DNA of 64,000 nt, from the NCBI RefSeq assembly GCF_000422445.1, contig NZ_AULU01000009.1:186001-250000 (forward strand). The letters run 5' to 3'. Positions 1 through 64,000 of the stretch are shown here, piece after piece (position 1 is the first letter of the stretch; each line of letters begins with the position of its first letter). The position numbers were made by a program, and so were the translations under genes. This DNA comes from Paenibacillus assamensis DSM 18201 (GTDB taxonomy: Bacteria; Bacillota; Bacilli; Paenibacillales; Paenibacillaceae). Under the pieces are notes generated by a model that was not told where the DNA came from, made no database searches, and saw only the letters and a list, made by a program, of their open reading frames with translations.

Positions 1-2
1 TC

Positions 3-1322
3 ATAAGCCTATTCCGAATCCAGGTCGTATTCGCTCTCTTGGTTGCAGCCGCTGTTGGCGGTATTGCAGGAGGCTTATCGTGGGCCACTACCATTGAGAC
101 CTTTACGACAGGCCTTGCTGATAGTGCTACCATCGCTGTGAGCTACGCTTTGCTTGGCGCTTTCGCCGCTGGCTTGACCGAGACAGGTCTGCCCTCCCAA
201 TTGGTTAACGGAGCGCGCAAGCTGCTAGGACGCTCTACCCAAGATGGCAGCTCGCGCCGTACAACAATTATCGTTCTTATGCTACTCGCAGTTGCCTTTA
301 TAGCCAGCCTATCGCAAAATGTTGTACCGATTCATATCGCCTTCATTCCGATACTCATCCCACCGATGTTGGTCATCTGGAATGAGATGCGCGTGGATCG
401 ACGCGCGGTTGCATCTGCATTGACGTTCGGCTTGATTATGCCTTATATGCTAATCCCAGCCGGGTTCGGGGCGATCTTTCATGACATCGTTGCGAAAAAT
501 ATGACGCAGAACGGTCTCGCTGTTGACGCCAGCATGCTGCCGCAGGCGATGTGGATTCCGGCGTTAGGCATGTTCGCCGGACTACTTGTCGCAATCGGCG
601 TGTCCTACCGCCGTCCGCGCAGCTACACGTCAACAGCAGCGGCGGCTCAGACTAACGCCGCTGCTGTTGACGAGCGCGACTCGAGCGCAGCGCAGCTGCC
701 AGGCGCTCGATGGCGCACGGTGGCAGGCATCGCGTCCATTGCCGCGATGCTTGCCACGCAGTTGGCGACCGGCTCCATGATTGCCGGGGCCGGAGCAGGG
801 CTTGGCGTGCTCCTGTTAGCACGCCTGATGACGCGCCAGCGCGCAGAGCGCGTCTTTACAGAAGGCATGCGCTCGATGTCATACATCGGCTTCGTCATGA
901 TGTCTGCCGCTGGCTTAGCTGCCGTCCTACGCGCAACTGGAGACATTGATGCGCTAGTTCAGACATCAGTTGCTTATGTAGGCGATAGCCGCGCCATTGC
1001 AGTCATACTCATGCTGCTCATCGGTCTGCTCGTCACGATGGGGATAGGCTCGTCATTTTCAACGATTCCGCTGATCGCAACGGTGTTCGTCCCGTTGTGT
1101 ATGGAATTGGGCTTCAGCCCACTGGCTACGATTTCGCTGATCGGTACCGCAGCAGCACTTGGCGACGCAGGCTCCCCTGCATCTGACAGTACGCTCGGCC
1201 CCACAGCAGGCCTAAATGCCGACGGACAGCACGATCACATTTGGGATACATGTGTACCAACTTTCTTGCACTACAATATCCCACTGCTCATCTTTGGCTT
1301 TATCGCTGCCATGGTGCTGTAG
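3..1322 (+). CDS. Na+/H+ antiporter family protein (YuiF-like), 5' truncated by window edge
   Basis: Polytopic membrane protein of the Na+/H+ antiporter superfamily, resembling the Bacillus YuiF type. The reading frame is open to the left window edge with no stop, so the true start lies upstream; a TTG at 39 is unlikely to be the start because the residues before it (LFRIQVVFALL) continue a typical first membrane helix. About eleven hydrophobic segments are visible, including a Gly/Ala-rich early repeat, and a C-terminal DAGSPASDS stretch typical of the family's transport core. It presumably exchanges cytoplasmic Na+ for H+; the ion is inferred from family membership. It ends at TAG just before a hairpin shared with the convergent MFS gene. 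Confidence 0.75.
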   Translation: MSLFRIQVVFALLVAAAVGGIAGGLSWATTIETFTTGLADSATIAVSYALLGAFAAGLTETGLPSQLVNGARKLLGRSTQDGSSRRTTIIVLMLLAVAFIASLSQNVVPIHIAFIPILIPPMLVIWNEMRVDRRAVASALTFGLIMPYMLIPAGFGAIFHDIVAKNMTQNGLAVDASMLPQAMWIPALGMFAGLLVAIGVSYRRPRSYTSTAAAAQTNAAAVDERDSSAAQLPGARWRTVAGIASIAAMLATQLATGSMIAGAGAGLGVLLLARLMTRQRAERVFTEGMRSMSYIGFVMMSAAGLAAVLRATGDIDALVQTSVAYVGDSRAIAVILMLLIGLLVTMGIGSSFSTIPLIATVFVPLCMELGFSPLATISLIGTAAALGDAGSPASDSTLGPTAGLNADGQHDHIWDTCVPTFLHYNIPLLIFGFIAAMVL

Positions 1323-1365
1323 AACAGGAAGAACAACACAATACAACTATCTACAAATGAAAATG

Positions 1366-1420
1366 AAAAAGTGCTGGGCTCCAAGAAGAACAATCGTCTT
1401 CTCGGGACTCAGCACTTTAA
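1366..1420. terminator. Bidirectional hairpin terminator between antiporter and MFS genes
   Basis: Arms AAAGTGCTG and CAGCACTTT enclose an inner AGAAGA/TCTTCT stem. It lies between two convergent genes, so it likely serves both. Confidence 0.6.
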
Positions 1421-1435
1421 TGTTTACTATACTCA

Positions 1436-2977
1436 TTAGCCGACATGAGATGCCTTAGCTCTCTTGTCACGCTCTGGTTTCTCAGCCTGGATGCGTTCTC
1501 CGCCCATAAGCGCAATCGAAATAAGCGCGAGGACAACCGGAACGAGAATCCAGCCGAACGTACCGCTAATCGACTCTGCCAAACTGTTAATCAACTGATC
1601 ATATACATCAGGCGGAATTTGCTTACGCGTCTCCTCAGCCAACAACACTTGAGCATCGATTCCTTGCATCGCCTCTGCACTAGGCATCGCTTGTGAAATG
1701 CTGCGATTGAACAACGCAGACTGTACCGCTCCAAATACCGTGATGCCAAGGGTCATCCCAAGCGAACGGAAGAACGACTGCGTAGCATTCGCTGTTCCAC
1801 GCTGATTAAAGTCCATTCCATGAACAGAAGCCAAACTGATAAGTGAGAACGAGAACCCTACTCCCATTCCCGTAAGCACCATGTACAACGTCATCATCGT
1901 ACGAGGAGTATCAGGCGACAGTGTACTTAGCAGACCAATTCCTGCTGCCAACAATATACCCGATACGATCATAAGTGAACGGAATCTAAGTCTGGACAAG
2001 AGAATACCCGCTGCTGTACTAGTCACAACCGAACCAAGCATCATCGGTGTTAAAATGAGACCGCTATTCGTAGCTGTTCCCCCATACACCCCTTGAACAA
2101 ACATCGGAATATAAACAACCGCAAATACGAAAATCATCCCATACAAGAAGCCAATACATTGGCTCGTTGCAAACAGCCTTCGTTTAAACAGCGAGAACGT
2201 AATGATCGGCTCCTTAGCCTTTGTCTCAATCCATAGAAATAGAGCCAAAAACAGTGCAAATACGACGAACAAACTAATAATTGGTACAGAGTTCCACGCA
2301 TACGTCTTTCCGCCAAGCTCAAGCGCGAACATGAGACTGACAATTGCTATAATAAGCGTAAATGCGCCAGCCCAATCGATCTGCTGCTTCTTCGTTGGTG
2401 ACGTTTCCTTATAGAACTGCATAATAAACCAGAACGAAACGATACCGAGCGGCAAGTTAATATAGAAGATCCATTCCCAGCCCCAGAAATCTGTAATGTA
2501 CGCACCGAGCAGCGGCCCCATTACACTAGAAGTACCAAATACGGCACCAAAAAGCCCTGTCATTTTACCGCGTTTCTCTGGTGGGAATATGTCAAAAATA
2601 ATCGTGAAGGCAATCGGTACGAGCGCACCACCGCCTATCCCTTGAATGACACGATATACGGCCAACATTTCGATGCTGTTTGCTGTTCCGCACAGTATAC
2701 TGCCTAACAAAAACATCAATAGACCAAATATGTAAAATCGTTTACGGCCAAACATATCAGAGAGCTTACCGAAAATCGGCATACCCGCCATCGTAGCAAC
2801 AATATAGGCCGAGGTTACCCAGACAAATTTCTCCCAGCCCCCTGCTCCGCCGATATCGGCAAGAATGGTTGGCATCGCGGATGCGACGATTGTGTTATCC
2901 ATCGCAGACATTAATATACCGAGCAGTAAACCCGCCACGACAAATGGGAGCTTATTTTGATGTTGACTCATTACCAT
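1436..2977 (-). CDS. MFS drug exporter, DHA2 (EmrB/QacA) family
   Basis: A 513-residue major facilitator protein with about 14 predicted membrane helices, the number usual for the drug:H+ antiporter-2 family. The first helix carries the family signature region AMDNTIVASAMPTI, followed by the loop FGKLSDMFGRKR (MFS motif A) and later LGAYITDFWGWEWIFYIN, typical of EmrB/QacA. It should expel hydrophobic drugs or cations by proton antiport; the substrate cannot be read from sequence. ATG at 2977 has a G-rich SD (AAAGGGGG) at a rather long spacing, and a second ATG at 2971 is also possible. A 15-bp palindrome (3151-3165) lies upstream and could be a repressor site. Confidence 0.85.
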   Translation of the reverse strand: MVMSQHQNKLPFVVAGLLLGILMSAMDNTIVASAMPTILADIGGAGGWEKFVWVTSAYIVATMAGMPIFGKLSDMFGRKRFYIFGLLMFLLGSILCGTANSIEMLAVYRVIQGIGGGALVPIAFTIIFDIFPPEKRGKMTGLFGAVFGTSSVMGPLLGAYITDFWGWEWIFYINLPLGIVSFWFIMQFYKETSPTKKQQIDWAGAFTLIIAIVSLMFALELGGKTYAWNSVPIISLFVVFALFLALFLWIETKAKEPIITFSLFKRRLFATSQCIGFLYGMIFVFAVVYIPMFVQGVYGGTATNSGLILTPMMLGSVVTSTAAGILLSRLRFRSLMIVSGILLAAGIGLLSTLSPDTPRTMMTLYMVLTGMGVGFSFSLISLASVHGMDFNQRGTANATQSFFRSLGMTLGITVFGAVQSALFNRSISQAMPSAEAMQGIDAQVLLAEETRKQIPPDVYDQLINSLAESISGTFGWILVPVVLALISIALMGGERIQAEKPERDKRAKASHVG

Positions 2978-3450
2978 ATTTCTCGTCTGTCCCCCTTTAT
3001 TTATCGACCCTTTATGCCGATAGATCTACTACACACCTTTTCACCATGCTGAATTGACCCCTAATCACTAAACTTCCCCTGTATACAATGATGCAGCAAT
3101 AGCGACATGATTATTTTTCTATTTTCTGTTATCATTTCTTACAACACTACAACTATACCATAGTTAATGAACCACCAGTCAGCCTAACAAACGCTCTTAT
3201 GATACCATAAAGTATACTCACCTTCAGGCAACCTTCTATTATTCAATTACAACAACCTTCCGTTAGCATTCCCGTCACAGATTAATATCACAATTCCATG
3301 TTTATTTATTATGTAGAATGCAGATATACACACTAGATTGTAAGTCAGCCCTTTAAAATAGGATACCACTTACGTAACTGCAGCATCCTGTTACACCATT
3401 CCATGATTACATCATCACACTCATTTCCATAGCAAAGGAGAAACGTACCC
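2978..3450. other. Intergenic region, no gene seen
   Basis: AT-rich divergent region between the MFS gene and a lipoprotein gene. The only structure noted is the palindrome AACTAT-ACC-ATAGTT at 3151-3165, a size typical of TetR/MarR-type operators. No convincing reading frame was found. Confidence 0.4.
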
Positions 3451-3870
3451 ATGCTTAACTTAGCACATTCACACGGCCGTGACCGTTTCCTATATGCAGG
3501 CTTATTTTTACTTCTCATTGTCGCAAGCATCGCTCTAATTGGCTGCGGCAACGGCAGCCAGCAGGAGCTTCTCCCTCCTACGTTTGTAACACTTCCACAA
3601 TGGGGGCATATTCCCATTCCTGAAAAAGTGAAAGAAGATGAGTCCAAAGGTGATCGCCTGAACTATTTGATTGCATACGAATACAGAGCTTTTGTTGATT
3701 ACTATTTAAAAGAACTACAAGCACTGGGCTGGCGGTTGGAGGAGTTTGAGCCGAACAAATTATTTCATGCCAGCAAAGGGGAAGACGACTTCGTCATTAT
3801 AATGACAAAAACAGATAAGAAGGATGTCGTACGACTAACCATTAAGCGAAAAGAAGTAACGGGAAGATAA
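3451..3870 (+). CDS. Hypothetical lipoprotein
   Basis: 139 residues. A hydrophobic segment (about residues 14-30) ends in a lipobox ALIGC, so the mature protein is probably lipid-anchored on the outer face of the membrane. The mature part is charged and contains an acidic/aromatic stretch (YRAFVDYYLKELQALGW) reminiscent of small proteins that compare a helix-strand fold, but I do not recognise the family. The start is well placed after AAAGGAG. It stands alone, followed by a hairpin terminator, and no neighbour suggests a role. Confidence 0.65.
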   Translation: MLNLAHSHGRDRFLYAGLFLLLIVASIALIGCGNGSQQELLPPTFVTLPQWGHIPIPEKVKEDESKGDRLNYLIAYEYRAFVDYYLKELQALGWRLEEFEPNKLFHASKGEDDFVIIMTKTDKKDVVRLTIKRKEVTGR

Positions 3871-3895
3871 GTGACGAACCAGATACAGCAATTAT

Positions 3896-3964
3896 TAAAA
3901 AAGCGTACTAGGTGGTCTACCAAGCCGAGGTTAACCCTCCGTGTAGTCCTAATACGCTTTTTCC
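3896..3964 (+). terminator. Hairpin terminator after the lipoprotein gene
   Basis: Arms AAAAAGCGTA and TACGCTTTTT flank a structured 45-nt loop; the T-run follows on the plus strand and an equivalent A-run allows use on the minus strand for the thi operon. Confidence 0.6.
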
Positions 3965-4050
3965 GCTATAAATATCTAGATTTCTATCAACGAATATCGT
4001 GCATGCGCACTTACATACATACTTATACACGCAGTCACGCTCTCTGCACT

Positions 4051-4920
4051 TTACCGAAGCAGCGCCTGAACATCTTGCTTCAAGCGTAAAAATTGTGGGT
4101 TGCTCAGCAGCTCTTCACGACGAGGACGTGCAAAAGGCACATCCATTCGCTGCACCACACTAGCAGGTCGCGCGCTTAATACATAGATAGCGTCGGACAA
4201 TAGCAAAGCCTCTTCGATGCTGTGTGTAATAAACAGCACCGAGCGGCGATGACGCTCCCACAGCTCCACAAGCCAACGCTGCATATCGCTGCGCGTTAGC
4301 GCGTCTAAAGCGCTGAAAGGCTCATCGAGCAGCATCAGCTCATGCGGGCTCAGCAGCGCACGCAGAAATGCCGCACGCTGCTGCATACCGCCGGACAGCA
4401 TATGCGGATAAGCCCGCTCATAGCCTGCGAGCCCGACATTGCGCAACCATTCGCGAGCCTCAGCTCGCAGCTCGCGTTTCCCGCGTCCCGCAATCTCTTG
4501 ACCGAGGATGACATTGTCCTCAATCGTACGCCACGGGAACAGCGCCGCCTGCTGGGGCATGTAACTGACATGGCCTGTCTCGCCCACTACCGACTTGCCA
4601 TGAATGGATATATTGCCAGCTTCGGGCTTTAACAGCCCACCTATCAAGTGGAACAACGTACTTTTACCAGAACCAGAAGGCCCTAGCAAGGATACGAATT
4701 CACCCTTTCGGACGGATAAGGAGATGCCATCTAGCACTTGCACCCTCCCTTTTGCTCCTTTAAACGACATATCGACCTGATCAATATGCAAAGCCAATGG
4801 AGAGCTGCTGTCAGCAGCACATTGCTGCATCTGTTGTTGTAATCGTTCTTGCGCTTGTTGTTGCCCGTCTCCCTCATTGTTCGGATTGAACTTCGTCTTA
4901 TCTTCATTCAGCATGTTCAT
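4051..4920 (-). CDS. thiZ: ABC transporter ATP-binding protein, thiamine-precursor type (ThiZ-like)
   Basis: 289 residues. Walker A GPSGSGKST (about residue 80), signature LSGGMQQR, Walker B LMLLDEPFSALD and the H-loop ITHSIEEAL are all intact, in the order of nitrate/sulfonate/taurine-type importer ATPases. A 45-residue Gln-rich N-terminal extension precedes the domain. It is the last gene of the four-gene cluster on the minus strand (substrate-binding protein, thiamine-binding protein, permease, ATPase) under a TPP riboswitch, so it most likely powers uptake of a pyrimidine precursor of thiamine. SD AAGGGGGCG precedes ATG 4920; 9 nt separate it from the permease stop. Confidence 0.8.
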   Translation of the reverse strand: MNMLNEDKTKFNPNNEGDGQQQAQERLQQQMQQCAADSSSPLALHIDQVDMSFKGAKGRVQVLDGISLSVRKGEFVSLLGPSGSGKSTLFHLIGGLLKPEAGNISIHGKSVVGETGHVSYMPQQAALFPWRTIEDNVILGQEIAGRGKRELRAEAREWLRNVGLAGYERAYPHMLSGGMQQRAAFLRALLSPHELMLLDEPFSALDALTRSDMQRWLVELWERHRRSVLFITHSIEEALLLSDAIYVLSARPASVVQRMDVPFARPRREELLSNPQFLRLKQDVQALLR

Positions 4921-4929
4921 CGCCCCCTT

Positions 4930-5703
4930 CTACTCTTCATCCGTGGAACGCTGTCCTTGCCAATGAATAAGCTTACGCTCAATAAACTGAATGGCATGGA
5001 ACAATATGACGCCCAGCAGCACAACGATGACGATAGCAACGAACATGCGATCGGTACGATAGGCGGCTTGCTGCAGCAGCATATAATGGCCGATCCCTTT
5101 ATCGGTTCCGATCCATTCCGCTACAAGGGCACTCATAACGCTATACGCAGCAGCAATTTTCAATCCGGAAAACATCGAAGGCAGCGCATGCGGCAGCTCC
5201 AGCTTCCAGAACAGCTGCATACGGCTCGCCCCAGCCATTCTCATATAATTGAGCATCATGCGATCCGTACGAGATAACCCATCCATCGTGGCAATGGTAA
5301 TCGGGAAGAAGCAAACAAGTGCGATCACTATTATTTTAGGCAGCAAGCCAAATCCGAACCAGATCATAAGCAGTGGAAGCAAGGCGATCGTCGGTACATT
5401 TTGACTAATAATAATTAAGGGATACACAGCTCTTCTTATTATCGGAACAGGATGCAGCACCATCGCAACGAGTAGCCCTATAGCTGAACCAATGCCGAAA
5501 CCAACTAGTGTCAGCTTAAGCGTCGCCCAAGTATGACCTAGCAGCGATTCCCAATTATTTATCGCTTCTCGTACAATATCGGATGGACTTGGCAGCATCC
5601 ATTTTTCAATATCGAACACCGATACGGTAACTTGCCATACAATTAGGAGCAGAAGAACCGCCACTAAGGGCGGTCCGACTTGTACCATTTTCCTGCGCAG
5701 CAT
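4930..5703 (-). CDS. thiX: ABC transporter permease, thiamine-precursor type (ThiX-like)
   Basis: 257 residues with about six membrane helices and the binding-protein-dependent transport signature region (EWIGTDKGIGHYML and the earlier MAGASRMQLFWKLELPHALP, which holds the EAA-loop). The family is that of SsuC/TauC/ThiX permeases. Its ATG overlaps the stop of the upstream thiamine-binding gene (TAATG), a sign of translational coupling. The TPP riboswitch upstream of the operon is what points to thiamine precursors rather than sulfonates. Confidence 0.8.
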   Translation of the reverse strand: MLRRKMVQVGPPLVAVLLLLIVWQVTVSVFDIEKWMLPSPSDIVREAINNWESLLGHTWATLKLTLVGFGIGSAIGLLVAMVLHPVPIIRRAVYPLIIISQNVPTIALLPLLMIWFGFGLLPKIIVIALVCFFPITIATMDGLSRTDRMMLNYMRMAGASRMQLFWKLELPHALPSMFSGLKIAAAYSVMSALVAEWIGTDKGIGHYMLLQQAAYRTDRMFVAIVIVVLLGVILFHAIQFIERKLIHWQGQRSTDEE

Positions 5704-5999
5704 TAACGGTATTTCTCCGTCAGTTTATCCATACTGATGCCGCTTGGATTGTACACGATTTTCACTTGTGACATCACACTTGCACAGCCCATCTCGACCA
5801 TCGCTTCACTCATTTGTTCAATGACACGCAGCAATGTGGAGAGCTCCCCTTCCATTGTCGTTTCCAATGGATTCACTTGATAGTTCACACCTGATGCTTC
5901 AATAATAGCAATTGCACGGTCTACATAAGGGATAACGTCCTCACCATTTGGTGTTTTCGGGATAATTTGAACACTTACTAAACTGTTTGCCATGTTCAT
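5703..5999 (-). CDS. MTH1187/YqgV-family thiamine-binding protein
   Basis: 98 residues of the MTH1187/YqgV family, small alpha/beta proteins that form tetramers and bind thiamine or related molecules. The family pattern is seen in VSVQIIPKTP near the N-terminus and NPLETTMEGEL in the middle. It has no signal peptide, so it acts in the cytoplasm, perhaps holding or sensing the imported pyrimidine. It sits between the binding-protein gene and the permease gene of the same operon, and a GAGGAAAGG SD precedes the ATG. Confidence 0.8.
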   Translation of the reverse strand: MNMANSLVSVQIIPKTPNGEDVIPYVDRAIAIIEASGVNYQVNPLETTMEGELSTLLRVIEQMSEAMVEMGCASVMSQVKIVYNPSGISMDKLTEKYR

Positions 6000-6113
6000 C
6001 TTCCTTTCCTCAATAAAGGTACGCTGCCCTATTGAATCAACAATATCAACAATAAGGCTTATTATATATTCAACTGCATCATCACTAAGTTAAACTTACT
6101 TCTATTTTCACAA

Positions 6114-7148
6114 TTACTTGGCACTAGGCAAGAAATCATTCGTAAACGCCTTGTCCACATCAATCGACTTCTCCATCAGCTTGTTGTCCACAAGCCACTT
6201 CGTATAGTTTTCCCATACTTCGCGCTTCTGCTCGCCCCAACGCGGGGCATCGTCTTGATACTTCGTGGCAAGCCACTTTTGACTAGCATGTACAAGCTCT
6301 TTGTTCAAGTCCGGCACAGCCTTAAGCAGCAAGTCTGCCGCTTCCTCCGGCTTCTCCATCGCATCTTGATAGCCTTTCGCGGTTGCTTTCATAAAGGCTT
6401 TTACTAGCTCAGGATCTTCCGCAATCAACTTTTCATTCGTTGCAATGACAGGTGTATAGAAATCCAGCTCTTTCGCAAACTCATTCATATAGAGCATATC
6501 AACCGGCTCGCCGCGCAGTTCAGCCTCAATCCCTGTCCAACCGTAGAACACCCAAGCAAAGTCAATATCACGCTTCACGGCTGTAAAGTAATCGGCCTCG
6601 CCGATATTTATATTTTTCACTTTGCGATAGTCAGCACCTGCTTGCTCCATTACCGTACGCAAGATGGCTTCTTCTACCGGAGAACCCCAACCGCCGTAAT
6701 TTTTGCCTTCAAAGTCTTTTGGTGACTTGATCCCTTTGGACTTCGGAGCAGCAAATCCAGATGTGTTGTGTTGAATAATCGCTGCTAGCGATACGATTGG
6801 TACTCCTTGCGAACGCGCTTGCGTCAATGACTCTTGTACAGAAATGCCGAACGGAACTTCACCAGACCCAACTAGCGTATTCGGGTCCCCAGCTGTGGAT
6901 TGAATAATATCCACATTCAATCCTTCCTGCTCATAATAGCCTTTCTCCTTCGCGACATACAGACCTGTGTGATTCGTATTTGGCGTCCAATCAAGCACAA
7001 TCTTCACATCACGCAATTTGGCTGCCTCACCAGCTTGTCCATTCGGCTCTGTTGCTTGCTTCTCTTTTGCTCCACAGGCCGCCAATGCTAGCCCCATCAT
7101 GAACACTAAAAAAACGGCGATTGCTCGCTGCTTACTTGAAAATTGCAT
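6114..7148 (-). CDS. thiY: Thiamine-pyrimidine ABC transporter substrate-binding lipoprotein (ThiY-like)
   Basis: Member of the NMT1/THI5-like periplasmic-binding family; the diagnostic segment LDWTPNTNHTGLYVAKEKG opens the mature protein. A signal peptide ends in LAAC, so it is a lipoprotein. Homologues bind formylaminopyrimidine, a salvageable thiamine breakdown product. I place the start at 7148 (344 residues): an AAGGAGG lies at ideal distance, while the longer frame from 7196 would begin inside the riboswitch terminator. First gene of the operon, controlled by the TPP riboswitch at 7394-7492. Confidence 0.85.
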   Translation of the reverse strand: MQFSSKQRAIAVFLVFMMGLALAACGAKEKQATEPNGQAGEAAKLRDVKIVLDWTPNTNHTGLYVAKEKGYYEQEGLNVDIIQSTAGDPNTLVGSGEVPFGISVQESLTQARSQGVPIVSLAAIIQHNTSGFAAPKSKGIKSPKDFEGKNYGGWGSPVEEAILRTVMEQAGADYRKVKNINIGEADYFTAVKRDIDFAWVFYGWTGIEAELRGEPVDMLYMNEFAKELDFYTPVIATNEKLIAEDPELVKAFMKATAKGYQDAMEKPEEAADLLLKAVPDLNKELVHASQKWLATKYQDDAPRWGEQKREVWENYTKWLVDNKLMEKSIDVDKAFTNDFLPSAK

Positions 7149-7193
7149 CTCATATACCTCCTTAAGTAGGTGAATCTTTCTGGATATGGATAA

Positions 7194-7220
7194 CAAAAAA
7201 GACGCCCCTTCCGGGACGCC
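7194..7220 (-). terminator. Riboswitch-controlled intrinsic terminator
   Basis: On the minus strand GGCGTCCC-GGAA-GGGGCGTC is followed by six U. It lies between the TPP aptamer and the thiY start, as expected for transcription attenuation when TPP is bound. Confidence 0.8.
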
Positions 7221-7393
7221 ATCGCTGCGTAATTGGATTTCAATGTATGGTGATCAAACCATCGTGCATATGATTTCCTATGTGCCTCTGGTGTTCATCT
7301 TGCAAACAGACACGCGTATTTCTGGAAGTCATTCTCTTAGATGTTATCTCAGGACGTACAACTTGACGCCCTATCCCATATTCACTGAATCAA

Positions 7394-7492
7394 TGTTTCC
7401 TACGCTGGCATTACCCAGATCAGGTTAAAAGGGTCGGTATCTTCATGGGATACATTCTCAGCCGGCCATATTCCAGCTCCCCGAGTGCTATA
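7394..7492 (-). promoter_or_regulatory. TPP (THI-box) riboswitch
   Basis: Reading the minus strand, all conserved blocks are present in order: CGGGGAGC, GGCTGAGAATG, ACCCTT, AACCTGATCTGG, TAATGCCAGCGTAGG. This is the thiamine pyrophosphate aptamer. It precedes thiYXZ and a terminator, so bound TPP should shut the operon off. Confidence 0.95.
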
Positions 7493-7523
7493 GTCACTCG
7501 TAAACAAACGTTTACAACTCGTA

Positions 7524-7552
7524 ATTATAGACTTCCCTATAGGGATTGTCCA
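7524..7552 (-). promoter_or_regulatory. Sigma-A promoter of the thi operon
   Basis: Minus strand: TGGACA (7547-7552), 17-bp spacer, TATAAT (7524-7529), placing the transcript start just upstream of the TPP aptamer. Confidence 0.7.
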
Positions 7553-7689
7553 GATATTTCAACAAAGTTCGACTCATGCTATTATGATAGTACTAGGACT
7601 TTGATCGTCATATGTTATAAAGCTTCACTTTAACCTATCATCGTTATAACGTGGTGCATAACCTTTACGAAAGGAACATGTAATGAGTA

Positions 7690-8247
7690 ATGTGTAATGC
7701 TAATAATAACGAGCCTATAAGCTCCGATCAGTCGGTACTGAAACGAATAAAGAAGCGAGCCGAGCAGTTCTGGGCGGCTAGCAAGTATGATGTGATGGCA
7801 CGTGGGTATGCTTCCTATAAACAAATATCTGCTCGCTATCGCGATGCATCTACTACAACCGATTATGAAGCAGCCATATATAGCATATCTCATACACTTA
7901 ACGTTCTTCCCTATACGAAGAAAGGCCTTCGAACCTCGATTGAGCATATGTGGGGATATGTGAGCAAGCATGTGCATGAAGAAGAACGAAGCCTATTTCA
8001 GCGAACATTCGAGGCAGTGGATTGGCAGTCAGAGACTTCTGAGCAAGAGGCATTCGAGGCAGTGGATTGGCAGTCAGAGACTTCTGAGCAAGAGGCATTC
8101 GAGGCAGCAGTGCCGCTGTTGTCCCTTATTCAAGAGTTAGCTGCAAAATACGATGTCGCCTATATTAAGCAAACGATGGCTAACAGCTTTACACGATTGA
8201 CAAGATTAGCCGAGCAACATCAACAAGATCACAGTGAAGAACAGTAA
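7690..8247 (+). CDS. DUF1722 (YbgA-like) protein with an internal 15-residue tandem duplication
   Basis: 185 residues, no signal peptide or membrane segment. Residues about 25-105 resemble DUF1722: WAASKYDVMARGYASYKQI and later RTSIEHMWGYVSKHV correspond to the family's KY-x-LMA and NVL-x-H-x-x-GY regions. The function of this domain is not established. Residues about 106-140 hold two exact copies of EAVDWQSETSEQEAF plus the beginning of a third, encoded by a perfect 45-bp tandem repeat. The SD is weak (AAAGGA, 15 nt away). Divergent from the thi operon; ZIP gene downstream on the same strand. Confidence 0.6.
   Translation: MCNANNNEPISSDQSVLKRIKKRAEQFWAASKYDVMARGYASYKQISARYRDASTTTDYEAAIYSISHTLNVLPYTKKGLRTSIEHMWGYVSKHVHEEERSLFQRTFEAVDWQSETSEQEAFEAVDWQSETSEQEAFEAAVPLLSLIQELAAKYDVAYIKQTMANSFTRLTRLAEQHQQDHSEEQ
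8006..8107 (+). repeat. 45-bp in-frame tandem repeat, 2.3 copies
   Basis: Units 8006-8050 and 8051-8095 are identical, and 8096-8107 begins a third. Because 45 is a multiple of three the frame is kept. Exact identity points to a recent duplication. Confidence 0.95.
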
Positions 8248-8369
8248 TAAGCTGCATGAGCATGCTCGAACTGCGGTCCAAATCGCTAACTACTATGTTA
8301 CATCCATTATACCTATAACCATATACATGCGGCATGACTTCATGTACAGACAGGAGGGTTATTTCAACG

Positions 8370-9125
8370 ATGCAAGATGTACTTATCGGAAGTGCCGTCT
8401 CCGCAATGTCCACGGGGCTCGGAGCAATTCCTATTTTATTTATGAAAAATGTTACCCATCGCTGGCGTGATATTTTGTTGGCTTACACGGCAGGGATTAT
8501 GACCTCCGCTTCGATGTTCAGCCTTATTCCAGAGGCACTAAGCTTATCCAACACATGGATCGTTGCATTCGGCTTAATGCTGGGCTGCTTAACTTTATTA
8601 TGGTTAGAAGGCATCGTACCTCATGTAGATCTTGAAAAAATGGAACATGCTTTAGGCAGTGGAAGCGGTCATGCTCACGCTCCTATTGACCACAAATCGA
8701 TGCTTATTATTGCAGCGATTACGCTGCACAATCTCCCTGAGGGACTATCCGTTGGGGTCAGCTATGCAAGCGGAAGTGAGGCGCTCGGTCCGTTAATTGC
8801 CTTTTCCATCGGCTTGCAAAATGCACCGGAAGGTTTTCTAGTTGCTCTCTTCCTCGTTACTCAAAATGTGAACCGTTGGAAGGCGCTAGGCGTAGCTGCT
8901 TTAACGGGCGGCGTAGAAATTATTACTGCACTGCTGGGGTTTTATTTAAGCTCAGTCGTGAGCAATCTCGTTCCTTATGGTCTATCTTTTGCCGCTGGTG
9001 CGATGCTGTTTATTATTTATAAAGAGCTTATCCCGGAAAGTCATGGCGATGGGCATCAACGTTCAGCTACCATTTCCTTCGTTGCAGGTATTATTACGAT
9101 GCTCGCTCTGACGCAGTGGGTTTAA
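8370..9125 (+). CDS. ZIP family metal transporter
   Basis: About 251 residues with eight predicted membrane helices. The ZIP hallmarks are clear: HNLPEGLSVG in helix 4, QNAPEGFLVA in helix 5, and a His-containing loop (GHAHAP) between helices 3 and 4. ZIP proteins import Zn2+ or other divalent cations into the cytoplasm. I choose ATG 8370 because CAGGAGGG lies 11 nt upstream; the longer frame from 8334 has no SD. The plus-strand gene ends before a terminator shared with the convergent Lrp gene. Confidence 0.88.
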   Translation: MQDVLIGSAVSAMSTGLGAIPILFMKNVTHRWRDILLAYTAGIMTSASMFSLIPEALSLSNTWIVAFGLMLGCLTLLWLEGIVPHVDLEKMEHALGSGSGHAHAPIDHKSMLIIAAITLHNLPEGLSVGVSYASGSEALGPLIAFSIGLQNAPEGFLVALFLVTQNVNRWKALGVAALTGGVEIITALLGFYLSSVVSNLVPYGLSFAAGAMLFIIYKELIPESHGDGHQRSATISFVAGIITMLALTQWV

Positions 9126-9151
9126 TGGTGAATATATTGGATACGACAAGC

Positions 9152-9193
9152 AAAAAGACGAGGCTGTGATTACTCACAATCTCGTCTTTTTTA
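9152..9193. terminator. Bidirectional terminator between ZIP and Lrp genes
   Basis: Arms AAAAAGACGAG and CTCGTCTTTTT with an inner GTGA/TCAC pairing, in a convergent gap. Confidence 0.8.
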
Positions 9194-9218
9194 CCATCAG
9201 AAACAAGCGCCAGAACGG

Positions 9219-9638
9219 TTAAATAGCCTTAAACTTCACTGGAGACGAAAAATTGACTAGCGTTGTAGATACCGAATATTCTGAAACCTCATCAATAAAT
9301 GCCTCTACGTCATGAATGGACTCCGCCACAATTTTAACGATATAGCAATATTGTCCCGTAACGCGGTGGCACTCCATAACAATAGGTGACTGTTGGCAAA
9401 CTTGTTGGAACGCGAGCATTTTTTTCGTTTCAAACAAAATAAATCCGGTAAAGCTTTTGTTTAATTTCTCAGGATTGACGATAGCACGATACCCCTCAAT
9501 TACGCCAGCACCTTCCAGCTTCCGCACTCGTTCCGTAACCGCTGGAGTCGAAAGATTCACCATCTGACCTAGCTTGGTCATGGAAATACGTCCGTCCTCT
9601 TGGAGGATACGCAGCACTTTTTCATCAATATGATCCAT
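9219..9638 (-). CDS. Lrp/AsnC family transcriptional regulator
   Basis: 139 residues with the standard two-domain plan. The N-terminal winged HTH reads ILQEDGRISMTKLGQMVNLSTPAVTERVRKLE-like, followed by the GVIEGYRAIVNPEKL linker and a C-terminal RAM/ligand-binding domain (CHRVTGQYCYIVKI). Such proteins form octamers that sense amino acids and control their metabolism or transport. No amino-acid transporter is adjacent, so the target is unknown; it may be the divergent DUF1272 gene or lie elsewhere. SD AAGGAGAACG precedes ATG 9638. Confidence 0.85.
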   Translation of the reverse strand: MDHIDEKVLRILQEDGRISMTKLGQMVNLSTPAVTERVRKLEGAGVIEGYRAIVNPEKLNKSFTGFILFETKKMLAFQQVCQQSPIVMECHRVTGQYCYIVKIVAESIHDVEAFIDEVSEYSVSTTLVNFSSPVKFKAI

Positions 9639-9792
9639 CTTGACGTTCTCCTTTATTTTTTTAGGTTTGATCGCAATATAGCTAAAAATATTTAGTTTCG
9701 AGGCTGAAACACCTTCGAAATGTTATGTAAGTTCTTTCCTGTAATTCATATACTTTTAGTATAACGAATACATGTTCGAGGGGGAACTTAAA

Positions 9793-10026
9793 ATGACACT
9801 AAAGATGATGACGAATTGCAAAAGATGCAGCCAGCGTATTCAAGAGAACGGCGCAGCCTATATATGTGTTGAAGAATGTACGTATTGTGAATCTTGTGCG
9901 GATGTACTGGAGCATACTTGTTCGACTTGCAGCGGAGAGCTCGTTCGGAGACCTCAGCCTGCCATGTCGGCACATAAAACAGCAAATCGCAGTGGATGGA
10001 GTGCATATGGGATGCTTCCTTACTGA
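9793..10026 (+). CDS. DUF1272 zinc-ribbon-like protein
   Basis: About 77 residues. Two Cys pairs (NCKRC and a later TYCESC) plus TCSTCSGELVRRP match the DUF1272 pattern of small proteins with a probable zinc-binding fold; function unknown. The start at 9793 is preferred over 9772 because GAGGGGGA lies 8-9 nt before it. The gene is divergent from the Lrp regulator, which suggests, but does not show, control by it. Confidence 0.75.
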   Translation: MTLKMMTNCKRCSQRIQENGAAYICVEECTYCESCADVLEHTCSTCSGELVRRPQPAMSAHKTANRSGWSAYGMLPY

Positions 10027-10119
10027 ATGCTTCGTGTAAAGGCTCAAATGTGAAAATAAATTGATACTTATTGAATAACCATATGCATTCCTAAAGTGAA
10101 TGGGGCAATTAAATTGGGC

Positions 10120-10302
10120 TAATGGTTGCCACGGAGCCTATTTAGGCTAAACGACTGTATTTTGAATGCTAACGGTTGTCACGGTGCTTATTTGTGGGAT
10201 AGAGCGTGTTCATTCGCCCATTTGACTTAAATAAGCTCGCCTACAACCGTTACATTACCATAGCGTGCAATATCACGGAAATAGCGTCCATGGCAACCGT
10301 TA
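10120..10302. repeat. Nested palindromic intergenic repeat, copy 1
   Basis: 183 bp. Outer ends TAATGGTTGCCACGGAG and CATGGCAACCGTTA are inverted; an inner pair TAACGGTTGTCACGG / AACCGTTA with GCTTATTT / AAATAAGC is nested inside. The same plan recurs at 16699, 44292 and 52121. Lies between convergent genes. Confidence 0.85.
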
Positions 10303-10370
10303 GGGAAGACGTATAAGATGATGGGAAAATAGCGGAAGACAACCAAAAACAAACAGACCCAACTAACAAA

Positions 10371-10395
10371 TAAAAAGGCAGCCAAATAGCTGCCC
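10371..10395 (-). terminator. Intrinsic terminator after the queuosine-precursor transporter
   Basis: Minus strand GGCAGC-TATTTG-GCTGCC followed by TTTTTATT. Confidence 0.75.
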
Positions 10396-10406
10396 TCTAC
10401 TACATC

Positions 10407-10445
10407 GAGCAATCTTATCCGCTATAGGGTAAGATTGCTCTTTCA
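10407..10445 (+). terminator. Hairpin, probable terminator
   Basis: Strong stem GAGCAATCTTA / TAAGATTGCTC followed on the plus strand by TTTCATTTT. It could end transcripts from the DUF1272 side. Confidence 0.5.
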
Positions 10446-10478
10446 TTTTCTATTTTCATTTATATTCACAAACACCAT

Positions 10479-11159
10479 CTACCACTCACGCGTGCGAATG
10501 TTGCGCGCCCAGTACAGGAACGGTGTCGATGCAATCGATACAATTAGTTTGATTACATACGTTGTAATGAAAATCTCAAACCATACATCCCATGGGAAAA
10601 CGAACGCAAAAGCGATAAAGCAAAATACGAACGAATCTGCCAATTGACTTAGTCCCGTACTTACATTACTGCGAATCCACAGCTGATTCGGCTTATCGAA
10701 CTTCTGCTTGATGATGCTAAACAGCTTCACATCTAAGAACTGACTAATAAAGTAAGCCGTCAAGCTTCCGATTGCGATACGCGGCATCAATCCAAAGATC
10801 GATTCCATCGCATGCTGCATCGTCAAATCTCCTTGTGGTTCAAACACAAGTACAAGCTGCATCAGGACTGTCGTCATAATAAGCGTAAAGAACCCAAACC
10901 ATACAGCGCGGCGCGCTTCCTTCGGTCCATACTTCTCATTTAACAAGTCTGTTGTGAGGAACAAGGTGGCATTCGCCGTATTGCCTAGCGTCATCACAAT
11001 TGTAAACATTTCAATCGTCTTTGTTACTTGGATGTTAGCAAGAACAGTCATAACCCCGATCCATGCATACATCCCAGCTTTACCGAATTGACGGTAACAG
11101 AGTAGGAAAAATACGAAGTTCACGAGAACGAACAGTATCCCCCAATAAAAATTAAACAT
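10479..11159 (-). CDS. Queuosine precursor transporter (YhhQ/VUT family)
   Basis: 226 residues, about six to seven membrane helices. The family (Vut_1, YhhQ/QPTR) is recognised from TLGNTANATLFLTTDLLNEKYG, the RRAVWFGF loop and the later NVSTGLSQLADSFVF segment, where the family has conserved Asn, Asp and Gln in membrane helices. It imports preQ0/preQ1, precursors of the tRNA nucleoside queuosine. A preQ1-I riboswitch directly before its ribosome binding site independently supports the substrate. Flanked by an intrinsic terminator downstream. Confidence 0.92.
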   Translation of the reverse strand: MFNFYWGILFVLVNFVFFLLCYRQFGKAGMYAWIGVMTVLANIQVTKTIEMFTIVMTLGNTANATLFLTTDLLNEKYGPKEARRAVWFGFFTLIMTTVLMQLVLVFEPQGDLTMQHAMESIFGLMPRIAIGSLTAYFISQFLDVKLFSIIKQKFDKPNQLWIRSNVSTGLSQLADSFVFCFIAFAFVFPWDVWFEIFITTYVIKLIVSIASTPFLYWARNIRTREW

Positions 11160-11167
11160 ATGGATTT

Positions 11168-11208
11168 CCTCCTAGTTTTGATATCGCGGGATGGTTACGA
11201 ACCGCGGT
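11168..11208 (-). promoter_or_regulatory. preQ1-I riboswitch, translational type
   Basis: Minus strand: stem CGCGG, loop TTCGTAACCATC, stem CCGCG, then the A-rich tail ATCAAAACTA running into the SD AGGAGG. This is the minimal H-type pseudoknot of class preQ1-I. The tail overlaps the SD, so ligand binding should hide the ribosome binding site of the downstream transporter gene. Confidence 0.85.
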
Positions 11209-11240
11209 GCATATCGCACATTGTATGAGCACAATGAGTA

Positions 11241-11350
11241 ACTATATCACAATTAAAATAGAGCGCCAATATTTTTTTGTTTTCCGCTGGAATTGTGATA
11301 TTTATCATAGTAATTTAGCGCTAATTTTGCGTATATTTCTGGAATTGTGA
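11241..11350. promoter_or_regulatory. Three imperfect TGTGA-type (Fnr/Rex-like) sites in a divergent intergenic region
   Basis: AATTGTGAT occurs at 11291 and 11343 on the plus strand and as its complement at about 11246-11254. The middle one reads TGTGA-TATTTA-TCATA (11294-11309), close to an Fnr or Rex box. It sits between the queuosine transporter and the FMN-lipoprotein gene. The identity of the regulator is inference. Confidence 0.4.
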
Positions 11351-11410
11351 TGAAAATTTGAACATTGTTATCGATCTCTCAATATGATGCAAAATACGTC
11401 CTCTCAAGGC

Positions 11411-11438
11411 TTGAATCGTATTGCGAAAGTGCTACAAT
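11411..11438 (+). promoter_or_regulatory. Sigma-A promoter of the FMN-lipoprotein gene
   Basis: TTGAAT (11411-11416), 16-bp spacer, TACAAT (11433-11438); the start codon is 78 nt downstream. Confidence 0.6.
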
Positions 11439-11516
11439 GGACTTGAAATTAGTAAGATATTTTTTTCACAAAGTAATAATAACTTAAATTTACAAATTAA
11501 AAAGGTGGGGGAAATC

Positions 11517-12020
11517 ATGAAAAAACTTTCATTGATCCTTGCAGTAACTATGGCATTTGGTTTACTCGTTGGTTGTGGCGCGAAAGAAGAAGCGAAAGAC
11601 GCGGCTCCTAAAACAGAAACAACAGCTCCAGCTACAACCGAACAACAAGCAGCGTACAAAGACGGCTCTTATCGTGCTGAAGGCAAAGAATTCGATGCCA
11701 AATCCGGCTGGAAAGGCACTGTAGAAGTTACCGTTAAAGACGGTAAAATTGCAACTGTAAACTGGGATGCAGTCCATAAAGATGGTGGAGACACGAAAAA
11801 AGTCCAATCTCAAGATGGCCGCTATGACATGGTAAAAGGCGGAGGCAGTTCGCATTGGCATGAGCAAGCTGCATCGATGGAGAAAGCACTTATTGAGAAG
11901 CAAGATCCAGCAGCTATCGTGTTAAAAGAAGACGGTAAAACAGATGCAGTAACAGGCGTGTCGATTCACGTATCTGAGTTCGTTCAATTGGCTCAAGAGG
12001 CTCTTGCAAGCGCGAAATAA
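11517..12020 (+). CDS. FMN-binding lipoprotein (PplA-like), candidate extracellular electron carrier
   Basis: About 167 residues. Signal peptide with lipobox LLVGC, a Thr/Ala/Glu-rich linker of about 25 residues, then one FMN-binding-type domain (YKDGSYRAEGKEFD ... WKGTVEVTVKDGKIATVNWD). Near the C-terminus DAVTGVSIHV occupies the place of the DxxSGAT flavinylation motif, to which ApbE/FmnB enzymes attach FMN through Ser or Thr. In Listeria, PplA is the flavin lipoprotein that receives electrons from Ndh2 through quinone and passes them outside; here the gene directly precedes an Ndh2-like gene. ATG 11517 follows AAAGGTGGGGG; the longer frame from 11421 lacks an SD. Confidence 0.8.
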   Translation: MKKLSLILAVTMAFGLLVGCGAKEEAKDAAPKTETTAPATTEQQAAYKDGSYRAEGKEFDAKSGWKGTVEVTVKDGKIATVNWDAVHKDGGDTKKVQSQDGRYDMVKGGGSSHWHEQAASMEKALIEKQDPAAIVLKEDGKTDAVTGVSIHVSEFVQLAQEALASAK

Positions 12021-12038
12021 TGAAATGCTAGTCATGAG

Positions 12039-12118
12039 ACAGCTCCGCTGTAGAGAAAGCACGTATGGATCTCACATTTTGTGGAGTCCTCCCCTTTTCT
12101 GCAGCGGAGCTCCCTTTT
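12039..12118 (+). terminator. Hairpin with T-run between FMN-lipoprotein and ndh genes
   Basis: Arms CAGCTCCGCTG and CAGCGGAGCT, followed by CCCTTTTA. It may reduce read-through, giving more of the lipoprotein than of the dehydrogenase. Confidence 0.6.
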
Positions 12119-12212
12119 ACGTATAGATTGATTTAAATTTGAACCTTTCCACTATATCACTAGCATGATAAGTCCAATTGGACACTAAACATTTTAGGGG
12201 TGACCAAATACC

Positions 12213-14090
12213 ATGAAGAAAATCGTTGTACTCGGTGGCGGTTATGGTGGTGTCTTAACAGCGAAAAAGCTGGCGAAGCGTTTAGCGAAGCATAAAGACG
12301 TTAGCATTACACTTATCGACCGCCATCCATACCATACGATGATGACGGAGCTGCATGAAGTAGCAGCGTGTCGTGTTGATGAAGAAGCGATCAAGATGGA
12401 TCTGAAGCAGATCTTTGCAGGACGTAAAGTTGATGTCGTATTAGATGAAATTAAAAAGATCGACTTTGATGGCCAATCGCTAAAAGGAAGCAAGAAAACG
12501 TATGACTACGACTATCTTGTTATCGGTACCGGCTGTAAGCCTACATTCTTCGGCATTCCAGGTGCTGAAGAGCATGCAATGACACTATGGTCGTTCGATG
12601 ATGCCGTGAAATTGAAGCGCCAAATTCGCGATATGTTCAACCTTGCTTCGAAAGAGCTAGATGAAGAGAAACGCAGACAGATGCTGACGTTTGTCGTCGT
12701 TGGAGCAGGCTTTACAGGTATTGAGCTAATTGGTGAAATTGCAGAATATCGTGATGAGCTATGCCACGAATATCATATCGATCCGAAAGATGTGCGACTC
12801 GTCGTAGCCGATATGGCACCGAAGATTCTGCCTATTTTGCCGGACAAGCTTATTAAGAAGTCTGAGAAGTATTTGCAAAAAATGAACGTGGAAATGATTA
12901 CGAGTGCGAAGATTACAGGCGTGACGGAGAACTCTGTCGTGCTTGGTGATAAAGGCGAACTGCAAGCACAGACAATCGTCTGGACTGCTGGCGTGGAAGG
13001 TTCGGAACTAGTTGGTAACCTTGATGTACAGCAAAATGGCCGCAAGCGTATCGTCACGAATGACAAGCTGCAATCGGCTGATCATAAAAATGTATACGTT
13101 GTTGGTGACAACATCTTCTATGTGCCAGAAGGCGAAGAACGTCCTGTACCGCAAATGGTTGAAAATGCAGAGCACTCTGCTACACTAATCGCTCACAACA
13201 TTACGGCCGATATTAAAGAAACAGGTAAGTACAAATCTTACAAACCTACGTTCCATGGTACGATGGTATGTATCGGTGGACGATATGGGGTTGCCGCTAT
13301 TGGCACACCGAAGAAAATGTTCCATTTCACAGGCTTTATGGCGATGTTCTTCAAGCATATGATTAATATCGTCTACTTCCTGCAAGTGCTTGGCTTCCAT
13401 AAAGTTTGGTCTTATAAAATACATGAGTTCTTTAAAGTGAAAAATAAGCGCAGCTTCGTAGGCGGACATCTCGCGATGCGTTCACCGAACTTCTGGCTCG
13501 TTCCACTTCGTATTTTCCTAGGCTTCAAATGGTTAAGTGAAGGTTTGGCGAAGCTTCCTAAAGTGTTGGAAAATCCATCGAACATCTTCTTAATTCCGCC
13601 AAAAGCAGCCGATGGAACGACAGGTGCTTCACAAGCAATTGAAGCTGTTCAGCAAACCGTTGACGGGCATACCGCTGCTTCTTCCGTCCAAACAGCAAAG
13701 ACAGCTGTTGAAGCGATTCCGGTTCCGGATTTCCTCAAGAGCATGGTCGACGGAAGTATGGATATGTTCTTCTACACAGCGGATGGAGGATACACGGCGT
13801 TAGCGTCTATTTTCCAAACGGGAATGGTGTTCGCAGAAATTATTTTCGGGGCAATGCTAATCCTAGGCTTGTTCACATCGCTAGCGTCGCTTGGCACAAT
13901 TGCAATGGGCGTTATGATCTATACATCAGGTATGGCACCATTTGAAATGCTGTGGTATTTCTTCGGTGGTATCGCTCTCATTGGCGGCTCAGGCAGCACA
14001 CTTGGCCTCGACTACTACTTGTATCCGCATCTCAAACGAATTTGGAAGAACATACCTTTCGTAAAAAAATGGTACCTTTACACGGACTAA
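12213..14090 (+). CDS. ndh2: Type II NADH dehydrogenase with C-terminal membrane domain (Ndh2, EET type)
   Basis: 625 residues, much longer than the ~400 of ordinary NDH-2. The N-terminal two-thirds is a pyridine nucleotide-disulfide oxidoreductase: FAD site VVLGGGYGGVLTAKK at residue 4, NADH site FVVVGAGFTGIELIGE near 160, and a third flavin motif NVYVVGDN near 300. The extra C-terminal part holds several membrane helices (GFKWLSEGLAKLP, GMVFAEIIFGAMLILGLF) of DoxX-like character. This fusion is the hallmark of the Ndh2 that feeds demethylmenaquinone in flavin-based extracellular electron transfer of Listeria. Neighbouring FMN lipoprotein and prenyl synthase genes agree. Good SD (AGGGGTG) before ATG. 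Confidence 0.88.
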   Translation: MKKIVVLGGGYGGVLTAKKLAKRLAKHKDVSITLIDRHPYHTMMTELHEVAACRVDEEAIKMDLKQIFAGRKVDVVLDEIKKIDFDGQSLKGSKKTYDYDYLVIGTGCKPTFFGIPGAEEHAMTLWSFDDAVKLKRQIRDMFNLASKELDEEKRRQMLTFVVVGAGFTGIELIGEIAEYRDELCHEYHIDPKDVRLVVADMAPKILPILPDKLIKKSEKYLQKMNVEMITSAKITGVTENSVVLGDKGELQAQTIVWTAGVEGSELVGNLDVQQNGRKRIVTNDKLQSADHKNVYVVGDNIFYVPEGEERPVPQMVENAEHSATLIAHNITADIKETGKYKSYKPTFHGTMVCIGGRYGVAAIGTPKKMFHFTGFMAMFFKHMINIVYFLQVLGFHKVWSYKIHEFFKVKNKRSFVGGHLAMRSPNFWLVPLRIFLGFKWLSEGLAKLPKVLENPSNIFLIPPKAADGTTGASQAIEAVQQTVDGHTAASSVQTAKTAVEAIPVPDFLKSMVDGSMDMFFYTADGGYTALASIFQTGMVFAEIIFGAMLILGLFTSLASLGTIAMGVMIYTSGMAPFEMLWYFFGGIALIGGSGSTLGLDYYLYPHLKRIWKNIPFVKKWYLYTD

Positions 14091-14125
14091 TCCGTAGTAA
14101 TTAGTATATTCATTTATATAGGAGC

Positions 14126-14157
14126 AAAGTAATGTGTACATCGTGCACATTACTTTA
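14126..14157 (+). terminator. Terminator after ndh2
   Basis: AAAGTAATGTG / CACATTACTTT stem followed by ACTTATTTTA. Confidence 0.65.
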
Positions 14158-14183
14158 CTTATTTTATCGGGAGGCGGGGGATC

Positions 14184-14666
14184 ATGATAACGCAATTCAT
14201 TCAAGACATGTATGAACAACTAGAGCGAGAGCTTCCACAACAAGCCGGCATACAGCTCAACGCAGATCTATACAACATAAGACTTCAAGACATGGCCGTT
14301 CGCTTGCATCATGTTGAAATGGCTCATAAAGAACGACTAGCATTGCTTGGCTGCTATGCACTTGTCCTTCTTTCCTTGCGGATTCATGATCAACTTCCTA
14401 CCGACCCAGCAGCTGCTGGACGTTCTGTGCTGGATGGAGACTTTATTATGAGTTTCTATTTGCAGTTCGCCCTGCGCCATGGATTCATCGACTTGATTGC
14501 CGAGCTCGCCCCTGTCATTAAGCAAGTACAGATTAAGCGTGCTGAGCGCAAGCAAACGGATGAAGCCCACATTCACAAACAAACCGTAAAATATATAACT
14601 AAACGATATAAGAAACTGTATCCATTGACTCAAACGTTTAAGCAGGTGACGTATGACGTTGTCTAA
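14184..14666 (+). CDS. Heptaprenyl diphosphate synthase component I-like protein (HepS-like)
   Basis: 160 residues, soluble and helical. The segment VLDGDFIMSFYLQFALRHG matches the VLAGDYxSGLYY region of the small regulatory subunit of two-component heptaprenyl diphosphate synthases, and the gene overlaps by 14 nt the start of the large catalytic subunit. The small subunit sets the chain length of the prenyl product. No methyltransferase gene (menG) lies between the subunits, unlike the classic hepS-menG-hepT cluster, suggesting a dedicated copy for demethylated quinones as with DmkB of Listeria. GGGAGGCGGGGG is the SD. Moderate confidence, since the similarity is short. Confidence 0.6.
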   Translation: MITQFIQDMYEQLERELPQQAGIQLNADLYNIRLQDMAVRLHHVEMAHKERLALLGCYALVLLSLRIHDQLPTDPAAAGRSVLDGDFIMSFYLQFALRHGFIDLIAELAPVIKQVQIKRAERKQTDEAHIHKQTVKYITKRYKKLYPLTQTFKQVTYDVV

Positions 14667-15648
14667 CTCTTCCCTATCCGACCAATTGCAAATTTCAATG
14701 AAGCAGATTAACCGTGATTTGGAGCGTATCGTCACGGCCGATCCTGATGTGGCATCCCGCTCTATTGTCAGAAAGAGCGTGCTGGAGCTCATTCGTTCTG
14801 GAGGCAAAAGGCTCCGCCCCATCATGGTTATCATCGGCAGCCGATTCGGAATTAAACCTGAGCGTACTAATGTATATCAACTAGCTGCTGTGTGCGAGTT
14901 CATTCATGCAGCCTCCCTTGTACACGATGATATTCTAGATCAAGCTGACACCCGCCGTGGTCAGCCTTCCTTACACAAAACAACAAACGTACAAACAGCC
15001 GTACAGGTTGGTAATTATATGATGAGCCGCGTATTGGAACTGCTGTCTGCTCGAACGAAGGATCGTGACCGTAACATTGATGAGCTTGCTTCTTTAACAA
15101 CGACGCAATTGTGTCTAGGCGAGTATCAGCAGATGGATAATCGTTATAATTTTGACCTCACCTTGGAACAATATTGGGAGAAGACACGAAATAAAACAGC
15201 AATACTTATGGCTACCTCGCTGCATCTAGGAGCTAGAGCAAGTGAAGCCGATGAAGAAGTAGCTAAGCAGCTGTACGAATTCGGTGATCAACTCGGCATG
15301 GCGTTCCAGGTGCGAGACGATGTGCTCGATCTGCAGCAGTCGGCAGAAGCACTCGGCAAGCCAGCAGGAGCTGATTTGCGCAATGGACAAGTTACCCTAC
15401 CAGTACTACTGGCCATGGAGGAACCTGCTATTGAAAGCCATTTACGCAAGCTGCACGAAGGAGCGCCCGATCAGCTCTTCGATGAAGCGATCAAGCTCAT
15501 TCGAAACAGCGGCGCAATAGAACGAGCATTAGAAGTAAGCCACACCTTTATGCAGCGCGCATGGGATATTACCGAACAGCTAGCTGACTATCCCGCTCAT
15601 CGAGACTTGCAAACGTTGTGGCATTATTTTGAGAAGCGTACGTATTAA
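14653..15648 (+). CDS. Polyprenyl diphosphate synthase (HepT/DmkB-like)
   Basis: 331-residue trans-isoprenyl diphosphate synthase. First aspartate-rich motif LVHDDILDQADTRRGQPS, GGKRLRP substrate-binding segment, lysine-containing KTAILMATS, and second aspartate motif QVRDDVLDL are complete. It condenses isopentenyl diphosphate into the long prenyl tail of menaquinones. Its position after ndh2 and a HepS-like subunit suggests it makes the tail of the quinone used by this electron-transfer chain. Start overlaps the preceding gene, with SD AGGTGA. A hairpin terminator follows. Confidence 0.85.
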   Translation: MTLSNSSLSDQLQISMKQINRDLERIVTADPDVASRSIVRKSVLELIRSGGKRLRPIMVIIGSRFGIKPERTNVYQLAAVCEFIHAASLVHDDILDQADTRRGQPSLHKTTNVQTAVQVGNYMMSRVLELLSARTKDRDRNIDELASLTTTQLCLGEYQQMDNRYNFDLTLEQYWEKTRNKTAILMATSLHLGARASEADEEVAKQLYEFGDQLGMAFQVRDDVLDLQQSAEALGKPAGADLRNGQVTLPVLLAMEEPAIESHLRKLHEGAPDQLFDEAIKLIRNSGAIERALEVSHTFMQRAWDITEQLADYPAHRDLQTLWHYFEKRTY

Positions 15649-15717
15649 TATCATCAGCCATCAACTGGCGAGTACGGCTGACAACATAATAGGAACCAAT
15701 ATTGTGGAAATATAAAT

Positions 15718-15760
15718 AAGCTCTTCGCTTGTGTACGATGTACATGCGCGGAGAGCTTTC
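15718..15760 (+). terminator. Hairpin terminator after polyprenyl synthase gene
   Basis: AAGCTCTTCGC / GCGGAGAGCTT arms followed by TCTGTTAT; moderately U-rich. Confidence 0.5.
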
Positions 15761-15905
15761 TGTTATACGGCATGAATGACTCTTTTTCGTGTATAATCAC
15801 AATGGTAAAATAAAAAGTGGGACAACGGCACTCACATTGTCCCTTACAAACCACCTGCACGATACTATTGCTTATAGGTGGGCGTTCATAAAGGAGGACC
15901 GAAAT

Positions 15906-16412
15906 GTGAAGCCACGGCGATTCGTAATTGAAGCAATCATGTTAGCCGTATACGGTCACCTATTCGTCCCGAAACGGCCTGTAGAATATATGATTCCATA
16001 TTCAACGATTAGTGAATTGTATGAGATCCGCATTACAGGGGAGCGCATCATGCCTGATCCGGAAGATGACCAGCATGCTAAGGCACATGTGGACTTGCTG
16101 ATCGAGCTGTTCGAAAGACCGTTTAATAAGAAAAAGATTGACCGTGCACTTGGTATTCCTTGGCGGCAGAGCGCTCCTTTGCTCATTAACGAGCATGTAT
16201 CTATTATCATCATTAATGGGATGGACAGCATGCAGTACGGCGAAACTTTTGATCCGATCGAAACAGAGCTTATTCTTACTTGCATGCGCGAGCAAGCCCC
16301 ATTGCTGACCGACCAATTGGAATACATGGAGCGACTTATTCAGCATGAGGTGCCAATTCCGATCTACGATATTGAAGATTATGAGTATGCGTTAGAGCAT
16401 ACGGAGGAATAA
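15906..16412 (+). CDS. Conserved hypothetical protein
   Basis: About 168 residues, soluble, no signal peptide. Begins VKPRRFVIEAIMLAVYG and includes a KRPVEYMIPYSTISELYE segment and an acidic C-terminus. The start is GTG 15906, six nt after AAAGGAGGA; the ATG two bases earlier runs straight into a stop. I do not recognise a functional family, though the even composition and very good SD say it is a real gene. Stands alone between a terminator and repeat copy 2. Confidence 0.65.
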   Translation: MKPRRFVIEAIMLAVYGHLFVPKRPVEYMIPYSTISELYEIRITGERIMPDPEDDQHAKAHVDLLIELFERPFNKKKIDRALGIPWRQSAPLLINEHVSIIIINGMDSMQYGETFDPIETELILTCMREQAPLLTDQLEYMERLIQHEVPIPIYDIEDYEYALEHTEE

Positions 16413-16698
16413 TCCGGATTGAAGATTGAATTCACAAATGGCGCAGGACGGTTAAATGACGACTAAATTCATAACATGCAGTTGGCGAAAAACGAAGCTT
16501 CTCGTTATACACATGTATAGACGGATGAACGGTCCTGTTCGGTTCGGTGACCTAGAACATTCGTGCCTTTTATTTTTCGCCTCTGCAACTATGAAGATGC
16601 GGCATAATTGCCACAGCCACACCAACCGTTTCTGCTTCCTTGCACAAGTACAATAGAAACACCTTTCACAACGTAACGAATCAGCAGTATGACCGCGC
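16413..16698. other. Intergenic region without recognised features
   Basis: No frame with an SD and no clear hairpin were found between the hypothetical gene and repeat copy 2. Confidence 0.4.
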
Positions 16699-16881
16699 TA
16701 ACGGTTGCCACAGAGGCTATTCCGCCTTTTTTACTTGTTTTTGATATGTAACGGCTGCCAGCGAGCTTATTTACGATGCATAGCGCTCATATTCACCCAT
16801 TTGACTGAAATAAGCGCTCGTGGGACCGTTACAATCTAAATACGAACGATTTCGCGAAAATAACGTCAATAGCGTTCGTTA
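16699..16881. repeat. Nested palindromic intergenic repeat, copy 2
   Basis: Begins TAACGGTTGCCACAGAGG, ends AGCGTTCGTTA; 183 bp and the same nested inverted plan as copies at 10120, 44292 and 52121. Between convergent genes. Confidence 0.85.
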
Positions 16882-16926
16882 GAAGATTGTTGGATGAACA
16901 CCACTCCATGCCCAACACTAACATTA

Positions 16927-16960
16927 GGTTTTCGTTTTCGTTTTGGTTTTGGTTTTGGCT
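16927..16960 (+). repeat. Hexanucleotide microsatellite
   Basis: GTTTTC/GTTTTG units repeated about five times. Short tandem repeat in the convergent gap; possible length variation. Confidence 0.8.
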
Positions 16961-16995
16961 CATTAGGCTTTAGTTAAACCTCAGGTTTTAACTCA

Positions 16996-17322
16996 CTAGG
17001 TCTCACCGATCACACGATTCAACGAAACTTGGAACAGCTTCCACTCCTCTGTTTTTTCTTGAAGCTGCTTTTTCCCTTTATCGGTAATGTAATACGTCTT
17101 GCGAGCCCGGCCCTCTGCTTCACTCCATATCGCTTCCACATGACCTTCATTCTCCAATGCATGAAGTATGGGATACAGCGTTCCTTCTTTCAATGCAAAT
17201 ACTCCATTCGATTGAGCATCCAACCGCTTAATGAGCTGATAACCATACATCGGCTGCTGCTCCAACATGGAAAGCACGAGCATAACTGTGCTCCCCTTGA
17301 GCATTTCTTTGCTCACTTTCAT
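16996..17322 (-). CDS. PadR family transcriptional regulator
   Basis: 108 residues with the PadR winged helix: LVLSMLEQQPMYGYQLIKRL, then EGTLYPILHALENEGHV and RKTYYITDKGKKQL. PadR proteins repress adjacent genes and respond to envelope stress or small phenolics. Starts 3 nt after the stop of the upstream SEDS-type gene, so both are one transcript. The pairing of a PadR regulator with a HAAS-type membrane protein is common in Bacillota and suggests the regulator controls its own operon. Confidence 0.88.
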   Translation of the reverse strand: MKVSKEMLKGSTVMLVLSMLEQQPMYGYQLIKRLDAQSNGVFALKEGTLYPILHALENEGHVEAIWSEAEGRARKTYYITDKGKKQLQEKTEEWKLFQVSLNRVIGET

Positions 17323-17325
17323 CTA

Positions 17326-18696
17326 TCATCTTCCTTTCCCAATTACAACTGTCCTATCCCATCTAGCTTCATGTTGAGGGAGAGTGTCTTTACGCATATA
17401 AATATTCGTACATATGCCAAGCGCAAACATCCATATGAGCATTGAATTGGCACCATAGCTTAATAGCGGCAAAGTCGCCCCATTCATAGGAACTGCACCA
17501 ATTAGCCCACCTATATTGAATATAACAGGGATTGTAACATAGCAGCTAATGAATAACATTAAGCCTCTCCCAAAACGCTGCTTTACTTGATACGAAGAAC
17601 GGAACAGCCAAGTCAATCCTCCAAGTAAGGCCACCAGTACTCCTAACCCAACAATCCAGCCGAATGCATAAACAATAACGACTAATATATGATCAGAATG
17701 GGGATATGGAATATCCGCTCGTTCAACCCATCCTTTTCCCCACCAACCTGCTTGTACAAATAAATCCTGCAAATGATAGAGTAACGCTGATGCATCCCTC
17801 GTATGATGACCTAGCAAATGGTTTCCCCACGCTTCTAACCTCTCAATCTGTATTTGGTAAGATGGTAAACTTAGAAATGCCAGCACGCCTATCGTTATTG
17901 CAGTAATTGCCCCAATCATTAGAGCTTTCAAAGAAAACGAATGTATGAACAATATCAGAATGAAGCCCAGTAAATAGACAACGACTGCATAATATTGTGA
18001 ACTGATAACAAAGGTGAGAACCGGAATAATCCCAATGAACGGAAGAACCAGCTCCCTTCTAATACTAAGCTCAGGATACTCGGCACGATATTGTGAAATG
18101 ATTAAAAAGATTGCAAATAAAAATAAAAAGGTCGTCAGAAATCCAACATCCAATGCAATAGCACCGATAGCAATCCAATATCCCGTTCCATTTACCTCAT
18201 CCCCTATTAATTGTCCAGAGCCGAATAAACCTGTTGCAGTCACATATAGCAACCATCCTTTATTGCGCCACCAACGATAATCGATTAATGAGGCAATAAT
18301 GAATATAACAAGTCCAAAGCCTAGAAAAACAAGGTGTCTATCCAACAAGCTCCTTACCGCATAATTACCATTCACGGTATGTTGAACCGCCCAAATACCC
18401 AATGTACTTACAAGCAATAAAATAGCGATCATGCCCCAAAACAACCATGGGAACCGTGTTCGATGCACGATATTAAACTTCTCTGCTATCGTATTTACGG
18501 ATCCCATATGTCTAATCGCAGTCGCTTCGGCTTTAGAACGAGACATCCCTTTGTCCATTTGCTCCTCGACCTGATTGTACAGATGATCCTCCAGCTCTGC
18601 TCGTATGCTGGCTCTCATTTCTTGCGCATGAATCCCTGCCTCTACTTGATCCACAAAAGAATCTAATAAAGAGCGTTTATTCTCTTCTCGATCCAT
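17326..18696 (-). CDS. HAAS-domain fused SEDS (FtsW/RodA/SpoVE-like) membrane protein
   Basis: 456 residues. Residues 1-80 are a soluble HAAS/permease-prefix helix-rich module (SFVDQVEAGIHAQEMRASI, then SRSKAEATAIRHMGS). Residues 85-440 form about ten membrane helices typical of SEDS glycosyltransferases, with the extracellular PYPHSDHILVVI segment at the position of the catalytic Asp loop and a C-terminal GNxxGxxPxxGxxLPxxSYG-like motif (MNGATLPLLSYGANS). SEDS proteins polymerise peptidoglycan glycan strands. The PadR partner gene suggests conditional expression, for example under cell-wall stress. SD AGGAGG. Confidence 0.8.
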   Translation of the reverse strand: MDREENKRSLLDSFVDQVEAGIHAQEMRASIRAELEDHLYNQVEEQMDKGMSRSKAEATAIRHMGSVNTIAEKFNIVHRTRFPWLFWGMIAILLLVSTLGIWAVQHTVNGNYAVRSLLDRHLVFLGFGLVIFIIASLIDYRWWRNKGWLLYVTATGLFGSGQLIGDEVNGTGYWIAIGAIALDVGFLTTFLFLFAIFLIISQYRAEYPELSIRRELVLPFIGIIPVLTFVISSQYYAVVVYLLGFILILFIHSFSLKALMIGAITAITIGVLAFLSLPSYQIQIERLEAWGNHLLGHHTRDASALLYHLQDLFVQAGWWGKGWVERADIPYPHSDHILVVIVYAFGWIVGLGVLVALLGGLTWLFRSSYQVKQRFGRGLMLFISCYVTIPVIFNIGGLIGAVPMNGATLPLLSYGANSMLIWMFALGICTNIYMRKDTLPQHEARWDRTVVIGKGR

Positions 18697-18900
18697 GGAC
18701 AGACATACCTCCTCTTATTCGCACTATTTTCCATAACGCACCAATTTTATACCTAGAATTACTATACATAGATTTACTATGTGTGTAAAGGTACCTATTT
18801 ATTTTCTAATAAGCAGATACGATTCACATCAACCGAGGAGCGCGCTTGAAAGTACGCGTAAGTAGCGTGTGCATCGGTAATTCAACGATCGTTCCATAGA
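18697..18900. other. Upstream region of the SEDS gene
   Basis: AT-rich; presumably holds the promoter for the HAAS-SEDS/PadR operon. No coding potential seen. Confidence 0.35.
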
Positions 18901-18934
18901 AAAAGGAGCAGCTAGTAGTTTCGCTGCCCCTTTC
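18900..18934 (-). terminator. Intrinsic terminator after the type III PKS gene
   Basis: Minus strand GGGGCAGC / GCTGCTCC stem then TTTTTC; 170 nt beyond the PKS stop. The interval 18935-19104 shows no gene of its own. Confidence 0.65.
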
Positions 18935-19104
18935 ATGACCTTAGTTTCCTCCCCCGATTATAAGACTCCTCATGTTAAACAAATCCCGCTTATGGCTTTA
19001 TTCTACTTTCTACTCCCTCCCCCTTGTCATTCCTATCCTCTAACTCCTATCGCAACGTGGGCTAGCCTACTCCGTCGTTCATTCCCCTTCTACAACCTAT
19101 ATGC

Positions 19105-20154
19105 TTACTCTACCCAAGTCCCTGAACACATTTCCGCCGTAAAACCTGGTCCGAATGCGGCTAATAACCCTTTATCCCCAGGCGAGCACGTTCCCGCTTC
19201 GAATAGACGAGCTAATACATCAAAAACAACAACGCTGGATAGGTTCCCACACTCTGCTAAGCTCTCTCTACTCAAACCGACACGCTGCTCTGCAATACCA
19301 AGATGCTTCACCAGCTCATCTAATATGCGCCGCCCCCCTGTATGGAATACGAAGAAATCAAGATCGGATGGTGTCCGCTGAACCGTCTCTTCCACAAATT
19401 CGCGCATAACAGGAGCCACCGTCTCAATCGTATACATGACCTGCTTGTCCAGCACAAAATGAAATCCGGTGTCTTTCATGTCATAGGCGATATAGTTCTC
19501 CGTATGCTTAATCAAATAAGAGGCATTCGACTCTACCTGAAATCCTATTCCTGCCGTACTTTTCATAACACAAGCAGACACGCTGTCTCCGAATAAAGCA
19601 GCCGATACAAAGTCAGAGATCGCACGCTCAGCAGGCTGGAAGCAAAGTGAGCACAATTCTGCGCTTACGATAAGGACGTTGGCACCAGGGAAGGCTTCGC
19701 AATATTCAGCAGCACGATTAATCGCAGATGCCCCAGCAGCACAACCAAGCTGTGCAATAGGAAGCTGTTTTGTTTGTTCACGGAATGGCAAATCACTTAT
19801 GAGGTAGGCGGTTAAGGAAGGCATCATAAATCCGGTACAAGATGTCACAATGATGAGGTCAATTTGAAAAGCTTCTAGTTCAGCATTCTCCAGCGCTTGC
19901 TCAACAGCTTGGACACTAAGCCGTCTCATTTCTTCTTTGTAAATAAGGCTGCGCTCTTCAAAACGAGAATGTGCAATAATCTCTTCGATGGGACGGACGA
20001 TATACCGCTCATTCACTTGTGTGTTGCGAAGCATACGGTTAATTTTGCTCCAGTCGGGATGATTGGGATGGAGCTGGTGGAGCATATCCACCATTTCATC
20101 TTGCGTAATGCGATAAGGTGGTCGTACGATAGCTGGCTTCGTTAATATACCCAT
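19105..20154 (-). CDS. Type III polyketide synthase (chalcone/stilbene synthase family)
   Basis: About 349 residues. The thiolase-fold catalytic triad is present: Cys in QLGCAAGASAINRA (near residue 145), His in FVFHTGGRRIL (near 280) and Asn in ECGNLSSVVV (near 310), with GFGPG-loop counterpart AAFGPGF near the end. The enzyme condenses malonyl-CoA units onto a starter CoA and cyclises them, giving pyrones, resorcinols or naphthalene-like products. The usual partner genes (methyltransferase, P450) are missing; instead a UbiA prenyltransferase lies upstream on the same strand. Start ATG 20154 has GAGGTGA at 6 nt; GTG 20163 lies too near the SD. Confidence 0.85.
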   Translation of the reverse strand: MGILTKPAIVRPPYRITQDEMVDMLHQLHPNHPDWSKINRMLRNTQVNERYIVRPIEEIIAHSRFEERSLIYKEEMRRLSVQAVEQALENAELEAFQIDLIIVTSCTGFMMPSLTAYLISDLPFREQTKQLPIAQLGCAAGASAINRAAEYCEAFPGANVLIVSAELCSLCFQPAERAISDFVSAALFGDSVSACVMKSTAGIGFQVESNASYLIKHTENYIAYDMKDTGFHFVLDKQVMYTIETVAPVMREFVEETVQRTPSDLDFFVFHTGGRRILDELVKHLGIAEQRVGLSRESLAECGNLSSVVVFDVLARLFEAGTCSPGDKGLLAAFGPGFTAEMCSGTWVE

Positions 20155-20632
20155 GCAGGTCACCTCTTCCTATACAATTGGGATGGAAAACGATATACAC
20201 AACAAATGAGCTTCAAGCAAGGATGGCATTATCATTTCATAAATTAGAAAATGAAAAACTTCTTGATAAAATGAAAGGTGTCCGGCAGGAACAGATGGTA
20301 GGAAGAGAGTAAGCTTTCCCGTGAGTGAGTATAAATCTTGATTATGCATGGCTTTGTTGCCATTCATGAGGCAGCGGATGGTTAGAACATGTAGGATTTC
20401 TGTCTGTAGATTAGAATACAATAATTTTTCCGATGGGGAAATATGTATTTTTTCATGTGTTTCTTGGCTCTCCGTACCTATTTCTGTCGAAAGATAGGAG
20501 AATAAAAATAGCCACTGGTCGAAAATACGAATCGTTCGTACTTCTACAGCGGCACGTTTTGCCTCTATTTATAGGCGACTCATTTTATAAATACGACTTG
20601 TTAAAGCTCTGCTCCCCAGACTATCGATAAAC
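20155..20632. other. Intergenic region between PKS and prenyltransferase
   Basis: 478 bp with no supported gene. A palindrome TACGAA-TCG-TTCGTA stands at 20526-20540 and could be an operator. Both genes read leftward, so the PKS may have its own promoter here. Confidence 0.4.
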
Positions 20633-21508
20633 TTACGATAAGAACTGATCCAATAGTGTACAAGCTAATATAACCATACTAATGACTTGATTCAAATTGT
20701 ACGAAGCAACATTCATCCGCTCACGGCTAGATGGCTTAATAATTCGGTGTTCAATCGCAAGCAGGACAATGGCCAGGCCTATCCCTATCAAATATACCAA
20801 TCCAAGCGAATCTCGGAAAAAGTATAGCACAATAAGCAGCAGCACCATCACCGTATGCAGCGTACGTGCAATAAACAAGGCATCCTCATAACCGAATACA
20901 CGCGGAACGCTCCACAACCCCGCGTTTCGATCAAATTCGATGTCCTGCGTAGCATAGATGATATCAAAGCCTGCAATCCACAGCATAACGACCGTACCAA
21001 GTATGAATGGCGTCAACGCAAATTCACCTGTCACCGCAAACCATGCACCAATAGGCGCAGAAGCAATTGTAAAGCCGAGGTACAGATGGCTCAACCATGT
21101 AAACCGCTTCGTGTACGAATAGCTAGAAATAAGGATAATCGCCACTGGGGACAAGGCCAAGCATAGCGGATTCAACATCCCCGCTGCAAGGATGAATAGC
21201 GCATAGTTGCATACGATAAATACGGTTACTTCTCGCTCCATAAGTAAACGTTTAGGCAAGTGACGATGAGCTGTGCGTGGATTTTGTGCATCAAATTCCC
21301 TATCCACGAGACGGTTGAACGCATTCGCTCCATTGCGTGCTGCCACAAGTGCAAGGAGTGACCACAGCATCACCTCGCCAGCAGGCAAACCATTGGCTGC
21401 CCATACCATCGAAATAATAGCGAAAGGCAAGGAGAATAACGTATGCGAGAACATAACCAGTTCTCCGAACATACGAGTCTTATAGAAGGCCTTATGAATC
21501 GCGTCCAT
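20633..21508 (-). CDS. UbiA family prenyltransferase (MqnP/DmkA-like)
   Basis: About 291 residues with eight or nine membrane helices. Both Asp-rich motifs that bind Mg2+-prenyl diphosphate are present: NAFNRLVDREFDAQNPRT in the first half and ATQDIEFDRNAG in the second. The motif style is that of UbiA-like proteins grouped with MqnP rather than MenA. It transfers a polyprenyl chain to an aromatic acid. In the Listeria EET pathway a dedicated prenyltransferase, DmkA, plays this role. ATG 21508 overlaps the aminotransferase end by 17 nt and follows AGAGGGGGA; the longer frame (21559) is less likely. Confidence 0.82.
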   Translation of the reverse strand: MDAIHKAFYKTRMFGELVMFSHTLFSLPFAIISMVWAANGLPAGEVMLWSLLALVAARNGANAFNRLVDREFDAQNPRTAHRHLPKRLLMEREVTVFIVCNYALFILAAGMLNPLCLALSPVAIILISSYSYTKRFTWLSHLYLGFTIASAPIGAWFAVTGEFALTPFILGTVVMLWIAGFDIIYATQDIEFDRNAGLWSVPRVFGYEDALFIARTLHTVMVLLLIVLYFFRDSLGLVYLIGIGLAIVLLAIEHRIIKPSSRERMNVASYNLNQVISMVILACTLLDQFLS

Positions 21509-22835
21509 CTTCCGTCCCCCTCTCTTCATCGGCATAAACCGCTTCAGAGAGAACTTCATCTAGCACCGAGAGCATCGCATCGATCTCCGCTTCTGGCATG
21601 ATAAGCGGAGGCTGGAAAGCGAGGACGTTGCGCCCGACACCATTTTTACCAATCAAATAGCCGCGATTTTTCATCTTCTCCAGCACACGATCCGTCAAAG
21701 CTGCATGTAATGACGCATTACCGGTATTTAGCTCGGCTCCTACCATAAGCCCTTTGCCGCGCACATCTGCAATGCAACCGTGCTTGACTTGGAGTGCACG
21801 TAGTCCATCTTTCAGTTGATTACCCAACTCGGCGGAGCGCGCTACAAGCTGCTCCTGCTGAATATAATCCAACACCGCCATGGCCGTAGCAGCAGAGACA
21901 GGATTACCACCAAATGTCGAAGCAGATGGACGATTAAAACTGACTGCAATTGCGTCTGTCGTAGCAAAAGCTCCGATTGGCACACCGTTGCCAAGTGCTT
22001 TCGCCATCGTAATGATGTCTGGCGCAACCCCATAATAGTCCATCGCGAACATACGCCCCGTGCGACCGAAGCCAGTCTGGATTTCATCTGCGATGAGCAA
22101 GATCCCGTACTCTGCAAGCAATGCTTTCATTTCGCGGAAATACCAGTCAGGTGGGACGATCATCCCTCCATTGCCTTGAATCGGCTCCACGATCATGGCA
22201 GCAAATGTATCGCCCTTTTCCCCAAGCACCTTTCGCAGCGCCTCAATGGAACGATGAGCTGCATCTTCCACGTCTAGCTCTTCATCGTAAGGACGAGGAA
22301 TAAAGGTAACATGCGGGTCGAGGTAATCATCCGTTCGCCACATTGGCATCCCTGTGACTCCCATCGTGAGGAACGTTCTACCGTGCAGGCCGTACTCCAG
22401 CGCAAGGAAGTCTTTGCGCTTCGTATGCAGCCTTGCCAACAGCAAAGCCCCTTCATTTGCTTCAGAGCCGCTATTGCAGAAGAACGTTCGCTTCAACTCA
22501 CCTGGCAAGCATTCATTCGCCAACCGCTCTGCTAGTTGAACCATGGGCTCTGTTAAATAAATGGTCGTCGTGTGCTGCAGCTTGGTTAATTGCTCTGTCG
22601 TCTTAGATGTAATCTGCTCGTTGCAATGTCCGCAAGCAACGACGGATACACCTGCAAAGAAATCTGTATATATCTTACCTTCATGATCAATAAGCTGATG
22701 CATGCTTCCCTGCACGATTTGTGGCGGGTCTTCGTAAAAATGATGGGTACAAGGAAAGAAATATTGTTTACGCTTCTCTAGCACTTTTTCTGGACCTATA
22801 TAGGTTGTTGGATGCATTGTTGTCACGCTTGTCAT
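21492..22835 (-). CDS. Class III aminotransferase
   Basis: 447-residue PLP enzyme. The cofactor site is intact: PFYNSG-type segment FFCNSGSEANEGAL, Asp in LIADEIQTGFGRTG, and Lys in ITMAKALGNGVPIGAF. It belongs with alanine-glyoxylate / aspartate aminotransferase-annotated class III proteins; the amino donor and acceptor cannot be deduced. It overlaps the UbiA gene and follows the U32 gene on the same strand, so it may share their operon. SD GAGGTGA at 8 nt from ATG 22835. Confidence 0.85.
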   Translation of the reverse strand: MTSVTTMHPTTYIGPEKVLEKRKQYFFPCTHHFYEDPPQIVQGSMHQLIDHEGKIYTDFFAGVSVVACGHCNEQITSKTTEQLTKLQHTTTIYLTEPMVQLAERLANECLPGELKRTFFCNSGSEANEGALLLARLHTKRKDFLALEYGLHGRTFLTMGVTGMPMWRTDDYLDPHVTFIPRPYDEELDVEDAAHRSIEALRKVLGEKGDTFAAMIVEPIQGNGGMIVPPDWYFREMKALLAEYGILLIADEIQTGFGRTGRMFAMDYYGVAPDIITMAKALGNGVPIGAFATTDAIAVSFNRPSASTFGGNPVSAATAMAVLDYIQQEQLVARSAELGNQLKDGLRALQVKHGCIADVRGKGLMVGAELNTGNASLHAALTDRVLEKMKNRGYLIGKNGVGRNVLAFQPPLIMPEAEIDAMLSVLDEVLSEAVYADEERGTEDGRDS

Positions 22836-22948
22836 GCGTATTCACCTCGTCACATATTGACTCCGTACTTTCTGCTCGTTTACATGTTCATCGTTATGGA
22901 CCCTAGAATTTATATCATTACAATCACATAAAATAGCTTGAGCTCGGC

Positions 22949-24949
22949 CTACGCATTCGTGCTTATCAGCTCCATATGGCGAGCCGCTCCGAACTGCAAG
23001 CTTCCTAGCGTATAGCCTGCATAAACAGGATTCATCTGAGCGAATAAAATACTGCATTGATCCAAGTGATCCGCTGCTTGACGGTATGTGCGTACAATGG
23101 TCCGCAGCTGCTCGTCCGTATATGTCTTGCCTTCAATTCGGAAATGACGGACCCCTGCTTCATACAACTCTTTCATCATCGGCAAATAGCACAATTCTTT
23201 GGACAAAGCGAGATGATTGCGTCCGCTCCAATCCCGATAGACCGGACTTTCTCCTTTGTCCGTCATAAGGACAAGGTATTGATTGTCCACATAAGCGTTA
23301 TCCTCTTGGCCAATCGACTCCATCACTTCTGTATTTTCATAGAGATCAAGCTCCAAATACATCACAATCGGCGAGCCATGAACCGTCATCTCCACGGGTA
23401 CTTTTGTATGCTCAATGAAGTTCGCCAAATCATGGAGCGGCAGCTCCATCGAAGCGTGAACCCGCTCCACGCCGAAATACTTTTCATACACAGCAGCAGA
23501 CATGTAGTTGTACACATTCAAATTAGCATCGCCAATCATAGGTAGCCCTAACTCTAATGAACCAAACTTATGCAGCGCACCGAAGTTAGATACAAGCAAG
23601 CCATCCAGCCCATACATCCCTCTTTGCTTTCCTTGCTGCAAGAAGTGCGTATACTGCTCCATATGAAGCTCCGTCATCATCCGAGGTGTGCCTAGAATAA
23701 TTTGCGACGCGCCTTTAGATGCAGTTAGCCGTTCTATATCTTCAAGACTGTATGGACGATCTGGCATGTATACATCACCAGTCAAATAGATGATATCTGC
23801 TCCTTCTTCAAGCGCTGCATGTGCCTGCTGTACATTGTTGACATGTACAGCAATCTGGGGCAGAGCCTGCTTAGAAGTGTGATCGATATCTCTTTTTGCA
23901 TCAGCAAGACGCTCCCGAATTTGCGTAACACGCTCTTCTTTCAGCTCACGTTCAGCGGCAGGTGTACTGAACACCTTCCCTGTACTGTAGAACTTCCCTG
24001 TCCCTTCATATCGTCTATTAATATAGCTAAGACCAGGCTTGCCAAATGCATAGGCGGTTGAAAAATCTCGCTTCCGATTGTCATACAGCTTGTCCGCATT
24101 CTCCGTGCGGTTAAAGCCAATCGGGTCAGCTATATAACGATCAATCGCATCCCCATATTGATTGACCAACAAGTTCAAAAACTCGATATCACGCATTCTG
24201 CCTTCAATTTTGAATGACATAATGCCTGACTTGATCAGTTCTGGAATATGCTCATACATGTACATGTCTTTCGCTGCAAGAGGATATTCTGTCGGGTAAA
24301 TATGCCCGTCCTTCTTTACGCGATAATCCCAACGACAAGGCTTCATACAGCGTCCACGCTGAGCACTGTTACCAAAAATCATCGAGCTAATCGTACAATT
24401 CGCACCGTGAACCGTGCACATGTCGCCATGAACAAAGTATTCGAACTCCATCCCGCTTTTCGCTTGCAACAGCTCTGCTGTATTCAGATCCATCTCACGA
24501 GATGCAACAACCCGAGTTACGCCAAACTTCTTTATCGCTTCGATCATTTCCAAATTGTGAATGTTCATCATGACAGAAGAATGCACAGGTATATTTGTAT
24601 AGTTCTGCTCGTGAATCAATGGAAATACCGCCATATCCTGCGCAATAATCGCATCGGGGCCAACCTCATTTAGAAATTCGAAATAGCGCTTCGCCTCATC
24701 CAAATCTTCTTCGTTTAATAAATTGTTCACGGTAACATACGCACGCTTGCCTCGATCATGTGCCATTTGAATAGCTTCGCGAACTTCGTCATAGGACAAA
24801 TTGTATCCTTTGCGCATCATCCGCATATTGAGCGATGGTCCACCGAAGTACACCGCATCACAGTTCATATCAATAACCTCTTGGAAAATAGGAAACGTTC
24901 CCGCAGGAGCCAACAACTCTATCTCTTTACCGTTGAAATATCTAGCCAT
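22949..24949 (-). CDS. Peptidase U32 family protein
   Basis: 666 residues. The U32 signature FVHGDMCTVHGANCTISS (near residue 170) with further Cys in GRCMKPCRWDY shows the four-Cys set that binds an iron-sulfur cluster in UbiU/UbiV, RlhA and TrhP. Members act as O2-independent hydroxylases of quinones or RNA rather than as proteases. The size fits the two-domain RlhA-like group. Its place next to an aminotransferase and a prenyltransferase makes a role in anaerobic quinone hydroxylation conceivable, but an rRNA/tRNA role is equally possible. SD GGGGAGGA. Confidence 0.8.
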   Translation of the reverse strand: MARYFNGKEIELLAPAGTFPIFQEVIDMNCDAVYFGGPSLNMRMMRKGYNLSYDEVREAIQMAHDRGKRAYVTVNNLLNEEDLDEAKRYFEFLNEVGPDAIIAQDMAVFPLIHEQNYTNIPVHSSVMMNIHNLEMIEAIKKFGVTRVVASREMDLNTAELLQAKSGMEFEYFVHGDMCTVHGANCTISSMIFGNSAQRGRCMKPCRWDYRVKKDGHIYPTEYPLAAKDMYMYEHIPELIKSGIMSFKIEGRMRDIEFLNLLVNQYGDAIDRYIADPIGFNRTENADKLYDNRKRDFSTAYAFGKPGLSYINRRYEGTGKFYSTGKVFSTPAAERELKEERVTQIRERLADAKRDIDHTSKQALPQIAVHVNNVQQAHAALEEGADIIYLTGDVYMPDRPYSLEDIERLTASKGASQIILGTPRMMTELHMEQYTHFLQQGKQRGMYGLDGLLVSNFGALHKFGSLELGLPMIGDANLNVYNYMSAAVYEKYFGVERVHASMELPLHDLANFIEHTKVPVEMTVHGSPIVMYLELDLYENTEVMESIGQEDNAYVDNQYLVLMTDKGESPVYRDWSGRNHLALSKELCYLPMMKELYEAGVRHFRIEGKTYTDEQLRTIVRTYRQAADHLDQCSILFAQMNPVYAGYTLGSLQFGAARHMELISTNA

Positions 24950-24975
24950 AATCGTTCCTCCCCATCCTCATTAAC

Positions 24976-24992
24976 GTGAACATTTTCACAAA
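24976..24992 (-). promoter_or_regulatory. Fnr/Rex-like box upstream of the U32 gene
   Basis: Minus strand TTGTGAA-AATG-TTCACG, close to the Rex consensus TTGTGAA-N4-TTCACAA and also to an Fnr TGTGA-N6-TCACA site. Its centre is about 33 nt before the start codon, a position that suits repression. Confidence 0.5.
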
Positions 24993-25104
24993 TTAATTGC
25001 TATTTATGCATACGATTAAAGTTTGAACCCACATAAGAATTAACATATTTAGCGAAATCTCTAGCGCCTACCTCTATTATTTATGGAAACAATTGAAGCT
25101 TGCT

Positions 25105-25902
25105 CTACATCACAAAAGTGAAGACAAGCATCGCTGCAAAGCCGATAAGAAACAGCGAATCGATTCGCCTCCACTTCAACATACGAAGTGAAGTCCGTGC
25201 TCGATCCAGCACATATCCCCTCGACTCCATCGCATGCACCAAGTCTTCCGCTCTGCGAAAAGCCCCTACAATAATCGGAATGAGCAGGGTCAGCAGCATC
25301 TTCCCTTTTGCCGCAAACTTCAAATCGTTAATATCTGCTCCACGGGATGCTTGGGCCTTTAATATACGATCCGCTTCCTCAAATATCGTCGGGATAAACC
25401 GCAACGCGATCGTAATCATCATCGTCCACTGCTGTGGAGAAACACCGACAAGCTTAAGCGGCTTCAATACTGCCTCAAGGCCAAGATTCAATTCGATCGT
25501 TGTCGTCGTAAAGGTTAGAATCGACGTAAAGCACACCAGCAGCAGCATGCGCCATACGGCTGATAGCCCTAGTAATATACCCTCGCGGCTAACTTGGAAG
25601 CTGCCTATTTCAAACCATACGCTGCCACCCTGCTCAAACAGCGTATAGAACAAAAACATAAAAAACATAAGCGGCCATAGCGGCTTGGAAGCCCGACCAA
25701 AGCGGGATAACGGAATGCCTGAGCTTGCTAAAATAAGCAAGGCGATTGCGGTTATCGCAATCAGCTCTACGATTGAATGAGCGCTAATAACAGCGGCTAG
25801 AAACAGCAGCATCGCTACTAGCTTCGCACGCGGATCTAATCGATGTACCCATGACGAAGCGTCTATATAGCGGCCCATCACCAGCTTAGATGACCTAATC
25901 AT
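25105..25902 (-). CDS. ecfT: ECF transporter transmembrane component EcfT
   Basis: 265 residues, five to six membrane helices, with the CbiQ/EcfT pattern: a WVHRLDPRAKL motif near the N-terminus and the two Ala-Arg-Gly coupling helices (ASRGADINDLKF, MESRGY). It joins two ATPases and an S component to import vitamins. It overlaps ecfA2 by ATGA. In this cluster the S-like partner could be the EetB-like protein at 27775, or a RibU/FmnA encoded elsewhere. Confidence 0.85.
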   Translation of the reverse strand: MIRSSKLVMGRYIDASSWVHRLDPRAKLVAMLLFLAAVISAHSIVELIAITAIALLILASSGIPLSRFGRASKPLWPLMFFMFLFYTLFEQGGSVWFEIGSFQVSREGILLGLSAVWRMLLLVCFTSILTFTTTTIELNLGLEAVLKPLKLVGVSPQQWTMMITIALRFIPTIFEEADRILKAQASRGADINDLKFAAKGKMLLTLLIPIIVGAFRRAEDLVHAMESRGYVLDRARTSLRMLKWRRIDSLFLIGFAAMLVFTFVM

Positions 25903-26963
25903 CGTTCTTCCACCCCTCTAGGAAGATGCAGAGCACGATACGCACTTTCACTTCCCCCCGTTACCGCATAGTAAACATTAGCCTCTGGCTCTGTTGATTG
26001 CTTGGATTGATACCGTTGAAGCAGCTTTTCCCTGCTAACGCTAGCAGACAGGGCTTGCTCTCCGTGTTGTTCCTGCTCACGCATCTGACTCATCTCAATC
26101 AGTCGTTCTGCCCATTCACTGGCCGTAACGGGCATTTCTTGCCCCTGTACTTCCAATCCACAGCGCTGTCCTCTGCATCGCTCTCCCACCAACTGCCCAA
26201 GCCGCAATGCGGCAGGCAAAACGACTCCAGCGTCTTGCAGTTGCAATGGCTGTGCCAGCAGCTCAGCTCGACTACCTTGAAAGACGATTCGTCCAGCCTT
26301 CATTAACAGATAGTGGCTCGCAACAGGCAGCACTTCATCGAGCCGATGCGTAACGACCACAACCGTCTTACCTTGCTCGACTGTAAGCCGGTGCAAGAGG
26401 TCGAGCAGTTCGGTTCTACTAAGCGGATCGAGCGTAGCAGTCGGCTCGTCCAACACGAGCAAATCTGGATTGGATGCCAGCACAGCTGCAATGGCCGCCT
26501 TGCGCATCTGTCCGCCGCTGAGCTGGAAGGGGTTCATCGTGAGCACAGCTTCAGGCAGTCCCACCTTGCGCAGGGCCCCCCAAGCCGCTTGACGTGCCTC
26601 CTGCTCAGACATGCCAAACTGCAAAGGGCCAAACATAAGGTCCTGCTCCACCGTATCTGCGAACAGTTGCTGCTCAGGGAATTGGAAGACGAGCCCGACT
26701 CGTTTGCGCAGCGGCTTTAGCCCTTTTTGCTTTATCCCAGCCTCGAACGTCATATCCAGCACACGAAGTCGCCCCGTGGTCGGCTGGAAAATACCGTTTA
26801 TGTGCTGCAGCAAGGTCGACTTGCCGGAGCCAGCAGCACCAAGAATCGCATAGAATTGTCCTTGTTCCCATTCGAAGCTAATATCCTTAAGCGCAAACGA
26901 TGGTTCACTGCCACCGTTAGCAACATATTGATAACTTAATTTTTCACTGGACACGATGGCCAT
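25899..26963 (-). CDS. ecfA2: ECF transporter ATPase EcfA2 with C-terminal extension
   Basis: 354 residues; the usual length is near 290. Walker A GAAGSGKST, signature LSGGQMRKAAIA, Walker B LLVLDEPTATLDP and switch His VVTHRLDE are all present. The last about 75 residues are polar, with repeated Glu/Gln, and do not resemble the normal C-terminus. Overlaps ecfA1 by 28 nt and ecfT by 4 nt, so the three subunits are translationally coupled. Confidence 0.85.
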   Translation of the reverse strand: MAIVSSEKLSYQYVANGGSEPSFALKDISFEWEQGQFYAILGAAGSGKSTLLQHINGIFQPTTGRLRVLDMTFEAGIKQKGLKPLRKRVGLVFQFPEQQLFADTVEQDLMFGPLQFGMSEQEARQAAWGALRKVGLPEAVLTMNPFQLSGGQMRKAAIAAVLASNPDLLVLDEPTATLDPLSRTELLDLLHRLTVEQGKTVVVVTHRLDEVLPVASHYLLMKAGRIVFQGSRAELLAQPLQLQDAGVVLPAALRLGQLVGERCRGQRCGLEVQGQEMPVTASEWAERLIEMSQMREQEQHGEQALSASVSREKLLQRYQSKQSTEPEANVYYAVTGGSESAYRALHLPRGVEER

Positions 26964-27769
26964 AGTGCATTCACCAACTCTTCCTCATCCCGGCATATAT
27001 CTACATCAACACCACGACGCCTTAGCTCTAGCGATAACTCTACAGCAAATGGCGGACGTAAGCGGCATTCCTCCATCAGCTCTTCCCGCGCGAACAGCTC
27101 CATCGGTGACAAATCAGCTACCAACTGGCCATCCTTTACAACAAGAACTCGATCCGATGCCATAATTTCTTCCGCATCATGCGTCACTGATACAATGGTA
27201 AACCCTCTTTCAGCACGCAATTGCCGCATATGAATCATACACTCTCGCCTTGCCTGCTCATCTAACATCGACGTCGCCTCATCCCAAATCATGACTTCCG
27301 GATTTAGCACAAGCAGCCCAGCAATCGCAACGCGCTGTTTCTGTCCCCCAGACAAGGAAGATGGATGGCGACCCAACCAATCTCGAATACCTAGCTCAAC
27401 CGACACCTGATCGATCCTCCGCTGCATTTCTGCTTGCGGCAAACAGCGGTTCTCCATTCCAAATGCCATATCATCTTGCACCGTATTCGCTATAAACTGA
27501 TTATCTGGGTTTTGAAATAAGTAGCCGACTCGTCCACGTATATCACTAACCGTATGGCCATCCAGCTTTACACCGCCGATCTGAATCGTGCCTGACTGCG
27601 GCACAAGCAAGCCATTCATCAGCTTCGTCAATGTCGATTTGCCAGAACCATTCGGACCTACAATGGTTACCCATTGTCCCTGTTCGATATGAAAGGACAA
27701 GTCTGTAAACATTGGCTCACCCTTCGAATACTGAAAAGCCACTTGATTGAATCGTAGGATAGCTGCCAC
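26936..27769 (-). CDS. ecfA1: ECF transporter ATPase EcfA1
   Basis: 277 residues. Walker A GPNGSGKST, Q-loop LFQNPDNQF typical of ECF ATPases, signature LSGGQKQRVAIAG, Walker B VMIWDEATSMLD. Begins with GTG 27769 shortly after AAAGGCG, the SD being unusually close, so initiation may depend on coupling to the upstream EetB-like gene, whose stop is 5 nt away. With EcfA2 it forms the motor of an energy-coupling factor transporter. Confidence 0.85.
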   Translation of the reverse strand: MAAILRFNQVAFQYSKGEPMFTDLSFHIEQGQWVTIVGPNGSGKSTLTKLMNGLLVPQSGTIQIGGVKLDGHTVSDIRGRVGYLFQNPDNQFIANTVQDDMAFGMENRCLPQAEMQRRIDQVSVELGIRDWLGRHPSSLSGGQKQRVAIAGLLVLNPEVMIWDEATSMLDEQARRECMIHMRQLRAERGFTIVSVTHDAEEIMASDRVLVVKDGQLVADLSPMELFAREELMEECRLRPPFAVELSLELRRRGVDVDICRDEEELVNALWPSCPVKN

Positions 27770-27774
27770 CGCCT

Positions 27775-28347
27775 TTACTGCATTTCTGGTGCAAATGGTT
27801 CAAACAACGACAGCTTGGAAAGTGAGGCAACCACGTATTTCACAGCGATTCCGATAAAGATACCGGTCACAATTCCGAGCAGCATTAAGGCTGGAAGATA
27901 GTAATAGATCTTGGTTGTTTGAAAAACAATATACGCCGCCGTTAATTGCCCCACATTATGCGCTACGCCGCCCATTACACTAATTCCGATGAGACTAAGA
28001 CGACCTCGCCCGATTCGGATAAGACCGTACATAACAATGAAGCTAAACAGCGCACCTAGAAAGCTAAATAAAAACGCGGAAAACGCACCGTATATCAAAG
28101 TCATAATTAAGGCTTTCAATATAACTAGCGCCATCGAATCTCGCCAAGACAGGAAGCATAAGCAAGTCAGAACCATAATATTGGCTAGACCTAGCTTGGC
28201 ACCTGGAATCATCATAAACATTTGTGTCGGGAGCATCGCTTCTACTAATCCCAGAACAGCAGCTACTGCCGCAAATATGGCAATGATGACCGTCTTCCTT
28301 AACTTAAGCGATGAAGAGACCGAGGAATCGTTAGCTGACAACCGCAT
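27775..28347 (-). CDS. eetB: Gx transporter family / EetB-like membrane protein
   Basis: 190 residues, about five membrane helices. It fits the family formerly annotated heptaprenyl diphosphate synthase component I (Hpre_diP_synt_I), now called Gx transporter, which resembles ECF S components: note LPTQMFMMIPGAKLGLANIM and GGVAHNVGQL. In Listeria the protein of this family, EetB, is encoded with EetA and needed for extracellular electron transfer. Here it overlaps the EetA-like gene and leads into ecfA1. Its substrate is unknown. SD GAGGAGA. Confidence 0.8.
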   Translation of the reverse strand: MRLSANDSSVSSSLKLRKTVIIAIFAAVAAVLGLVEAMLPTQMFMMIPGAKLGLANIMVLTCLCFLSWRDSMALVILKALIMTLIYGAFSAFLFSFLGALFSFIVMYGLIRIGRGRLSLIGISVMGGVAHNVGQLTAAYIVFQTTKIYYYLPALMLLGIVTGIFIGIAVKYVVASLSKLSLFEPFAPEMQ

Positions 28348-28723
28348 CTAGTTCACTCTCCTCTGCTTGATCCGTTTTCAGTTCCACAAGCACGCGATGC
28401 GGCAGACAAACAATGGTATCTCCTTTGCGATTCACAAAGCCAAAGGACAAGCACACTTGATCAGGACAATCCGCCTCAATCATTTCGATTCCATAGTTAT
28501 GAACTTTCAAAATATTTGTACCGTGATCAGTCGGCACTGTAATTATTTGCTCTTCTTCGGTTAGCGTTACTGTCTTAAACAGCTTGCCATCGACCGTAAT
28601 CTCTGCTGTCATTGTATTATTGTGATTATTTTCACTTGAGTTCTGAATCAACCACTTAGGAATAAAAAATGCAAGAGCAGCCACAATGACGAGGCAGATT
28701 ACTACTACATCCCCGCGTTTCAT
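28331..28723 (-). CDS. eetA: NusG domain II protein, EetA-like
   Basis: About 130 residues: an N-terminal membrane helix (VVVICLVIVAALAFFIP) followed by an extracytoplasmic NusG_II-type beta domain (AEITVDGKLFKTVTL, then NILKVHNYGIEMIEADCPDQVC and IVCLPHRVLVEL, with two conserved Cys). EetA of Listeria has this layout and is required for EET, possibly by placing flavin outside the membrane. I set the start at ATG 28723; the ATG at 28732 abuts AAGGAG with no spacing. First gene of the eetAB-ecf operon. Confidence 0.82.
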   Translation of the reverse strand: MKRGDVVVICLVIVAALAFFIPKWLIQNSSENNHNNTMTAEITVDGKLFKTVTLTEEEQIITVPTDHGTNILKVHNYGIEMIEADCPDQVCLSFGFVNRKGDTIVCLPHRVLVELKTDQAEESELDAVVS

Positions 28724-28790
28724 ACCTAGCATCTCCTTAAGCTCTTAAATAACAATCTATAAAATTTTAATGATTATAAATTTCAATATT

Positions 28791-28819
28791 ATTATACTGC
28801 CACCTCATTTTTCGTTCAA
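28791..28819 (-). promoter_or_regulatory. Sigma-A promoter of the eetAB-ecfA1A2T operon
   Basis: Minus strand TTGAAC (28814-28819), exactly 17 bp, TATAAT (28791-28796). Confidence 0.75.
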
Positions 28820-28839
28820 TGTTGACGGCTTGGACAAAT

Positions 28840-28881
28840 GCCAGAAAAACCCTTATGCAGCGGGATTTTGGCTGTTTTTTT
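28840..28881 (+). terminator. Terminator-like hairpin upstream of the ApbE gene
   Basis: GCCAGAAAAACCC / GGGATTTTGGC pairing followed by seven T on the plus strand. No plus-strand gene precedes it, so it may insulate the divergent promoters or act as a leader element. Confidence 0.4.
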
Positions 28882-28914
28882 GTGATAAACTTCCTAGGCA
28901 ATGCATCTTCATTC

Positions 28915-28923
28915 TGATATAAT
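28915..28923 (+). promoter_or_regulatory. Extended -10 promoter of the ApbE gene
   Basis: TG-A-TATAAT at 28915-28923 with no good -35; extended -10 promoters tolerate that. Confidence 0.45.
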
Positions 28924-28988
28924 GTTGTGCTAAAAGACAGGCAGATCGTACAAGCCTTAACCTATGGACAGATTACGGAGGGACAACT

Positions 28989-30074
28989 ATGAGAGGAATA
29001 CGCTCGATGAAACTTCCACGCTGGGCTTACATTGTTGCAGTGGCGCTATCCATCACGATGTTGGCAGTAGGATGTGGTTCACCATCATCTGATTCTAAAC
29101 AGGTGCAGCAGCCAACGATTCAATCCAAGTCCTACTTTATATTTGATACCATGGTTACGGTGAAATTATACGATGATCCTGCTTACGCGCAACATTTTGA
29201 ACATATTTTGAACATTATGAAAGACATCGAAAGCAAGATGAGCCGTACGCTGGAAACAAGCGAACTGTACAAGCTGAACACCCATGCTGGCAAAGGCCCT
29301 TATCAAGTTTCTGATGAAACTTTCATGGTTATCGAGAAGGCATTGGACTATGCGGAGAAAACGAATGGACGCTTTGATCCAACGATAGGACCGCTCGTTA
29401 GTTTATGGGGGATCGGTACCGAACAAGCCCGTGTACCAGCTCAGGCGGAAATTGATGAAGCACTCAAGCTAGTTGGCTATGACACAGTAACGCTTGATGC
29501 TGCCAACAAAACGGTGTCCATGGCGAAGCCCGGCATGGAGTTGGACTTGGGCGGCATCGGCAAAGGATATGCAGCTGACGCTATTGTCGATTACATTCGT
29601 GAACAAGGCGTAAAGAGCGCCATTATTGACTTAGGCGGTAACATTTATGCAGTTGGTACCAAGCCAGCCGGATTCGATTGGACGATTGGCGTGCAAGATC
29701 CGAATGAGACGCGCGGCAATCAGATCGGTACGATGAAAATAAAGGATCGCACCATTGTGACCTCCGGCGTGTATGAACGTTATTTGGAGCATAATGGGCA
29801 ATACTATCATCATATTCTCGATCCGAAGACAGGCTACCCTGCTAAGAGCAATCTAAACAGTGTTACTATCGTAACGGATCGCTCTACGGATGCCGATGCG
29901 CTGTCGACATCTGCCTTCGCGCTTGGCGTTGAAGAAGGGATTGCCTTCATTGAAGCGAAGCCGAATGCCGAAGCTATTTTTATAACAGAAGACAAGCAAG
30001 TATATACCACGTCAGGCATCCCCAGCTTTTTCACCCTGACGGATGATGCATATAAATATAAGTTCAACAAGTAA
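28989..30074 (+). CDS. FAD:protein FMN transferase (ApbE/FmnB), lipoprotein
   Basis: 361 residues. Signal peptide with lipobox LAVGC, so it works outside the membrane. ApbE features: FIFDTMVTVKLYD near the start, LWGIGTEQARVP, ELDLGGIGKGYAADAIVDYI, LGGNIYAVGTK and the Mg2+/FAD site DPKTGYPAKSNLNSVTIV ... TDADALSTSAFALG. It splits FAD and links FMN to Ser/Thr in SGAT-like motifs of exported proteins. Candidate targets in this window are the lipoproteins at 11517 and 33316. In Listeria the same enzyme (FmnB) matures PplA. SD GGAGGGA; ends before a strong terminator. Confidence 0.92.
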   Translation: MRGIRSMKLPRWAYIVAVALSITMLAVGCGSPSSDSKQVQQPTIQSKSYFIFDTMVTVKLYDDPAYAQHFEHILNIMKDIESKMSRTLETSELYKLNTHAGKGPYQVSDETFMVIEKALDYAEKTNGRFDPTIGPLVSLWGIGTEQARVPAQAEIDEALKLVGYDTVTLDAANKTVSMAKPGMELDLGGIGKGYAADAIVDYIREQGVKSAIIDLGGNIYAVGTKPAGFDWTIGVQDPNETRGNQIGTMKIKDRTIVTSGVYERYLEHNGQYYHHILDPKTGYPAKSNLNSVTIVTDRSTDADALSTSAFALGVEEGIAFIEAKPNAEAIFITEDKQVYTTSGIPSFFTLTDDAYKYKFNK

Positions 30075-30162
30075 GGTGTTCAGCATCAAAGAATGCATCC
30101 CTTTCCGTACGCGGACTGAATGCCATGAATGAACATTTTCAACACGAAGTTCGACACAGACT

Positions 30163-30231
30163 AGACCCGCCCATAGAAAAGGCTGACCGGTCAAAAGGAC
30201 CTGTTACGTCTTTTCGCTGGCGGGTCTTTAT
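30163..30231 (+). terminator. Terminator after the ApbE gene
   Basis: GACCCGCC / GGCGGGTC arms with a structured loop, then TTTATCT. Confidence 0.75.
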
Positions 30232-30344
30232 CTATATACAGCTGTAGGTATGAGAAAGGCCACTGTAAGAAATGAATGCATGTAGCACGCTCTATCCAGC
30301 ACTAGTATCAGCTTTGTTCAACAGAAAGGAAGGAGCTACGTTAT

Positions 30345-31685
30345 ATGTTTCTATTGCAATTAATTATCGTCTTGCTGGCCATTTATTTTGGATCAAGACT
30401 TGGAGGAATAGGTCTTGGCGTTATGGGCGGGCTTGGACTTGCTATCCTTACGTTCGGCTTCGGACTCGTCCCTTCCGATCCGCCAATTGATGTCATCCTG
30501 ATGATCGCGGCTGTCGTAACAGCGACCGCTACGATGCAAGCGGCAGGCGGTATGGATGTGCTCGTCAAAATAGCAGAACGAGCGCTGCGCCGCAATCCGC
30601 ATCACATTACATTTATGGCGCCTGTCGTTACATACTTGTTCACGCTATGTGCGGGAACTGGACATGTCGCTTACTCGGTTATGCCTGTTATCGCGGAGGT
30701 AGCGCGCCAATCCGGTGTGCGCCCTGAGCGTCCGATGTCGGTAGCGGTCATCGCATCGCAGCAGGCAATTACGGCAAGCCCTATTTCTGCGGCTACCGTT
30801 GCGCTCTTGGCTCTGCTTGCACCGCAGGGTTATACGCTGCCGAACATATTGATGATCAGCATTCCAGCTACGATTATTGGCTGTGTCGCGGCTGCGCTTG
30901 TGATGAACCGCTACGGCAAGGCACTAGCAGAGGATGAAGAGTTCCAGCACCGTGTAGAAGCAGGAACGGTGCCGCCAATTGGCGAAGCGGATCGCTCGGG
31001 CTCTGCTGCCAGTGATGACGGCACACTGCCGCGTGGAGCAGTTGCATCGGTATTTATTTTCCTAGTCGGCGTGATTGCCGTTGTGTTGTTCGGCTCTTTC
31101 CCAGAGCTTCGCCCATCCTATTTGGATGCAGAAGGCGTTATGAAGACACTCGGTATGCCGCAAGTCGTTGAAATCGTCATGCTGTCGGTCGGCGGTTTGA
31201 TTTTGCTCGTATCGCGCGCTCCAGCAGAACGCGTGGTGAAAAGTAATATTTTTAGCGCAGGAATGCAGGCTGTCATCAGCATCTTTGGTATCGCATGGCT
31301 CGGGGATACATTCTTCCGTGGCAATATGGAGATTATTGATGCAGCCATTAAAGACACGGTTACAGCTGCGCCATGGATGTTCGCAGTAGCCTTGTTCTTT
31401 ATGTCCATCCTGCTTAGCTCGCAGGCAGCGACAGTGCGTGGATTGATGCCGCTTGGTATTGCGTTAGGCATGCCAGCACCAGCCTTGATCGCCATGTTCC
31501 CATCGGTAAACGGCTACTTCTTCTTGCCGAACTATCCGACGGTTATTGCGGCGATCAACTTCGACCGCACAGGTACGACGCGAATTGGCCGCTATTTGCT
31601 GAACCACAGCTTTATGGTTCCGGGCTTAGTGGCAACGATTGTTTCTGTGGCCGTGGGCTTTGGCTTAACAAAAATTTTGTTATAG
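30345..31685 (+). CDS. Anaerobic C4-dicarboxylate transporter (DcuA/DcuB family)
   Basis: 446 residues with about ten to twelve membrane helices. Typical for DcuA/B are the glycine-rich first helix, TLCAGTGHVAYSVMPVIAEV, ASQQAITASPISAATVALLA and a C-terminal PNYPTVIAAINFDRTGTTRIG. The carrier exchanges fumarate, malate or aspartate with succinate in fumarate respiration. It lies just after the ApbE gene and near a fumarate-reductase-like flavoprotein (33771). If that reductase is outside the cell, carrier use would be for uptake of aspartate/succinate or as a parallel route. SD AAGGAGC. Confidence 0.88.
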   Translation: MFLLQLIIVLLAIYFGSRLGGIGLGVMGGLGLAILTFGFGLVPSDPPIDVILMIAAVVTATATMQAAGGMDVLVKIAERALRRNPHHITFMAPVVTYLFTLCAGTGHVAYSVMPVIAEVARQSGVRPERPMSVAVIASQQAITASPISAATVALLALLAPQGYTLPNILMISIPATIIGCVAAALVMNRYGKALAEDEEFQHRVEAGTVPPIGEADRSGSAASDDGTLPRGAVASVFIFLVGVIAVVLFGSFPELRPSYLDAEGVMKTLGMPQVVEIVMLSVGGLILLVSRAPAERVVKSNIFSAGMQAVISIFGIAWLGDTFFRGNMEIIDAAIKDTVTAAPWMFAVALFFMSILLSSQAATVRGLMPLGIALGMPAPALIAMFPSVNGYFFLPNYPTVIAAINFDRTGTTRIGRYLLNHSFMVPGLVATIVSVAVGFGLTKILL

Positions 31686-31707
31686 CAGCATACAATAAGT
31701 AAGCATA

Positions 31708-31757
31708 AGGACGCAGGCATCTCCATCATCACGGGAGACGGCTTGCGTCTTTTTATA
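31708..31757 (+). terminator. Terminator after dcu gene
   Basis: GACGCAGGC ... GCTTGCGTC arms with inner TCTCC/GGAGA, followed by TTTTTATA. Confidence 0.8.
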
Positions 31758-31770
31758 ATAGAAAGCTAAC

Positions 31771-31935
31771 TTATGGACTCACCACTACCTCAATTTGTTT
31801 ATTATCAACATGCATCGGTGAAGAAGGAATCGGCTCGGCAGATACATGTATCGTAAATGGAATAAGGATGGCGATTACGACTAAGGCTAGTGTTAAAATA
31901 GCTTGTGAGAAATCAATAGTAGCTCCGTTGTTCAT
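31771..31935 (-). CDS. Small predicted membrane protein
   Basis: About 54 residues: short polar N-terminus, one hydrophobic segment (ILTLALVVIAILIPFTI), then a short extracytoplasmic tail. AGGGAGC lies before ATG 31935, which makes it more credible than a longer frame (31986). No family recognised. It could be a regulatory micro-membrane protein or spurious; convergent with the dcu terminator. Confidence 0.4.
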   Translation of the reverse strand: MNNGATIDFSQAILTLALVVIAILIPFTIHVSAEPIPSSPMHVDNKQIEVVVSP

Positions 31936-32122
31936 GTTTAGGTTCGCTCCCTGCTTGTTTATATGGCAAGTATAGCGAATGTTCAATCGAGGTGCCTTCG
32001 ATTTAGCTGTTGGAACCTTTCAATCTTGTCATCCAACTGCAAGCTCGATGAAGTTTGAGTTAGTACTGCGTCACGTCCTAATCTTATCGCCTCGTCGAGC
32101 TTACATGCTTTACCCTATCAGC

Positions 32123-32151
32123 TTGACATCTTTATCAATTTATATTATCTT
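32123..32151 (+). promoter_or_regulatory. Promoter of the dioxygenase gene
   Basis: TTGACA (32123-32128), 17 bp, TATCTT (32146-32151). The -10 lies within the palindrome at 32144-32165. Confidence 0.6.
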
Positions 32152-32165
32152 TAATTCAAGATAAT
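32144..32165 (+). promoter_or_regulatory. Operator palindrome (MhqR/MarR-like)
   Basis: Perfect arms ATTATCTT and AAGATAAT around TAATTC, overlapping the -10 box. In B. subtilis, mhqO-type dioxygenase genes are repressed by MhqR through ATCTC-AAGATA-like palindromes, so a quinone-responsive repressor is likely. Confidence 0.55.
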
Positions 32166-32208
32166 TAATATCGAGATATAACTCACCACCCTTGAGGAGG
32201 TTCCCATA

Positions 32209-33177
32209 ATGAATTTGAAAGGGATTCACCACGTTTCATTACTAACTGCAAATGCCGAGAAGAACCTGGCATTCTATACCGATATACTAGGCATGCGTCT
32301 TGTGAAGAAGACAGTTAACCAAGATGATACATCGATGTATCATTTGTTTTACGCTGATGCAGAGGGCAACCCTGGAACAGAGATTACCTTTTTCGAAATT
32401 CCGATGGCAGCTGGCCAACAATACGGCATTAACAGTGTTTCCGCTACTTCTTTGCGAGTCGCTTCAGACGAAGCGCTATTGTTCTGGAAACAGCGCTTCG
32501 AAACACTCAAAGTACCGCATGGTGAAATTACAGACCGTACGGGGCGCAACTCGCTATCTTTTACTGACTTTGAAGGCACCAAATTGATTCTTGTCTCCGA
32601 TGAGCATAACAGCGGTGTTGCTGGCGGAACCGCTTGGACGCACAGTGACATTCCATCACAGTACGGTATCATTGGACTAGGACCAATTAAACTAACGGTT
32701 CGCAAAGCTTCATCAACGATCAACGTACTAACATCTGTGATGGGCTTCCGTCGCAAAGCCTCCTACCCATCTTGGTTCGATGGCCAGCCAGATATTATTG
32801 TCCTTGAAACAGGCGAGGGTGGAACGGGTGCTGAAGTTCATATCGAAGAACGCAATGACCTGCCGATGGCAAGACCGGGGCGTGGTGCTGTGCATCACGT
32901 CGCCTTCCGTGTCGATAATGAAGAGGAAATGCATCAATGGGTTAATCATATTGAACAGCACAACCTGCCAAGCTCAGGCTTTGTAGACCGTTTCTACTTC
33001 CGTTCGCTTTATTTCCGCGAACCAAACGGTATATTGTATGAACTAGCAACAGATGGGCCTGGCTTCGACACCGACGAAGATATGGAGCATCTAGGTGAGA
33101 GCCTAGCCTTACCACCCTTTTTAGAGCCACAACGTGAAGAAATTGAAGCGAAGCTGAAACCTCTTCGCACAAAATGA
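32209..33177 (+). CDS. Ring-cleaving dioxygenase, VOC superfamily (MhqO-like)
   Basis: 322 residues made of two vicinal-oxygen-chelate modules. The first begins GIHHVSLLTANAEKNLAFYTDILGMRLVKKTVNQDD, diagnostic of MhqA/MhqO dioxygenases; the second contains GAVHHVAFRVDNEEEMH and ILYELATDGPGF. The His residues of GIHH and VHHV and the Glu of YELA are the expected metal ligands. Homologues open hydroquinones and defend against quinone toxicity. A quinone-detoxifying enzyme beside a quinone-based electron-transfer locus may be meaningful. SD GAGGAGG; palindromic operator upstream. Confidence 0.88.
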   Translation: MNLKGIHHVSLLTANAEKNLAFYTDILGMRLVKKTVNQDDTSMYHLFYADAEGNPGTEITFFEIPMAAGQQYGINSVSATSLRVASDEALLFWKQRFETLKVPHGEITDRTGRNSLSFTDFEGTKLILVSDEHNSGVAGGTAWTHSDIPSQYGIIGLGPIKLTVRKASSTINVLTSVMGFRRKASYPSWFDGQPDIIVLETGEGGTGAEVHIEERNDLPMARPGRGAVHHVAFRVDNEEEMHQWVNHIEQHNLPSSGFVDRFYFRSLYFREPNGILYELATDGPGFDTDEDMEHLGESLALPPFLEPQREEIEAKLKPLRTK

Positions 33178-33236
33178 GTGTTCCTTCTTCAATCTAATAT
33201 ACAAGCGTTACTGTAGAGCTATTTATATGCAACGTG

Positions 33237-33286
33237 AAAAGAGACGACAGTTTTATTCCTACATCGGATAAAAGTCGTCTCTTTTC
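33237..33286. terminator. Bidirectional terminator between dioxygenase and FMN-lipoprotein genes
   Basis: AAAAGAGACGAC / GTCGTCTCTTTT arms with inner TTTTAT/ATAAAA. Confidence 0.85.
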
Positions 33287-33315
33287 ATGTTTGTAATTGT
33301 TCTATAGTAGACTCT

Positions 33316-33663
33316 CTATTTCTTCGCCTGCTCCAATGCTTGCTTCACAGCAGCGATGACACCTTCGGACGACTTCGTTGCACCAGTCAGCGCTTCAACC
33401 TCATCCGCTCCCTGCTTCTCAATAATTTCAGGAACTGTATTGTCCGTTACCGCTTGAATCATTTGCGCAGTCTCTTCATGCTGCTTCACTTCAACGGATT
33501 CTATCTTGCCAGACTTCACAGTTACAGCTACAACGATATCACTAGTTGCTCCTCGTGACTTGCCTTCATACACTCCATCTTTATAAAGACCGCCGTTTCC
33601 ACAGCCCGACAATGCGAGCATAGCTGCAATCCCTAATATGATCCATGCTTTTCTCTTCATCAC
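33316..33663 (-). CDS. FMN-binding domain lipoprotein
   Basis: 115 residues: signal peptide with lipobox LALSGC, then a single FMN_bind domain (GKSRGATSDIVVAVTVKSGKIES). The flavinylation motif EALTGATKSS near residue 92 has the Thr to which an ApbE transferase adds FMN. It is the second gene after a fumarate-reductase-like flavoprotein, 107 nt away, and is therefore likely its membrane-anchored electron donor, taking the place of an FMN domain that is fused in related reductases. SD AGGGGAG. Confidence 0.88.
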   Translation of the reverse strand: MMKRKAWIILGIAAMLALSGCGNGGLYKDGVYEGKSRGATSDIVVAVTVKSGKIESVEVKQHEETAQMIQAVTDNTVPEIIEKQGADEVEALTGATKSSEGVIAAVKQALEQAKK

Positions 33664-33770
33664 AATCTCCCCTTGATGTCTATATACGTAAAGTAAAATT
33701 ACGACAGTTCCTCAAAATGTCCCGAAGCCATTCCGTCCCGCTACTTTATGCCAATAGTCGTAATAGCTCA

Positions 33771-35192
33771 TTACTGCTCTGCCTTCACATAATTGAACGC
33801 ATTCAATCCTGCAATTTTTCCGAACGTAATAATGTCTGCCAACGCATTGCCACCAAGTCGGTTGCCGCCATGAACCCCACCTGTTACTTCACCTGCTGCG
33901 TATAGACCCTTTATCGCTTGTCCATCCTTATTTAGCACTTGTGCATCTGTATTAATCTTTACCCCACCCATTGTATGGTGTACAGCAGGTGTTACCTCAA
34001 TCGCATAGAACGGACCGTTGCTCAACTCACGCGGCAGATCTGGACGCTGGAATTGCTCGTCTTTGCCTGCCTTCACACCTTTGTTGTAAGCATTCAATGT
34101 GTTATCTAGTACAGCAGACTCTACCCCCAGCTTTTCAGCTAGCGCCGCTATACTTTCTGCTTCAGTTACGAGCTGCATGTTGAAATACTCTTCTGTCGCC
34201 TTCAAGCTGTCCCGAAGCCCTTTATCGAACAATAAATAGGCACGACCATCCTGCTGACTTAAAATAGCCTTGGACACAACATCACGAGTAAGCAGCTCAT
34301 TAACAAAACGCTCACCCTTTTTATTAACTAAAATAGCGCCATTGCCTCGGACTGCCTCCGTCACCATCACACCTTTATCTGGAACAACAGTTGGATGTGT
34401 TTGAATTTCAGCCATATCAACAAGAGCCGCACCATGCTTCTCCACAATCGTGATGGCATCCCCTGTCGCTCCTGGATGGTTCGTTGTGGCGAAGCCTTTC
34501 AAAGCTGGCTTATATGCTACGACCATCTCTTGATTCGCAGAAAACCCTCCCGATGCCAATACAACCGCGTTTGTATTTATCATATACTCCTTGCCTTCTT
34601 TGTCCTTTGCCTTTATACCAGTAACTGCGCCTTCTTTATTGATAACGATATCTGTCATTTCATGCCGCGTACGTACATCAATGTTCTTTTCCTTGGCTGT
34701 CTTCTCTAGCACCATAGCGATATGAGAGCCTACTGCCGCTCCACCTGCTGGACGATGAGTACGATTAACGCTGGCACCAGCCATTCGACCAACATCAGAC
34801 ATGTCCGCACCATACTTCTCCAACCACTCTACGGAATCTTTCGCTTGCTCCGTGAGCAATTTGACCAGTTCTGGGTTGTTTTTGTCATAGCCGCCTTTCA
34901 TCGTATCCTCATAGAACAATTCCACACTATCTGTAAAGCCCTTATCTATTTGCTGCTTCGTCCCAGCAGCATTCAAACCACCTGTCGCACGCGCCGTATT
35001 CCCGCCCACAATCGGCATTTTTTCCAACACAATCACATTCGCACCTTCTTCTTGCGCACGAACCGCGGCCGCCAGACCTGCACCGCCCGCTCCAACGACA
35101 ACAACGTCTGCCGACTCCTTCTTTGCTCCACACCCCGACAATAATGACAACGCCATTGCAGCCGCAAGTACGGTAGGTATCCACTTTTTCAT
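33771..35192 (-). CDS. Exported flavoprotein, fumarate-reductase/flavocytochrome c type, lipoprotein
   Basis: About 473 residues. Signal peptide with lipobox LLSGC, then an FAD site DVVVVGAGGAGLAAAVRAQ. Active-site landmarks of soluble fumarate reductases are visible: HRPAGGAAVGSHIAMVL, HHTMGGVKI, and GGVHGGNRLGGNALADI with the catalytic-type Arg. The fit is better to fumarate than to urocanate reductase. Being lipid-anchored outside the membrane, it would draw electrons from the co-transcribed FMN lipoprotein. Start ATG 35192 with AAGGGAG; the longer frame to 35318 covers the regulatory region. Confidence 0.85.
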   Translation of the reverse strand: MKKWIPTVLAAAMALSLLSGCGAKKESADVVVVGAGGAGLAAAVRAQEEGANVIVLEKMPIVGGNTARATGGLNAAGTKQQIDKGFTDSVELFYEDTMKGGYDKNNPELVKLLTEQAKDSVEWLEKYGADMSDVGRMAGASVNRTHRPAGGAAVGSHIAMVLEKTAKEKNIDVRTRHEMTDIVINKEGAVTGIKAKDKEGKEYMINTNAVVLASGGFSANQEMVVAYKPALKGFATTNHPGATGDAITIVEKHGAALVDMAEIQTHPTVVPDKGVMVTEAVRGNGAILVNKKGERFVNELLTRDVVSKAILSQQDGRAYLLFDKGLRDSLKATEEYFNMQLVTEAESIAALAEKLGVESAVLDNTLNAYNKGVKAGKDEQFQRPDLPRELSNGPFYAIEVTPAVHHTMGGVKINTDAQVLNKDGQAIKGLYAAGEVTGGVHGGNRLGGNALADIITFGKIAGLNAFNYVKAEQ

Positions 35193-35286
35193 GATGCAGC
35201 ACTCCCTTATGATGATGTTCTCTCTGTCTATGAAGTGATAGGCTATATGCTCGCTAATAACTAGTAAAGCTCGCCCACACTTCCTC

Positions 35287-35306
35287 AAGTGATTGTTTTC
35301 ACTTGA
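35287..35306 (-). promoter_or_regulatory. Second palindrome upstream of the reductase operon
   Basis: CAAGTGA-TTGTTT-TCACTTG, a GTGA-N6-TCAC core like an Fnr/Rex half-operator; lies close to the expected transcript start. Confidence 0.5.
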
Positions 35307-35339
35307 AATCAACATCATCGTAGCACATCACCAACTTCA

Positions 35340-35363
35340 TATATGTGAACTATTTCACATATA
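35340..35363 (-). promoter_or_regulatory. Fnr/Rex-like box upstream of the reductase operon
   Basis: Arms TATATGTGA and TCACATATA around ACTATT: a perfect 9-bp inverted repeat containing TGTGA-N6-TCACA. A -10-like TACGAT (35318-35323) follows, which would place the box near -41, the position for activation by Fnr. Confidence 0.6.
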
Positions 35364-35455
35364 ATTCTGAACGACGTATTCAGCCTCGCTTCCTAACTAG
35401 CTAGCACCTATTAAAATCGAACCATAACATAGCACAACATATGTCTTCCAGATGC

Positions 35456-35505
35456 AAAAAGCTAGCAAGTTCCAACCAACTCATTGCTGGCTCTACCTTG
35501 CTAGC
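35456..35505 (-). terminator. Terminator after the ComP-like gene
   Basis: Minus strand GCTAGCAAG / CTTGCTAGC, a perfect 9-bp stem, then TTTTTGC. It shows that no comA follows in the same transcript. Confidence 0.8.
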
Positions 35506-35520
35506 TCTATCATTCATTGC

Positions 35521-37920
35521 TCATTCTACCATATAAATATACGATGAATATTGACCCTGCTCTGATAGCTTAATCGGTAATCGGATATGCACGTCAAATC
35601 CACCACCTATACTTGTAACGATCTTGATTTCCCCTTCTAGGCTGCGTACGCGTTCATAGATGCTCGATAATCCCATATGCATTCGATTATGCTTCCAAGC
35701 TACTTCATCCATCCCGATCCCATTGTCTGTATATCGGAACAAAATATATTCATCGCTTTGACGCAGCTCAATTATGGCGCAATCTGCTTGAGCATGTTTG
35801 TCTGTGTTCCGAAGAAGCTCTTGCACGATACGATATACACCTGTCATCAACTCGTTGCTCAGTGTAGCGTTCATAGGAAAGGCTAGCAGCTCTATTGAAA
35901 AGTTTACTCGAAGCAGCTCATGCTCAATAAGATGCCTAAGCGATTCAGCTAAGCCCATTTCTTTTAACAATTGTGGTCTCAGTTCTTGACAGGTCTCACG
36001 TATTTGGTGAATGACATCAAGCAAACCTTCCTTAATCTCCAGCAGCTCACACTTCAGCTCAGGGCTCATCGGGTAATCCATCATAGACGTCTCCAGCTTA
36101 CGGTACCAAATAATTTGATCTTGTAAGGCTGCATCGTGTAAATCGGAAGCAAGCTTTTGTCGCTCATTTTCAGATAAGCAAAATAATAACCGCGACATCC
36201 AAGGGGAAGTTAGCTTGCGATTGTTCAACTGATCTTGCAAGTCCTCCACCATACGTTCCACAGAGTATAGATTTTCATAAACAAGACTGGCATAGCGCGT
36301 AATCGTTTGCAGCCACTTCCATTCATCGGGATTGAACTGTGTATGATTGGACTTATTGCTCAGCCATCCTACTCGATACGTATGCTTGAAACAGCCTAGC
36401 ACAAGAAGAACACCATCTGGCAATTGAACAAGCTCGGCTATACGAAGCTCACTCACCTCATTAAGAATAGACTTGGAAGCATGTCGTGCCATGACGGTGT
36501 TGGGTAGCGGGGTCACCTGCTTGGCAGCCAAATTTACATCGAAGAACTGATAACTGCACAGCGGTAGCATTTCGGTCAATTCCTGTCCAAGAATACGCTC
36601 CAGTTCTGCATGCTTCATAACCCCTGACAGCTGGCGAGAGAACCGTTCCAAGCTATCCTGTCCATTAAACGACTTACTAAAGAGACGAGAACGAAACTGA
36701 TTCTGTAGGATCTCGTTCCCATACAAAAGCAGCGTAATCGATAGAAGCATGACAAGGAAGAGTTTTACTAGTTTACCCGTAACGAGGACAAATCCGAAGT
36801 CAACAACGGTAGCTATTACCGAAACGATAATAACGGCTGGGAGAAAGGCAACAACGAGAAATTTTCTAAATCGGTTCACGATAAAATCGATATCAAATAA
36901 CTGCTTGGATGAAATTAAATACATGTAGCTAATAGGCAAGCTGAACAAAAATAACGTACTAAAAGGGACATTCGTGTCCTCTCCATTGAAAAAGTACGGC
37001 ATAATCACATTGAGCACAATGAATGGTGTAAATGCTACGATATGCACAATGAGGAAGATTTTAAATAGGGGAGGAGAGCTATCGCGTCTATGACGTAAAA
37101 AAAGTTGAATTAAACGAAATAAACAAATCCCATAACCAACCGCAAGCGTTCCTTTTATTAGTAACGGGTTCGCTCCTTTTATATCAATGAATGTAAATAC
37201 ATAGCGATTGGACCAAGCAAAGACACTTATGATTACATCAATGACAAATAAGAAGGCAAGCACTTTCTTTGAAATAAAAGATAAGTAAAACTTCTCCAAG
37301 AAAACGTTCATAAAATGCATAAAAATATAGGGGAGAGCAGGAAGAGCAATCATGATAATGGCTCCACCTACTACATCCATATTGTAAGATGCAACGTTTC
37401 CATAAAAGGATATACCAATGATAAGAAAGCAGACGATAAGAATTCGAGCATCTGGCTGATCTCGTTTATTTTTCCATAAGTAATAGGACATATAAGAAAA
37501 CAAAATTAAAAAAATAGGAGACAAAATAAAGAGGACAATAAACAAATCCTGAGGCAATCCCTCACGCCAATTCTCTTTTAACAAAGCTGTCTGAACTTGT
37601 TCATCTTGTTTCTGTATCGTTAGTTCCTGTACAGTTCTTGGAATGTTATAATAACCATCCATACGGTCTTGCTCCGAATAATACTCATGGACAGGAATAC
37701 CATCTAGCTTAAGAAGCTTATCCCCCTTCTCGATTGGAGCATCATATACGGCTGTATCTGATAATACATAATGAACAACATAATGCTGCCCATCGATTCG
37801 ATCGAGAGTTATCGTTCTAGGCGGAGCAAAATAGGAAGCACACGTCAAATACACAACAATAGACAGTAAACCTATGATTACTGCGTATAGCTTTACATTA
37901 GTTTCTATTCTTTTAAACAT
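35521..37920 (-). CDS. ComP-like sensor histidine kinase
   Basis: 799 residues. The N-terminal half has about eight membrane helices; after the first, an extracytoplasmic loop has a PDZ-like turn (EKGDKLLKLDGIPVHEY). The cytoplasmic half contains the HisKA_3 phospho-acceptor NERQKLASDLHDAALQDQI (His near residue 615) and an HPK7-type ATPase with RIVQELLRNTDKHAQA and YTDNGIGMDE. This plan and the ETCQELRPQLL segment match ComP, the receptor for the prenylated peptide ComX. A ComQ-like prenyl synthase precedes it, but no response regulator gene follows. SD AAAGGTG. Confidence 0.85.
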   Translation of the reverse strand: MFKRIETNVKLYAVIIGLLSIVVYLTCASYFAPPRTITLDRIDGQHYVVHYVLSDTAVYDAPIEKGDKLLKLDGIPVHEYYSEQDRMDGYYNIPRTVQELTIQKQDEQVQTALLKENWREGLPQDLFIVLFILSPIFLILFSYMSYYLWKNKRDQPDARILIVCFLIIGISFYGNVASYNMDVVGGAIIMIALPALPYIFMHFMNVFLEKFYLSFISKKVLAFLFVIDVIISVFAWSNRYVFTFIDIKGANPLLIKGTLAVGYGICLFRLIQLFLRHRRDSSPPLFKIFLIVHIVAFTPFIVLNVIMPYFFNGEDTNVPFSTLFLFSLPISYMYLISSKQLFDIDFIVNRFRKFLVVAFLPAVIIVSVIATVVDFGFVLVTGKLVKLFLVMLLSITLLLYGNEILQNQFRSRLFSKSFNGQDSLERFSRQLSGVMKHAELERILGQELTEMLPLCSYQFFDVNLAAKQVTPLPNTVMARHASKSILNEVSELRIAELVQLPDGVLLVLGCFKHTYRVGWLSNKSNHTQFNPDEWKWLQTITRYASLVYENLYSVERMVEDLQDQLNNRKLTSPWMSRLLFCLSENERQKLASDLHDAALQDQIIWYRKLETSMMDYPMSPELKCELLEIKEGLLDVIHQIRETCQELRPQLLKEMGLAESLRHLIEHELLRVNFSIELLAFPMNATLSNELMTGVYRIVQELLRNTDKHAQADCAIIELRQSDEYILFRYTDNGIGMDEVAWKHNRMHMGLSSIYERVRSLEGEIKIVTSIGGGFDVHIRLPIKLSEQGQYSSYIYMVE

Positions 37921-38042
37921 GGACAGACAACACCTTTATACATAAATAGTTTTTCTGCATGCCTATGCAAAAGCATATATTTATTTATGTTCTACTGTCC
38001 ATCATATGTAAACGAATTGTTGTCTCGTAATTTCCACAATTA

Positions 38043-38999
38043 TTATTGCGGTGCGGCTTCTGTCTGCTCAACGCCCAGAAAGATAGCTTTGAATTCTTCT
38101 AGGTAAGGAGCAGTTATCGAATTCTGCTTGAACAAATCTTGAAATTGATAGTAATGAACTCTCATTCTCACAGCAGAAGCAATAAATGTCCCTGTCTTTT
38201 GGCACGCTTCATGAAGCTGCCCTATCTTCTCTTCGGGAATATGATCGGAATGCCCATTCACATAATCCTTAATCCATTTATATTCGTGCCCATCAATGGC
38301 TTCAGCCAAATACAAGAGCGGTGCTGTACGCTTTCGATTATGAAAGTCGTTTTTTGTGGTAAGCTGATACAAGTCCTTCATATCATTTTTCAATTGTGAA
38401 GCAAGGCCCATTTCCTTCGCATAAGCGGCTACCGTTGCATCCCACTGTCCTGTTGCCAAAATGACCCCTGTCATACATGCCATTACGAACATAGATGCTG
38501 ATTTGTGCTCCACCATTTCCATATATGCAGGAATGTCAGCGATATCATTTTCAAGATCGGCCATTTGCCCATTTAACGCAACTACCATCTGGTGATTCAT
38601 CATCTCCAATGCCGCACACACGTATTGCTCATTCATGGTTGAACGGCATTGCTTCATGGCTACAGGCACTAACTGCAACAGCCCTAACGCTACGTTAAGT
38701 GACAATGGCATCGGTAACTGCATCCAACGCTTACCCTCATTATCTTGATCCTGCAAATCATCAATCACATCGGATGCAAGCAAAAATAATTCAATTGCCG
38801 CACATGCCGAGTAAATGCCTTCCTCTGTTCCTCCGAACATGTTGTAATGATACTCGGCCAGAAGCCCGAATCTTGAATGTTCTTCTACTCGTTTATCTTG
38901 TAAAAATTCATGGGCATACTGCCGCATTTTCGACTGTGTAAATGATTCGTCGATCAAATCCTTAATGATGGTATCGATTCGGACCACTTTATGTTCCAT
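38043..38999 (-). CDS. ComQ-like isoprenyl diphosphate synthase / prenyltransferase
   Basis: 318 residues of the all-alpha isoprenoid synthase fold. The first Asp-rich motif LASDVIDDLQDQDN and the second KNDMKDLYQL are complete; the stretch before and after the first (ELFLLAS... WMQLPMP) is close to B. subtilis ComQ, which cleaves and prenylates pre-ComX on tryptophan. The adjacent ComP-like gene 122 nt downstream supports this. No acceptable comX frame with a Trp near its end was seen in the gap or overlapping either gene. SD GAGGAGA. Confidence 0.8.
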   Translation of the reverse strand: MEHKVVRIDTIIKDLIDESFTQSKMRQYAHEFLQDKRVEEHSRFGLLAEYHYNMFGGTEEGIYSACAAIELFLLASDVIDDLQDQDNEGKRWMQLPMPLSLNVALGLLQLVPVAMKQCRSTMNEQYVCAALEMMNHQMVVALNGQMADLENDIADIPAYMEMVEHKSASMFVMACMTGVILATGQWDATVAAYAKEMGLASQLKNDMKDLYQLTTKNDFHNRKRTAPLLYLAEAIDGHEYKWIKDYVNGHSDHIPEEKIGQLHEACQKTGTFIASAVRMRVHYYQFQDLFKQNSITAPYLEEFKAIFLGVEQTEAAPQ

Positions 39000-39111
39000 A
39001 GTATCTCCTCTTTATTAGGACTAAGAAAAATAGGACAGCAGTAATCAATCAATTGATCTGCGAGCACTATAACTTTATTGAAATAGGTATATACATTCAT
39101 TTATTCAATAG

Positions 39112-39160
39112 AAAAAGGCTCATTCCTCCTATATTTCGAGATGGAATAAGCCTTATTTTC
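39112..39160 (-). terminator. Terminator after formate/nitrite transporter gene
   Basis: AAGGCT-ATTCC / GGAAT-AGCCTT arms with a minus-strand T-run. Confidence 0.65.
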
Positions 39161-39176
39161 ATACGATGTACGATAT

Positions 39177-40019
39177 TTAATTTGCTTGTGCCTTAACCTT
39201 ATCTAGTGCAATCGTATTATTGTTTACAGCAACAGGTGCTGTTTCGGAGCAAGGTTTCAAGTATGCTATATAATAGGCTCCCGCGACGAACAACATCCCG
39301 CCAACAAGGTTGCCAAGCCAAACGGGGATAAAGTTCATGAAATAATCTCCCCATGTATAGTAGCCTTCAAAGATGGCAGCAGGGATAACGAACATATTCG
39401 CTACAACGTGTTGAAATCCTATCGCCACGAATGCCATCGTCGGGAACCAGATACCTAGAATTTTACCGCTGAAGCTCTTAGAACCATAACTGACCCATAC
39501 CGCAATAGCGACCAGCCAGTTACAACCAATCCCTGATATAAAGGCTTGCAAAAATGATTCATCCAGCTTATGACCAGCAACGGCTATCGTCTTCTCCAAA
39601 TATACGCCGCTAGCTGTTAGCCCGACAATATGCCCGAATGCGTATGCAACGAATATGGCTCCTGCAAAGTTAGCAAGCGTAATGATAATTAAATTTCTGG
39701 TTACCTCCCAAGTCCTAATACGCTGTTTCATACGAGCTAAGGGCACTGCCATCATATTTCCAGTGAGTAATTCTCCGCCACCCAATAGTACAAGAATGAG
39801 TCCTACTGGGAATAAAGATGCCCCGATGAGCCCGCCAATACTTCCCCATTCACTAGGTACTGCCGCCGTAATACGGATATATAATAAATAGCCAAGTGCA
39901 ATAAAGGCCCCTGCCATAAATCCAAGTACCAGCATTACGGGTAACGGGTTTCGTGCTTTGGCAGCTCCAGTCTCCACAGTTGCTTCCGCAATTTCATGCG
40001 GTTTTAAGTATCCTGCCAT
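39177..40019 (-). CDS. Formate/nitrite transporter (FNT family)
   Basis: 280 residues with six membrane helices. FNT hallmarks are VLLGGGELLTGNMM in helix 2-3 and GFQHVVANMFVIP in helix 5, with the conserved central His. Such channels carry formate, nitrite or similar monovalent anions, typical of anaerobic metabolism. A perfect Fnr-type palindrome (40089-40110) lies upstream at the right distance. SD GGGAGG. The C-terminal tail is short and polar. Confidence 0.9.
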   Translation of the reverse strand: MAGYLKPHEIAEATVETGAAKARNPLPVMLVLGFMAGAFIALGYLLYIRITAAVPSEWGSIGGLIGASLFPVGLILVLLGGGELLTGNMMAVPLARMKQRIRTWEVTRNLIIITLANFAGAIFVAYAFGHIVGLTASGVYLEKTIAVAGHKLDESFLQAFISGIGCNWLVAIAVWVSYGSKSFSGKILGIWFPTMAFVAIGFQHVVANMFVIPAAIFEGYYTWGDYFMNFIPVWLGNLVGGMLFVAGAYYIAYLKPCSETAPVAVNNNTIALDKVKAQAN

Positions 40020-40064
40020 ATTGCCATTCCTCCCTTACCACTCGCGAATGATCGATATACTTTC

Positions 40065-40070
40065 ATTGTA
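40065..40070 (-). promoter_or_regulatory. -10 box of the FNT gene
   Basis: Minus strand TACAAT; with it the expected start is about 40058, and the Fnr palindrome centre falls near -41.5. Confidence 0.55.
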
Positions 40071-40088
40071 TTCATCGCATGCGAGCTA

Positions 40089-40110
40089 TTATGTGATTAT
40101 AATCACATAA
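40089..40110 (-). promoter_or_regulatory. Fnr box upstream of the FNT gene
   Basis: A perfect 22-bp palindrome with the core TGTGA-TTATAA-TCACA. The spacing to the -10 box is that of class II activation by Fnr. Confidence 0.75.
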
Positions 40111-40262
40111 TAAACAATAACCTTACTATTCCAGCACCATGCATGAGGTAGGACATTTGATGCCTTTCCTATCATATGTCTATGTTTCTTTCCGCACACT
40201 CCAAGATTCAACTTCATGCATATTCTACTAGTAAGATAAGATAGAAATGGAGAGGTGCGCAT

Positions 40263-40796
40263 ATGCCGAATCAAACCGTATTCAACACCTCATCGATGCC
40301 ATTGTTTACATCTATGACAAATACGTATACGAACCCTGGTGTAGGATCAAGTGCTGCGCAAGCGGCTGCATCAGCAGGAGTCGGCTTTCGGCTAACGACA
40401 GCTAGTGCAAGTGTAGGAGGAAGCCAAAACCTACTGCTTCAGATTACAAACCCCGCAGCCAGCGGTAAAAATATTTATTTAGTGGATATTTCAGGAGGCA
40501 CTACCGCAGCTGCCACGATCAACGTATCGTCAGGCGGCACTATCGCTGGAGGCACGACTCCTGTACCTGTTAACACTCGACTCGGTACAGCCACGACCAG
40601 TGTCGTCACTACAAGACAGCTTAGCGGAACCTTGGGCGGAACACCAACGACATTTCTAACCACCTACGTCACTGCCGGGGCTTATCTTCTCGTTTTCGAT
40701 GGCGGGCTAATCGTCCCTGCTAACCAAGTACTCACCGTCTCATTAGGCGTAGGCGCCTTAACAGGCTCGATTAACTTGCAATGGTGGGAACTATAA
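40263..40796 (+). CDS. Gly/Ser/Thr-rich conserved hypothetical protein, first of tandem pair
   Basis: 177 residues, no signal peptide or membrane helix, unusually rich in Thr, Gly, Ser and Ala with beta-strand-like spacing (GGTIAGGTTPVPVNTRLGTATTSVV). Begins MPNQTVFNTSSMP and ends LQWWEL, features shared with the next gene. Such compositions occur in spore-surface and other structural beta proteins of Bacillota; I infer a structural role only. SD GGAGAGG; a CATATTCTA at 40219 resembles a sporulation -10 but no matching -35 was found. Confidence 0.65.
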   Translation: MPNQTVFNTSSMPLFTSMTNTYTNPGVGSSAAQAAASAGVGFRLTTASASVGGSQNLLLQITNPAASGKNIYLVDISGGTTAAATINVSSGGTIAGGTTPVPVNTRLGTATTSVVTTRQLSGTLGGTPTTFLTTYVTAGAYLLVFDGGLIVPANQVLTVSLGVGALTGSINLQWWEL

Positions 40797-41374
40797 TGCC
40801 CAACTTCGTACCATTCAACCGTTCCGACCGCCCTGTCTTCGATCAAATTACCAATGCACTTGATTCACCAGTCATTGTACTGGGAGCTCCGTACAGCGCA
40901 AGTGTTGATGGCAATGTATTCAGCGCATTTACTACAACATCCGCCTCATTAGGTTTACTCGGAGGTACCGTGCAATCCTCCATCCGCCTAAACAATGCAA
41001 GCAGCACGAGAACTTGCTACATTATACGTATTGCAGGAGGTGTTGGAGTCGGTTTAAGCTTGTTATCCAGCTTAAACGCCTCCTACTCCCTATATCAGAA
41101 TGGGACTCACACATCTCCCGTTACCCTTACACCGCAAAATGCTAACTTAGGCAGTACAAACACGAGCAGCATGACTGTAACTGGTTCAACTGGAGCCATC
41201 ACCGGCGGAACTTTGCTGCTCACGGTACCTGTCACTGCCGGAGCGATTACGGCTGATTACAACGGCAGTATTGTCGTACCACCATCCACGACGCTTTCCC
41301 TTGCCGTCAGCGCCTCCCTTACCGTTGCAGGTACCTTGTCTACACAAGCAAGCCTTCTCTGGTGGGAGGTGTGA
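40796..41374 (+). CDS. Gly/Ser/Thr-rich conserved hypothetical protein, second of tandem pair
   Basis: About 192 residues, paralogous to the preceding protein: same kind of N-terminus (MPNFVPFNRSDRPVFDQ), Thr/Ser/Gly-rich beta body and a final LLWWEV. Starts at ATG 40796 within the preceding stop (TAATG), so the pair is coupled in translation. No signal peptide. Function unknown; a coat- or appendage-like assembly would fit. Confidence 0.65.
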   Translation: MPNFVPFNRSDRPVFDQITNALDSPVIVLGAPYSASVDGNVFSAFTTTSASLGLLGGTVQSSIRLNNASSTRTCYIIRIAGGVGVGLSLLSSLNASYSLYQNGTHTSPVTLTPQNANLGSTNTSSMTVTGSTGAITGGTLLLTVPVTAGAITADYNGSIVVPPSTTLSLAVSASLTVAGTLSTQASLLWWEV

Positions 41375-41392
41375 TGAACCGCTGTTACAGGC

Positions 41393-41437
41393 AAAAAGCC
41401 CGTCAATCCATTCCCACACGAATGAGTTGACGGGCTA
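41393..41437. terminator. Bidirectional terminator
   Basis: AAAAAGCCCGTCAA / TTGACGGGCT arms in a convergent gap. Confidence 0.75.
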
Positions 41438-41456
41438 TAATTATATTTATATTTGG

Positions 41457-42890
41457 TTAGCTGCGCTTTGCAATAATGCCGCGCGCGATATGCACGCCTG
41501 CCGCTCCTGCTTGTGCGAGACCTCGCGTGATCCCCGCGCCATCCCCGCCACAGTACAAGCCTGCAATCTCGGACTCAAAGGTAGCGTCCAACTTCGGGCG
41601 AGCCGAGTAGAACTTCGCTTCTACACCATAAAATAGCGTATGCTCAGATGCTATACCCGGGGTTACTTTCTCCAATGCATCCATCATTTCGATCAAACTT
41701 TTCATCGTATTATAAGGAAGAACAAGTCCTAAGTCCCCTGGAACAGCCTCTCTCAACGTAGGCTCTAAGAAACCTTCACGAATCCGATTCTCCGTCGAAC
41801 GTCTGCCACGGATAATATCACCGTATTTCTGCACAATAACACCGCCGCCTGACAAATCATTCGCGCGCTTACATATTTCACGAGCATACTCATTCGGCTT
41901 ATCAAAAGGCTCCGTAAATTTATGCGAAACGAGCAAGGCAAAGTTCGTATTTGGCGACCCCAGCTTCGGATCTTTGTAAGAGTGACCGTTCGCGCACATA
42001 ATGCCGCTATGGTTCTCAACGACAACATGCCCTGATGGATTGCTGCAAAATGTACGGACACGTGTACCTACAGAAGTGTTAAAGACAAATTTCCCTTCAT
42101 ATAAATGGGTGTTAATTTCACGCATAACGACATCGGATGTCTCTACTCGAACACCAACATCGACTTGGTTGTTGTACATTTTCAAACGGCGCTTCTTCAA
42201 TATATCCGTTAACCACGCCGATCCATCACGACCAGGAACAATGACGACAGCGTCCGCTTCATAGCGCTCACCGTTCTTCAGCTCAACGCCCTTTATCGTA
42301 TGACGACCCTCTTCTTTCACCGTGATAATATCCAACACTTCCGCTTTATAAATCATATCCACATGAGTAGCAAGCTTCTCATAAATTGATTTCAATATTT
42401 CCAAGTTCTGCTCTGTCCCTAGATGACGCACTTGTGCACGCAGCAGCTTCAATCCAGCTGCATATCCCTGCTGCTCAATTCGACGCACCGTATCTGTTGT
42501 TGGATCCGTAATATCTGTCGTTGCACCATGCTCCAAATTAATTGCATCTACATAACGAATCAAGTCTAATACTTGCGTCGGAGGAAGATAGTCCGTCATC
42601 CAACCGCCGAATTCCGTCGTAATATTAAACTTACCATCACTATAAGCTCCGGCTCCACCGAAGCCATTCGTAATCGAACATGCCGGCACACAACCAGCAA
42701 AATCCTTCTTGCCCGCCGCAGGAGGGCATTTCTGAATTTTCTCCTCCAAGATTGGACAATTACGTCGATAAATATCATGACCTTTATCAATAAGTGCCAC
42801 CTTCAACTGTGGCGCCTTCAACATTAATTCATAACATGTAAAAATACCTGCTGGTCCTGCCCCGACTACAATTACATCGTATTTGCTCAT
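41457..42890 (-). CDS. FAD-dependent dehydrogenase (COG2509-like)
   Basis: About 477 residues. N-terminal FAD site YDVIVVGAGPAGIFTCYELM, a Cys-rich segment (NCPILEEKIQKCPPA ... GCVPACSITNGFGGAGAYSDGK) and a C-terminal GLYCGGDGAGITRGLAQAGAAG. These mark the uncharacterised FAD-dependent dehydrogenases of COG2509. The substrate is unknown. ATG 42890 follows AAGGAGGA; the longer frame to 42947 lacks an SD. A guanine-class purine riboswitch stands about 120 nt upstream, tying it to purine metabolism. Confidence 0.82.
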   Translation of the reverse strand: MSKYDVIVVGAGPAGIFTCYELMLKAPQLKVALIDKGHDIYRRNCPILEEKIQKCPPAAGKKDFAGCVPACSITNGFGGAGAYSDGKFNITTEFGGWMTDYLPPTQVLDLIRYVDAINLEHGATTDITDPTTDTVRRIEQQGYAAGLKLLRAQVRHLGTEQNLEILKSIYEKLATHVDMIYKAEVLDIITVKEEGRHTIKGVELKNGERYEADAVVIVPGRDGSAWLTDILKKRRLKMYNNQVDVGVRVETSDVVMREINTHLYEGKFVFNTSVGTRVRTFCSNPSGHVVVENHSGIMCANGHSYKDPKLGSPNTNFALLVSHKFTEPFDKPNEYAREICKRANDLSGGGVIVQKYGDIIRGRRSTENRIREGFLEPTLREAVPGDLGLVLPYNTMKSLIEMMDALEKVTPGIASEHTLFYGVEAKFYSARPKLDATFESEIAGLYCGGDGAGITRGLAQAGAAGVHIARGIIAKRS

Positions 42891-42976
42891 GAGCTCCTCC
42901 TTAAGGTCCATTCGAATCGTTGCCTGCTGTACACTTTCCTCATCCATTGGTTTTGACGATTGAACATGCCAAACCT

Positions 42977-43014
42977 GCCTACACGAAGGTGCGTCAAAGC
43001 GCGCCTCGTCGTAG
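42977..43014 (-). promoter_or_regulatory. Expression-platform hairpin of the purine riboswitch
   Basis: A long stem (CTACGACGAGG / CCTTCGTGTAG with inner GCGCGC pairing) uses the 3' strand of the aptamer's P1 helix, so the two structures exclude each other. No U-tract follows, leaving its mode of action open. Confidence 0.55.
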
Positions 43015-43071
43015 ACAGGAATTTACGGCTCCTTGTAGAGACCCCTGAACCTTATTATCAGGGTTATACGA
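43009..43071 (-). promoter_or_regulatory. Purine riboswitch, guanine class
   Basis: Minus strand carries TCGTATAA, loop ATAATAAGG, GTCTCTAC, CCGTAAAT and GTCTACGA in the order and spacing of the xpt-type aptamer. The specificity base (position 74) is C, as in guanine/hypoxanthine sensors. It precedes a FAD-dependent dehydrogenase. Confidence 0.88.
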
Positions 43072-43347
43072 ACGAAAAGGATTTCTATTTATAGTAACCT
43101 TCGTGCAACAACACTTATTGTAGAAGGATAACACGAACGAGTCAACAATAAATTTATTTATTGTTCGTGTTTTAATATTTCTTAATAGTTTTCATCTATA
43201 AATAGATCTTTATATATTGTATTTTACGAACATTATTTTGATACCCGCAAATAACCATATTTTATCTAACTTATTGAAATATTTCGTATTATCATTGTTA
43301 ACAACTTATTTTCGCCCACAATTTAACTACAAATCACTTTCTTTATG

Positions 43348-43646
43348 CAACTGTATGGCAAAACAGATAAAGCACGTATTCAGTCCTTACTGCAGCTCGT
43401 TGGTCTTAAAGATAAGCAGCATATTGCACTTGGAAAGCTTACCCCTTCCGAGCAGCGGCGATTTCATTTGGCACTAGCAGCCGCACAGCGTCCTAAGCTG
43501 TGCGGCTTATTTTAATTGAAGATCCTGAGTTCAAGCTTGATAAGGAAGGAAGCTATTTGCTAAGACTATGGATTCAATCTGTGACTGAGGAAGGAATAAC
43601 GGTATTACTGACCATTCCCGCCCTTGAGGATGCACTGATGCATTAA
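43348..43646 (+). pseudogene. ABC transporter ATPase remnant
   Basis: One frame gives ARIQSLLQLVGLKDK, then KLTPSEQRRFHLALAAAQRP, which is a degenerate signature region; a frameshift with stop follows, and the next frame gives LIEDPEFKLDKEG (Walker B/D-loop like) and VTVLLTIPAL-type end. The N-terminal half with Walker A is missing. It is a decayed ATPase gene. Confidence 0.65.
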
Positions 43647-43654
43647 CATTAATA

Positions 43655-43931
43655 CTAACTCCAAATGTAATCCTCTGGACAAGAACAGGCTTCAAATCCG
43701 TCATTATAGAAGGGGAAGAAGAACGATGTTACCGATAGTAAAGCTAACATTCAAGCTGAGTATGCTTTTCCAAACAATTTTGAACCTGAAACAGCTGCAG
43801 CAGTAGGAGTTCTGTGAAACGGCGGAACCGTTGCAGAAATTTGGAAGCCAATCGCAATTATAAGTGCATGGATGACAGCTTCTATCTTTGCTTGCTTAGC
43901 ACGTTATCGCAGCAAACGATACGACGGATAA
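43655..43931 (+). pseudogene. ABC-2 type permease remnant
   Basis: Fragment with frames broken by a TAG and a TGA (the latter in the place of Trp): ANIQAEYAFPNNFEPETAAAVGV, then NGGTVAEIWKPIAIISAW, and a last membrane helix MTASIFACLARYRSKRYDG before TAA. The C-terminus resembles ABC-2 permeases and follows the ATPase remnant directly, so the pair is a dead transporter operon. Confidence 0.55.
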
Positions 43932-43970
43932 CGTCAATTGATGACAATATTTCCCGAGAAATAACACAAT

Positions 43971-44014
43971 AATCCCTGTTAAGGAAAGCTAGATCATTCT
44001 TTAACGGGATTTTG
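43971..44014 (+). terminator. Terminator after the dead ABC operon
   Basis: ATCCCTGTTAA / TTAACGGGAT arms followed by TTTTG, still intact. Confidence 0.65.
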
Positions 44015-44291
44015 ATGTAATTGGAGCACAACATCTAGTTTTCGATATCTAACATCCAGTATGTAAGTTCTAATTGTCGGCCTCTTCCATTTCTTTTGTA
44101 TAGCGAAATTCCACTACATACATACGAACCATCTTTTTGTTGGAATACTACTATTATTGTAAATAATATTGTAAATGAACATGAACATACATAACCGTTG
44201 AACGCAATTGAACAAATACACTTGATGAACACATATTCCACTAACGAGCGCCATGGGCGCTATTTTCATGAAATGGTTCATTTCAGATTTT
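44015..44291. other. Intergenic region without supported gene
   Basis: Contains only frames without SD. A short palindrome AGCGCC-ATG-GGCGCT (44258-44272) lies just before repeat copy 3. Confidence 0.35.
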
Positions 44292-44424
44292 TAGCGGTTG
44301 CCGTTGAGCTTATTTTAGCAATGAGGACAAATGATATCGATCACTCAGAGAAATAAGCTCCGTCGTGACCATTACATGTTAAAATCCATCCATATTCACG
44401 GAATAGCCTCCGTGGCAACCTTTA
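44292..44424. repeat. Nested palindromic intergenic repeat, copy 3 (shorter)
   Basis: Starts TAGCGGTTGCCGTTGAGC, ends GCCTCCGTGGCAACCTTTA. It keeps the inner AGCTTATTT / AAATAAGCT pair and the right outer end but lacks about 50 bp of the left outer part present in the other copies. Confidence 0.75.
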
Positions 44425-44627
44425 GGACATCAGGGAGTCGGAGGCATCCGTTCCCTTGACATAAGAGGTAATATTTCCGTTGCTCAAGGCGAAAAATTGT
44501 CCTAGACAGGAATGTTTAGTATGTGTTAATAACTTCCATGCCCTAGAGGGTTGGAATTTGACCTAGAATATTATAAAGTTGTCCTTGTTGCATATTTATA
44601 CTTATTTCGGTATAGGAGATACAGATC

Positions 44628-46004
44628 ATGAATTCACATAAAGAAACGGCACCGTCGCCGGATAAATGGCCAGCACTCGCTTCTATTTTAGCCTTTGCTA
44701 TCCCATCCATCATCGGCCTTATGCTGTTCGTTGTTCCAGTTACATGGAACGGTGAAGTGACGGTACCAATCGCTTTTTTAGCAAAATATATTCAGCACCT
44801 GCTCGGCGACTTTATCGCTCCAGCTACGGTAGCCATCATAACAATCGCATGGATCGGCTCTACGATTTCTCTACTACTTAAGCCTAAACAGCTGTTAGCA
44901 AAATCGTTATGGCGCACCTTATTTCATATACCGCCATTTTGGTATGCGGTTCGCACGGTAGGACTTCTATTTGCATGGTCCGTCTTGTTTAAGATCGGTC
45001 CTGAGTGGATTTGGTCAGCGGATACAGGCGGAATGCTGCTCGAAGGGTTGCTCCCTGGCTTATTCGTTGTATTTTTACTGGCAGGCTTGCTGCTGCCATT
45101 GCTCGTCGACTTCGGCTTACTGGAGTTCGCAGGCACATTGATGACCAAAATTATGCGTCCACTCTTCAAGCTGCCTGGCCGTTCCTCCATTAACTGCATG
45201 GCTTCTTGGCTTGGAGACGGTACGATCGGTGTCATGATGACAAGCAAGCAGTATGAAGAAGGCTATTATACCAAGCGTGAAGCCGCTGTTATTGGTACAA
45301 CCTTTACAGCCGTATCGATTACATTCAGTTTTATCGTCTTGTCAAATGTTAAGCTGGGACATTTGTTCCTCCCGTTCTATGCGACAGTTACAGTTGCAGG
45401 TATGGTGGCAGCTATTATTATGCCTCGTATACCGCCTCTGTCTCGCAAATCCGATACGTATTATGAAGGTGTAGAGCCGCAGCAGGATGAACTAATTCCT
45501 GCACAATGGACACCTTGGCGATGGAGCCTGCATCAAGCAGTTGTGAAGGCACAAAGCCACAAAGGGCCCGGGGCATTTGTGAAGAACGGCTTCCATAACA
45601 TTTTAGACTTATGGATCGGCGTACTTCCTGTCGTAATGGCAATCGGTACAGCTACCGTTGCGTTGGCAACGTATACGCCATTGTTTGAATGGCTCGGCAA
45701 ACCGTTTATCCCTATTTTAAATGTACTAGGTGTGCCTGAAGCTGCAGCAGCATCGCAAACAATCATGGTCGGTTTCGCAGACATGTTCCTGCCTACGGTA
45801 TTGGCATCTGGTATAGAGAGCGAACTCACTCGCTTTGTCATTGCTGCCTTATCAGTAACTCAACTTATCTATATGTCTGAAGTAGGCGGACTATTGCTGG
45901 GATCAAAGCTTCCTGTGAAGCTGCACGATCTAATCATTATCTTCTTGCTGCGCACCATCATAACATTGCCAATTATCGTTGGCATGGCACATCTCATTTT
46001 CTAA
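44628..46004 (+). CDS. YjiH family membrane protein (nucleoside-recognition/Gate domain)
   Basis: 458 residues, about ten membrane helices. It fits the YjiH family: two Gate-like halves, with SWLGDGTIGVMMTSKQYEEGYYTKREAAVIGTTFTAVS in the middle and a C-terminal IYMSEVGGLLLGSKLP. Related proteins (SpmA/B, FeoB-type gates, nucleoside transporters) are thought to act as transporters, but the substrate of YjiH proteins is unknown. SD GGAG. Ends at a terminator. Confidence 0.82.
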   Translation: MNSHKETAPSPDKWPALASILAFAIPSIIGLMLFVVPVTWNGEVTVPIAFLAKYIQHLLGDFIAPATVAIITIAWIGSTISLLLKPKQLLAKSLWRTLFHIPPFWYAVRTVGLLFAWSVLFKIGPEWIWSADTGGMLLEGLLPGLFVVFLLAGLLLPLLVDFGLLEFAGTLMTKIMRPLFKLPGRSSINCMASWLGDGTIGVMMTSKQYEEGYYTKREAAVIGTTFTAVSITFSFIVLSNVKLGHLFLPFYATVTVAGMVAAIIMPRIPPLSRKSDTYYEGVEPQQDELIPAQWTPWRWSLHQAVVKAQSHKGPGAFVKNGFHNILDLWIGVLPVVMAIGTATVALATYTPLFEWLGKPFIPILNVLGVPEAAAASQTIMVGFADMFLPTVLASGIESELTRFVIAALSVTQLIYMSEVGGLLLGSKLPVKLHDLIIIFLLRTIITLPIIVGMAHLIF

Positions 46005-46008
46005 AATG

Positions 46009-46042
46009 AAGAATCCTCACTTACAATAAGTAAGGATTCTTA
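46009..46042 (+). terminator. Terminator after yjiH-like gene
   Basis: AAGAATCCT-ACTTA / TAAGT-AGGATTCTT stem, then TATCG. Confidence 0.75.
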
Positions 46043-46350
46043 TCGTTAAGCACCTCGAATCGTAATCAATGGGAACCTTTGGCAGCAAAGAATCGTTCCT
46101 GTGCATACGATAGGGGTGCTTTTTTACTTACACATTGCTGGAGTGTGTTAGCGTTACTTAGCCTATATTTAATGCAAAATAATCAGCATTTGCCCGCCCT
46201 GATAAAAGAAAGACATGATATTCCTTATTTTCAGGCTAAATTGTGTATTGCAGACCCCGACAGACAGGAGTATCGTTAACTATTACATCCAATAGTAAAG
46301 AATGGATATTTGTATACATTCCCTTACATATAAAGCGAGGTGTCACTCTG
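46043..46350. other. Leader region before the fsr-like gene
   Basis: About 300 bp without a supported gene; the long open frame from 46243 has no SD and is better read as leader. Confidence 0.4.
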
Positions 46351-47640
46351 ATGTCACAACCATCAGCAATCACTACGAATCATACTGCCGTATCTCAATC
46401 GAACAATGCCCATAAGCTCCCTGCACAGCAAACGACACCAGCTCCCAGAACTCTGTACAACATTTTGCTGGCAATTAGCTTCGTTCATTTGTTCAATGAT
46501 TCGATACAAGCGGTTATCGTAGCCATTTTTCCGATTTTAAAAGACTCTATGCAGCTTAGCTATACCCAAATTGGCTGGATTTCGTTCGCACTGAACGTCA
46601 CTTCGTCCATTTTGCAGCCTGTCATTGGCTTTGCCTCAGATCGCAGGCCTACACCCATGCTGCTCCCAATCGGGATGTGCTTCACCTTTACAGGTATGCT
46701 TGTGCTCGCCTTCGCTCCGACCTATGCAGTCGTAATGGCAGCAGTTATCTTCGTCGGACTAGGCTCGGCCATCTTCCATCCAGAAGGAATGCGAGTCGCT
46801 CATATGGCTGCCGGTGGACGAAAAGGCTTAGCCCAATCTATTTTCCAAGTTGGCGGCAACATGGGACAGTCACTCGCTCCACTATTAACGAAATGGGTAT
46901 TCATCCCCTTCGGTCAAATGGGGGCACTAGGCTTTACTGCTATCGCCGCAGCAGGTATCGCTGTTCAGACCTATATCGCACGCTGGTATCAAGCTTCCTT
47001 GAATAACGGCTACGTATTTGCCAAACGTAAACCACAAGGTCAAGTAGATGCTGCACAGCGTAGAAAAGTATGGGCGATAACGGCTATTATTATCGTACTT
47101 GTCTTTGTGCGGTCATGGTATTCGTCGGCGATCGGCACCTATTATTCTTTCTATTTAATTGAGAAATACCGATTGTCTATTGATGAAGCTCAAGTCTATA
47201 TTTTTGTCTTCCTGCTTTCAGGTGCAATTGGAACGTTCTTTGGTGGTCCATTGGCAGATCGTTTTGGCAAACGGAATCTCATCATTGCTTCATTGCTCTC
47301 CGTTATTCCATTCGCACTTCTACTGCCCCATTTACCACTATCTTGGGCAATGGTTGTACTGGGCTTAAGCGGCTTCGTCTACTTCACAAGCTTCTCGACT
47401 ACGGTCATCTATACACAAGCGCTACATCCCGGTAGCATCGGTACCGTATCTGGTCTTATCACAGGCTTCGCCTTCGGTATGGGTGGATTAGGAAGCTTAG
47501 CGATTGGGCAGTGGATTGATAGTAGTGGCATTGAAACGGTTATGTTTATTTGTGGATTTCTGCCGCTGTTCGGGTTGCTAAGTCTATTACTTCCAAACGA
47601 CAAAGAGATTGATTCTTGGACTTCGACAGCCAAACAATAA
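46351..47640 (+). CDS. MFS transporter, fosmidomycin resistance (Fsr) family
   Basis: About 429 residues with twelve membrane helices. The Fsr family shows in NILLAISFVHLFNDSIQAVIVAIFPILKD, GSAIFHPEGMRVAHMAAGGRKGLAQSIFQVGGNMGQSLAP and the C-terminal IGTVSGLITGFAFGMGGLG. Such proteins export fosmidomycin or related molecules. A ~35-residue polar N-terminal extension (rich in Thr/Gln/Asn) precedes helix 1. Start 46351 follows GCGAGGTG. Confidence 0.85.
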   Translation: MSQPSAITTNHTAVSQSNNAHKLPAQQTTPAPRTLYNILLAISFVHLFNDSIQAVIVAIFPILKDSMQLSYTQIGWISFALNVTSSILQPVIGFASDRRPTPMLLPIGMCFTFTGMLVLAFAPTYAVVMAAVIFVGLGSAIFHPEGMRVAHMAAGGRKGLAQSIFQVGGNMGQSLAPLLTKWVFIPFGQMGALGFTAIAAAGIAVQTYIARWYQASLNNGYVFAKRKPQGQVDAAQRRKVWAITAIIIVLVFVRSWYSSAIGTYYSFYLIEKYRLSIDEAQVYIFVFLLSGAIGTFFGGPLADRFGKRNLIIASLLSVIPFALLLPHLPLSWAMVVLGLSGFVYFTSFSTTVIYTQALHPGSIGTVSGLITGFAFGMGGLGSLAIGQWIDSSGIETVMFICGFLPLFGLLSLLLPNDKEIDSWTSTAKQ

Positions 47641-47645
47641 TTGCA

Positions 47646-47677
47646 TAAAAAATAGCCACCGCAATGGTGGCTATTTG
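47646..47677. terminator. Bidirectional terminator
   Basis: AAATAGCCACC-GCAAT-GGTGGCTATTT in a convergent gap. Confidence 0.85.
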
Positions 47678-47713
47678 CATCATCTATAGGTATCACTCAA
47701 ACGAGATTTTGTC

Positions 47714-48118
47714 TTATCTAGATGTAATGGAAATGCGAATATGAACGGATTGTGGTTGATCACTCAACAACGCAGCATATTTTTGCAGCATTTTTGAAGT
47801 CGCTACGCCAGAAGCGAAGCCTTGCACATCTAATTGGATATCACCGTTTGCCAAATGAATCTCTTCCTGAATCGGTAGGGAAGGAACATGTACAGAACGA
47901 CGATCATTATCAAGTGGAATCGACAAATCATACTTCTTCGTCACTTGATCGTAGATTTTGTGTTTCTTCAACCACATATAGTAAGCATTGTTGTGCGGGA
48001 ATCCTAACCCTTTGCGTATATCTGATACTTTGTAAGTTGCTCTTAAAGATTTAAGCGCCTCAACTTTTTGGTCATTATCTAACTGTTCCAGCTCGGAAAG
48101 TGTAATAGATAGGTCCAT
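47714..48118 (-). CDS. Hypothetical protein with possible N-terminal HTH
   Basis: About 134 residues, soluble. The first half looks helical with a possible DNA-binding turn (ALKSLRATYKVSDIRKGLGFPHNNAYYMWLKK); the second contains beta-like IQLDVQGFASG. No family recognised. ATG 48118 follows AGGGAGG, better than the longer frame at 48214. Convergent with the Fsr gene. Confidence 0.55.
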   Translation of the reverse strand: MDLSITLSELEQLDNDQKVEALKSLRATYKVSDIRKGLGFPHNNAYYMWLKKHKIYDQVTKKYDLSIPLDNDRRSVHVPSLPIQEEIHLANGDIQLDVQGFASGVATSKMLQKYAALLSDQPQSVHIRISITSR

Positions 48119-48328
48119 AGCTAGCCTCCCTCTTATATTATCAATTTGAAATATTAGAAACATAATAACACTAAAATTGTAAGAAGGAAACGGGATGAAC
48201 AGCTCTATATACACTATTTTTCACTTTTTTTTTAAAAAACCGACCCGAAATATGTTAGGAATTACATGATATCACCAATAATATCGCAAATAGTATGGAT
48301 TTTTTTTCTATTCCACCATTATGAATAG

Positions 48329-49519
48329 TTATGCACGCTCGCTAACTTTGACTTGAACTTTTCCAATGACGAAGATCAAAATCAACAATCCCGCTAAGAC
48401 GGCGCCTGCAATTCGTAATCCCGTATCATAACTGTTTGTTAAGTAACCAATACCTGAAGAACCACCTACAACACCAAGCGAGAAAAATGCATAGAACATA
48501 CCGAATGCTTTACCTTTATCTTTCTCTGAAACATGGCGGATCAGCAGCGTATTCATCGAAGGGAACAGCAGCGCGTAACCTATGCCGTATACAGCCATCG
48601 TTACATACATCATGGTCTCATTCGTAGTAAAAGAGAGTGCAAGTAAGGACCCTATAACAATCCCGCCGCCAAGCATAATGAGCTTTATTGGTACGACCCG
48701 ATCAAATAATCGATTCGTCGGCAGCATAAAGACCATAATCGCAACCAAGCCAAACGTACTCATCATCATGCCTGAAGCTTGGCCTCCAAATTCTAGTGCA
48801 TCTGTCTTTATCGGTAACGCGTAAGTAAGAGAACCCATCCCGAACATAAGTGCAAACGCAGCAATATAAGATTGGACGACTGGACGCACAGCAAACAAGG
48901 TTCTGAAACTACTCTCCGGCTGGTCCTCTTGAAGTTGCGAACCTGCATTTCCGTTATTATTTTTTCCCTTGCTCGATTGTTCGCCTTCCGTACGAGGAAT
49001 AAATATCGTCAGCAGCACGCCAAGTGCCAGCAGAGCCGCCACGGTGAGAAATGGAGCTTCGAATCCTAGCTTTGCTTTCATAATGCCACCTGTAGCTGGT
49101 CCAATAATGGCAGCTAAGCCAACTGCTGCCCCAGACAACGCCATCGACTTCCCTTGACGTTCGTCAGGTACATGACGGGATATTAAGGTGAACACACTTG
49201 GCACAAGTAGTCCCCCTGCTAAACCATGTAGAAATCTTACCGCAATGAGCTGGGTATCATTATTCACTTGTGAGTACAACAGCAATATCGCGGAAGTAAG
49301 TATAAAACCAATCAACAGCACGCGTTTGCCGCCGTAGCGATCAATCCAACGTCCTGCTGCAATATTGCCCAGCATATTGGTCAACGAATACATACCAATA
49401 GCCAGCCCAGCGCCGAAAGAACTCGCCCCTAAGTGAAGTGCATAAGGTCCGACGACTGGCAGTTGTACAAATGTATCCATAAAGCAGATGATGACCAACA
49501 TATACATCAATGCTTTCAT
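48329..49519 (-). CDS. MFS transporter (DHA1-like drug exporter)
   Basis: 396 residues, twelve membrane helices. Motif A-like GRWIDRYGGKRVLLIG in loop 2-3 and the export-type helix 5 sequence ALSGAAVGLAAIIGPATGG (motif C) place it among drug:H+ antiporters. A ~25-residue polar central loop (KGKNNNGNAGSQLQ) joins the halves. Substrate unknown. SD is weak. Confidence 0.82.
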   Translation of the reverse strand: MKALMYMLVIICFMDTFVQLPVVGPYALHLGASSFGAGLAIGMYSLTNMLGNIAAGRWIDRYGGKRVLLIGFILTSAILLLYSQVNNDTQLIAVRFLHGLAGGLLVPSVFTLISRHVPDERQGKSMALSGAAVGLAAIIGPATGGIMKAKLGFEAPFLTVAALLALGVLLTIFIPRTEGEQSSKGKNNNGNAGSQLQEDQPESSFRTLFAVRPVVQSYIAAFALMFGMGSLTYALPIKTDALEFGGQASGMMMSTFGLVAIMVFMLPTNRLFDRVVPIKLIMLGGGIVIGSLLALSFTTNETMMYVTMAVYGIGYALLFPSMNTLLIRHVSEKDKGKAFGMFYAFFSLGVVGGSSGIGYLTNSYDTGLRIAGAVLAGLLILIFVIGKVQVKVSERA

Positions 49520-49905
49520 CTAACTCGTGCAGGAGATCACTACCTCTTATTAAGTAAGGAAGTAATCGTATCGAATTCGTCAGAGTCTAGCCCATTCTAT
49601 TATCCGATACTTTCCCCTGCCCCTCCTTTCCGAGATAAAGTTTGGGAGTTATAAATATTGCTTCTACTCTCATGAAAAAAGGAATGCGTACATGCATTCC
49701 CTTATATTTTACGTGATTTGACCGTAACACGCGATAGCAGGAATACAGAAACGTATCGGAAACGTTTGATTCTGTTCACGGTTTGGACATATACGGTCTT
49801 CCTTTCTTACACACCGACCATGCCTGCTTCCTAGCTGCTATAGCATCGTAATTACTCACTAATTACAGGGGCGAATAAGGACGGCCTGAATAAACATTAC
49901 AGCAT
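49520..49905. other. Intergenic region between MFS and MBL genes
   Basis: No gene. A terminator-like hairpin AAGGAATGC-GTACAT-GCATTCC with a minus-strand T-run lies at 49674-49703, 200 nt beyond the MBL gene end. Confidence 0.5.
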
Positions 49906-50727
49906 TTACAACTGCACCTTCATACTATCATAAGCTACCCTAATGCCTTGTGGCTCGAACAAATGACATAACTCCTGATGGGTCAGATGTGCATTATGGC
50001 AAAAATGCGTCACGATAAATACCGTGTGAGGATCAGCCGCCTCACACGCAATTAAGCGCTCTTTCGTCTTAAACACCTCAGCTGCGTTCATATGCGTACC
50101 GGAATCAGGGTCATTCCCCATCGTACATTCCAAGATGGCAGCACTCAGCCTATTTCCTTCCCGACCTTGCTGTTCCAACCAACTCCACGTCTCATCAGGA
50201 AACCAACCGCTGTCATGAGCATGTAGAACACTATGACCATTCTTTTCGATCCAATAAAGGAGACAGGTCTCTTCATCCATATGATAGGCAGGCAGCGCAA
50301 CGACTGTGGCCGTTTGAGTCACCGTTGGTACAAACAACTGCACTCGATGTAGAACATATTTACTCGTTTGGCCTACTCGTTCACGAATTCGAGCTAAGGG
50401 CATGTCATGAGCGTAAATATGGATGGGTTCTTCACCTGATTGCGCGTACCCTGGCAATCTTGCTTCTAAGTCTTCTGCATACAGATGATCAGAGTGGGAG
50501 TGAGTAATGAGCAGATCTTGAATTTCCTCCAAGTCGAGATCATCACGCAGCATATGCAGCAGCGTATCTGGCGGAAAGTCTATTTTCAGCTCATGATCAA
50601 TAACAACTGAAGTGCGTGTACGAATATCTTTCCCCTTGAGCTTTCTAGCTTGTTGGCATAGTGTACAGCGGCAAAACAAGGATGGAATGCCTTCATAGGC
50701 AGCTGTGCCAAGCAAATGGAGCAGCAT
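49906..50727 (-). CDS. Metallo-beta-lactamase fold hydrolase (PhnP-like)
   Basis: 273 residues. Metal site THSHSDHLYAEDL (HxHxDH), further His in HAHDSGW and THFCHNAHLTH. An N-terminal Cys pair set (CRCTLCQQARK) matches the structural zinc site of PhnP-type phosphodiesterases, as does the opening LLGTAAYEGIPSLFC. It probably hydrolyses a small phosphodiester or is a metal-dependent hydrolase of unknown substrate; no phn genes are adjacent. SD AGGGGGAAG. Confidence 0.82.
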   Translation of the reverse strand: MLLHLLGTAAYEGIPSLFCRCTLCQQARKLKGKDIRTRTSVVIDHELKIDFPPDTLLHMLRDDLDLEEIQDLLITHSHSDHLYAEDLEARLPGYAQSGEEPIHIYAHDMPLARIRERVGQTSKYVLHRVQLFVPTVTQTATVVALPAYHMDEETCLLYWIEKNGHSVLHAHDSGWFPDETWSWLEQQGREGNRLSAAILECTMGNDPDSGTHMNAAEVFKTKERLIACEAADPHTVFIVTHFCHNAHLTHQELCHLFEPQGIRVAYDSMKVQL

Positions 50728-50886
50728 ACTGACTTCCCCCTTCTTATTTCACTTATCCTATGCATATGCAGCAGCATGACTAAATTGGCTGTAAGTTGTA
50801 CCGGAGATGTTGTATGACAGGAAAATATACATAAATCGAAGTATGATATGAAAATTAAATAAAACGAAGCAAGCCCCTGACTGAAT

Positions 50887-50920
50887 TAAAAAAGAGACCA
50901 TCAAAAGATAGTCTCTGTTA
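50887..50920 (-). terminator. Terminator after APH-like gene
   Basis: Minus strand AGAGACTATC-TTTT-GATGGTCTCT then TTTTT. Confidence 0.8.
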
Positions 50921-50956
50921 CATGCTGCACTCTGGTAGTTCATGAAGATGAAGCTC

Positions 50957-51760
50957 TTACATCCACTCTTGTCCATGCTTGCGAATGAATCGAAGCTCCT
51001 CTTGATAATGATCATAATGTCCTTCGTCGATCATCTTTTGAAACGCCATATCGCCTTCTTTGGCTTTTCTTTGAATGGTTTTACATAATCCCTCTACTCG
51101 CAGTATTACCATTTCTAAAAAACCGCGTTCCATTCCCTCCATACCATAGGAATCGAAAAACAAGGCAACTCTCTGTTTGATGCGCTCCGCATCCTTTAAC
51201 GAATCATAATAAATAGCTTCGCCTGCTTCTGTATGATAAAGCCTGCTTAATGGGACGCAAGTATACATCGCATAGGCGATATCCCAAAGCCTCGGCCCAG
51301 GAGCAGCCATATCAAAATCAATCACACCTACTGGCTTCTTATCACTAAAAATAATGTTATAGATAGCGAAATCATTATGGCACACTACCTCAAATGGCTG
51401 CGGGGTATTATCAAGGGGCCGCCAACGTTCATCTATTGGAAAATCACTCACAGCATCATGATAACTACGAAGCATGTTCGCAATCTCTTTTAACGCCTCA
51501 TCCGACCACATGTATGGTTGTAATGGATAATTGCCAGCTTCTCCTTCGATGAAGGATACAATTTCTCTCCCTTGTTCATCTATACCTAGAAACTTTGGCA
51601 CACCGTGTAAGCCTTTGCTTTCAAGGTGCTTTAGCAATGTATGAGTATTAACACTATCAGGTTTTAATTCTCGTCTAACCGTATTTCCCAGACGAGATAC
51701 AGAGGAGACATTTCCTCCCGTTAATGCTTCTTCTTTTTCTTTTTCGTAGTGATTGCTCAT
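50957..51760 (-). CDS. Aminoglycoside phosphotransferase (APH) fold kinase
   Basis: 267 residues. The APH catalytic loop VCHNDFAIYNIIF and metal site GVIDFDMAAPGPRLWDIAY are present; the N-terminal lobe SRLGNTVRRELKP has the Lys/Arg region. Proteins of this size may phosphorylate aminoglycosides, choline, homoserine or related small molecules; the sequence does not fit a named aminoglycoside enzyme well enough to claim resistance. SD GGGGGAA. Confidence 0.8.
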   Translation of the reverse strand: MSNHYEKEKEEALTGGNVSSVSRLGNTVRRELKPDSVNTHTLLKHLESKGLHGVPKFLGIDEQGREIVSFIEGEAGNYPLQPYMWSDEALKEIANMLRSYHDAVSDFPIDERWRPLDNTPQPFEVVCHNDFAIYNIIFSDKKPVGVIDFDMAAPGPRLWDIAYAMYTCVPLSRLYHTEAGEAIYYDSLKDAERIKQRVALFFDSYGMEGMERGFLEMVILRVEGLCKTIQRKAKEGDMAFQKMIDEGHYDHYQEELRFIRKHGQEWM

Positions 51761-51825
51761 GTAAATTCCCCCAAGTTAGGGACTCTATAATGGTGTCAAT
51801 CGAGATGTATATTTACCCCTAAATA

Positions 51826-51853
51826 AAAAAACAGATATACAAAGGTATCTGCT
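51826..51853 (-). terminator. Terminator-like hairpin upstream of the APH-like gene
   Basis: Minus strand CAGATACC-TTTG-TATATCTG then seven T. No minus-strand gene ends here, so it could be an attenuator in the leader of the APH-like gene. Confidence 0.4.
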
Positions 51854-52120
51854 CGGCAATAGGAATGTAATTGTCCACACCATGTATCCCTTGAATGATT
51901 TAAGATAGACAAATAAACGCATCCTTACATACAAAGGACCGCCGCTGTCTCTATCCGATTAATTCGTCATTTCAAGGTTATTCCACATGTGTACAGATTC
52001 CCCTCTCTTTACATCTCTACACTCTACTTTACCATTGATTACTAAATATGAAAACCATTTTGGACAGATAGTCAACCGTCCTTGATATAAAGCAAGGAGG
52101 AAAGTAAGGGGGAAATACGC
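51854..52120. other. Intergenic region without recognised features
   Basis: No gene or clear structure was found between the hairpin and repeat copy 4. Confidence 0.35.
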
Positions 52121-52303
52121 CAATGGTTGCCACAGAGGCTATTCCGTTCATATCGATCGATTTTAAAATGTAACGGTTGTGACGGTGCTTATTTGTCAGA
52201 GTGAGCGGTATCATTTGTACTAATTGCTAAAATAAGCTCAATGGCAACCGTTACGATTCTGAAATGAACGATTTTACGAAAATAACGTTCATGGCGCTCG
52301 TTA
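52121..52303. repeat. Nested palindromic intergenic repeat, copy 4
   Basis: 183 bp. Starts CAATGGTTGCCACAGAGG, inner pair TAACGGTTGTGACGG / GGCAACCGTTA, ends GCGCTCGTTA. Same plan as copies 1-3, but between two minus-strand genes. Confidence 0.85.
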
Positions 52304-52394
52304 GAGGAAGCCTTGTAAGTTATCGAGCGATGCATCGCGGTCTGAGACCATAATTACAAACAGAAAAGAAATGTATCTTATTTAATTGTTCAAT

Positions 52395-52443
52395 TGATTA
52401 TATTATTAGATTTTTAGTAGATTATTAGATTATTAGATTATTC
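52395..52443 (+). repeat. AT-rich direct repeats (GATTATTA)
   Basis: GATTATTA-like 8-10-nt units repeated about four times in a row. No gene is nearby that would explain it. Confidence 0.7.
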
Positions 52444-52537
52444 AGTTAATTGGTTCATTTGCTCAGGTGCATGAACTACCACTTTTAGCATTTACATTAC
52501 TGCATACTATTATGTTCAAATGAATATTGTTGTATGT

Positions 52538-52579
52538 AAATCAAATAGCCGAACCCCTATGGGGAATCGGCTATTTGAT
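52538..52579 (-). terminator. Terminator at the end of hrpB
   Basis: Stem ATCAAATAGCCGA / TCGGCTATTTGAT that includes the region just after the stop codon. Confidence 0.65.
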
Positions 52580-55500
52580 TATGTGCTAGAAGGTTTGGTC
52601 CGTCTCGTTGCCACTGCTTGCAACGGATCGTCTGGCCAATAGTGCTTCGGGTAGCGGCCTTTGAGGTCTTTTTTGACCTCAAAGTACGTATTCCGCCAGA
52701 AGCTCGCCAAGTCTTGCGTAACCTGCACCGGCCTCTGTGCCGGGGACAGCAGGTGGAGCGTCAGCGGGACGGCGCCGCCTGCGATGCGCGGCGTCTCCCG
52801 CATCCCGAACAGCTCTTGCAGGCGTACGGCCAGCACGGGCTGTTCGGGGTTGGTGTAGTCGACAGCGATGCGCGACCCACTCGGCACAGCGATGTGGGTC
52901 GGGGCTTCGTCGTCGAGCTGCTGCCGCTGATTCCACGGCAGCAGCCCTTCCAGCAGCGCAGTGACCTGCAGCTTCTGCAGGTCATGGCGGCTGCTGAGGC
53001 CGTACAGATGCGGTGCGAGCCAATCTGCCATACTGGCGGTGAGCGCGGCATCTGATACATCCGCCCAATCATGTGGGCGGTGATGATGCAGGAACGCGAG
53101 CCGCGCTTGCAATTGGCGGGCGTTCTTCGTCCATGGAAGCATGCCAATGCCTATTGGGTGTCGGGAGATCCCTTCCATTAAGGCAGCCAACACTTTATCC
53201 GCGTCTGGATTTGGATATTGCCGCTCACGAAGAATGATAGCGCCAAGACGGATGACTTCTCGCGCTCGAACAGCTTCTGATGACTTGTCCCACTCTACAG
53301 TAACGACACGCTCGATTTGCTCATCCATACATTGTTCCAGAGCATCTTTCGTCACTTCTACTGCCAAACGAATACGACTATCAGTACCTTGATCGTCCAA
53401 ATCAACAGCCACAATATAAGATGCATAATGAATAGTATGCTGTGCTCTGCTTATAGCTCTCCCTATATTTGCAAACGAACCTACACCCGATGAGCTGCCG
53501 CCATGCTGCCCCGTAAAACTAGCTCCACGACCGTTGCTTAGCAAATAACGTCCATCTTCACGCCGCTTGCCAATTCGATCTGGATACGCCAAAGCCAACA
53601 AGACACTAGTTACTTCACTTAGATCGTTGGTGCCGCTTGTTGCAACAGCTTTATTGAACATTTTATCAAGATATAGCTTGCTGGCAACATTCGCATTATC
53701 CGTCTCGACAGCAGAACCTGAAAGGCCTGCTTTATATACATTACTTGATTCATTAGTTGATACTTTACTTGATTCTTTGCTTAATAACTTTCCAGTTACA
53801 CGTAACGCTCTATCGTCTACAGCAGCAAAATCAGAATCTTGTGATGCAGTTGGCCATTTTTCACCAATCAGTCTAGATAAACGCCTTGCCTCTTCATGAA
53901 TTCGGTGGACAATAGCTTCATCTAACGAGAGTGGACTTCCTGAGCCGATGGTAGATACGAAGCTCGCCTTCCCAGCATTCGCCTCCCTGTCTACTTGCCC
54001 ATGAGCAAGCAGCAGCTCTAGTCGGAACAGTAGATCCGGGTTAGAAATATCGTATGATGGCACGCCTGAATGCCCTCTTGCCCCTTCCCTACCGCTTGTT
54101 CCTCGCAGCAAATCCCGCTCCTGCAGCATCGCTGCCAATAAGCAAGCTTGTTCTACCGCTCCAAGCAGAACCGCCTTCAACAGCATATGGGCAAGCCTTG
54201 GATGCAAACCACTCACTGCCATACGGCGTCCGTGTTCCGTTATGCTGCCATCCATATGCAAAGCACCTAGCTGCCCTAGAAGCTGCTGCGCCTGCTGCAT
54301 AGCCGCAGTTGGCGGAGGAGTCAACCATGCTAGCGAATCGACATCTGTACCCCATGCTGCCAGCTCCAGTGCCAATGGAGCTAAATCTGCATCCAATATT
54401 TCCGGCAAGCGCTGTTTGGCTAAGTGCCCGTGCTCCGCCTCTGACCACAGCCTATAGCACACGCCAGGCCCTAGCCTTCCCGCACGTCCTCGGCGTTGAT
54501 CCGCTGCATCCTGTGTTACACGCTCCGTGACGAGTCTTGTCATTCCCGTACGTGGCGAATATCGGGAGACACGCATCATTCCGCTATCAATGACGATGCG
54601 AACCCCTTCTACGGTCAAGCTTGTCTCGGCAATGGAAGTCGTGAGAACTACTTTGCGCTCACCCCGTTTTGTGGGGGCAATCGCCTCGTCCTGAGCCTCC
54701 TGCGGCAGTTGACCATGCAGCGGAAGCACACGTATAGGTTCGCGCCCCAATACTCCGTGACGCTGATTTTCTCGAGATAAGATACGAGCCAGCTCTTGCT
54801 GAACTCGACGTATCTCGCCAACCCCTGGGAGAAATACGAGCATATCACCGCTCTCCTCTTGAAGAGCCGCTTCGACCTGCCTTGCCGCTGCCTCTTCCAT
54901 TCGTTCTTGTGCACGACGCGGCACATAACGAGTCTCTACCTGATACATACGCCCCGCGCTGCGGACGATTGGCGCATCACCAAGCAGTTCCGCTACTGGC
55001 TCAGCCGCAATCGTTGCGGACATCACAAGCAAGCGCAAATCCTCACGCAGCACCGCTTGCGCTTCTAGCGCCAAGCTTAGTCCCAAGTCCGCATGCAAGC
55101 TCCGCTCGTGGAACTCATCAAAAATAATCAGTCCGACCCCTTCCAACGAGGGGTCTTCCTGCATCATGCGCGTCAGGACACCTTCGGTCACGACCTCGAC
55201 GCGCGTAGCCCGGCTCACCCGGGTGTCCATACGCACCCGGTAGCCGACCGTCTCGCCGACGCGCTCACCGAGCGTCGCCGCCATATACTGCGCAGCCGCG
55301 CGTGCCGCCAAGCGGCGCGGCTCCAACATGACGATGCGCTGGCCAGCCAGCCATGGCGCATCTAATAACGCAAGCGGGACACGGGTCGTCTTGCCCGCCC
55401 CCGGCTCCGCCACTAACACCGCTCCGGTCCGCGCGCTCAGCACTTCGCGCAGCTCGGGCAATACCTCATCTATAGGCAATGTGCCAGACATTTCATTCAC
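52579..55500 (-). CDS. hrpB: ATP-dependent helicase HrpB (DEAH family)
   Basis: 973 residues, about 130 more than typical HrpB. Motif I AEPGAGKTTRVPLALL, motif II LIIFDEFHERSLHADL, motif III VMSATI, motif V LTTSIAETSLTVEGV and motif VI QRRGRAGRLGPGVCYRLW are intact, followed by HA2 and the HrpB C-terminal domain (MLPWTKNARQLQARLAFLH). HrpB is a DExH RNA/DNA helicase of uncertain cellular role. Residues about 540-640 form an unusual Ser/Asn/Thr-rich, more AT-rich insertion (LLSKESSKVSTNESSNVYK) not expected in the family. Start ATG 55500; ATG 55491 is also possible. Confidence 0.9.
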   Translation of the reverse strand: MNEMSGTLPIDEVLPELREVLSARTGAVLVAEPGAGKTTRVPLALLDAPWLAGQRIVMLEPRRLAARAAAQYMAATLGERVGETVGYRVRMDTRVSRATRVEVVTEGVLTRMMQEDPSLEGVGLIIFDEFHERSLHADLGLSLALEAQAVLREDLRLLVMSATIAAEPVAELLGDAPIVRSAGRMYQVETRYVPRRAQERMEEAAARQVEAALQEESGDMLVFLPGVGEIRRVQQELARILSRENQRHGVLGREPIRVLPLHGQLPQEAQDEAIAPTKRGERKVVLTTSIAETSLTVEGVRIVIDSGMMRVSRYSPRTGMTRLVTERVTQDAADQRRGRAGRLGPGVCYRLWSEAEHGHLAKQRLPEILDADLAPLALELAAWGTDVDSLAWLTPPPTAAMQQAQQLLGQLGALHMDGSITEHGRRMAVSGLHPRLAHMLLKAVLLGAVEQACLLAAMLQERDLLRGTSGREGARGHSGVPSYDISNPDLLFRLELLLAHGQVDREANAGKASFVSTIGSGSPLSLDEAIVHRIHEEARRLSRLIGEKWPTASQDSDFAAVDDRALRVTGKLLSKESSKVSTNESSNVYKAGLSGSAVETDNANVASKLYLDKMFNKAVATSGTNDLSEVTSVLLALAYPDRIGKRREDGRYLLSNGRGASFTGQHGGSSSGVGSFANIGRAISRAQHTIHYASYIVAVDLDDQGTDSRIRLAVEVTKDALEQCMDEQIERVVTVEWDKSSEAVRAREVIRLGAIILRERQYPNPDADKVLAALMEGISRHPIGIGMLPWTKNARQLQARLAFLHHHRPHDWADVSDAALTASMADWLAPHLYGLSSRHDLQKLQVTALLEGLLPWNQRQQLDDEAPTHIAVPSGSRIAVDYTNPEQPVLAVRLQELFGMRETPRIAGGAVPLTLHLLSPAQRPVQVTQDLASFWRNTYFEVKKDLKGRYPKHYWPDDPLQAVATRRTKPSST

Positions 55501-55618
55501 TCCACAATCGTTATCGTCTCCTCATCATAGACGACAATAGAATCGAATGCCAACTGTCGATAATCGTTGTCCAATTAGACCAATTTCCTACATTGCATAA
55601 TGGGTCATCAAATAACGA

Positions 55619-55662
55619 AGGCCCACCCTACAAGCGAGTATCGTTTGTAGGGTGGGCTTTCG
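55619..55662. terminator. Bidirectional-type terminator
   Basis: GCCCACCCTACAA / TTGTAGGGTGGGC then TTT; lies between the S9 peptidase gene end and the hrpB start. Confidence 0.8.
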
Positions 55663-55690
55663 GGGTTTGCTATATTATATAAATAGGTGA

Positions 55691-57487
55691 CTATCCTTGA
55701 TTCCGCTTCAAAAATGCAGCGACTTGACGACAAGCTGTAATATTGTTCTCCGTACGTGCAATACCATGACCTTCATCCTCAAATACAAGGTACTCCACAT
55801 CTACTCCCTTCGTGCGAAGCGCCTCTACGATTTGATCGGATTCGGCTTTTACCACACGCGGGTCATTAGCCCCTTGGATAATAAATATTGGATTCACCAT
55901 CTGATCGAGATACGTAATCGGAGAATCCTTCACAAAGCGATCATGATCTCGCTCTGGATCACCAATCCAACGATCCATCATCGGTTTCCAGAAGTCCGGC
56001 ACGGAATTTACAAACGTAAATAGATTGCTTACCCCTACAATATCAACTGCTGCACGGAAGTAGTCCGCATTGCGACCTGCCAGCAGCAACGTCATATAAC
56101 CACCATAGCTTCCACCCATCACAAACAATCGATCTCGACTGGATATTCCTTGCTCGAACAACCAATCCATGCCTGCAAGACAATCTTTACGCGGTCCTTC
56201 GCCCCATTCACGTTCTACTAACTTCGTGAAGGAACGGCCATAGCAAGTACTGCCGCGGAAGTTTGGACAGAAGAGATTATAGCCCTCAGCCAGCAAGTAT
56301 TGGAACATTGCGCGGAAGTGCTTGCGTTCTGCATACTGTGGTCCGCCATGCGGCCAGAAGATTGTATGACCGTTGGCCAATTCATCTTTAGCGCGGAACA
56401 ACAGTGCCTCAATTTCCATGCCGTCAAATGACGTATAGCGTATCGTTTCAGGTGAGACGAGATCTTCCCTCGCAAGTCCAAGCACAACGTTGCGGGTCAG
56501 CATCGTCCATTTTCCAGCATCATAGCGATAAATATTATCTGGATCTACTGATCCACGAGCCAAAATATAAACAGCCCCTGATTGAGCTATATGCAATTGT
56601 GCTACTACAGTAGTTGGAAGTTCCAACTCCTCCAAGTTACCTGTATCTAATGCGTATACATACAACGCATCCTCTACTCCCTTTTCGGCCAACGCATAGA
56701 GAGAGCGAGATGGTTTATGCCAGTAGAGCTCGGACACACTCGCTTGCGGAATATCGAACAAAACCTCAAATGTCCCTGAAGAAATGGTGTATTTCGCTAC
56801 ATACGCAAATTCAGCCTTATAGTCAGTCGTAAAAATAATCGTATCCTCATCGATAAATCGTGCGTTGCTTGTCAGCTGCTCTTCATCAGCACTTGGCGTT
56901 AAGCACGCCTCCGCTCCATCTACTCCTCGAACGAAGGACAACCCATATGTATTGGAATAACCTTTCCCGTACACGATGTTCTGCTCATCTGGACTTACAG
57001 CAAGCAAAGACGTCATTGCATCTTTGCCTTCTACGATCAACTTCCGCTCTTTTGTTGCCAAATCTAGTACATATGTATTCAAAAACTGCGGATTATTTTG
57101 TGAAGTCCCATAATAGAGACGCTGCCCGTCTTCGGAGAGAGCACTAAAGAAAAACTTGTCCGTCGGCTCTGCCTCTATTAGCTTGAACGGGACACCACCT
57201 TCGGGACGCAGCGCATAGAGATGATAGTTCTCATTTCCGTCATGGTCGAAACCAGATAAAATATGACGACATTTGGGATCTATTTTAATAAAATTGCTGG
57301 ATTGCCCTTGATACGTTAGCGGGTAAGGATAAGAGATTTCGTCATGAAGTTCGATCGCATAAACATCTAGCTTTCCATTCATATTCGAAGTGAATACGAG
57401 TCTTGACTCATCAGCACTTACATCAAAATTACGAATGACATATGATTTGTAATATTGCTCTGCATCAGGCTTAGGAAATTGGATCAT
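55691..57487 (-). CDS. S9 family peptidase (prolyl oligopeptidase / acylaminoacyl-peptidase type)
   Basis: About 598 residues. The N-terminal two-thirds is a beta-propeller with repeated YxLS and DxN-type blades; the C-terminal alpha/beta hydrolase has nucleophile GGSYGGYMT (Ser near 460), Asp in GANDPRV (near 542) and His in DEGHGI (near 574), in S9C order. No signal peptide, so it acts in the cytoplasm on short peptides. ATG 57487 follows AAGGAGGA; the 8-residue-longer frame lacks an SD. Monocistronic with terminator downstream. Confidence 0.9.
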   Translation of the reverse strand: MIQFPKPDAEQYYKSYVIRNFDVSADESRLVFTSNMNGKLDVYAIELHDEISYPYPLTYQGQSSNFIKIDPKCRHILSGFDHDGNENYHLYALRPEGGVPFKLIEAEPTDKFFFSALSEDGQRLYYGTSQNNPQFLNTYVLDLATKERKLIVEGKDAMTSLLAVSPDEQNIVYGKGYSNTYGLSFVRGVDGAEACLTPSADEEQLTSNARFIDEDTIIFTTDYKAEFAYVAKYTISSGTFEVLFDIPQASVSELYWHKPSRSLYALAEKGVEDALYVYALDTGNLEELELPTTVVAQLHIAQSGAVYILARGSVDPDNIYRYDAGKWTMLTRNVVLGLAREDLVSPETIRYTSFDGMEIEALLFRAKDELANGHTIFWPHGGPQYAERKHFRAMFQYLLAEGYNLFCPNFRGSTCYGRSFTKLVEREWGEGPRKDCLAGMDWLFEQGISSRDRLFVMGGSYGGYMTLLLAGRNADYFRAAVDIVGVSNLFTFVNSVPDFWKPMMDRWIGDPERDHDRFVKDSPITYLDQMVNPIFIIQGANDPRVVKAESDQIVEALRTKGVDVEYLVFEDEGHGIARTENNITACRQVAAFLKRNQG

Positions 57488-57646
57488 GAAATACTCCTCC
57501 TTAAGATACAATCTTAGTTGTCAAAAAGTGGATGTCACCTTTTCATCATTATATAGACTCCATTCCGTTCTCACAACCAACTTTTAACGTATATCTGCTC
57601 CGTCTATAGACTGAGTTTACGAATAGACAATACCCGCACTAGACCA

Positions 57647-57675
57647 TTGACACGAATATTTTCCAATGTTATGAT
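57647..57675 (+). promoter_or_regulatory. Sigma-A promoter of the ssu operon
   Basis: TTGACA (57647-57652), 17 bp, TATGAT (57670-57675): near-consensus, giving a transcript start near 57682. Confidence 0.7.
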
Positions 57676-57681
57676 AACTGC

Positions 57682-57790
57682 CAACTAAAATACCAAGTAA
57701 TCACATGGGTATTATAAATCTACCGGACAACCGGAGATGACCATCACTTCTTTATGGGAATGAAGAAGGAGGCATCTCCTTTTTTGCGTT
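57682..57790 (+). promoter_or_regulatory. Structured leader with attenuator before ssuA
   Basis: An AATACC / GGTATT hairpin (about 57689-57715) is followed by CCGG-ACAA-CCGG (57724-57735) and then a long terminator hairpin (GGAGATG ... CATCTCC, 57733-57779) with six T. The terminator lies between promoter and ssuA, so read-through must be regulated. It matches no riboswitch that I recognise. Confidence 0.5.
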
Positions 57791-57869
57791 CCTTAACGTG
57801 ACCTATATGTGAGAACGGAGCAATGAAGTGACTGTTGCCGTTGCTGTAATAACGAAGAAAAGGGGCGTG

Positions 57870-58865
57870 ATGAACATGCTGCTAAGAACGATTCGTGCAT
57901 CCAAACGAATTGCTGTTGGAGCTTTATTGTTGATGGTGCTAAATGCTTGTGGCGGTGTACAGCAGCAGAACGCCGCGACCGAAGGAGACGATGGCAGTAA
58001 GGCTAACCTCATTCGGATCGGCTATCAAAAATACGGAGTACCCAATTTCCTAAAAGCACGTGGAGAGCTCGAGAAAAGGCTGGAAAAAGACGGAGTAGCA
58101 GTAGAATGGACTGAGTTCCCCGGTGGACCGCAGCTGCTAGAAGCACTTAATGTCGGCAGTATTGATCTCGGGCATACTGGCGAAGCTCCACCAATTTTTG
58201 CGCAAGCAGCTGGAGCTCCGCTTGTTTATCTGGCTCATGAGGCATCACGGCCTCATAGTGAAGCCGTCTTAGTACTTAAAGATTCTCCTATCCAATCGGT
58301 CGCTGACCTTAAAGGGAAAAAGGTTGCGTTGAACAAAGGCTCTAATGTTCATTATTTGCTCGTAAAGCTACTGGAGCAATCTGGACTGCACTACAGCGAT
58401 GTAAAGCCCATATTTCTGCCGCCTGCTGATGCTAGAGCTGCATTCGAACGCGGAAGTGTAGATGCATGGGCAATCTGGGACCCATACCTCGCATCTGCTC
58501 AAAAGAACCTCGATGTAAGAATCGTTGCTGACGGTGAAGGCGTCGTTAACAACTACGAATTTTATCTGGCTGCACGCAGCTTTGCCGAAAACAATCCTGC
58601 CATTATCGACGCTCTATTCGAAGAACTGAACAAAGCTGGAGACTGGGCCAATGCCAACCATAAAGAGCTGGCAAAAATACTATCCCCACAGCTTGGCATC
58701 GATGTCCCTTCTCTTGAACTAGCTTCCAGTAGACGAGAATATAATAGCGTTCCTATCAGCGACAAGGTCATAGCTGAGCAGCAAAAAGTAGCTGACACCT
58801 TTGCGAAGCTTGGCTTGATTCCACAACCGATACAGGTTAAAGAGGCACTGCCCAACCGCAAATAA
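57870..58865 (+). CDS. ssuA: Sulfonate ABC transporter substrate-binding lipoprotein
   Basis: About 331 residues. Signal peptide with lipobox LNAC, then the NMT1/SsuA fold: IRIGYQKYGVPNFLKARGELEKRL, GGPQLLEALNVGSIDLGHTGEAPPIFAQAAG. This pattern is specific to SsuA for aliphatic sulfonates. It is the first gene of a four-gene operon with ssuD, ssuC and ssuB. ATG 57870 follows AAAGGGGCG. Confidence 0.9.
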   Translation: MNMLLRTIRASKRIAVGALLLMVLNACGGVQQQNAATEGDDGSKANLIRIGYQKYGVPNFLKARGELEKRLEKDGVAVEWTEFPGGPQLLEALNVGSIDLGHTGEAPPIFAQAAGAPLVYLAHEASRPHSEAVLVLKDSPIQSVADLKGKKVALNKGSNVHYLLVKLLEQSGLHYSDVKPIFLPPADARAAFERGSVDAWAIWDPYLASAQKNLDVRIVADGEGVVNNYEFYLAARSFAENNPAIIDALFEELNKAGDWANANHKELAKILSPQLGIDVPSLELASSRREYNSVPISDKVIAEQQKVADTFAKLGLIPQPIQVKEALPNRK

Positions 58866-58887
58866 ATAAGGTATGGAGGGATTTCAT

Positions 58888-60084
58888 ATGGAAATGTTCT
58901 GGTTTATTCCGACGCATGGTGACGGCAAATATTTAGGTACAACAAAAGGCGCACGCGCAGTCGACTTTCCTTATATGAAGCAAATTGCGCAAGCAGCAGA
59001 TCGATTAGGCTACAGCGGTGTGCTGCTGCCTACTGGTAAGTCCTGTGAGGATGCTTGGGTAACAGCATCTGCCTTGATATCCTCTACCAATAAGCTGAAG
59101 TTTCTCGTTGCCCTCCGCCCGGGGCTAATGTCTCCGACTTTAGCTGCTCGTATGGCTTCCACTTTCGACCGTATTTCTGGTGGCAGGCTGCTCATTAACA
59201 TCGTGACAGGCGGTGATCCTGTAGAACTGGCTGGTGAAGGCGTATTCCTGGATCATGATGCTCGTTACGAACTGACGGATGAGTTTCTTCATATTTGGCG
59301 AAAAACATTGCTCCATGAAGAAGTCACTTTTCAAGGCAAGTATTTGCAAGTTCGCGGAGCGAGCAACCTATATCCTACGATTCAAACTCCTTATCCGCCT
59401 CTATACTTTGGTGGTTCATCATATGCGGGGCAGCAGGTGGCGGCCGAGCATGTAGACGTATACTTAACTTGGGGTGAGCCTCCTCAGCAAGTGAAAGAGA
59501 AAATCGATCATGTACGCCAACTTGCTGACCAGCAAGGAAGAAGGCTGCGCTTTGGCATTCGCCTGCACGTCATCGTACGTGAGACGAACGAAGAAGCATG
59601 GGACGCTGCGCACCAGCTCATCCAATATGTTGATGATTCTACCATTGCTGCTGCACGCAAAGTATTCGAGCGTTATGACTCCGAAGGACAGAGAAGGATG
59701 GCACAGCTTCATCACAGCAGCCGAGAGTCGTTAGAAATCAGCCCGAACTTGTGGGCTGGAATTGGGCTTGTAAGAGGTGGTGCAGGAACGGCACTCGTAG
59801 GTGATCCTGCAACGGTTGCCACTCGCATCAAGGAGTACGCCGAACTTGGTATCGAGACCTTTATTTTATCCGGTTACCCGCATTTAGAAGAAGCTTATCG
59901 CACTGCCGAATTGCTCTTCCCGCTGCTCCCGATTCGACACTCTCACCAACATGATGAAGCCCACCTTTCAAATAGTCCTCTCGGTGAAATCATCGCCAAT
60001 GACCGACCACCAAGTCATGCAGCTATGCGTTCCACGAAAGAGGTGACTTCCGATGCAACGAATACGGCTCGACAGCATGCTTAG
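58888..60084 (+). CDS. ssuD: FMNH2-dependent alkanesulfonate monooxygenase
   Basis: About 398 residues of the luciferase-like family. Hallmarks of Ssu[17 protein letters not shown] at the N-terminus, [30 protein letters not shown], and a C-terminal [16 protein letters not shown]. It releases sulfite from C2-C10 alkanesulfonates with O2 and FMNH2 supplied by a flavin reductase, which is not encoded here. The tail after residue 355 is longer than usual and overlaps ssuC by 32 nt. ATG 58888 follows GGAGGGA. Confidence 0.93.
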
Positions 60085-60883
60085 AAGATGGCAGACCCGC
60101 TCGTGGATCGCATGGATCATGCCTATTACTTTGCTCATATTGTGGCAAATTCTTGGTCAGCTCGGGTGGATATCTACTCGTATCCTACCTACACCCATCG
60201 CTGTCATAGAGGCATTAATTACCCTAGTCAGCAACGGCATGCTGTTTGACTATATTGGAACAAGTACAGGACGCGCGCTCATTGGTTTTGCGATTGGCGG
60301 GAGCATCGGCTTTAGCCTTGGTCTGCTAAATGGAATGATTCCATTGGCTGAGAAGCTGACAGATACGTCGATTCAGATGGTACGCAATATTCCCCACCTC
60401 GCGCTCATTCCGCTCGTCATTCTGTGGTTCGGCATTGATGAAGCAGCAAAGCTGTTTCTCGTTGCACTGGGAGTGGCATTTCCTATTTATCTGAATACAT
60501 TCCATGGTATTCGCAGCGTCGATCCGAGCTTGATTGAGATGGGCAAAGTGTATGGATTGCGCGGCTGGGCATTATTCCGCAATATTATTCTTCCTGGTGC
60601 ACTGCCCTCCATTCTCGTCGGGGTTCGCTTCGCTCTGGGTACGATGTGGATTACCCTTATCGTTGCAGAAACGATATCGGCGGATTCAGGCATTGGCTAT
60701 ATGGCTATGAATGCTCGTGAATTTATGCAGATGGATGTCGTTGTCTTGAGTATTCTTTTATATGCATTGCTTGGCAAGCTGTCTGATTCCATCGCCAAAT
60801 GGTGTGAAAGGCTGTTCTTGCAGTGGCATCCGAATTACGGAAAAGGACAGCAGACCGGCAAGAAAGGAGTGACATCCTCATGA
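60053..60883 (+). CDS. ssuC: Sulfonate ABC transporter permease
   Basis: 276 residues, six membrane helices and the EAA loop [28 protein letters not shown]. Typical SsuC/TauC permease. Overlaps ssuD (its ATG has SD GAGGTGA inside ssuD) and ssuB (ATGA), so the import subunits are coupled. It forms the channel for sulfonates delivered by SsuA. Confidence 0.9.
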
Positions 60884-61653
60884 GTACTGGTGTATTCGGT
60901 TCATCTCTCTCCGCTTCCGGGTTGTGGAAGCAGTTCGATCATGTAACCGTGCTAGAGGAACTAAACCTTCAGGTCAAGCCAGGAGAATTTATCGCCATCG
61001 TAGGAAAAAGCGGCTGTGGCAAAAGTACGCTGCTGCGCTTAGTAGCTGGCTTGGATGAACCAACGGATGGGACGCTGCTGCTAGATGGAAAAATGATACA
61101 AGGCCTCGACCCCGATACGAGAGTGCTGTTTCAAGACGCTCGGCTGCTTCCGTGGAAAAAAGTCATCGACAATGTACGAATCGGCGTGCGTGGCGGCAAT
61201 CCAGACGATGCAGCAGCAGCATTACGCATGGTGGGCCTAGAAGACAAAGCCCATGTATGGCCAAGTACACTATCTGGTGGACAGCGCCAAAGAGTCGCGC
61301 TCGCAAGGGCATTAGCTGGTAACCCACGACTACTACTGCTCGATGAACCATTAGGCGCGTTAGATGCATTGACCCGCATTGACATGCAGGACCTCATTGA
61401 GAGGCTGTGGCAGAAGCAGCGATTCTCTGTCATCCTCGTCACTCACGACGTCAGTGAAGCAGTAGCTCTTGCGGACCGCGTCGTACTTATGAAAGAGGGC
61501 GCCATTGCACTGGATGTAGCCATTACACTTCCACGCCCGCGGGAAAAGGATAGCGGCTTCGCCTATTTTGAACAGCTCATCTTGGACCGTGTTATGGAAC
61601 GCAGTTCTCAATCAGATCGAGCTGCTAGACGACAGACTTCCTATTCCATTTGA
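60880..61653 (+). CDS. ssuB: Sulfonate ABC transporter ATPase
   Basis: About 257 residues. Walker [12 protein letters not shown], signature [15 protein letters not shown], Walker [13 protein letters not shown] and switch TH of [12 protein letters not shown] are intact, in the SsuB pattern with [17 protein letters not shown] 60880 overlaps the ssuC stop and follows AAAGGAG; the longer frame from 60823 lies within ssuC. Last gene, followed by a terminator. Confidence 0.92.
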
Positions 61654-61673
61654 ACAACATACCTTGTAAGGCA

Positions 61674-61722
61674 TAAAGCCTGAGGCTTCAGGGGGTCGCC
61701 CCCTAGCTTTTGGCTTTTTGTT
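61674..61722 (+). terminator. Terminator after the ssu operon
   Basis: AAAGCC ... GGCTTT with inner CAGGGGG-TCG-CCCCCTA, followed by TTG. Confidence 0.75.
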
Positions 61723-61797
61723 ATCGTATCGAACCTCATATCAAATACGTGTTCTGAACATAAAAACTCTTTCCCTTACTATGAAACAATTCCAGAT

Positions 61798-62535
61798 TCA
61801 CAACTGTGTACTCTCCAGACGGGTACGGCATTCCTCAACAAATGCCCGTGGCTCATCCAGTGTCAAATATATATCTGTCACCGTTCGATTAGCGCCTAGC
61901 ATAATTCCAACCCTCGTCGCCTCTTTTAGTCGAATGTGAACATTTGTCGATAGTCCAATCGGGATGAAGGAATTGTTCTCTTCTTCTCCAGACAGCTCCA
62001 CATTGTTCACGACCTCCACCGACTCGATCTGTTCAAACAAAAGAGATGTCCGCAGCTGATTGCCCAATCGAATCCACACCCCTTGCGCAGATACGCCAAT
62101 TGGGTTGAGCTTCATTGCTCGATAATCGGAGATAAGCCATATCATCATATATACATTGCAAATGGACATAATCCATGCAAATACAGAAGACCATTTTGCA
62201 ACAAAGAAATGAACAAGGATACCCTCCAAGATAAGAAGCTTAATGATAAACAAAACCATCGTCAGCCAGCCTGATTCCTTATGTGCTGTATACGACTTCG
62301 CATGATCCCGCTCAAAAGAACGTTTACCCCAAGAAAGCAGCGCATAATAATATACCCCCAACTCATACGCAAGATAAGAAGTTACGCCTCTCCTACCAAA
62401 CAATGATGCAAGGCGCTCATAAAGTGCTTCCATCGGATGAATACGTGACGTTCTCATGTCAACCTTCCCCATGCCTGCACACCCCTTCATTGGATCATTC
62501 AGCAATGCTCCGTTCCTTATAACATAACTAATCAT
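61798..62535 (-). CDS. Membrane protein with PH-like C-terminal domain
   Basis: 245 residues. Two hydrophobic helices in the middle (WLTMVLFIIKLLILEGILVHFFV, then IMSICNVYMMIWLI) separate a cytoplasmic N-terminus from a C-terminal domain that resembles bacterial PH-like folds (GVWIRLGNQLRTSLLFEQIESVEVV). Family not named with confidence. The gene is divergent from the response regulator at 62652, so the two may share regulation. SD GGAGAGGGAGG directly before the ATG. Confidence 0.55.
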   Translation of the reverse strand: MISYVIRNGALLNDPMKGCAGMGKVDMRTSRIHPMEALYERLASLFGRRGVTSYLAYELGVYYYALLSWGKRSFERDHAKSYTAHKESGWLTMVLFIIKLLILEGILVHFFVAKWSSVFAWIMSICNVYMMIWLISDYRAMKLNPIGVSAQGVWIRLGNQLRTSLLFEQIESVEVVNNVELSGEEENNSFIPIGLSTNVHIRLKEATRVGIMLGANRTVTDIYLTLDEPRAFVEECRTRLESTQL

Positions 62536-62566
62536 ACCTCCCTCTCCTTTCCGTCAGCTTTCATAA

Positions 62567-62587
62567 TTCTTACATTAATCTTACATA
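62567..62587. promoter_or_regulatory. Direct repeat, candidate OmpR-family response regulator site
   Basis: TCTTACAT occurs at 62568 and 62579, an 11-bp period, in the gap before the response regulator gene. Tandem sites one helical turn apart are typical of OmpR/PhoB-family regulators and suggest autoregulation. Confidence 0.5.
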
Positions 62588-62651
62588 AGAGGAAAAGGGT
62601 TCCGAATGAAGAAAATTTACAGTACGCTAAGAGAGAAAGGAGGAGAATGAC

Positions 62652-63365
62652 ATGTCTCACACCATTTTAATCGTCGATGACGAGCCAGAAATTATCGAGA
62701 TGCTGCAATTATTTTTAGAACGGGAGTCCTATACAATTGTCGCGGCAAATGACGGTCAAGAAGCACTGCAACGGCTGCAAGAACATACCATCGATCTGGC
62801 CATTGTCGATATTATGATGCCGCGAATGGATGGTCTCCAACTGCTAACAGAGCTGCGCTTGACGAACAAGCTCCCTGTCATTCTTCTATCTGCTAAATGT
62901 GAAGACAGCGATAAAATTGTTGGATTAGGTCTAGGCGCTGACGATTTCGTAGCCAAGCCATTCAACCCGCTTGTCGTGCTTGCCCGCGTGCAAGCTCAAC
63001 TGCGTAGAACGTATACATTTAATGAAGAAGAAGTGCTGCCTTCTATGCTGCCTACACGTGTCGGCGAACTAACCCTTGATCATGATTCCTGTTCGTTATT
63101 GAAAAGAGGCAAGCTTATTAATTTAAGCGCAATTGAATATAAACTGCTTCATATGCTGATGAGCGCACCAGGACGAGTGTTTACGAAGAAGCAAATTTTC
63201 GAACAAGTATGGGGCGAGCATTATATGGCTGATGACAATACGATTATGGTCCAAATGAGTCGGTTGCGAGATAAAGTCGAGGATACACCGAGAAATCCGT
63301 TGTATATAAAGACGGTACGCGGGCTTGGTTATCGCTTTGCAAAGCGAGATGAGCTGCATGCGTAA
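62652..63365 (+). CDS. OmpR/PhoB family response regulator
   Basis: 237 residues. Receiver domain with acidic pocket ILIVDDEPE, phospho-acceptor Asp in LAIVDIMMPRMDG (near residue 53) and Lys in FVAKPFNP; then a winged-helix trans_reg_C domain (LSAIEYKLLHMLMSAPGRVFTKKQIFEQVWG). It regulates transcription after phosphorylation by the downstream histidine kinase, whose start overlaps this gene. SD AAAGGAGGA. Confidence 0.93.
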   Translation: MSHTILIVDDEPEIIEMLQLFLERESYTIVAANDGQEALQRLQEHTIDLAIVDIMMPRMDGLQLLTELRLTNKLPVILLSAKCEDSDKIVGLGLGADDFVAKPFNPLVVLARVQAQLRRTYTFNEEEVLPSMLPTRVGELTLDHDSCSLLKRGKLINLSAIEYKLLHMLMSAPGRVFTKKQIFEQVWGEHYMADDNTIMVQMSRLRDKVEDTPRNPLYIKTVRGLGYRFAKRDELHA

Positions 63366-64000
63366 ACCGAAAAAGCTGAAAGCCACAAAGCTGTTTAGAC
63401 GACTACTTAGCTATTACATATGGTTCTCGGTTACGATTACTTGTATCGCTGTTCTTGTCTTCGGCATCATCATTATCCGAGCAGTCGGGCCCGTCGAAGA
63501 AGTTTTGTTCCCTAACATACGCGCTGAGGCAATCGTAAAAAGTGATTACACTCATATCAAAGCTTCCTTTATTCAATCTCTCGGTGGCTGGGTAGAAATT
63601 ATAGATTCAAAGCGGCAAGTTATCCATATCATTGGTGAAAAAAAAGCAGGCCCTCTGCAATACGATTCTATACAGTGGCAAAAGCTATTTTATGATAGTA
63701 AGACGAAGCCCTATTATGTATCATCTTCCCCTGTTCCAGGTACGAACGATCAGCTGTTGGCAGTCGTGTTTGTTTCTTCCGAATATGCCATACAGGAGCC
63801 CCTCCTTCACAAAGTGGCAGAGGAAATGAACGAAGATTTTCACATTTCCCTAGTTATTGGACTAGTGCTTCTACTCATTCTATTTATGATCAATCTGTTT
63901 ATTTATGGACGCTTGGCCTCGAAGCGAGTTACTCGGCCCCTCAAGTCCATCTTAGAAGGCCTCCACAGCATTGTAGATGGGCAGTACGACAAGCGACTCC
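63349..64000 (+). CDS. Sensor histidine kinase, 3' truncated by window end
   Basis: The frame is open to the window edge, so only the sensor half (about 217 residues) is visible: a first membrane helix (WFSVTITCIAVLVFGIIII), an extracytoplasmic domain of about 115 residues, a second helix (LVIGLVLLLILFMINLFIY) and the start of a HAMP linker (ASKRVTRPLKSILEGL). No kinase domain is seen yet. ATG 63349 or ATG 63358 are both possible; either overlaps the response regulator gene, which indicates coupled expression. Confidence 0.85.
   Translation, partial: MSCMRKPKKLKATKLFRRLLSYYIWFSVTITCIAVLVFGIIIIRAVGPVEEVLFPNIRAEAIVKSDYTHIKASFIQSLGGWVEIIDSKRQVIHIIGEKKAGPLQYDSIQWQKLFYDSKTKPYYVSSSPVPGTNDQLLAVVFVSSEYAIQEPLLHKVAEEMNEDFHISLVIGLVLLLILFMINLFIYGRLASKRVTRPLKSILEGLHSIVDGQYDKRL

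Follow-up and report, generated by a model that had tools for sequence, protein, structure and literature searches.

A Listeria-type flavin-based extracellular electron transfer island in Paenibacillus assamensis that probably carries its own quinone supply

The stretch of DNA analysed here (the window: 64,000 nucleotides of Paenibacillus assamensis DSM 18201, contig NZ_AULU01000009.1, positions 186,001 to 250,000) contains a locus that we read, with a probability of about 0.6, as a Listeria-like island for flavin-based extracellular electron transfer (FLEET) with a quinone supply of its own. Islands of this kind allow Gram-positive bacteria to pass electrons to iron or fumarate outside the cell. 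As judged by protein comparison, the Listeria-type FLEET set itself is real. With the Listeria locus L251 as direct reference, homologues of Ndh2 (37% identity), FmnB (43%), EetB (41%), EetA (34%), FmnA/EcfT (34%), PplA (31%) and DmkB (31%) were all found in the window, and the frames of the named island genes are intact at the coordinates given below. The island is laid out in three strand blocks (+, - and +) that together cover about 18.6 kb, as the earlier note had described; its core genes lie within the proposed limits (11411-30074), but the set runs on to about 35.2 kb. Compared with L251, the window island has its own EcfA1A2 in the row, a HepS-like partner is added to the tail synthase, a U32 protein, a class-III aminotransferase (AT3) and a second MqnP-type prenyltransferase (UbiA2) stand where DmkA would, and a fumarate reductase branch adjoins. 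Because no MenA-type DmkA is present in the locus, we file it as a FLEET variant and not as the Listeria type itself.

The gene ndh2 (12213..14090, + strand) encodes a type II NADH dehydrogenase with a C-terminal membrane domain, similar to Listeria Ndh2 over 628 columns. The C-terminal 230 residues alone match Listeria Ndh2 (27-28%, E 2e-21), so that the C-terminal region of another family, which the earlier note had named as a refutation, was not found. The FMN lipoprotein upstream (11517..12020, + strand) is a PplA counterpart with a single domain; Listeria PplA has two, and the window protein matches each of them. Its best PDB match is 2kzx (E 4e-33), and it scores 51 bits against NF041941, far below the cut-off of 325. 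It keeps the motif DxxTGVS, with V where Listeria has A, and Ser149 (in DAVTGVS) is the predicted flavinylation site. In [S/T]GA[S/T] it is the final S/T that carries the modification (PMC8238504), which Ser149 fits; the idea that PplA had lost its flavinylation residue was therefore rejected. Similar motifs occur in the PplA proteins of relatives. The FMN transferase of the FmnB type was also correctly placed by the earlier note: the ApbE/FmnB lipoprotein (28989..30074, + strand) matches PF02424, and its best PDB match is 7esa (E 2e-86).

The genes for flavin export lie on the minus strand and comprise eetA (28331..28732; PF07009), eetB (27775..28347; PF07456), which encodes the ECF S component for FAD export, ecfA1 (26936..27769; TIGR04520, 324.7 bits, above the cut-off of 315), ecfA2 (25899..26963; TIGR04521, 294.6 bits, below the cut-off of 330) and ecfT (25105..25902; PF02361, 147 bits), the counterpart of Listeria fmnA. 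EetA- and EetB-like proteins with an ECF module had thus been recognized rightly, but one component, a RibU/FmnA S subunit, had been reported missing because the ECF subunits were mixed up. According to PMC9973259, fmnA is the gene of the T component, EetB is the FAD-exporting S component, and RibU is dispensable for flavin export; RibU was therefore dropped as a gap, and the flavin side of the island is complete. An FMN riboswitch within the island was dropped as an idea, as the Rfam scan of the window gave two matches, neither of them to this class.

The genes of the set occur together. Among 118 genomes of the family, 45 encode the long form of Ndh2; EetB above cut-off was found in 44 of these and in none of the other 73, and the same counts were obtained for ApbE at E 1e-85 or better. 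In 40 of the 44 genomes that have both, a distance of 5.5-18 kb separates the genes for Ndh2 and EetB on a single contig. Fisher values for this co-occurrence overstate independence because the genomes are related. Seven genera (g1, g7, g9, g12, g16, g17 and g18) each contain FLEET-positive and FLEET-negative genomes, and the co-occurrence of EetB with long Ndh2 is not due to chance. It could be argued from the separate transcription blocks, and from the several genera in which apbE lies away from eetAB, that two unrelated systems are merely adjacent, one made up of Ndh2-PplA and the other of EetAB-ECF-ApbE, with the second working for the fumarate reductase lipoprotein only; the near-perfect association of EetB and ApbE with long Ndh2 across these mixed genera makes this very improbable. 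The interpretation of the earlier note is supported in part: the extracellular electron transfer island is upheld gene by gene and by co-occurrence, but its missing part is not, nor is the prenyltransferase at 20633 as a DmkA counterpart.

The tail of the quinone would be made by a two-part prenyl diphosphate synthase. The larger subunit (14653..15648, + strand; PF00348), HepT/DmkB-like, scores 265 bits against TIGR02748, below cut-off, and is a paralogue of the housekeeping HepT, which is above it and closer to Listeria DmkB (194 bits, versus 149 for the island copy). For the preceding frame (14184..14666, + strand), neither Pfam nor NCBIfam gave a match at E 0.001. Its AF2 model (mean pLDDT 86) has as top fold match 9kp1_A, the heptaprenyl diphosphate synthase heterodimer of Bacillus subtilis, a weak match (E 9e-3), and an LDGD motif is invariant in 13 sequences; we regard the protein as a candidate HepS-like small subunit. 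The housekeeping cluster (L075) encodes MenG, an MqnP-type UbiA, a UbiX-type protein and HepT above cut-offs. One further frame there, which we take to be MqnA, had no NCBIfam match at E 1e-10. The housekeeping quinone copy elsewhere in the genome is probably the futalosine pathway.

The prenyltransferase of the island, UbiA2 (20633..21559, - strand; true start probably further inside the frame), is of the type of MqnP, the prenyltransferase of the futalosine menaquinone pathway: it scores 276 bits against TIGR01475, above the cut-off of 180.8, and is 45% identical to the housekeeping copy. Neither UbiA2 nor the housekeeping copy reaches the cut-off of a named MqnP model, and PF01040 does not separate MqnP from heme O synthase. 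The protein had been considered the DmkA counterpart, which was not borne out: comparison with the open piece of Listeria DmkA yielded nothing for it at E 1e-4 (dmkA is unannotated in L251, and the gap beside fmnA was taken as dmkA). That piece matched a MenA encoded elsewhere in the P. assamensis genome (L076; 41%), which scores 365 bits, above cut-off, and is, of the proteins compared, the one nearest to Listeria DmkA. Unlike MqnP, UbiA2 is restricted within the family to genomes with long Ndh2 (40 of 118 genomes; absent from all 73 non-FLEET genomes), is tied to U32 and AT3, and forms a clade of its own (100/100), apart from the housekeeping MqnP-type clade (100/100). This clade is joined (100/99) with 17 of 23 UbiA proteins of U32-bearing genomes outside the family; the other six fall on the housekeeping side, and several rows are long-branched. 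The tree was built without L043, L119 and L244, whose sequences were incomplete as extracted.

The aminotransferase AT3 (21492..22835, - strand; PF00202, 335 bits) is a class-III PLP enzyme whose PDB search returned many class-III enzymes and no clear best substrate. The U32 protein (22949..24949, - strand) matches PF01136 in two stretches (303 bits), and its AF2 model suggests two TIM barrels in tandem within a single chain. It shares with UbiU/UbiV and TrhP the PF01136 match and four conserved cysteines (Cys178, 185, 201 and 205), which are kept in all 124 sequences (duplicates included); L092 was left out of the U32 alignment. It differs from them as a one-chain, two-barrel protein and by its NCBIfam scores, all below cut-off: TrhP 165 bits (534), UbiU 159 (440) and UbiV 53 (275). 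A PDB sequence search gave no match at E 0.001, and the fold search returned generic TIM barrels, the U32 protein 5d88 among them. U32 was found in 47 of 55 FLEET genomes and in none of 25 others searched.

The earlier note had remarked that the layout is unlike the Listeria locus and has extra enzymes between the parts. By their recurrence these fall into two groups: in most of the genera examined the island is accompanied by U32 and the aminotransferase, whereas PadR, RodA, a type III PKS (nearest relatives only) and a 207-aa protein were observed here only in P. assamensis' own genus, and as place-specific genes they were dropped as island members. Weak RodA/PadR pairs were seen upstream in L129 and L140, outside the genus.

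U32, AT3 and UbiA2 behave as a unit. From 120 loci fetched, 36 that did not span the HepT-EcfT interval were dropped (a number of genomes being represented in both sets of loci); 76 of the remaining 84 have all three genes in this interval, none has one or two, two have a MenA-like gene there, and six have neither. Five of these last six genomes carry the three genes together elsewhere (L077, L189-L192). In other Bacillota, AT3 lies beside U32 at 29 of 38 loci, with an adjacent UbiA at 14 and without one at 15, and U32 occurs without AT3 at nine; at L199 the three genes stand beside a menaquinone-type UbiD. A strong UbiA-family gene was present in all 38 genomes with the long U32, versus 17 of 42 without U32. 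No account of the trio was found in the open-licence literature of PubMed Central; the one paper returned, PMC11707229, has a U32 profile only among its methods. We propose that the trio is a quinone module dedicated to extracellular electron transfer, which probably makes the island's own special electron carrier. A more specific reading, to which we give a fairly low probability, is that UbiA2, U32 and the aminotransferase form an undescribed oxygen-independent route, acquired from other Bacillota, whose product would be a prenylated naphthoquinone that is hydroxylated and/or aminated and is devoted to extracellular electron transfer alone, in Paenibacillaceae and more widely in U32-bearing anaerobes.

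The island could instead draw its demethylmenaquinone or menaquinone from existing pathways: MenA could use scavenged DHNA, or the housekeeping route could be the source. U32 and AT3 would then act in something unrelated, for instance the modification of RNA, and UbiA2 would be no more than a spare MqnP. The genome does encode MenA, the homologue of Listeria DmkA, which may serve extracellular electron transfer, and the dmkA of Paenibacillus sp. Cedars also lies away from its operon (PMC10373932). No MenB was found in this genome at E 1e-30, so that this reading requires DHNA uptake, and Lactiplantibacillus plantarum uses added DHNA (PMC9888254); the same source counts dmkA and dmkB of that species as dispensable for extracellular electron transfer, with iron reduction slightly lowered. 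Among characterized U32 oxidases there are RNA hydroxylases in addition to UbiU/V (PMC11574389), the TrhP and UbiU scores of the window protein are alike, and the U32-AT3 pairs without a neighbouring UbiA are compatible with a separate function. However, the trio is all-or-none at 84/84 spanning loci and stays together where it has moved, U32 and UbiA2 are missing from every non-FLEET family genome searched (25/25 and 73/73), and G016, G017, G052 and G072, all of them genomes without the trio, have a MenA-like gene beside EcfT. We therefore consider the use of existing pathways rather unlikely, and prefer a quinone supply belonging to the island.

Beyond apbE lie genes for a DcuA/B-type C4-dicarboxylate carrier (30345..31685, + strand; PF03605, 505 bits), a small FMN_bind lipoprotein with the motif EALTGATKS (33316..33663, - strand; PF04205) and an FccA-type fumarate reductase flavoprotein with a lipobox (33771..35192, - strand; 1d4c, E 5e-154). 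Active-site stretches align with 1d4c (the His of QTHPT, the TE pair, the Arg of TRD, the His of VHHTMG and the Arg of NRLGGNA). The catalytic domain is shared with Shewanella FccA, whose cytochrome domain is absent here. As in Listeria monocytogenes FrdA (PMC8238504), an FMN_bind domain would link the reductase to the chain, but here the domain forms a lipoprotein of its own, distinct from the reductase lipoprotein.

Three sites, which we take to be boxes of the FNR type, accompany these genes: one, FNR/Crp-like, upstream of pplA (11294..11309, + strand; 9/10 consensus positions), one in the EcfT-U32 gap (24975..24990, + strand; 9/10) and a perfect palindrome upstream of the fumarate reductase (35344..35359, + strand). 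Once identical upstream regions and hits beginning too deep in the gene were removed, a box of at least 9/10 was present upstream of pplA at 68 of 94 loci, versus 142 of 5040 random 300-bp windows; upstream of U32 it was present at 20 of 77. The window total of five sites is weakly above chance (shuffle mean 2.23; 4 of 100 shuffles reach five), and promoter and terminator scans were near shuffle means (33 versus 36.3 and 22 versus 18.1). A literature search for FNR boxes in Paenibacillus returned nothing useful.

The carrier, FMN_bind lipoprotein and reductase adjoining apbE, with their perfect palindrome, raise the question of whether fumarate respiration outside the cell is the main task of the island, with the reduction of iron or an anode as a side activity of PplA. 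The FMN_bind lipoprotein is the only PF04205 match in the genome (E 0.001), and FmnB flavinylates Listeria FrdA (PMC9973259). Against this, G017 and G019 have the island and no PF04205 match, and Paenibacillus sp. Cedars was observed to reduce iron minerals (PMC10373932); a mainly fumarate-respiring role is possible, but we doubt it.

In the FLEET island with its own quinone that we favour, Ndh2 would pass electrons from NADH to a membrane quinone, and the quinol would reduce PplA. A second branch may run from quinol through the small FMN_bind lipoprotein to the surface fumarate reductase, supplied by the Dcu carrier. EetB-EcfT-EcfA1A2 would export FAD, and ApbE would attach FMN to the lipoproteins. 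The quinone would come from a branch separate from the (probably futalosine) housekeeping pathway: the HepS/HepT-like pair may make its tail, UbiA2 may attach it, and tailoring of the head group or a precursor may fall to the U32 iron-sulphur protein together with the aminotransferase. The product of UbiA2 would presumably be the quinone of extracellular electron transfer. A regulator of the FNR type would switch the island on without oxygen.

FLEET islands in Paenibacillus have been published (PMC10373932); the operon of Paenibacillus sp. Cedars combines FLEET genes with ecfA1-ecfA2-ecfT, as in the window, and the accessible part of that account mentions no U32, aminotransferase or second MqnP module. 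What differs here is the proposed three-gene quinone set within the island; this module in the DmkA role and the adjoining fumarate reductase branch are departures from Listeria that the earlier note did not name. In Listeria, the quinone of extracellular electron transfer has been proposed to be a demethylmenaquinone (PMC9094743). Where a locus brings a tail synthase and a prenyltransferase together with two enzymes of the tailoring type, and the organism makes its housekeeping quinone with a different gene set, the identity of this quinone becomes directly testable. The locus may also point to a new role of U32 oxidases beyond ubiquinone and RNA.

The earlier note's claim of a near-complete Listeria-type extracellular electron transfer (EET) gene set, spread over three blocks at 11411-30074, was confirmed by open frames, family matches and direct comparison with the Listeria locus. 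The frames of the named island genes are open; Ndh2 matched PF07992, the prenyl diphosphate synthase at 14653 PF00348, the prenyltransferase at 20633 PF01040, EetB PF07456, EetA PF07009, ApbE PF02424 and EcfT PF02361, and family models also detected ECF ATPases. PplA had no Pfam match at E 0.001 and matched the PplA model weakly (51 bits, cut-off 325); its domain was matched by the solved structure 2kzx (E 4e-33). Ndh2 was 37% identical to Listeria Ndh2 over 628 columns, and the other proteins were 43% (FmnB), 41% (EetB), 34% (EetA and FmnA) and 31% (PplA and DmkB) identical to their Listeria counterparts. Checked for resemblance to a foreign family, the C-terminal part of Ndh2 alone still matched Listeria Ndh2 (E 2e-21); it is 99% identical to that of Paenibacillus arenosi (L079), the nearest named record among the fetched loci. 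In the Listeria locus (L251), dmkA (3758-4818) is not annotated, and its reading frame stays open for at most 167 aa.

The RibU/FmnA S component had been listed as the one missing part. According to excerpts of PMC9973259, EetB is the S component of the FAD exporter, FmnA is its T component and flavin export does not require RibU; the island holds the two exporter parts (the FmnA counterpart at 25105-25902) as well as ATPases, and its flavin side is complete.

Long Ndh2, defined by a match covering 574 or more of the 625 residues, was found in 45 of 118 Paenibacillaceae genomes. EetB was over cut-off in 44/118, all within these 45. At a limit of E 1e-85, ApbE was detected in 44/45 genomes with long Ndh2 and in 0/73 without it; the sole exception for both, G010, has its Ndh2 at a contig end. 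In 40 of 44 genomes a single contig carries both Ndh2 and EetB, separated by 5.5-18 kb (median 11.6 kb); ApbE adjoins EetA in some genera and lies elsewhere in others. Members with and without flavin-based EET (FLEET) were both found in seven genera (g1, g7, g9, g12, g16, g17 and g18), so the blocks appear and disappear as a set.

Beyond the island end given earlier are genes for a DcuA/B-type carrier (30345), an FMN_bind lipoprotein (33316; 115 aa, TGATKS motif; no other protein of this genome matched PF04205 at E 0.001) and a fumarate reductase that is itself a lipoprotein (33771). The reductase matched 1d4c (E 5e-154), a flavocytochrome c fumarate reductase, and the presumed active-site stretches of the two could be aligned. 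These three genes most likely form a second branch, reducing fumarate; Listeria FrdA is flavinylated by FmnB (PMC9973259, excerpts). The branch does not always accompany the island: two island-bearing genomes, G017 and G019, have no PF04205 match.

The prenyltransferase at 20633 (UbiA2) had been listed among the counterparts of Listeria EET components, but it is not DmkA. The protein is over the TIGR01475 cut-off and most closely resembles MqnP-type enzymes. A housekeeping UbiA of MqnP type is present in 117/118 family genomes; here it is 45% identical to UbiA2, and its cluster (L075) also encodes MenG, a UbiX-type protein and HepT, each above its cut-off. Two other frames of this cluster, without NCBIfam match at E 1e-10, are presumably MqnA and HepS. 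In a search of 34 genomes MenB was over cut-off only in G017, and was not found at E 1e-30 in the genome studied. Judged from gene content, namely this cluster and the negative MenB search, the futalosine route is the most likely source of the housekeeping quinone. UbiA2, found in 40/118 genomes, every one with long Ndh2, is an extra copy beside the housekeeping UbiA. A MenA over the NCBIfam cut-off is encoded at L076 8530-9477 (contig C6, about 306.5-307.5 kb); it is the closest relative of Listeria DmkA among the proteins compared in this genome, and the frames beside it look to us like cydABCD. Since no MenB was detected here at E 1e-30, this MenA could possibly use scavenged DHNA.

UbiA2 is accompanied by a class-III aminotransferase (AT3, 21492-22835) and a 666-aa U32 protein (22949-24949). 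Among 120 fetched loci (some genomes being in both locus sets), 84 span HepT to EcfT: all three genes were present at 76 and one or two of them at none, a MenA-like gene was present at two, and both the trio and a MenA-like gene were absent from six. Five of these six genomes hold U32-AT3-UbiA2 together elsewhere (L077, L189, L190, L191, L192), and no U32 was detected in the sixth, G121. With all three genes or none at each spanning locus, and the trio reunited at another place in five genomes, the module appears to move as one. A search of 80 genomes detected U32 in 47 of the 55 that have long Ndh2 and in 0 of the 25 that lack it. Four genomes without the trio at this place (G016, G017, G052 and G072) have a MenA-like gene by EcfT instead; the loci of G016 and G052 fall outside the spanning count, and the G017 copy is under MenA cut-offs. 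The FLEET loci of G016, G052 and G072 (L071, L070, L068) encode a MenA-like enzyme, although a MenB search at E 1e-30 was negative for all three genomes.

Long U32 was found in 40 of 398 sampled Bacillota, three from the same family and the rest from other classes; in this sample it was present in 0/9 same-class genomes outside the family. The bearers outside the family, which include Petroclostridium (L194), are, at a guess, clostridial. AT3 is beside U32 at 29 of 38 outside loci and UbiA beside both at 14; U32-AT3 lacks an adjacent UbiA at 15, and U32 lacks AT3 at nine. At L199 the order is UbiD (over the cut-off of a menaquinone decarboxylase model), UbiA, a UbiX-containing frame, U32 and AT3. 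A UbiA-family gene was found at E 1e-46 or better in 38/38 genomes with long U32 and at E 1e-40 in 17/42 without U32, the latter an upper bound because PF01040 also catches heme O synthase. UbiAs from 24 of the 38 genomes were 33-54% identical to UbiA2. In the tree, UbiA2 rows form one clade (100/100) and housekeeping copies another (100/100), and a 100/99 branch unites UbiA2 with 17 of 23 UbiAs from U32-bearing genomes outside the family; the remaining six are placed on the housekeeping side, and long branches occur in several rows. This would fit transfer of the U32-AT3-UbiA2 module into Paenibacillaceae.

Hydroxylations that need no O2, both of RNA and during ubiquinone synthesis, are catalysed by U32 oxidases, and prephenate probably supplies the oxygen (PMC11574389, excerpts). 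The U32 protein is predicted to be a single chain with two barrels; its four cysteines are kept in 124/124 sequences, duplicates included, and NCBIfam models did not discriminate between UbiU and TrhP. In a PDB search AT3 resembled acetylornithine and GABA aminotransferases and some racemases. Because U32 and AT3 share one unit with a quinone prenyltransferase, head-group chemistry is suggested. The genes at 14184-14666 and 14653-15648 look like a second HepS/HepT pair; the former had no family match, and the top fold match of its model, the B. subtilis heptaprenyl diphosphate synthase heterodimer, was weak (E 9e-3, none under 0.001).

Other genes were observed in and near the island. A type III polyketide synthase (19105-20163; best model DpgA, under cut-off) adjoins UbiA2, an arrangement observed only among the nearest relatives (L035, L073, L079-L081). 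Genes for a PadR regulator and for a RodA/FtsW-like protein that bears a permease prefix domain (16996-18696) are inserted in the island; weakly similar pairs were found in a few relatives. At 35521-38999 a histidine kinase adjoins a polyprenyl synthetase-like protein, a pair that to us recalls ComP and ComQ of quorum sensing. The window also contains TPP (7378-7493) and purine (42992-43092) riboswitches.

A TGTGA-N6-TCACA-like box, which we take to be an FNR box, lies upstream of pplA here and in 68/94 non-identical, related loci, versus 142/5040 random windows. Such boxes were found upstream of EetB in 25/52 loci (9 of 10 or better, within 300 bp), U32 in 20/77, AT3 in 9/84, EetA in 8/42, ApbE in 6/29, Ndh2 in 5/96 and EcfA1 in 1/72, and in none of the 81 HepS-like, 95 HepT, 86 UbiA and 80 EcfT upstream regions. 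Perfect copies precede the fumarate reductase and the protein at 39177-40019, presumably a formate/nitrite transporter (palindrome at 40092-40107). The whole window holds five sites, weakly above the 2.23 expected. An FNR-like site inside the eetA coding region (28621-28636) may reflect either regulation or coding constraint.

FLEET in Paenibacillus is in print, with iron reduction and with dmkA elsewhere (PMC10373932, excerpts), so the island itself is of a known kind; a literature search of open-licence PubMed Central turned up no publication describing the U32-aminotransferase-MqnP module. For L. plantarum, dmkA and dmkB are listed as dispensable for EET, iron reduction being slightly lower, a warning that quinone genes within an EET locus need not be essential (PMC9888254, excerpts). 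The FLEET island in this region is thus genuine and conserved; a fumarate branch adjoins it, and its quinone module is distinctive.
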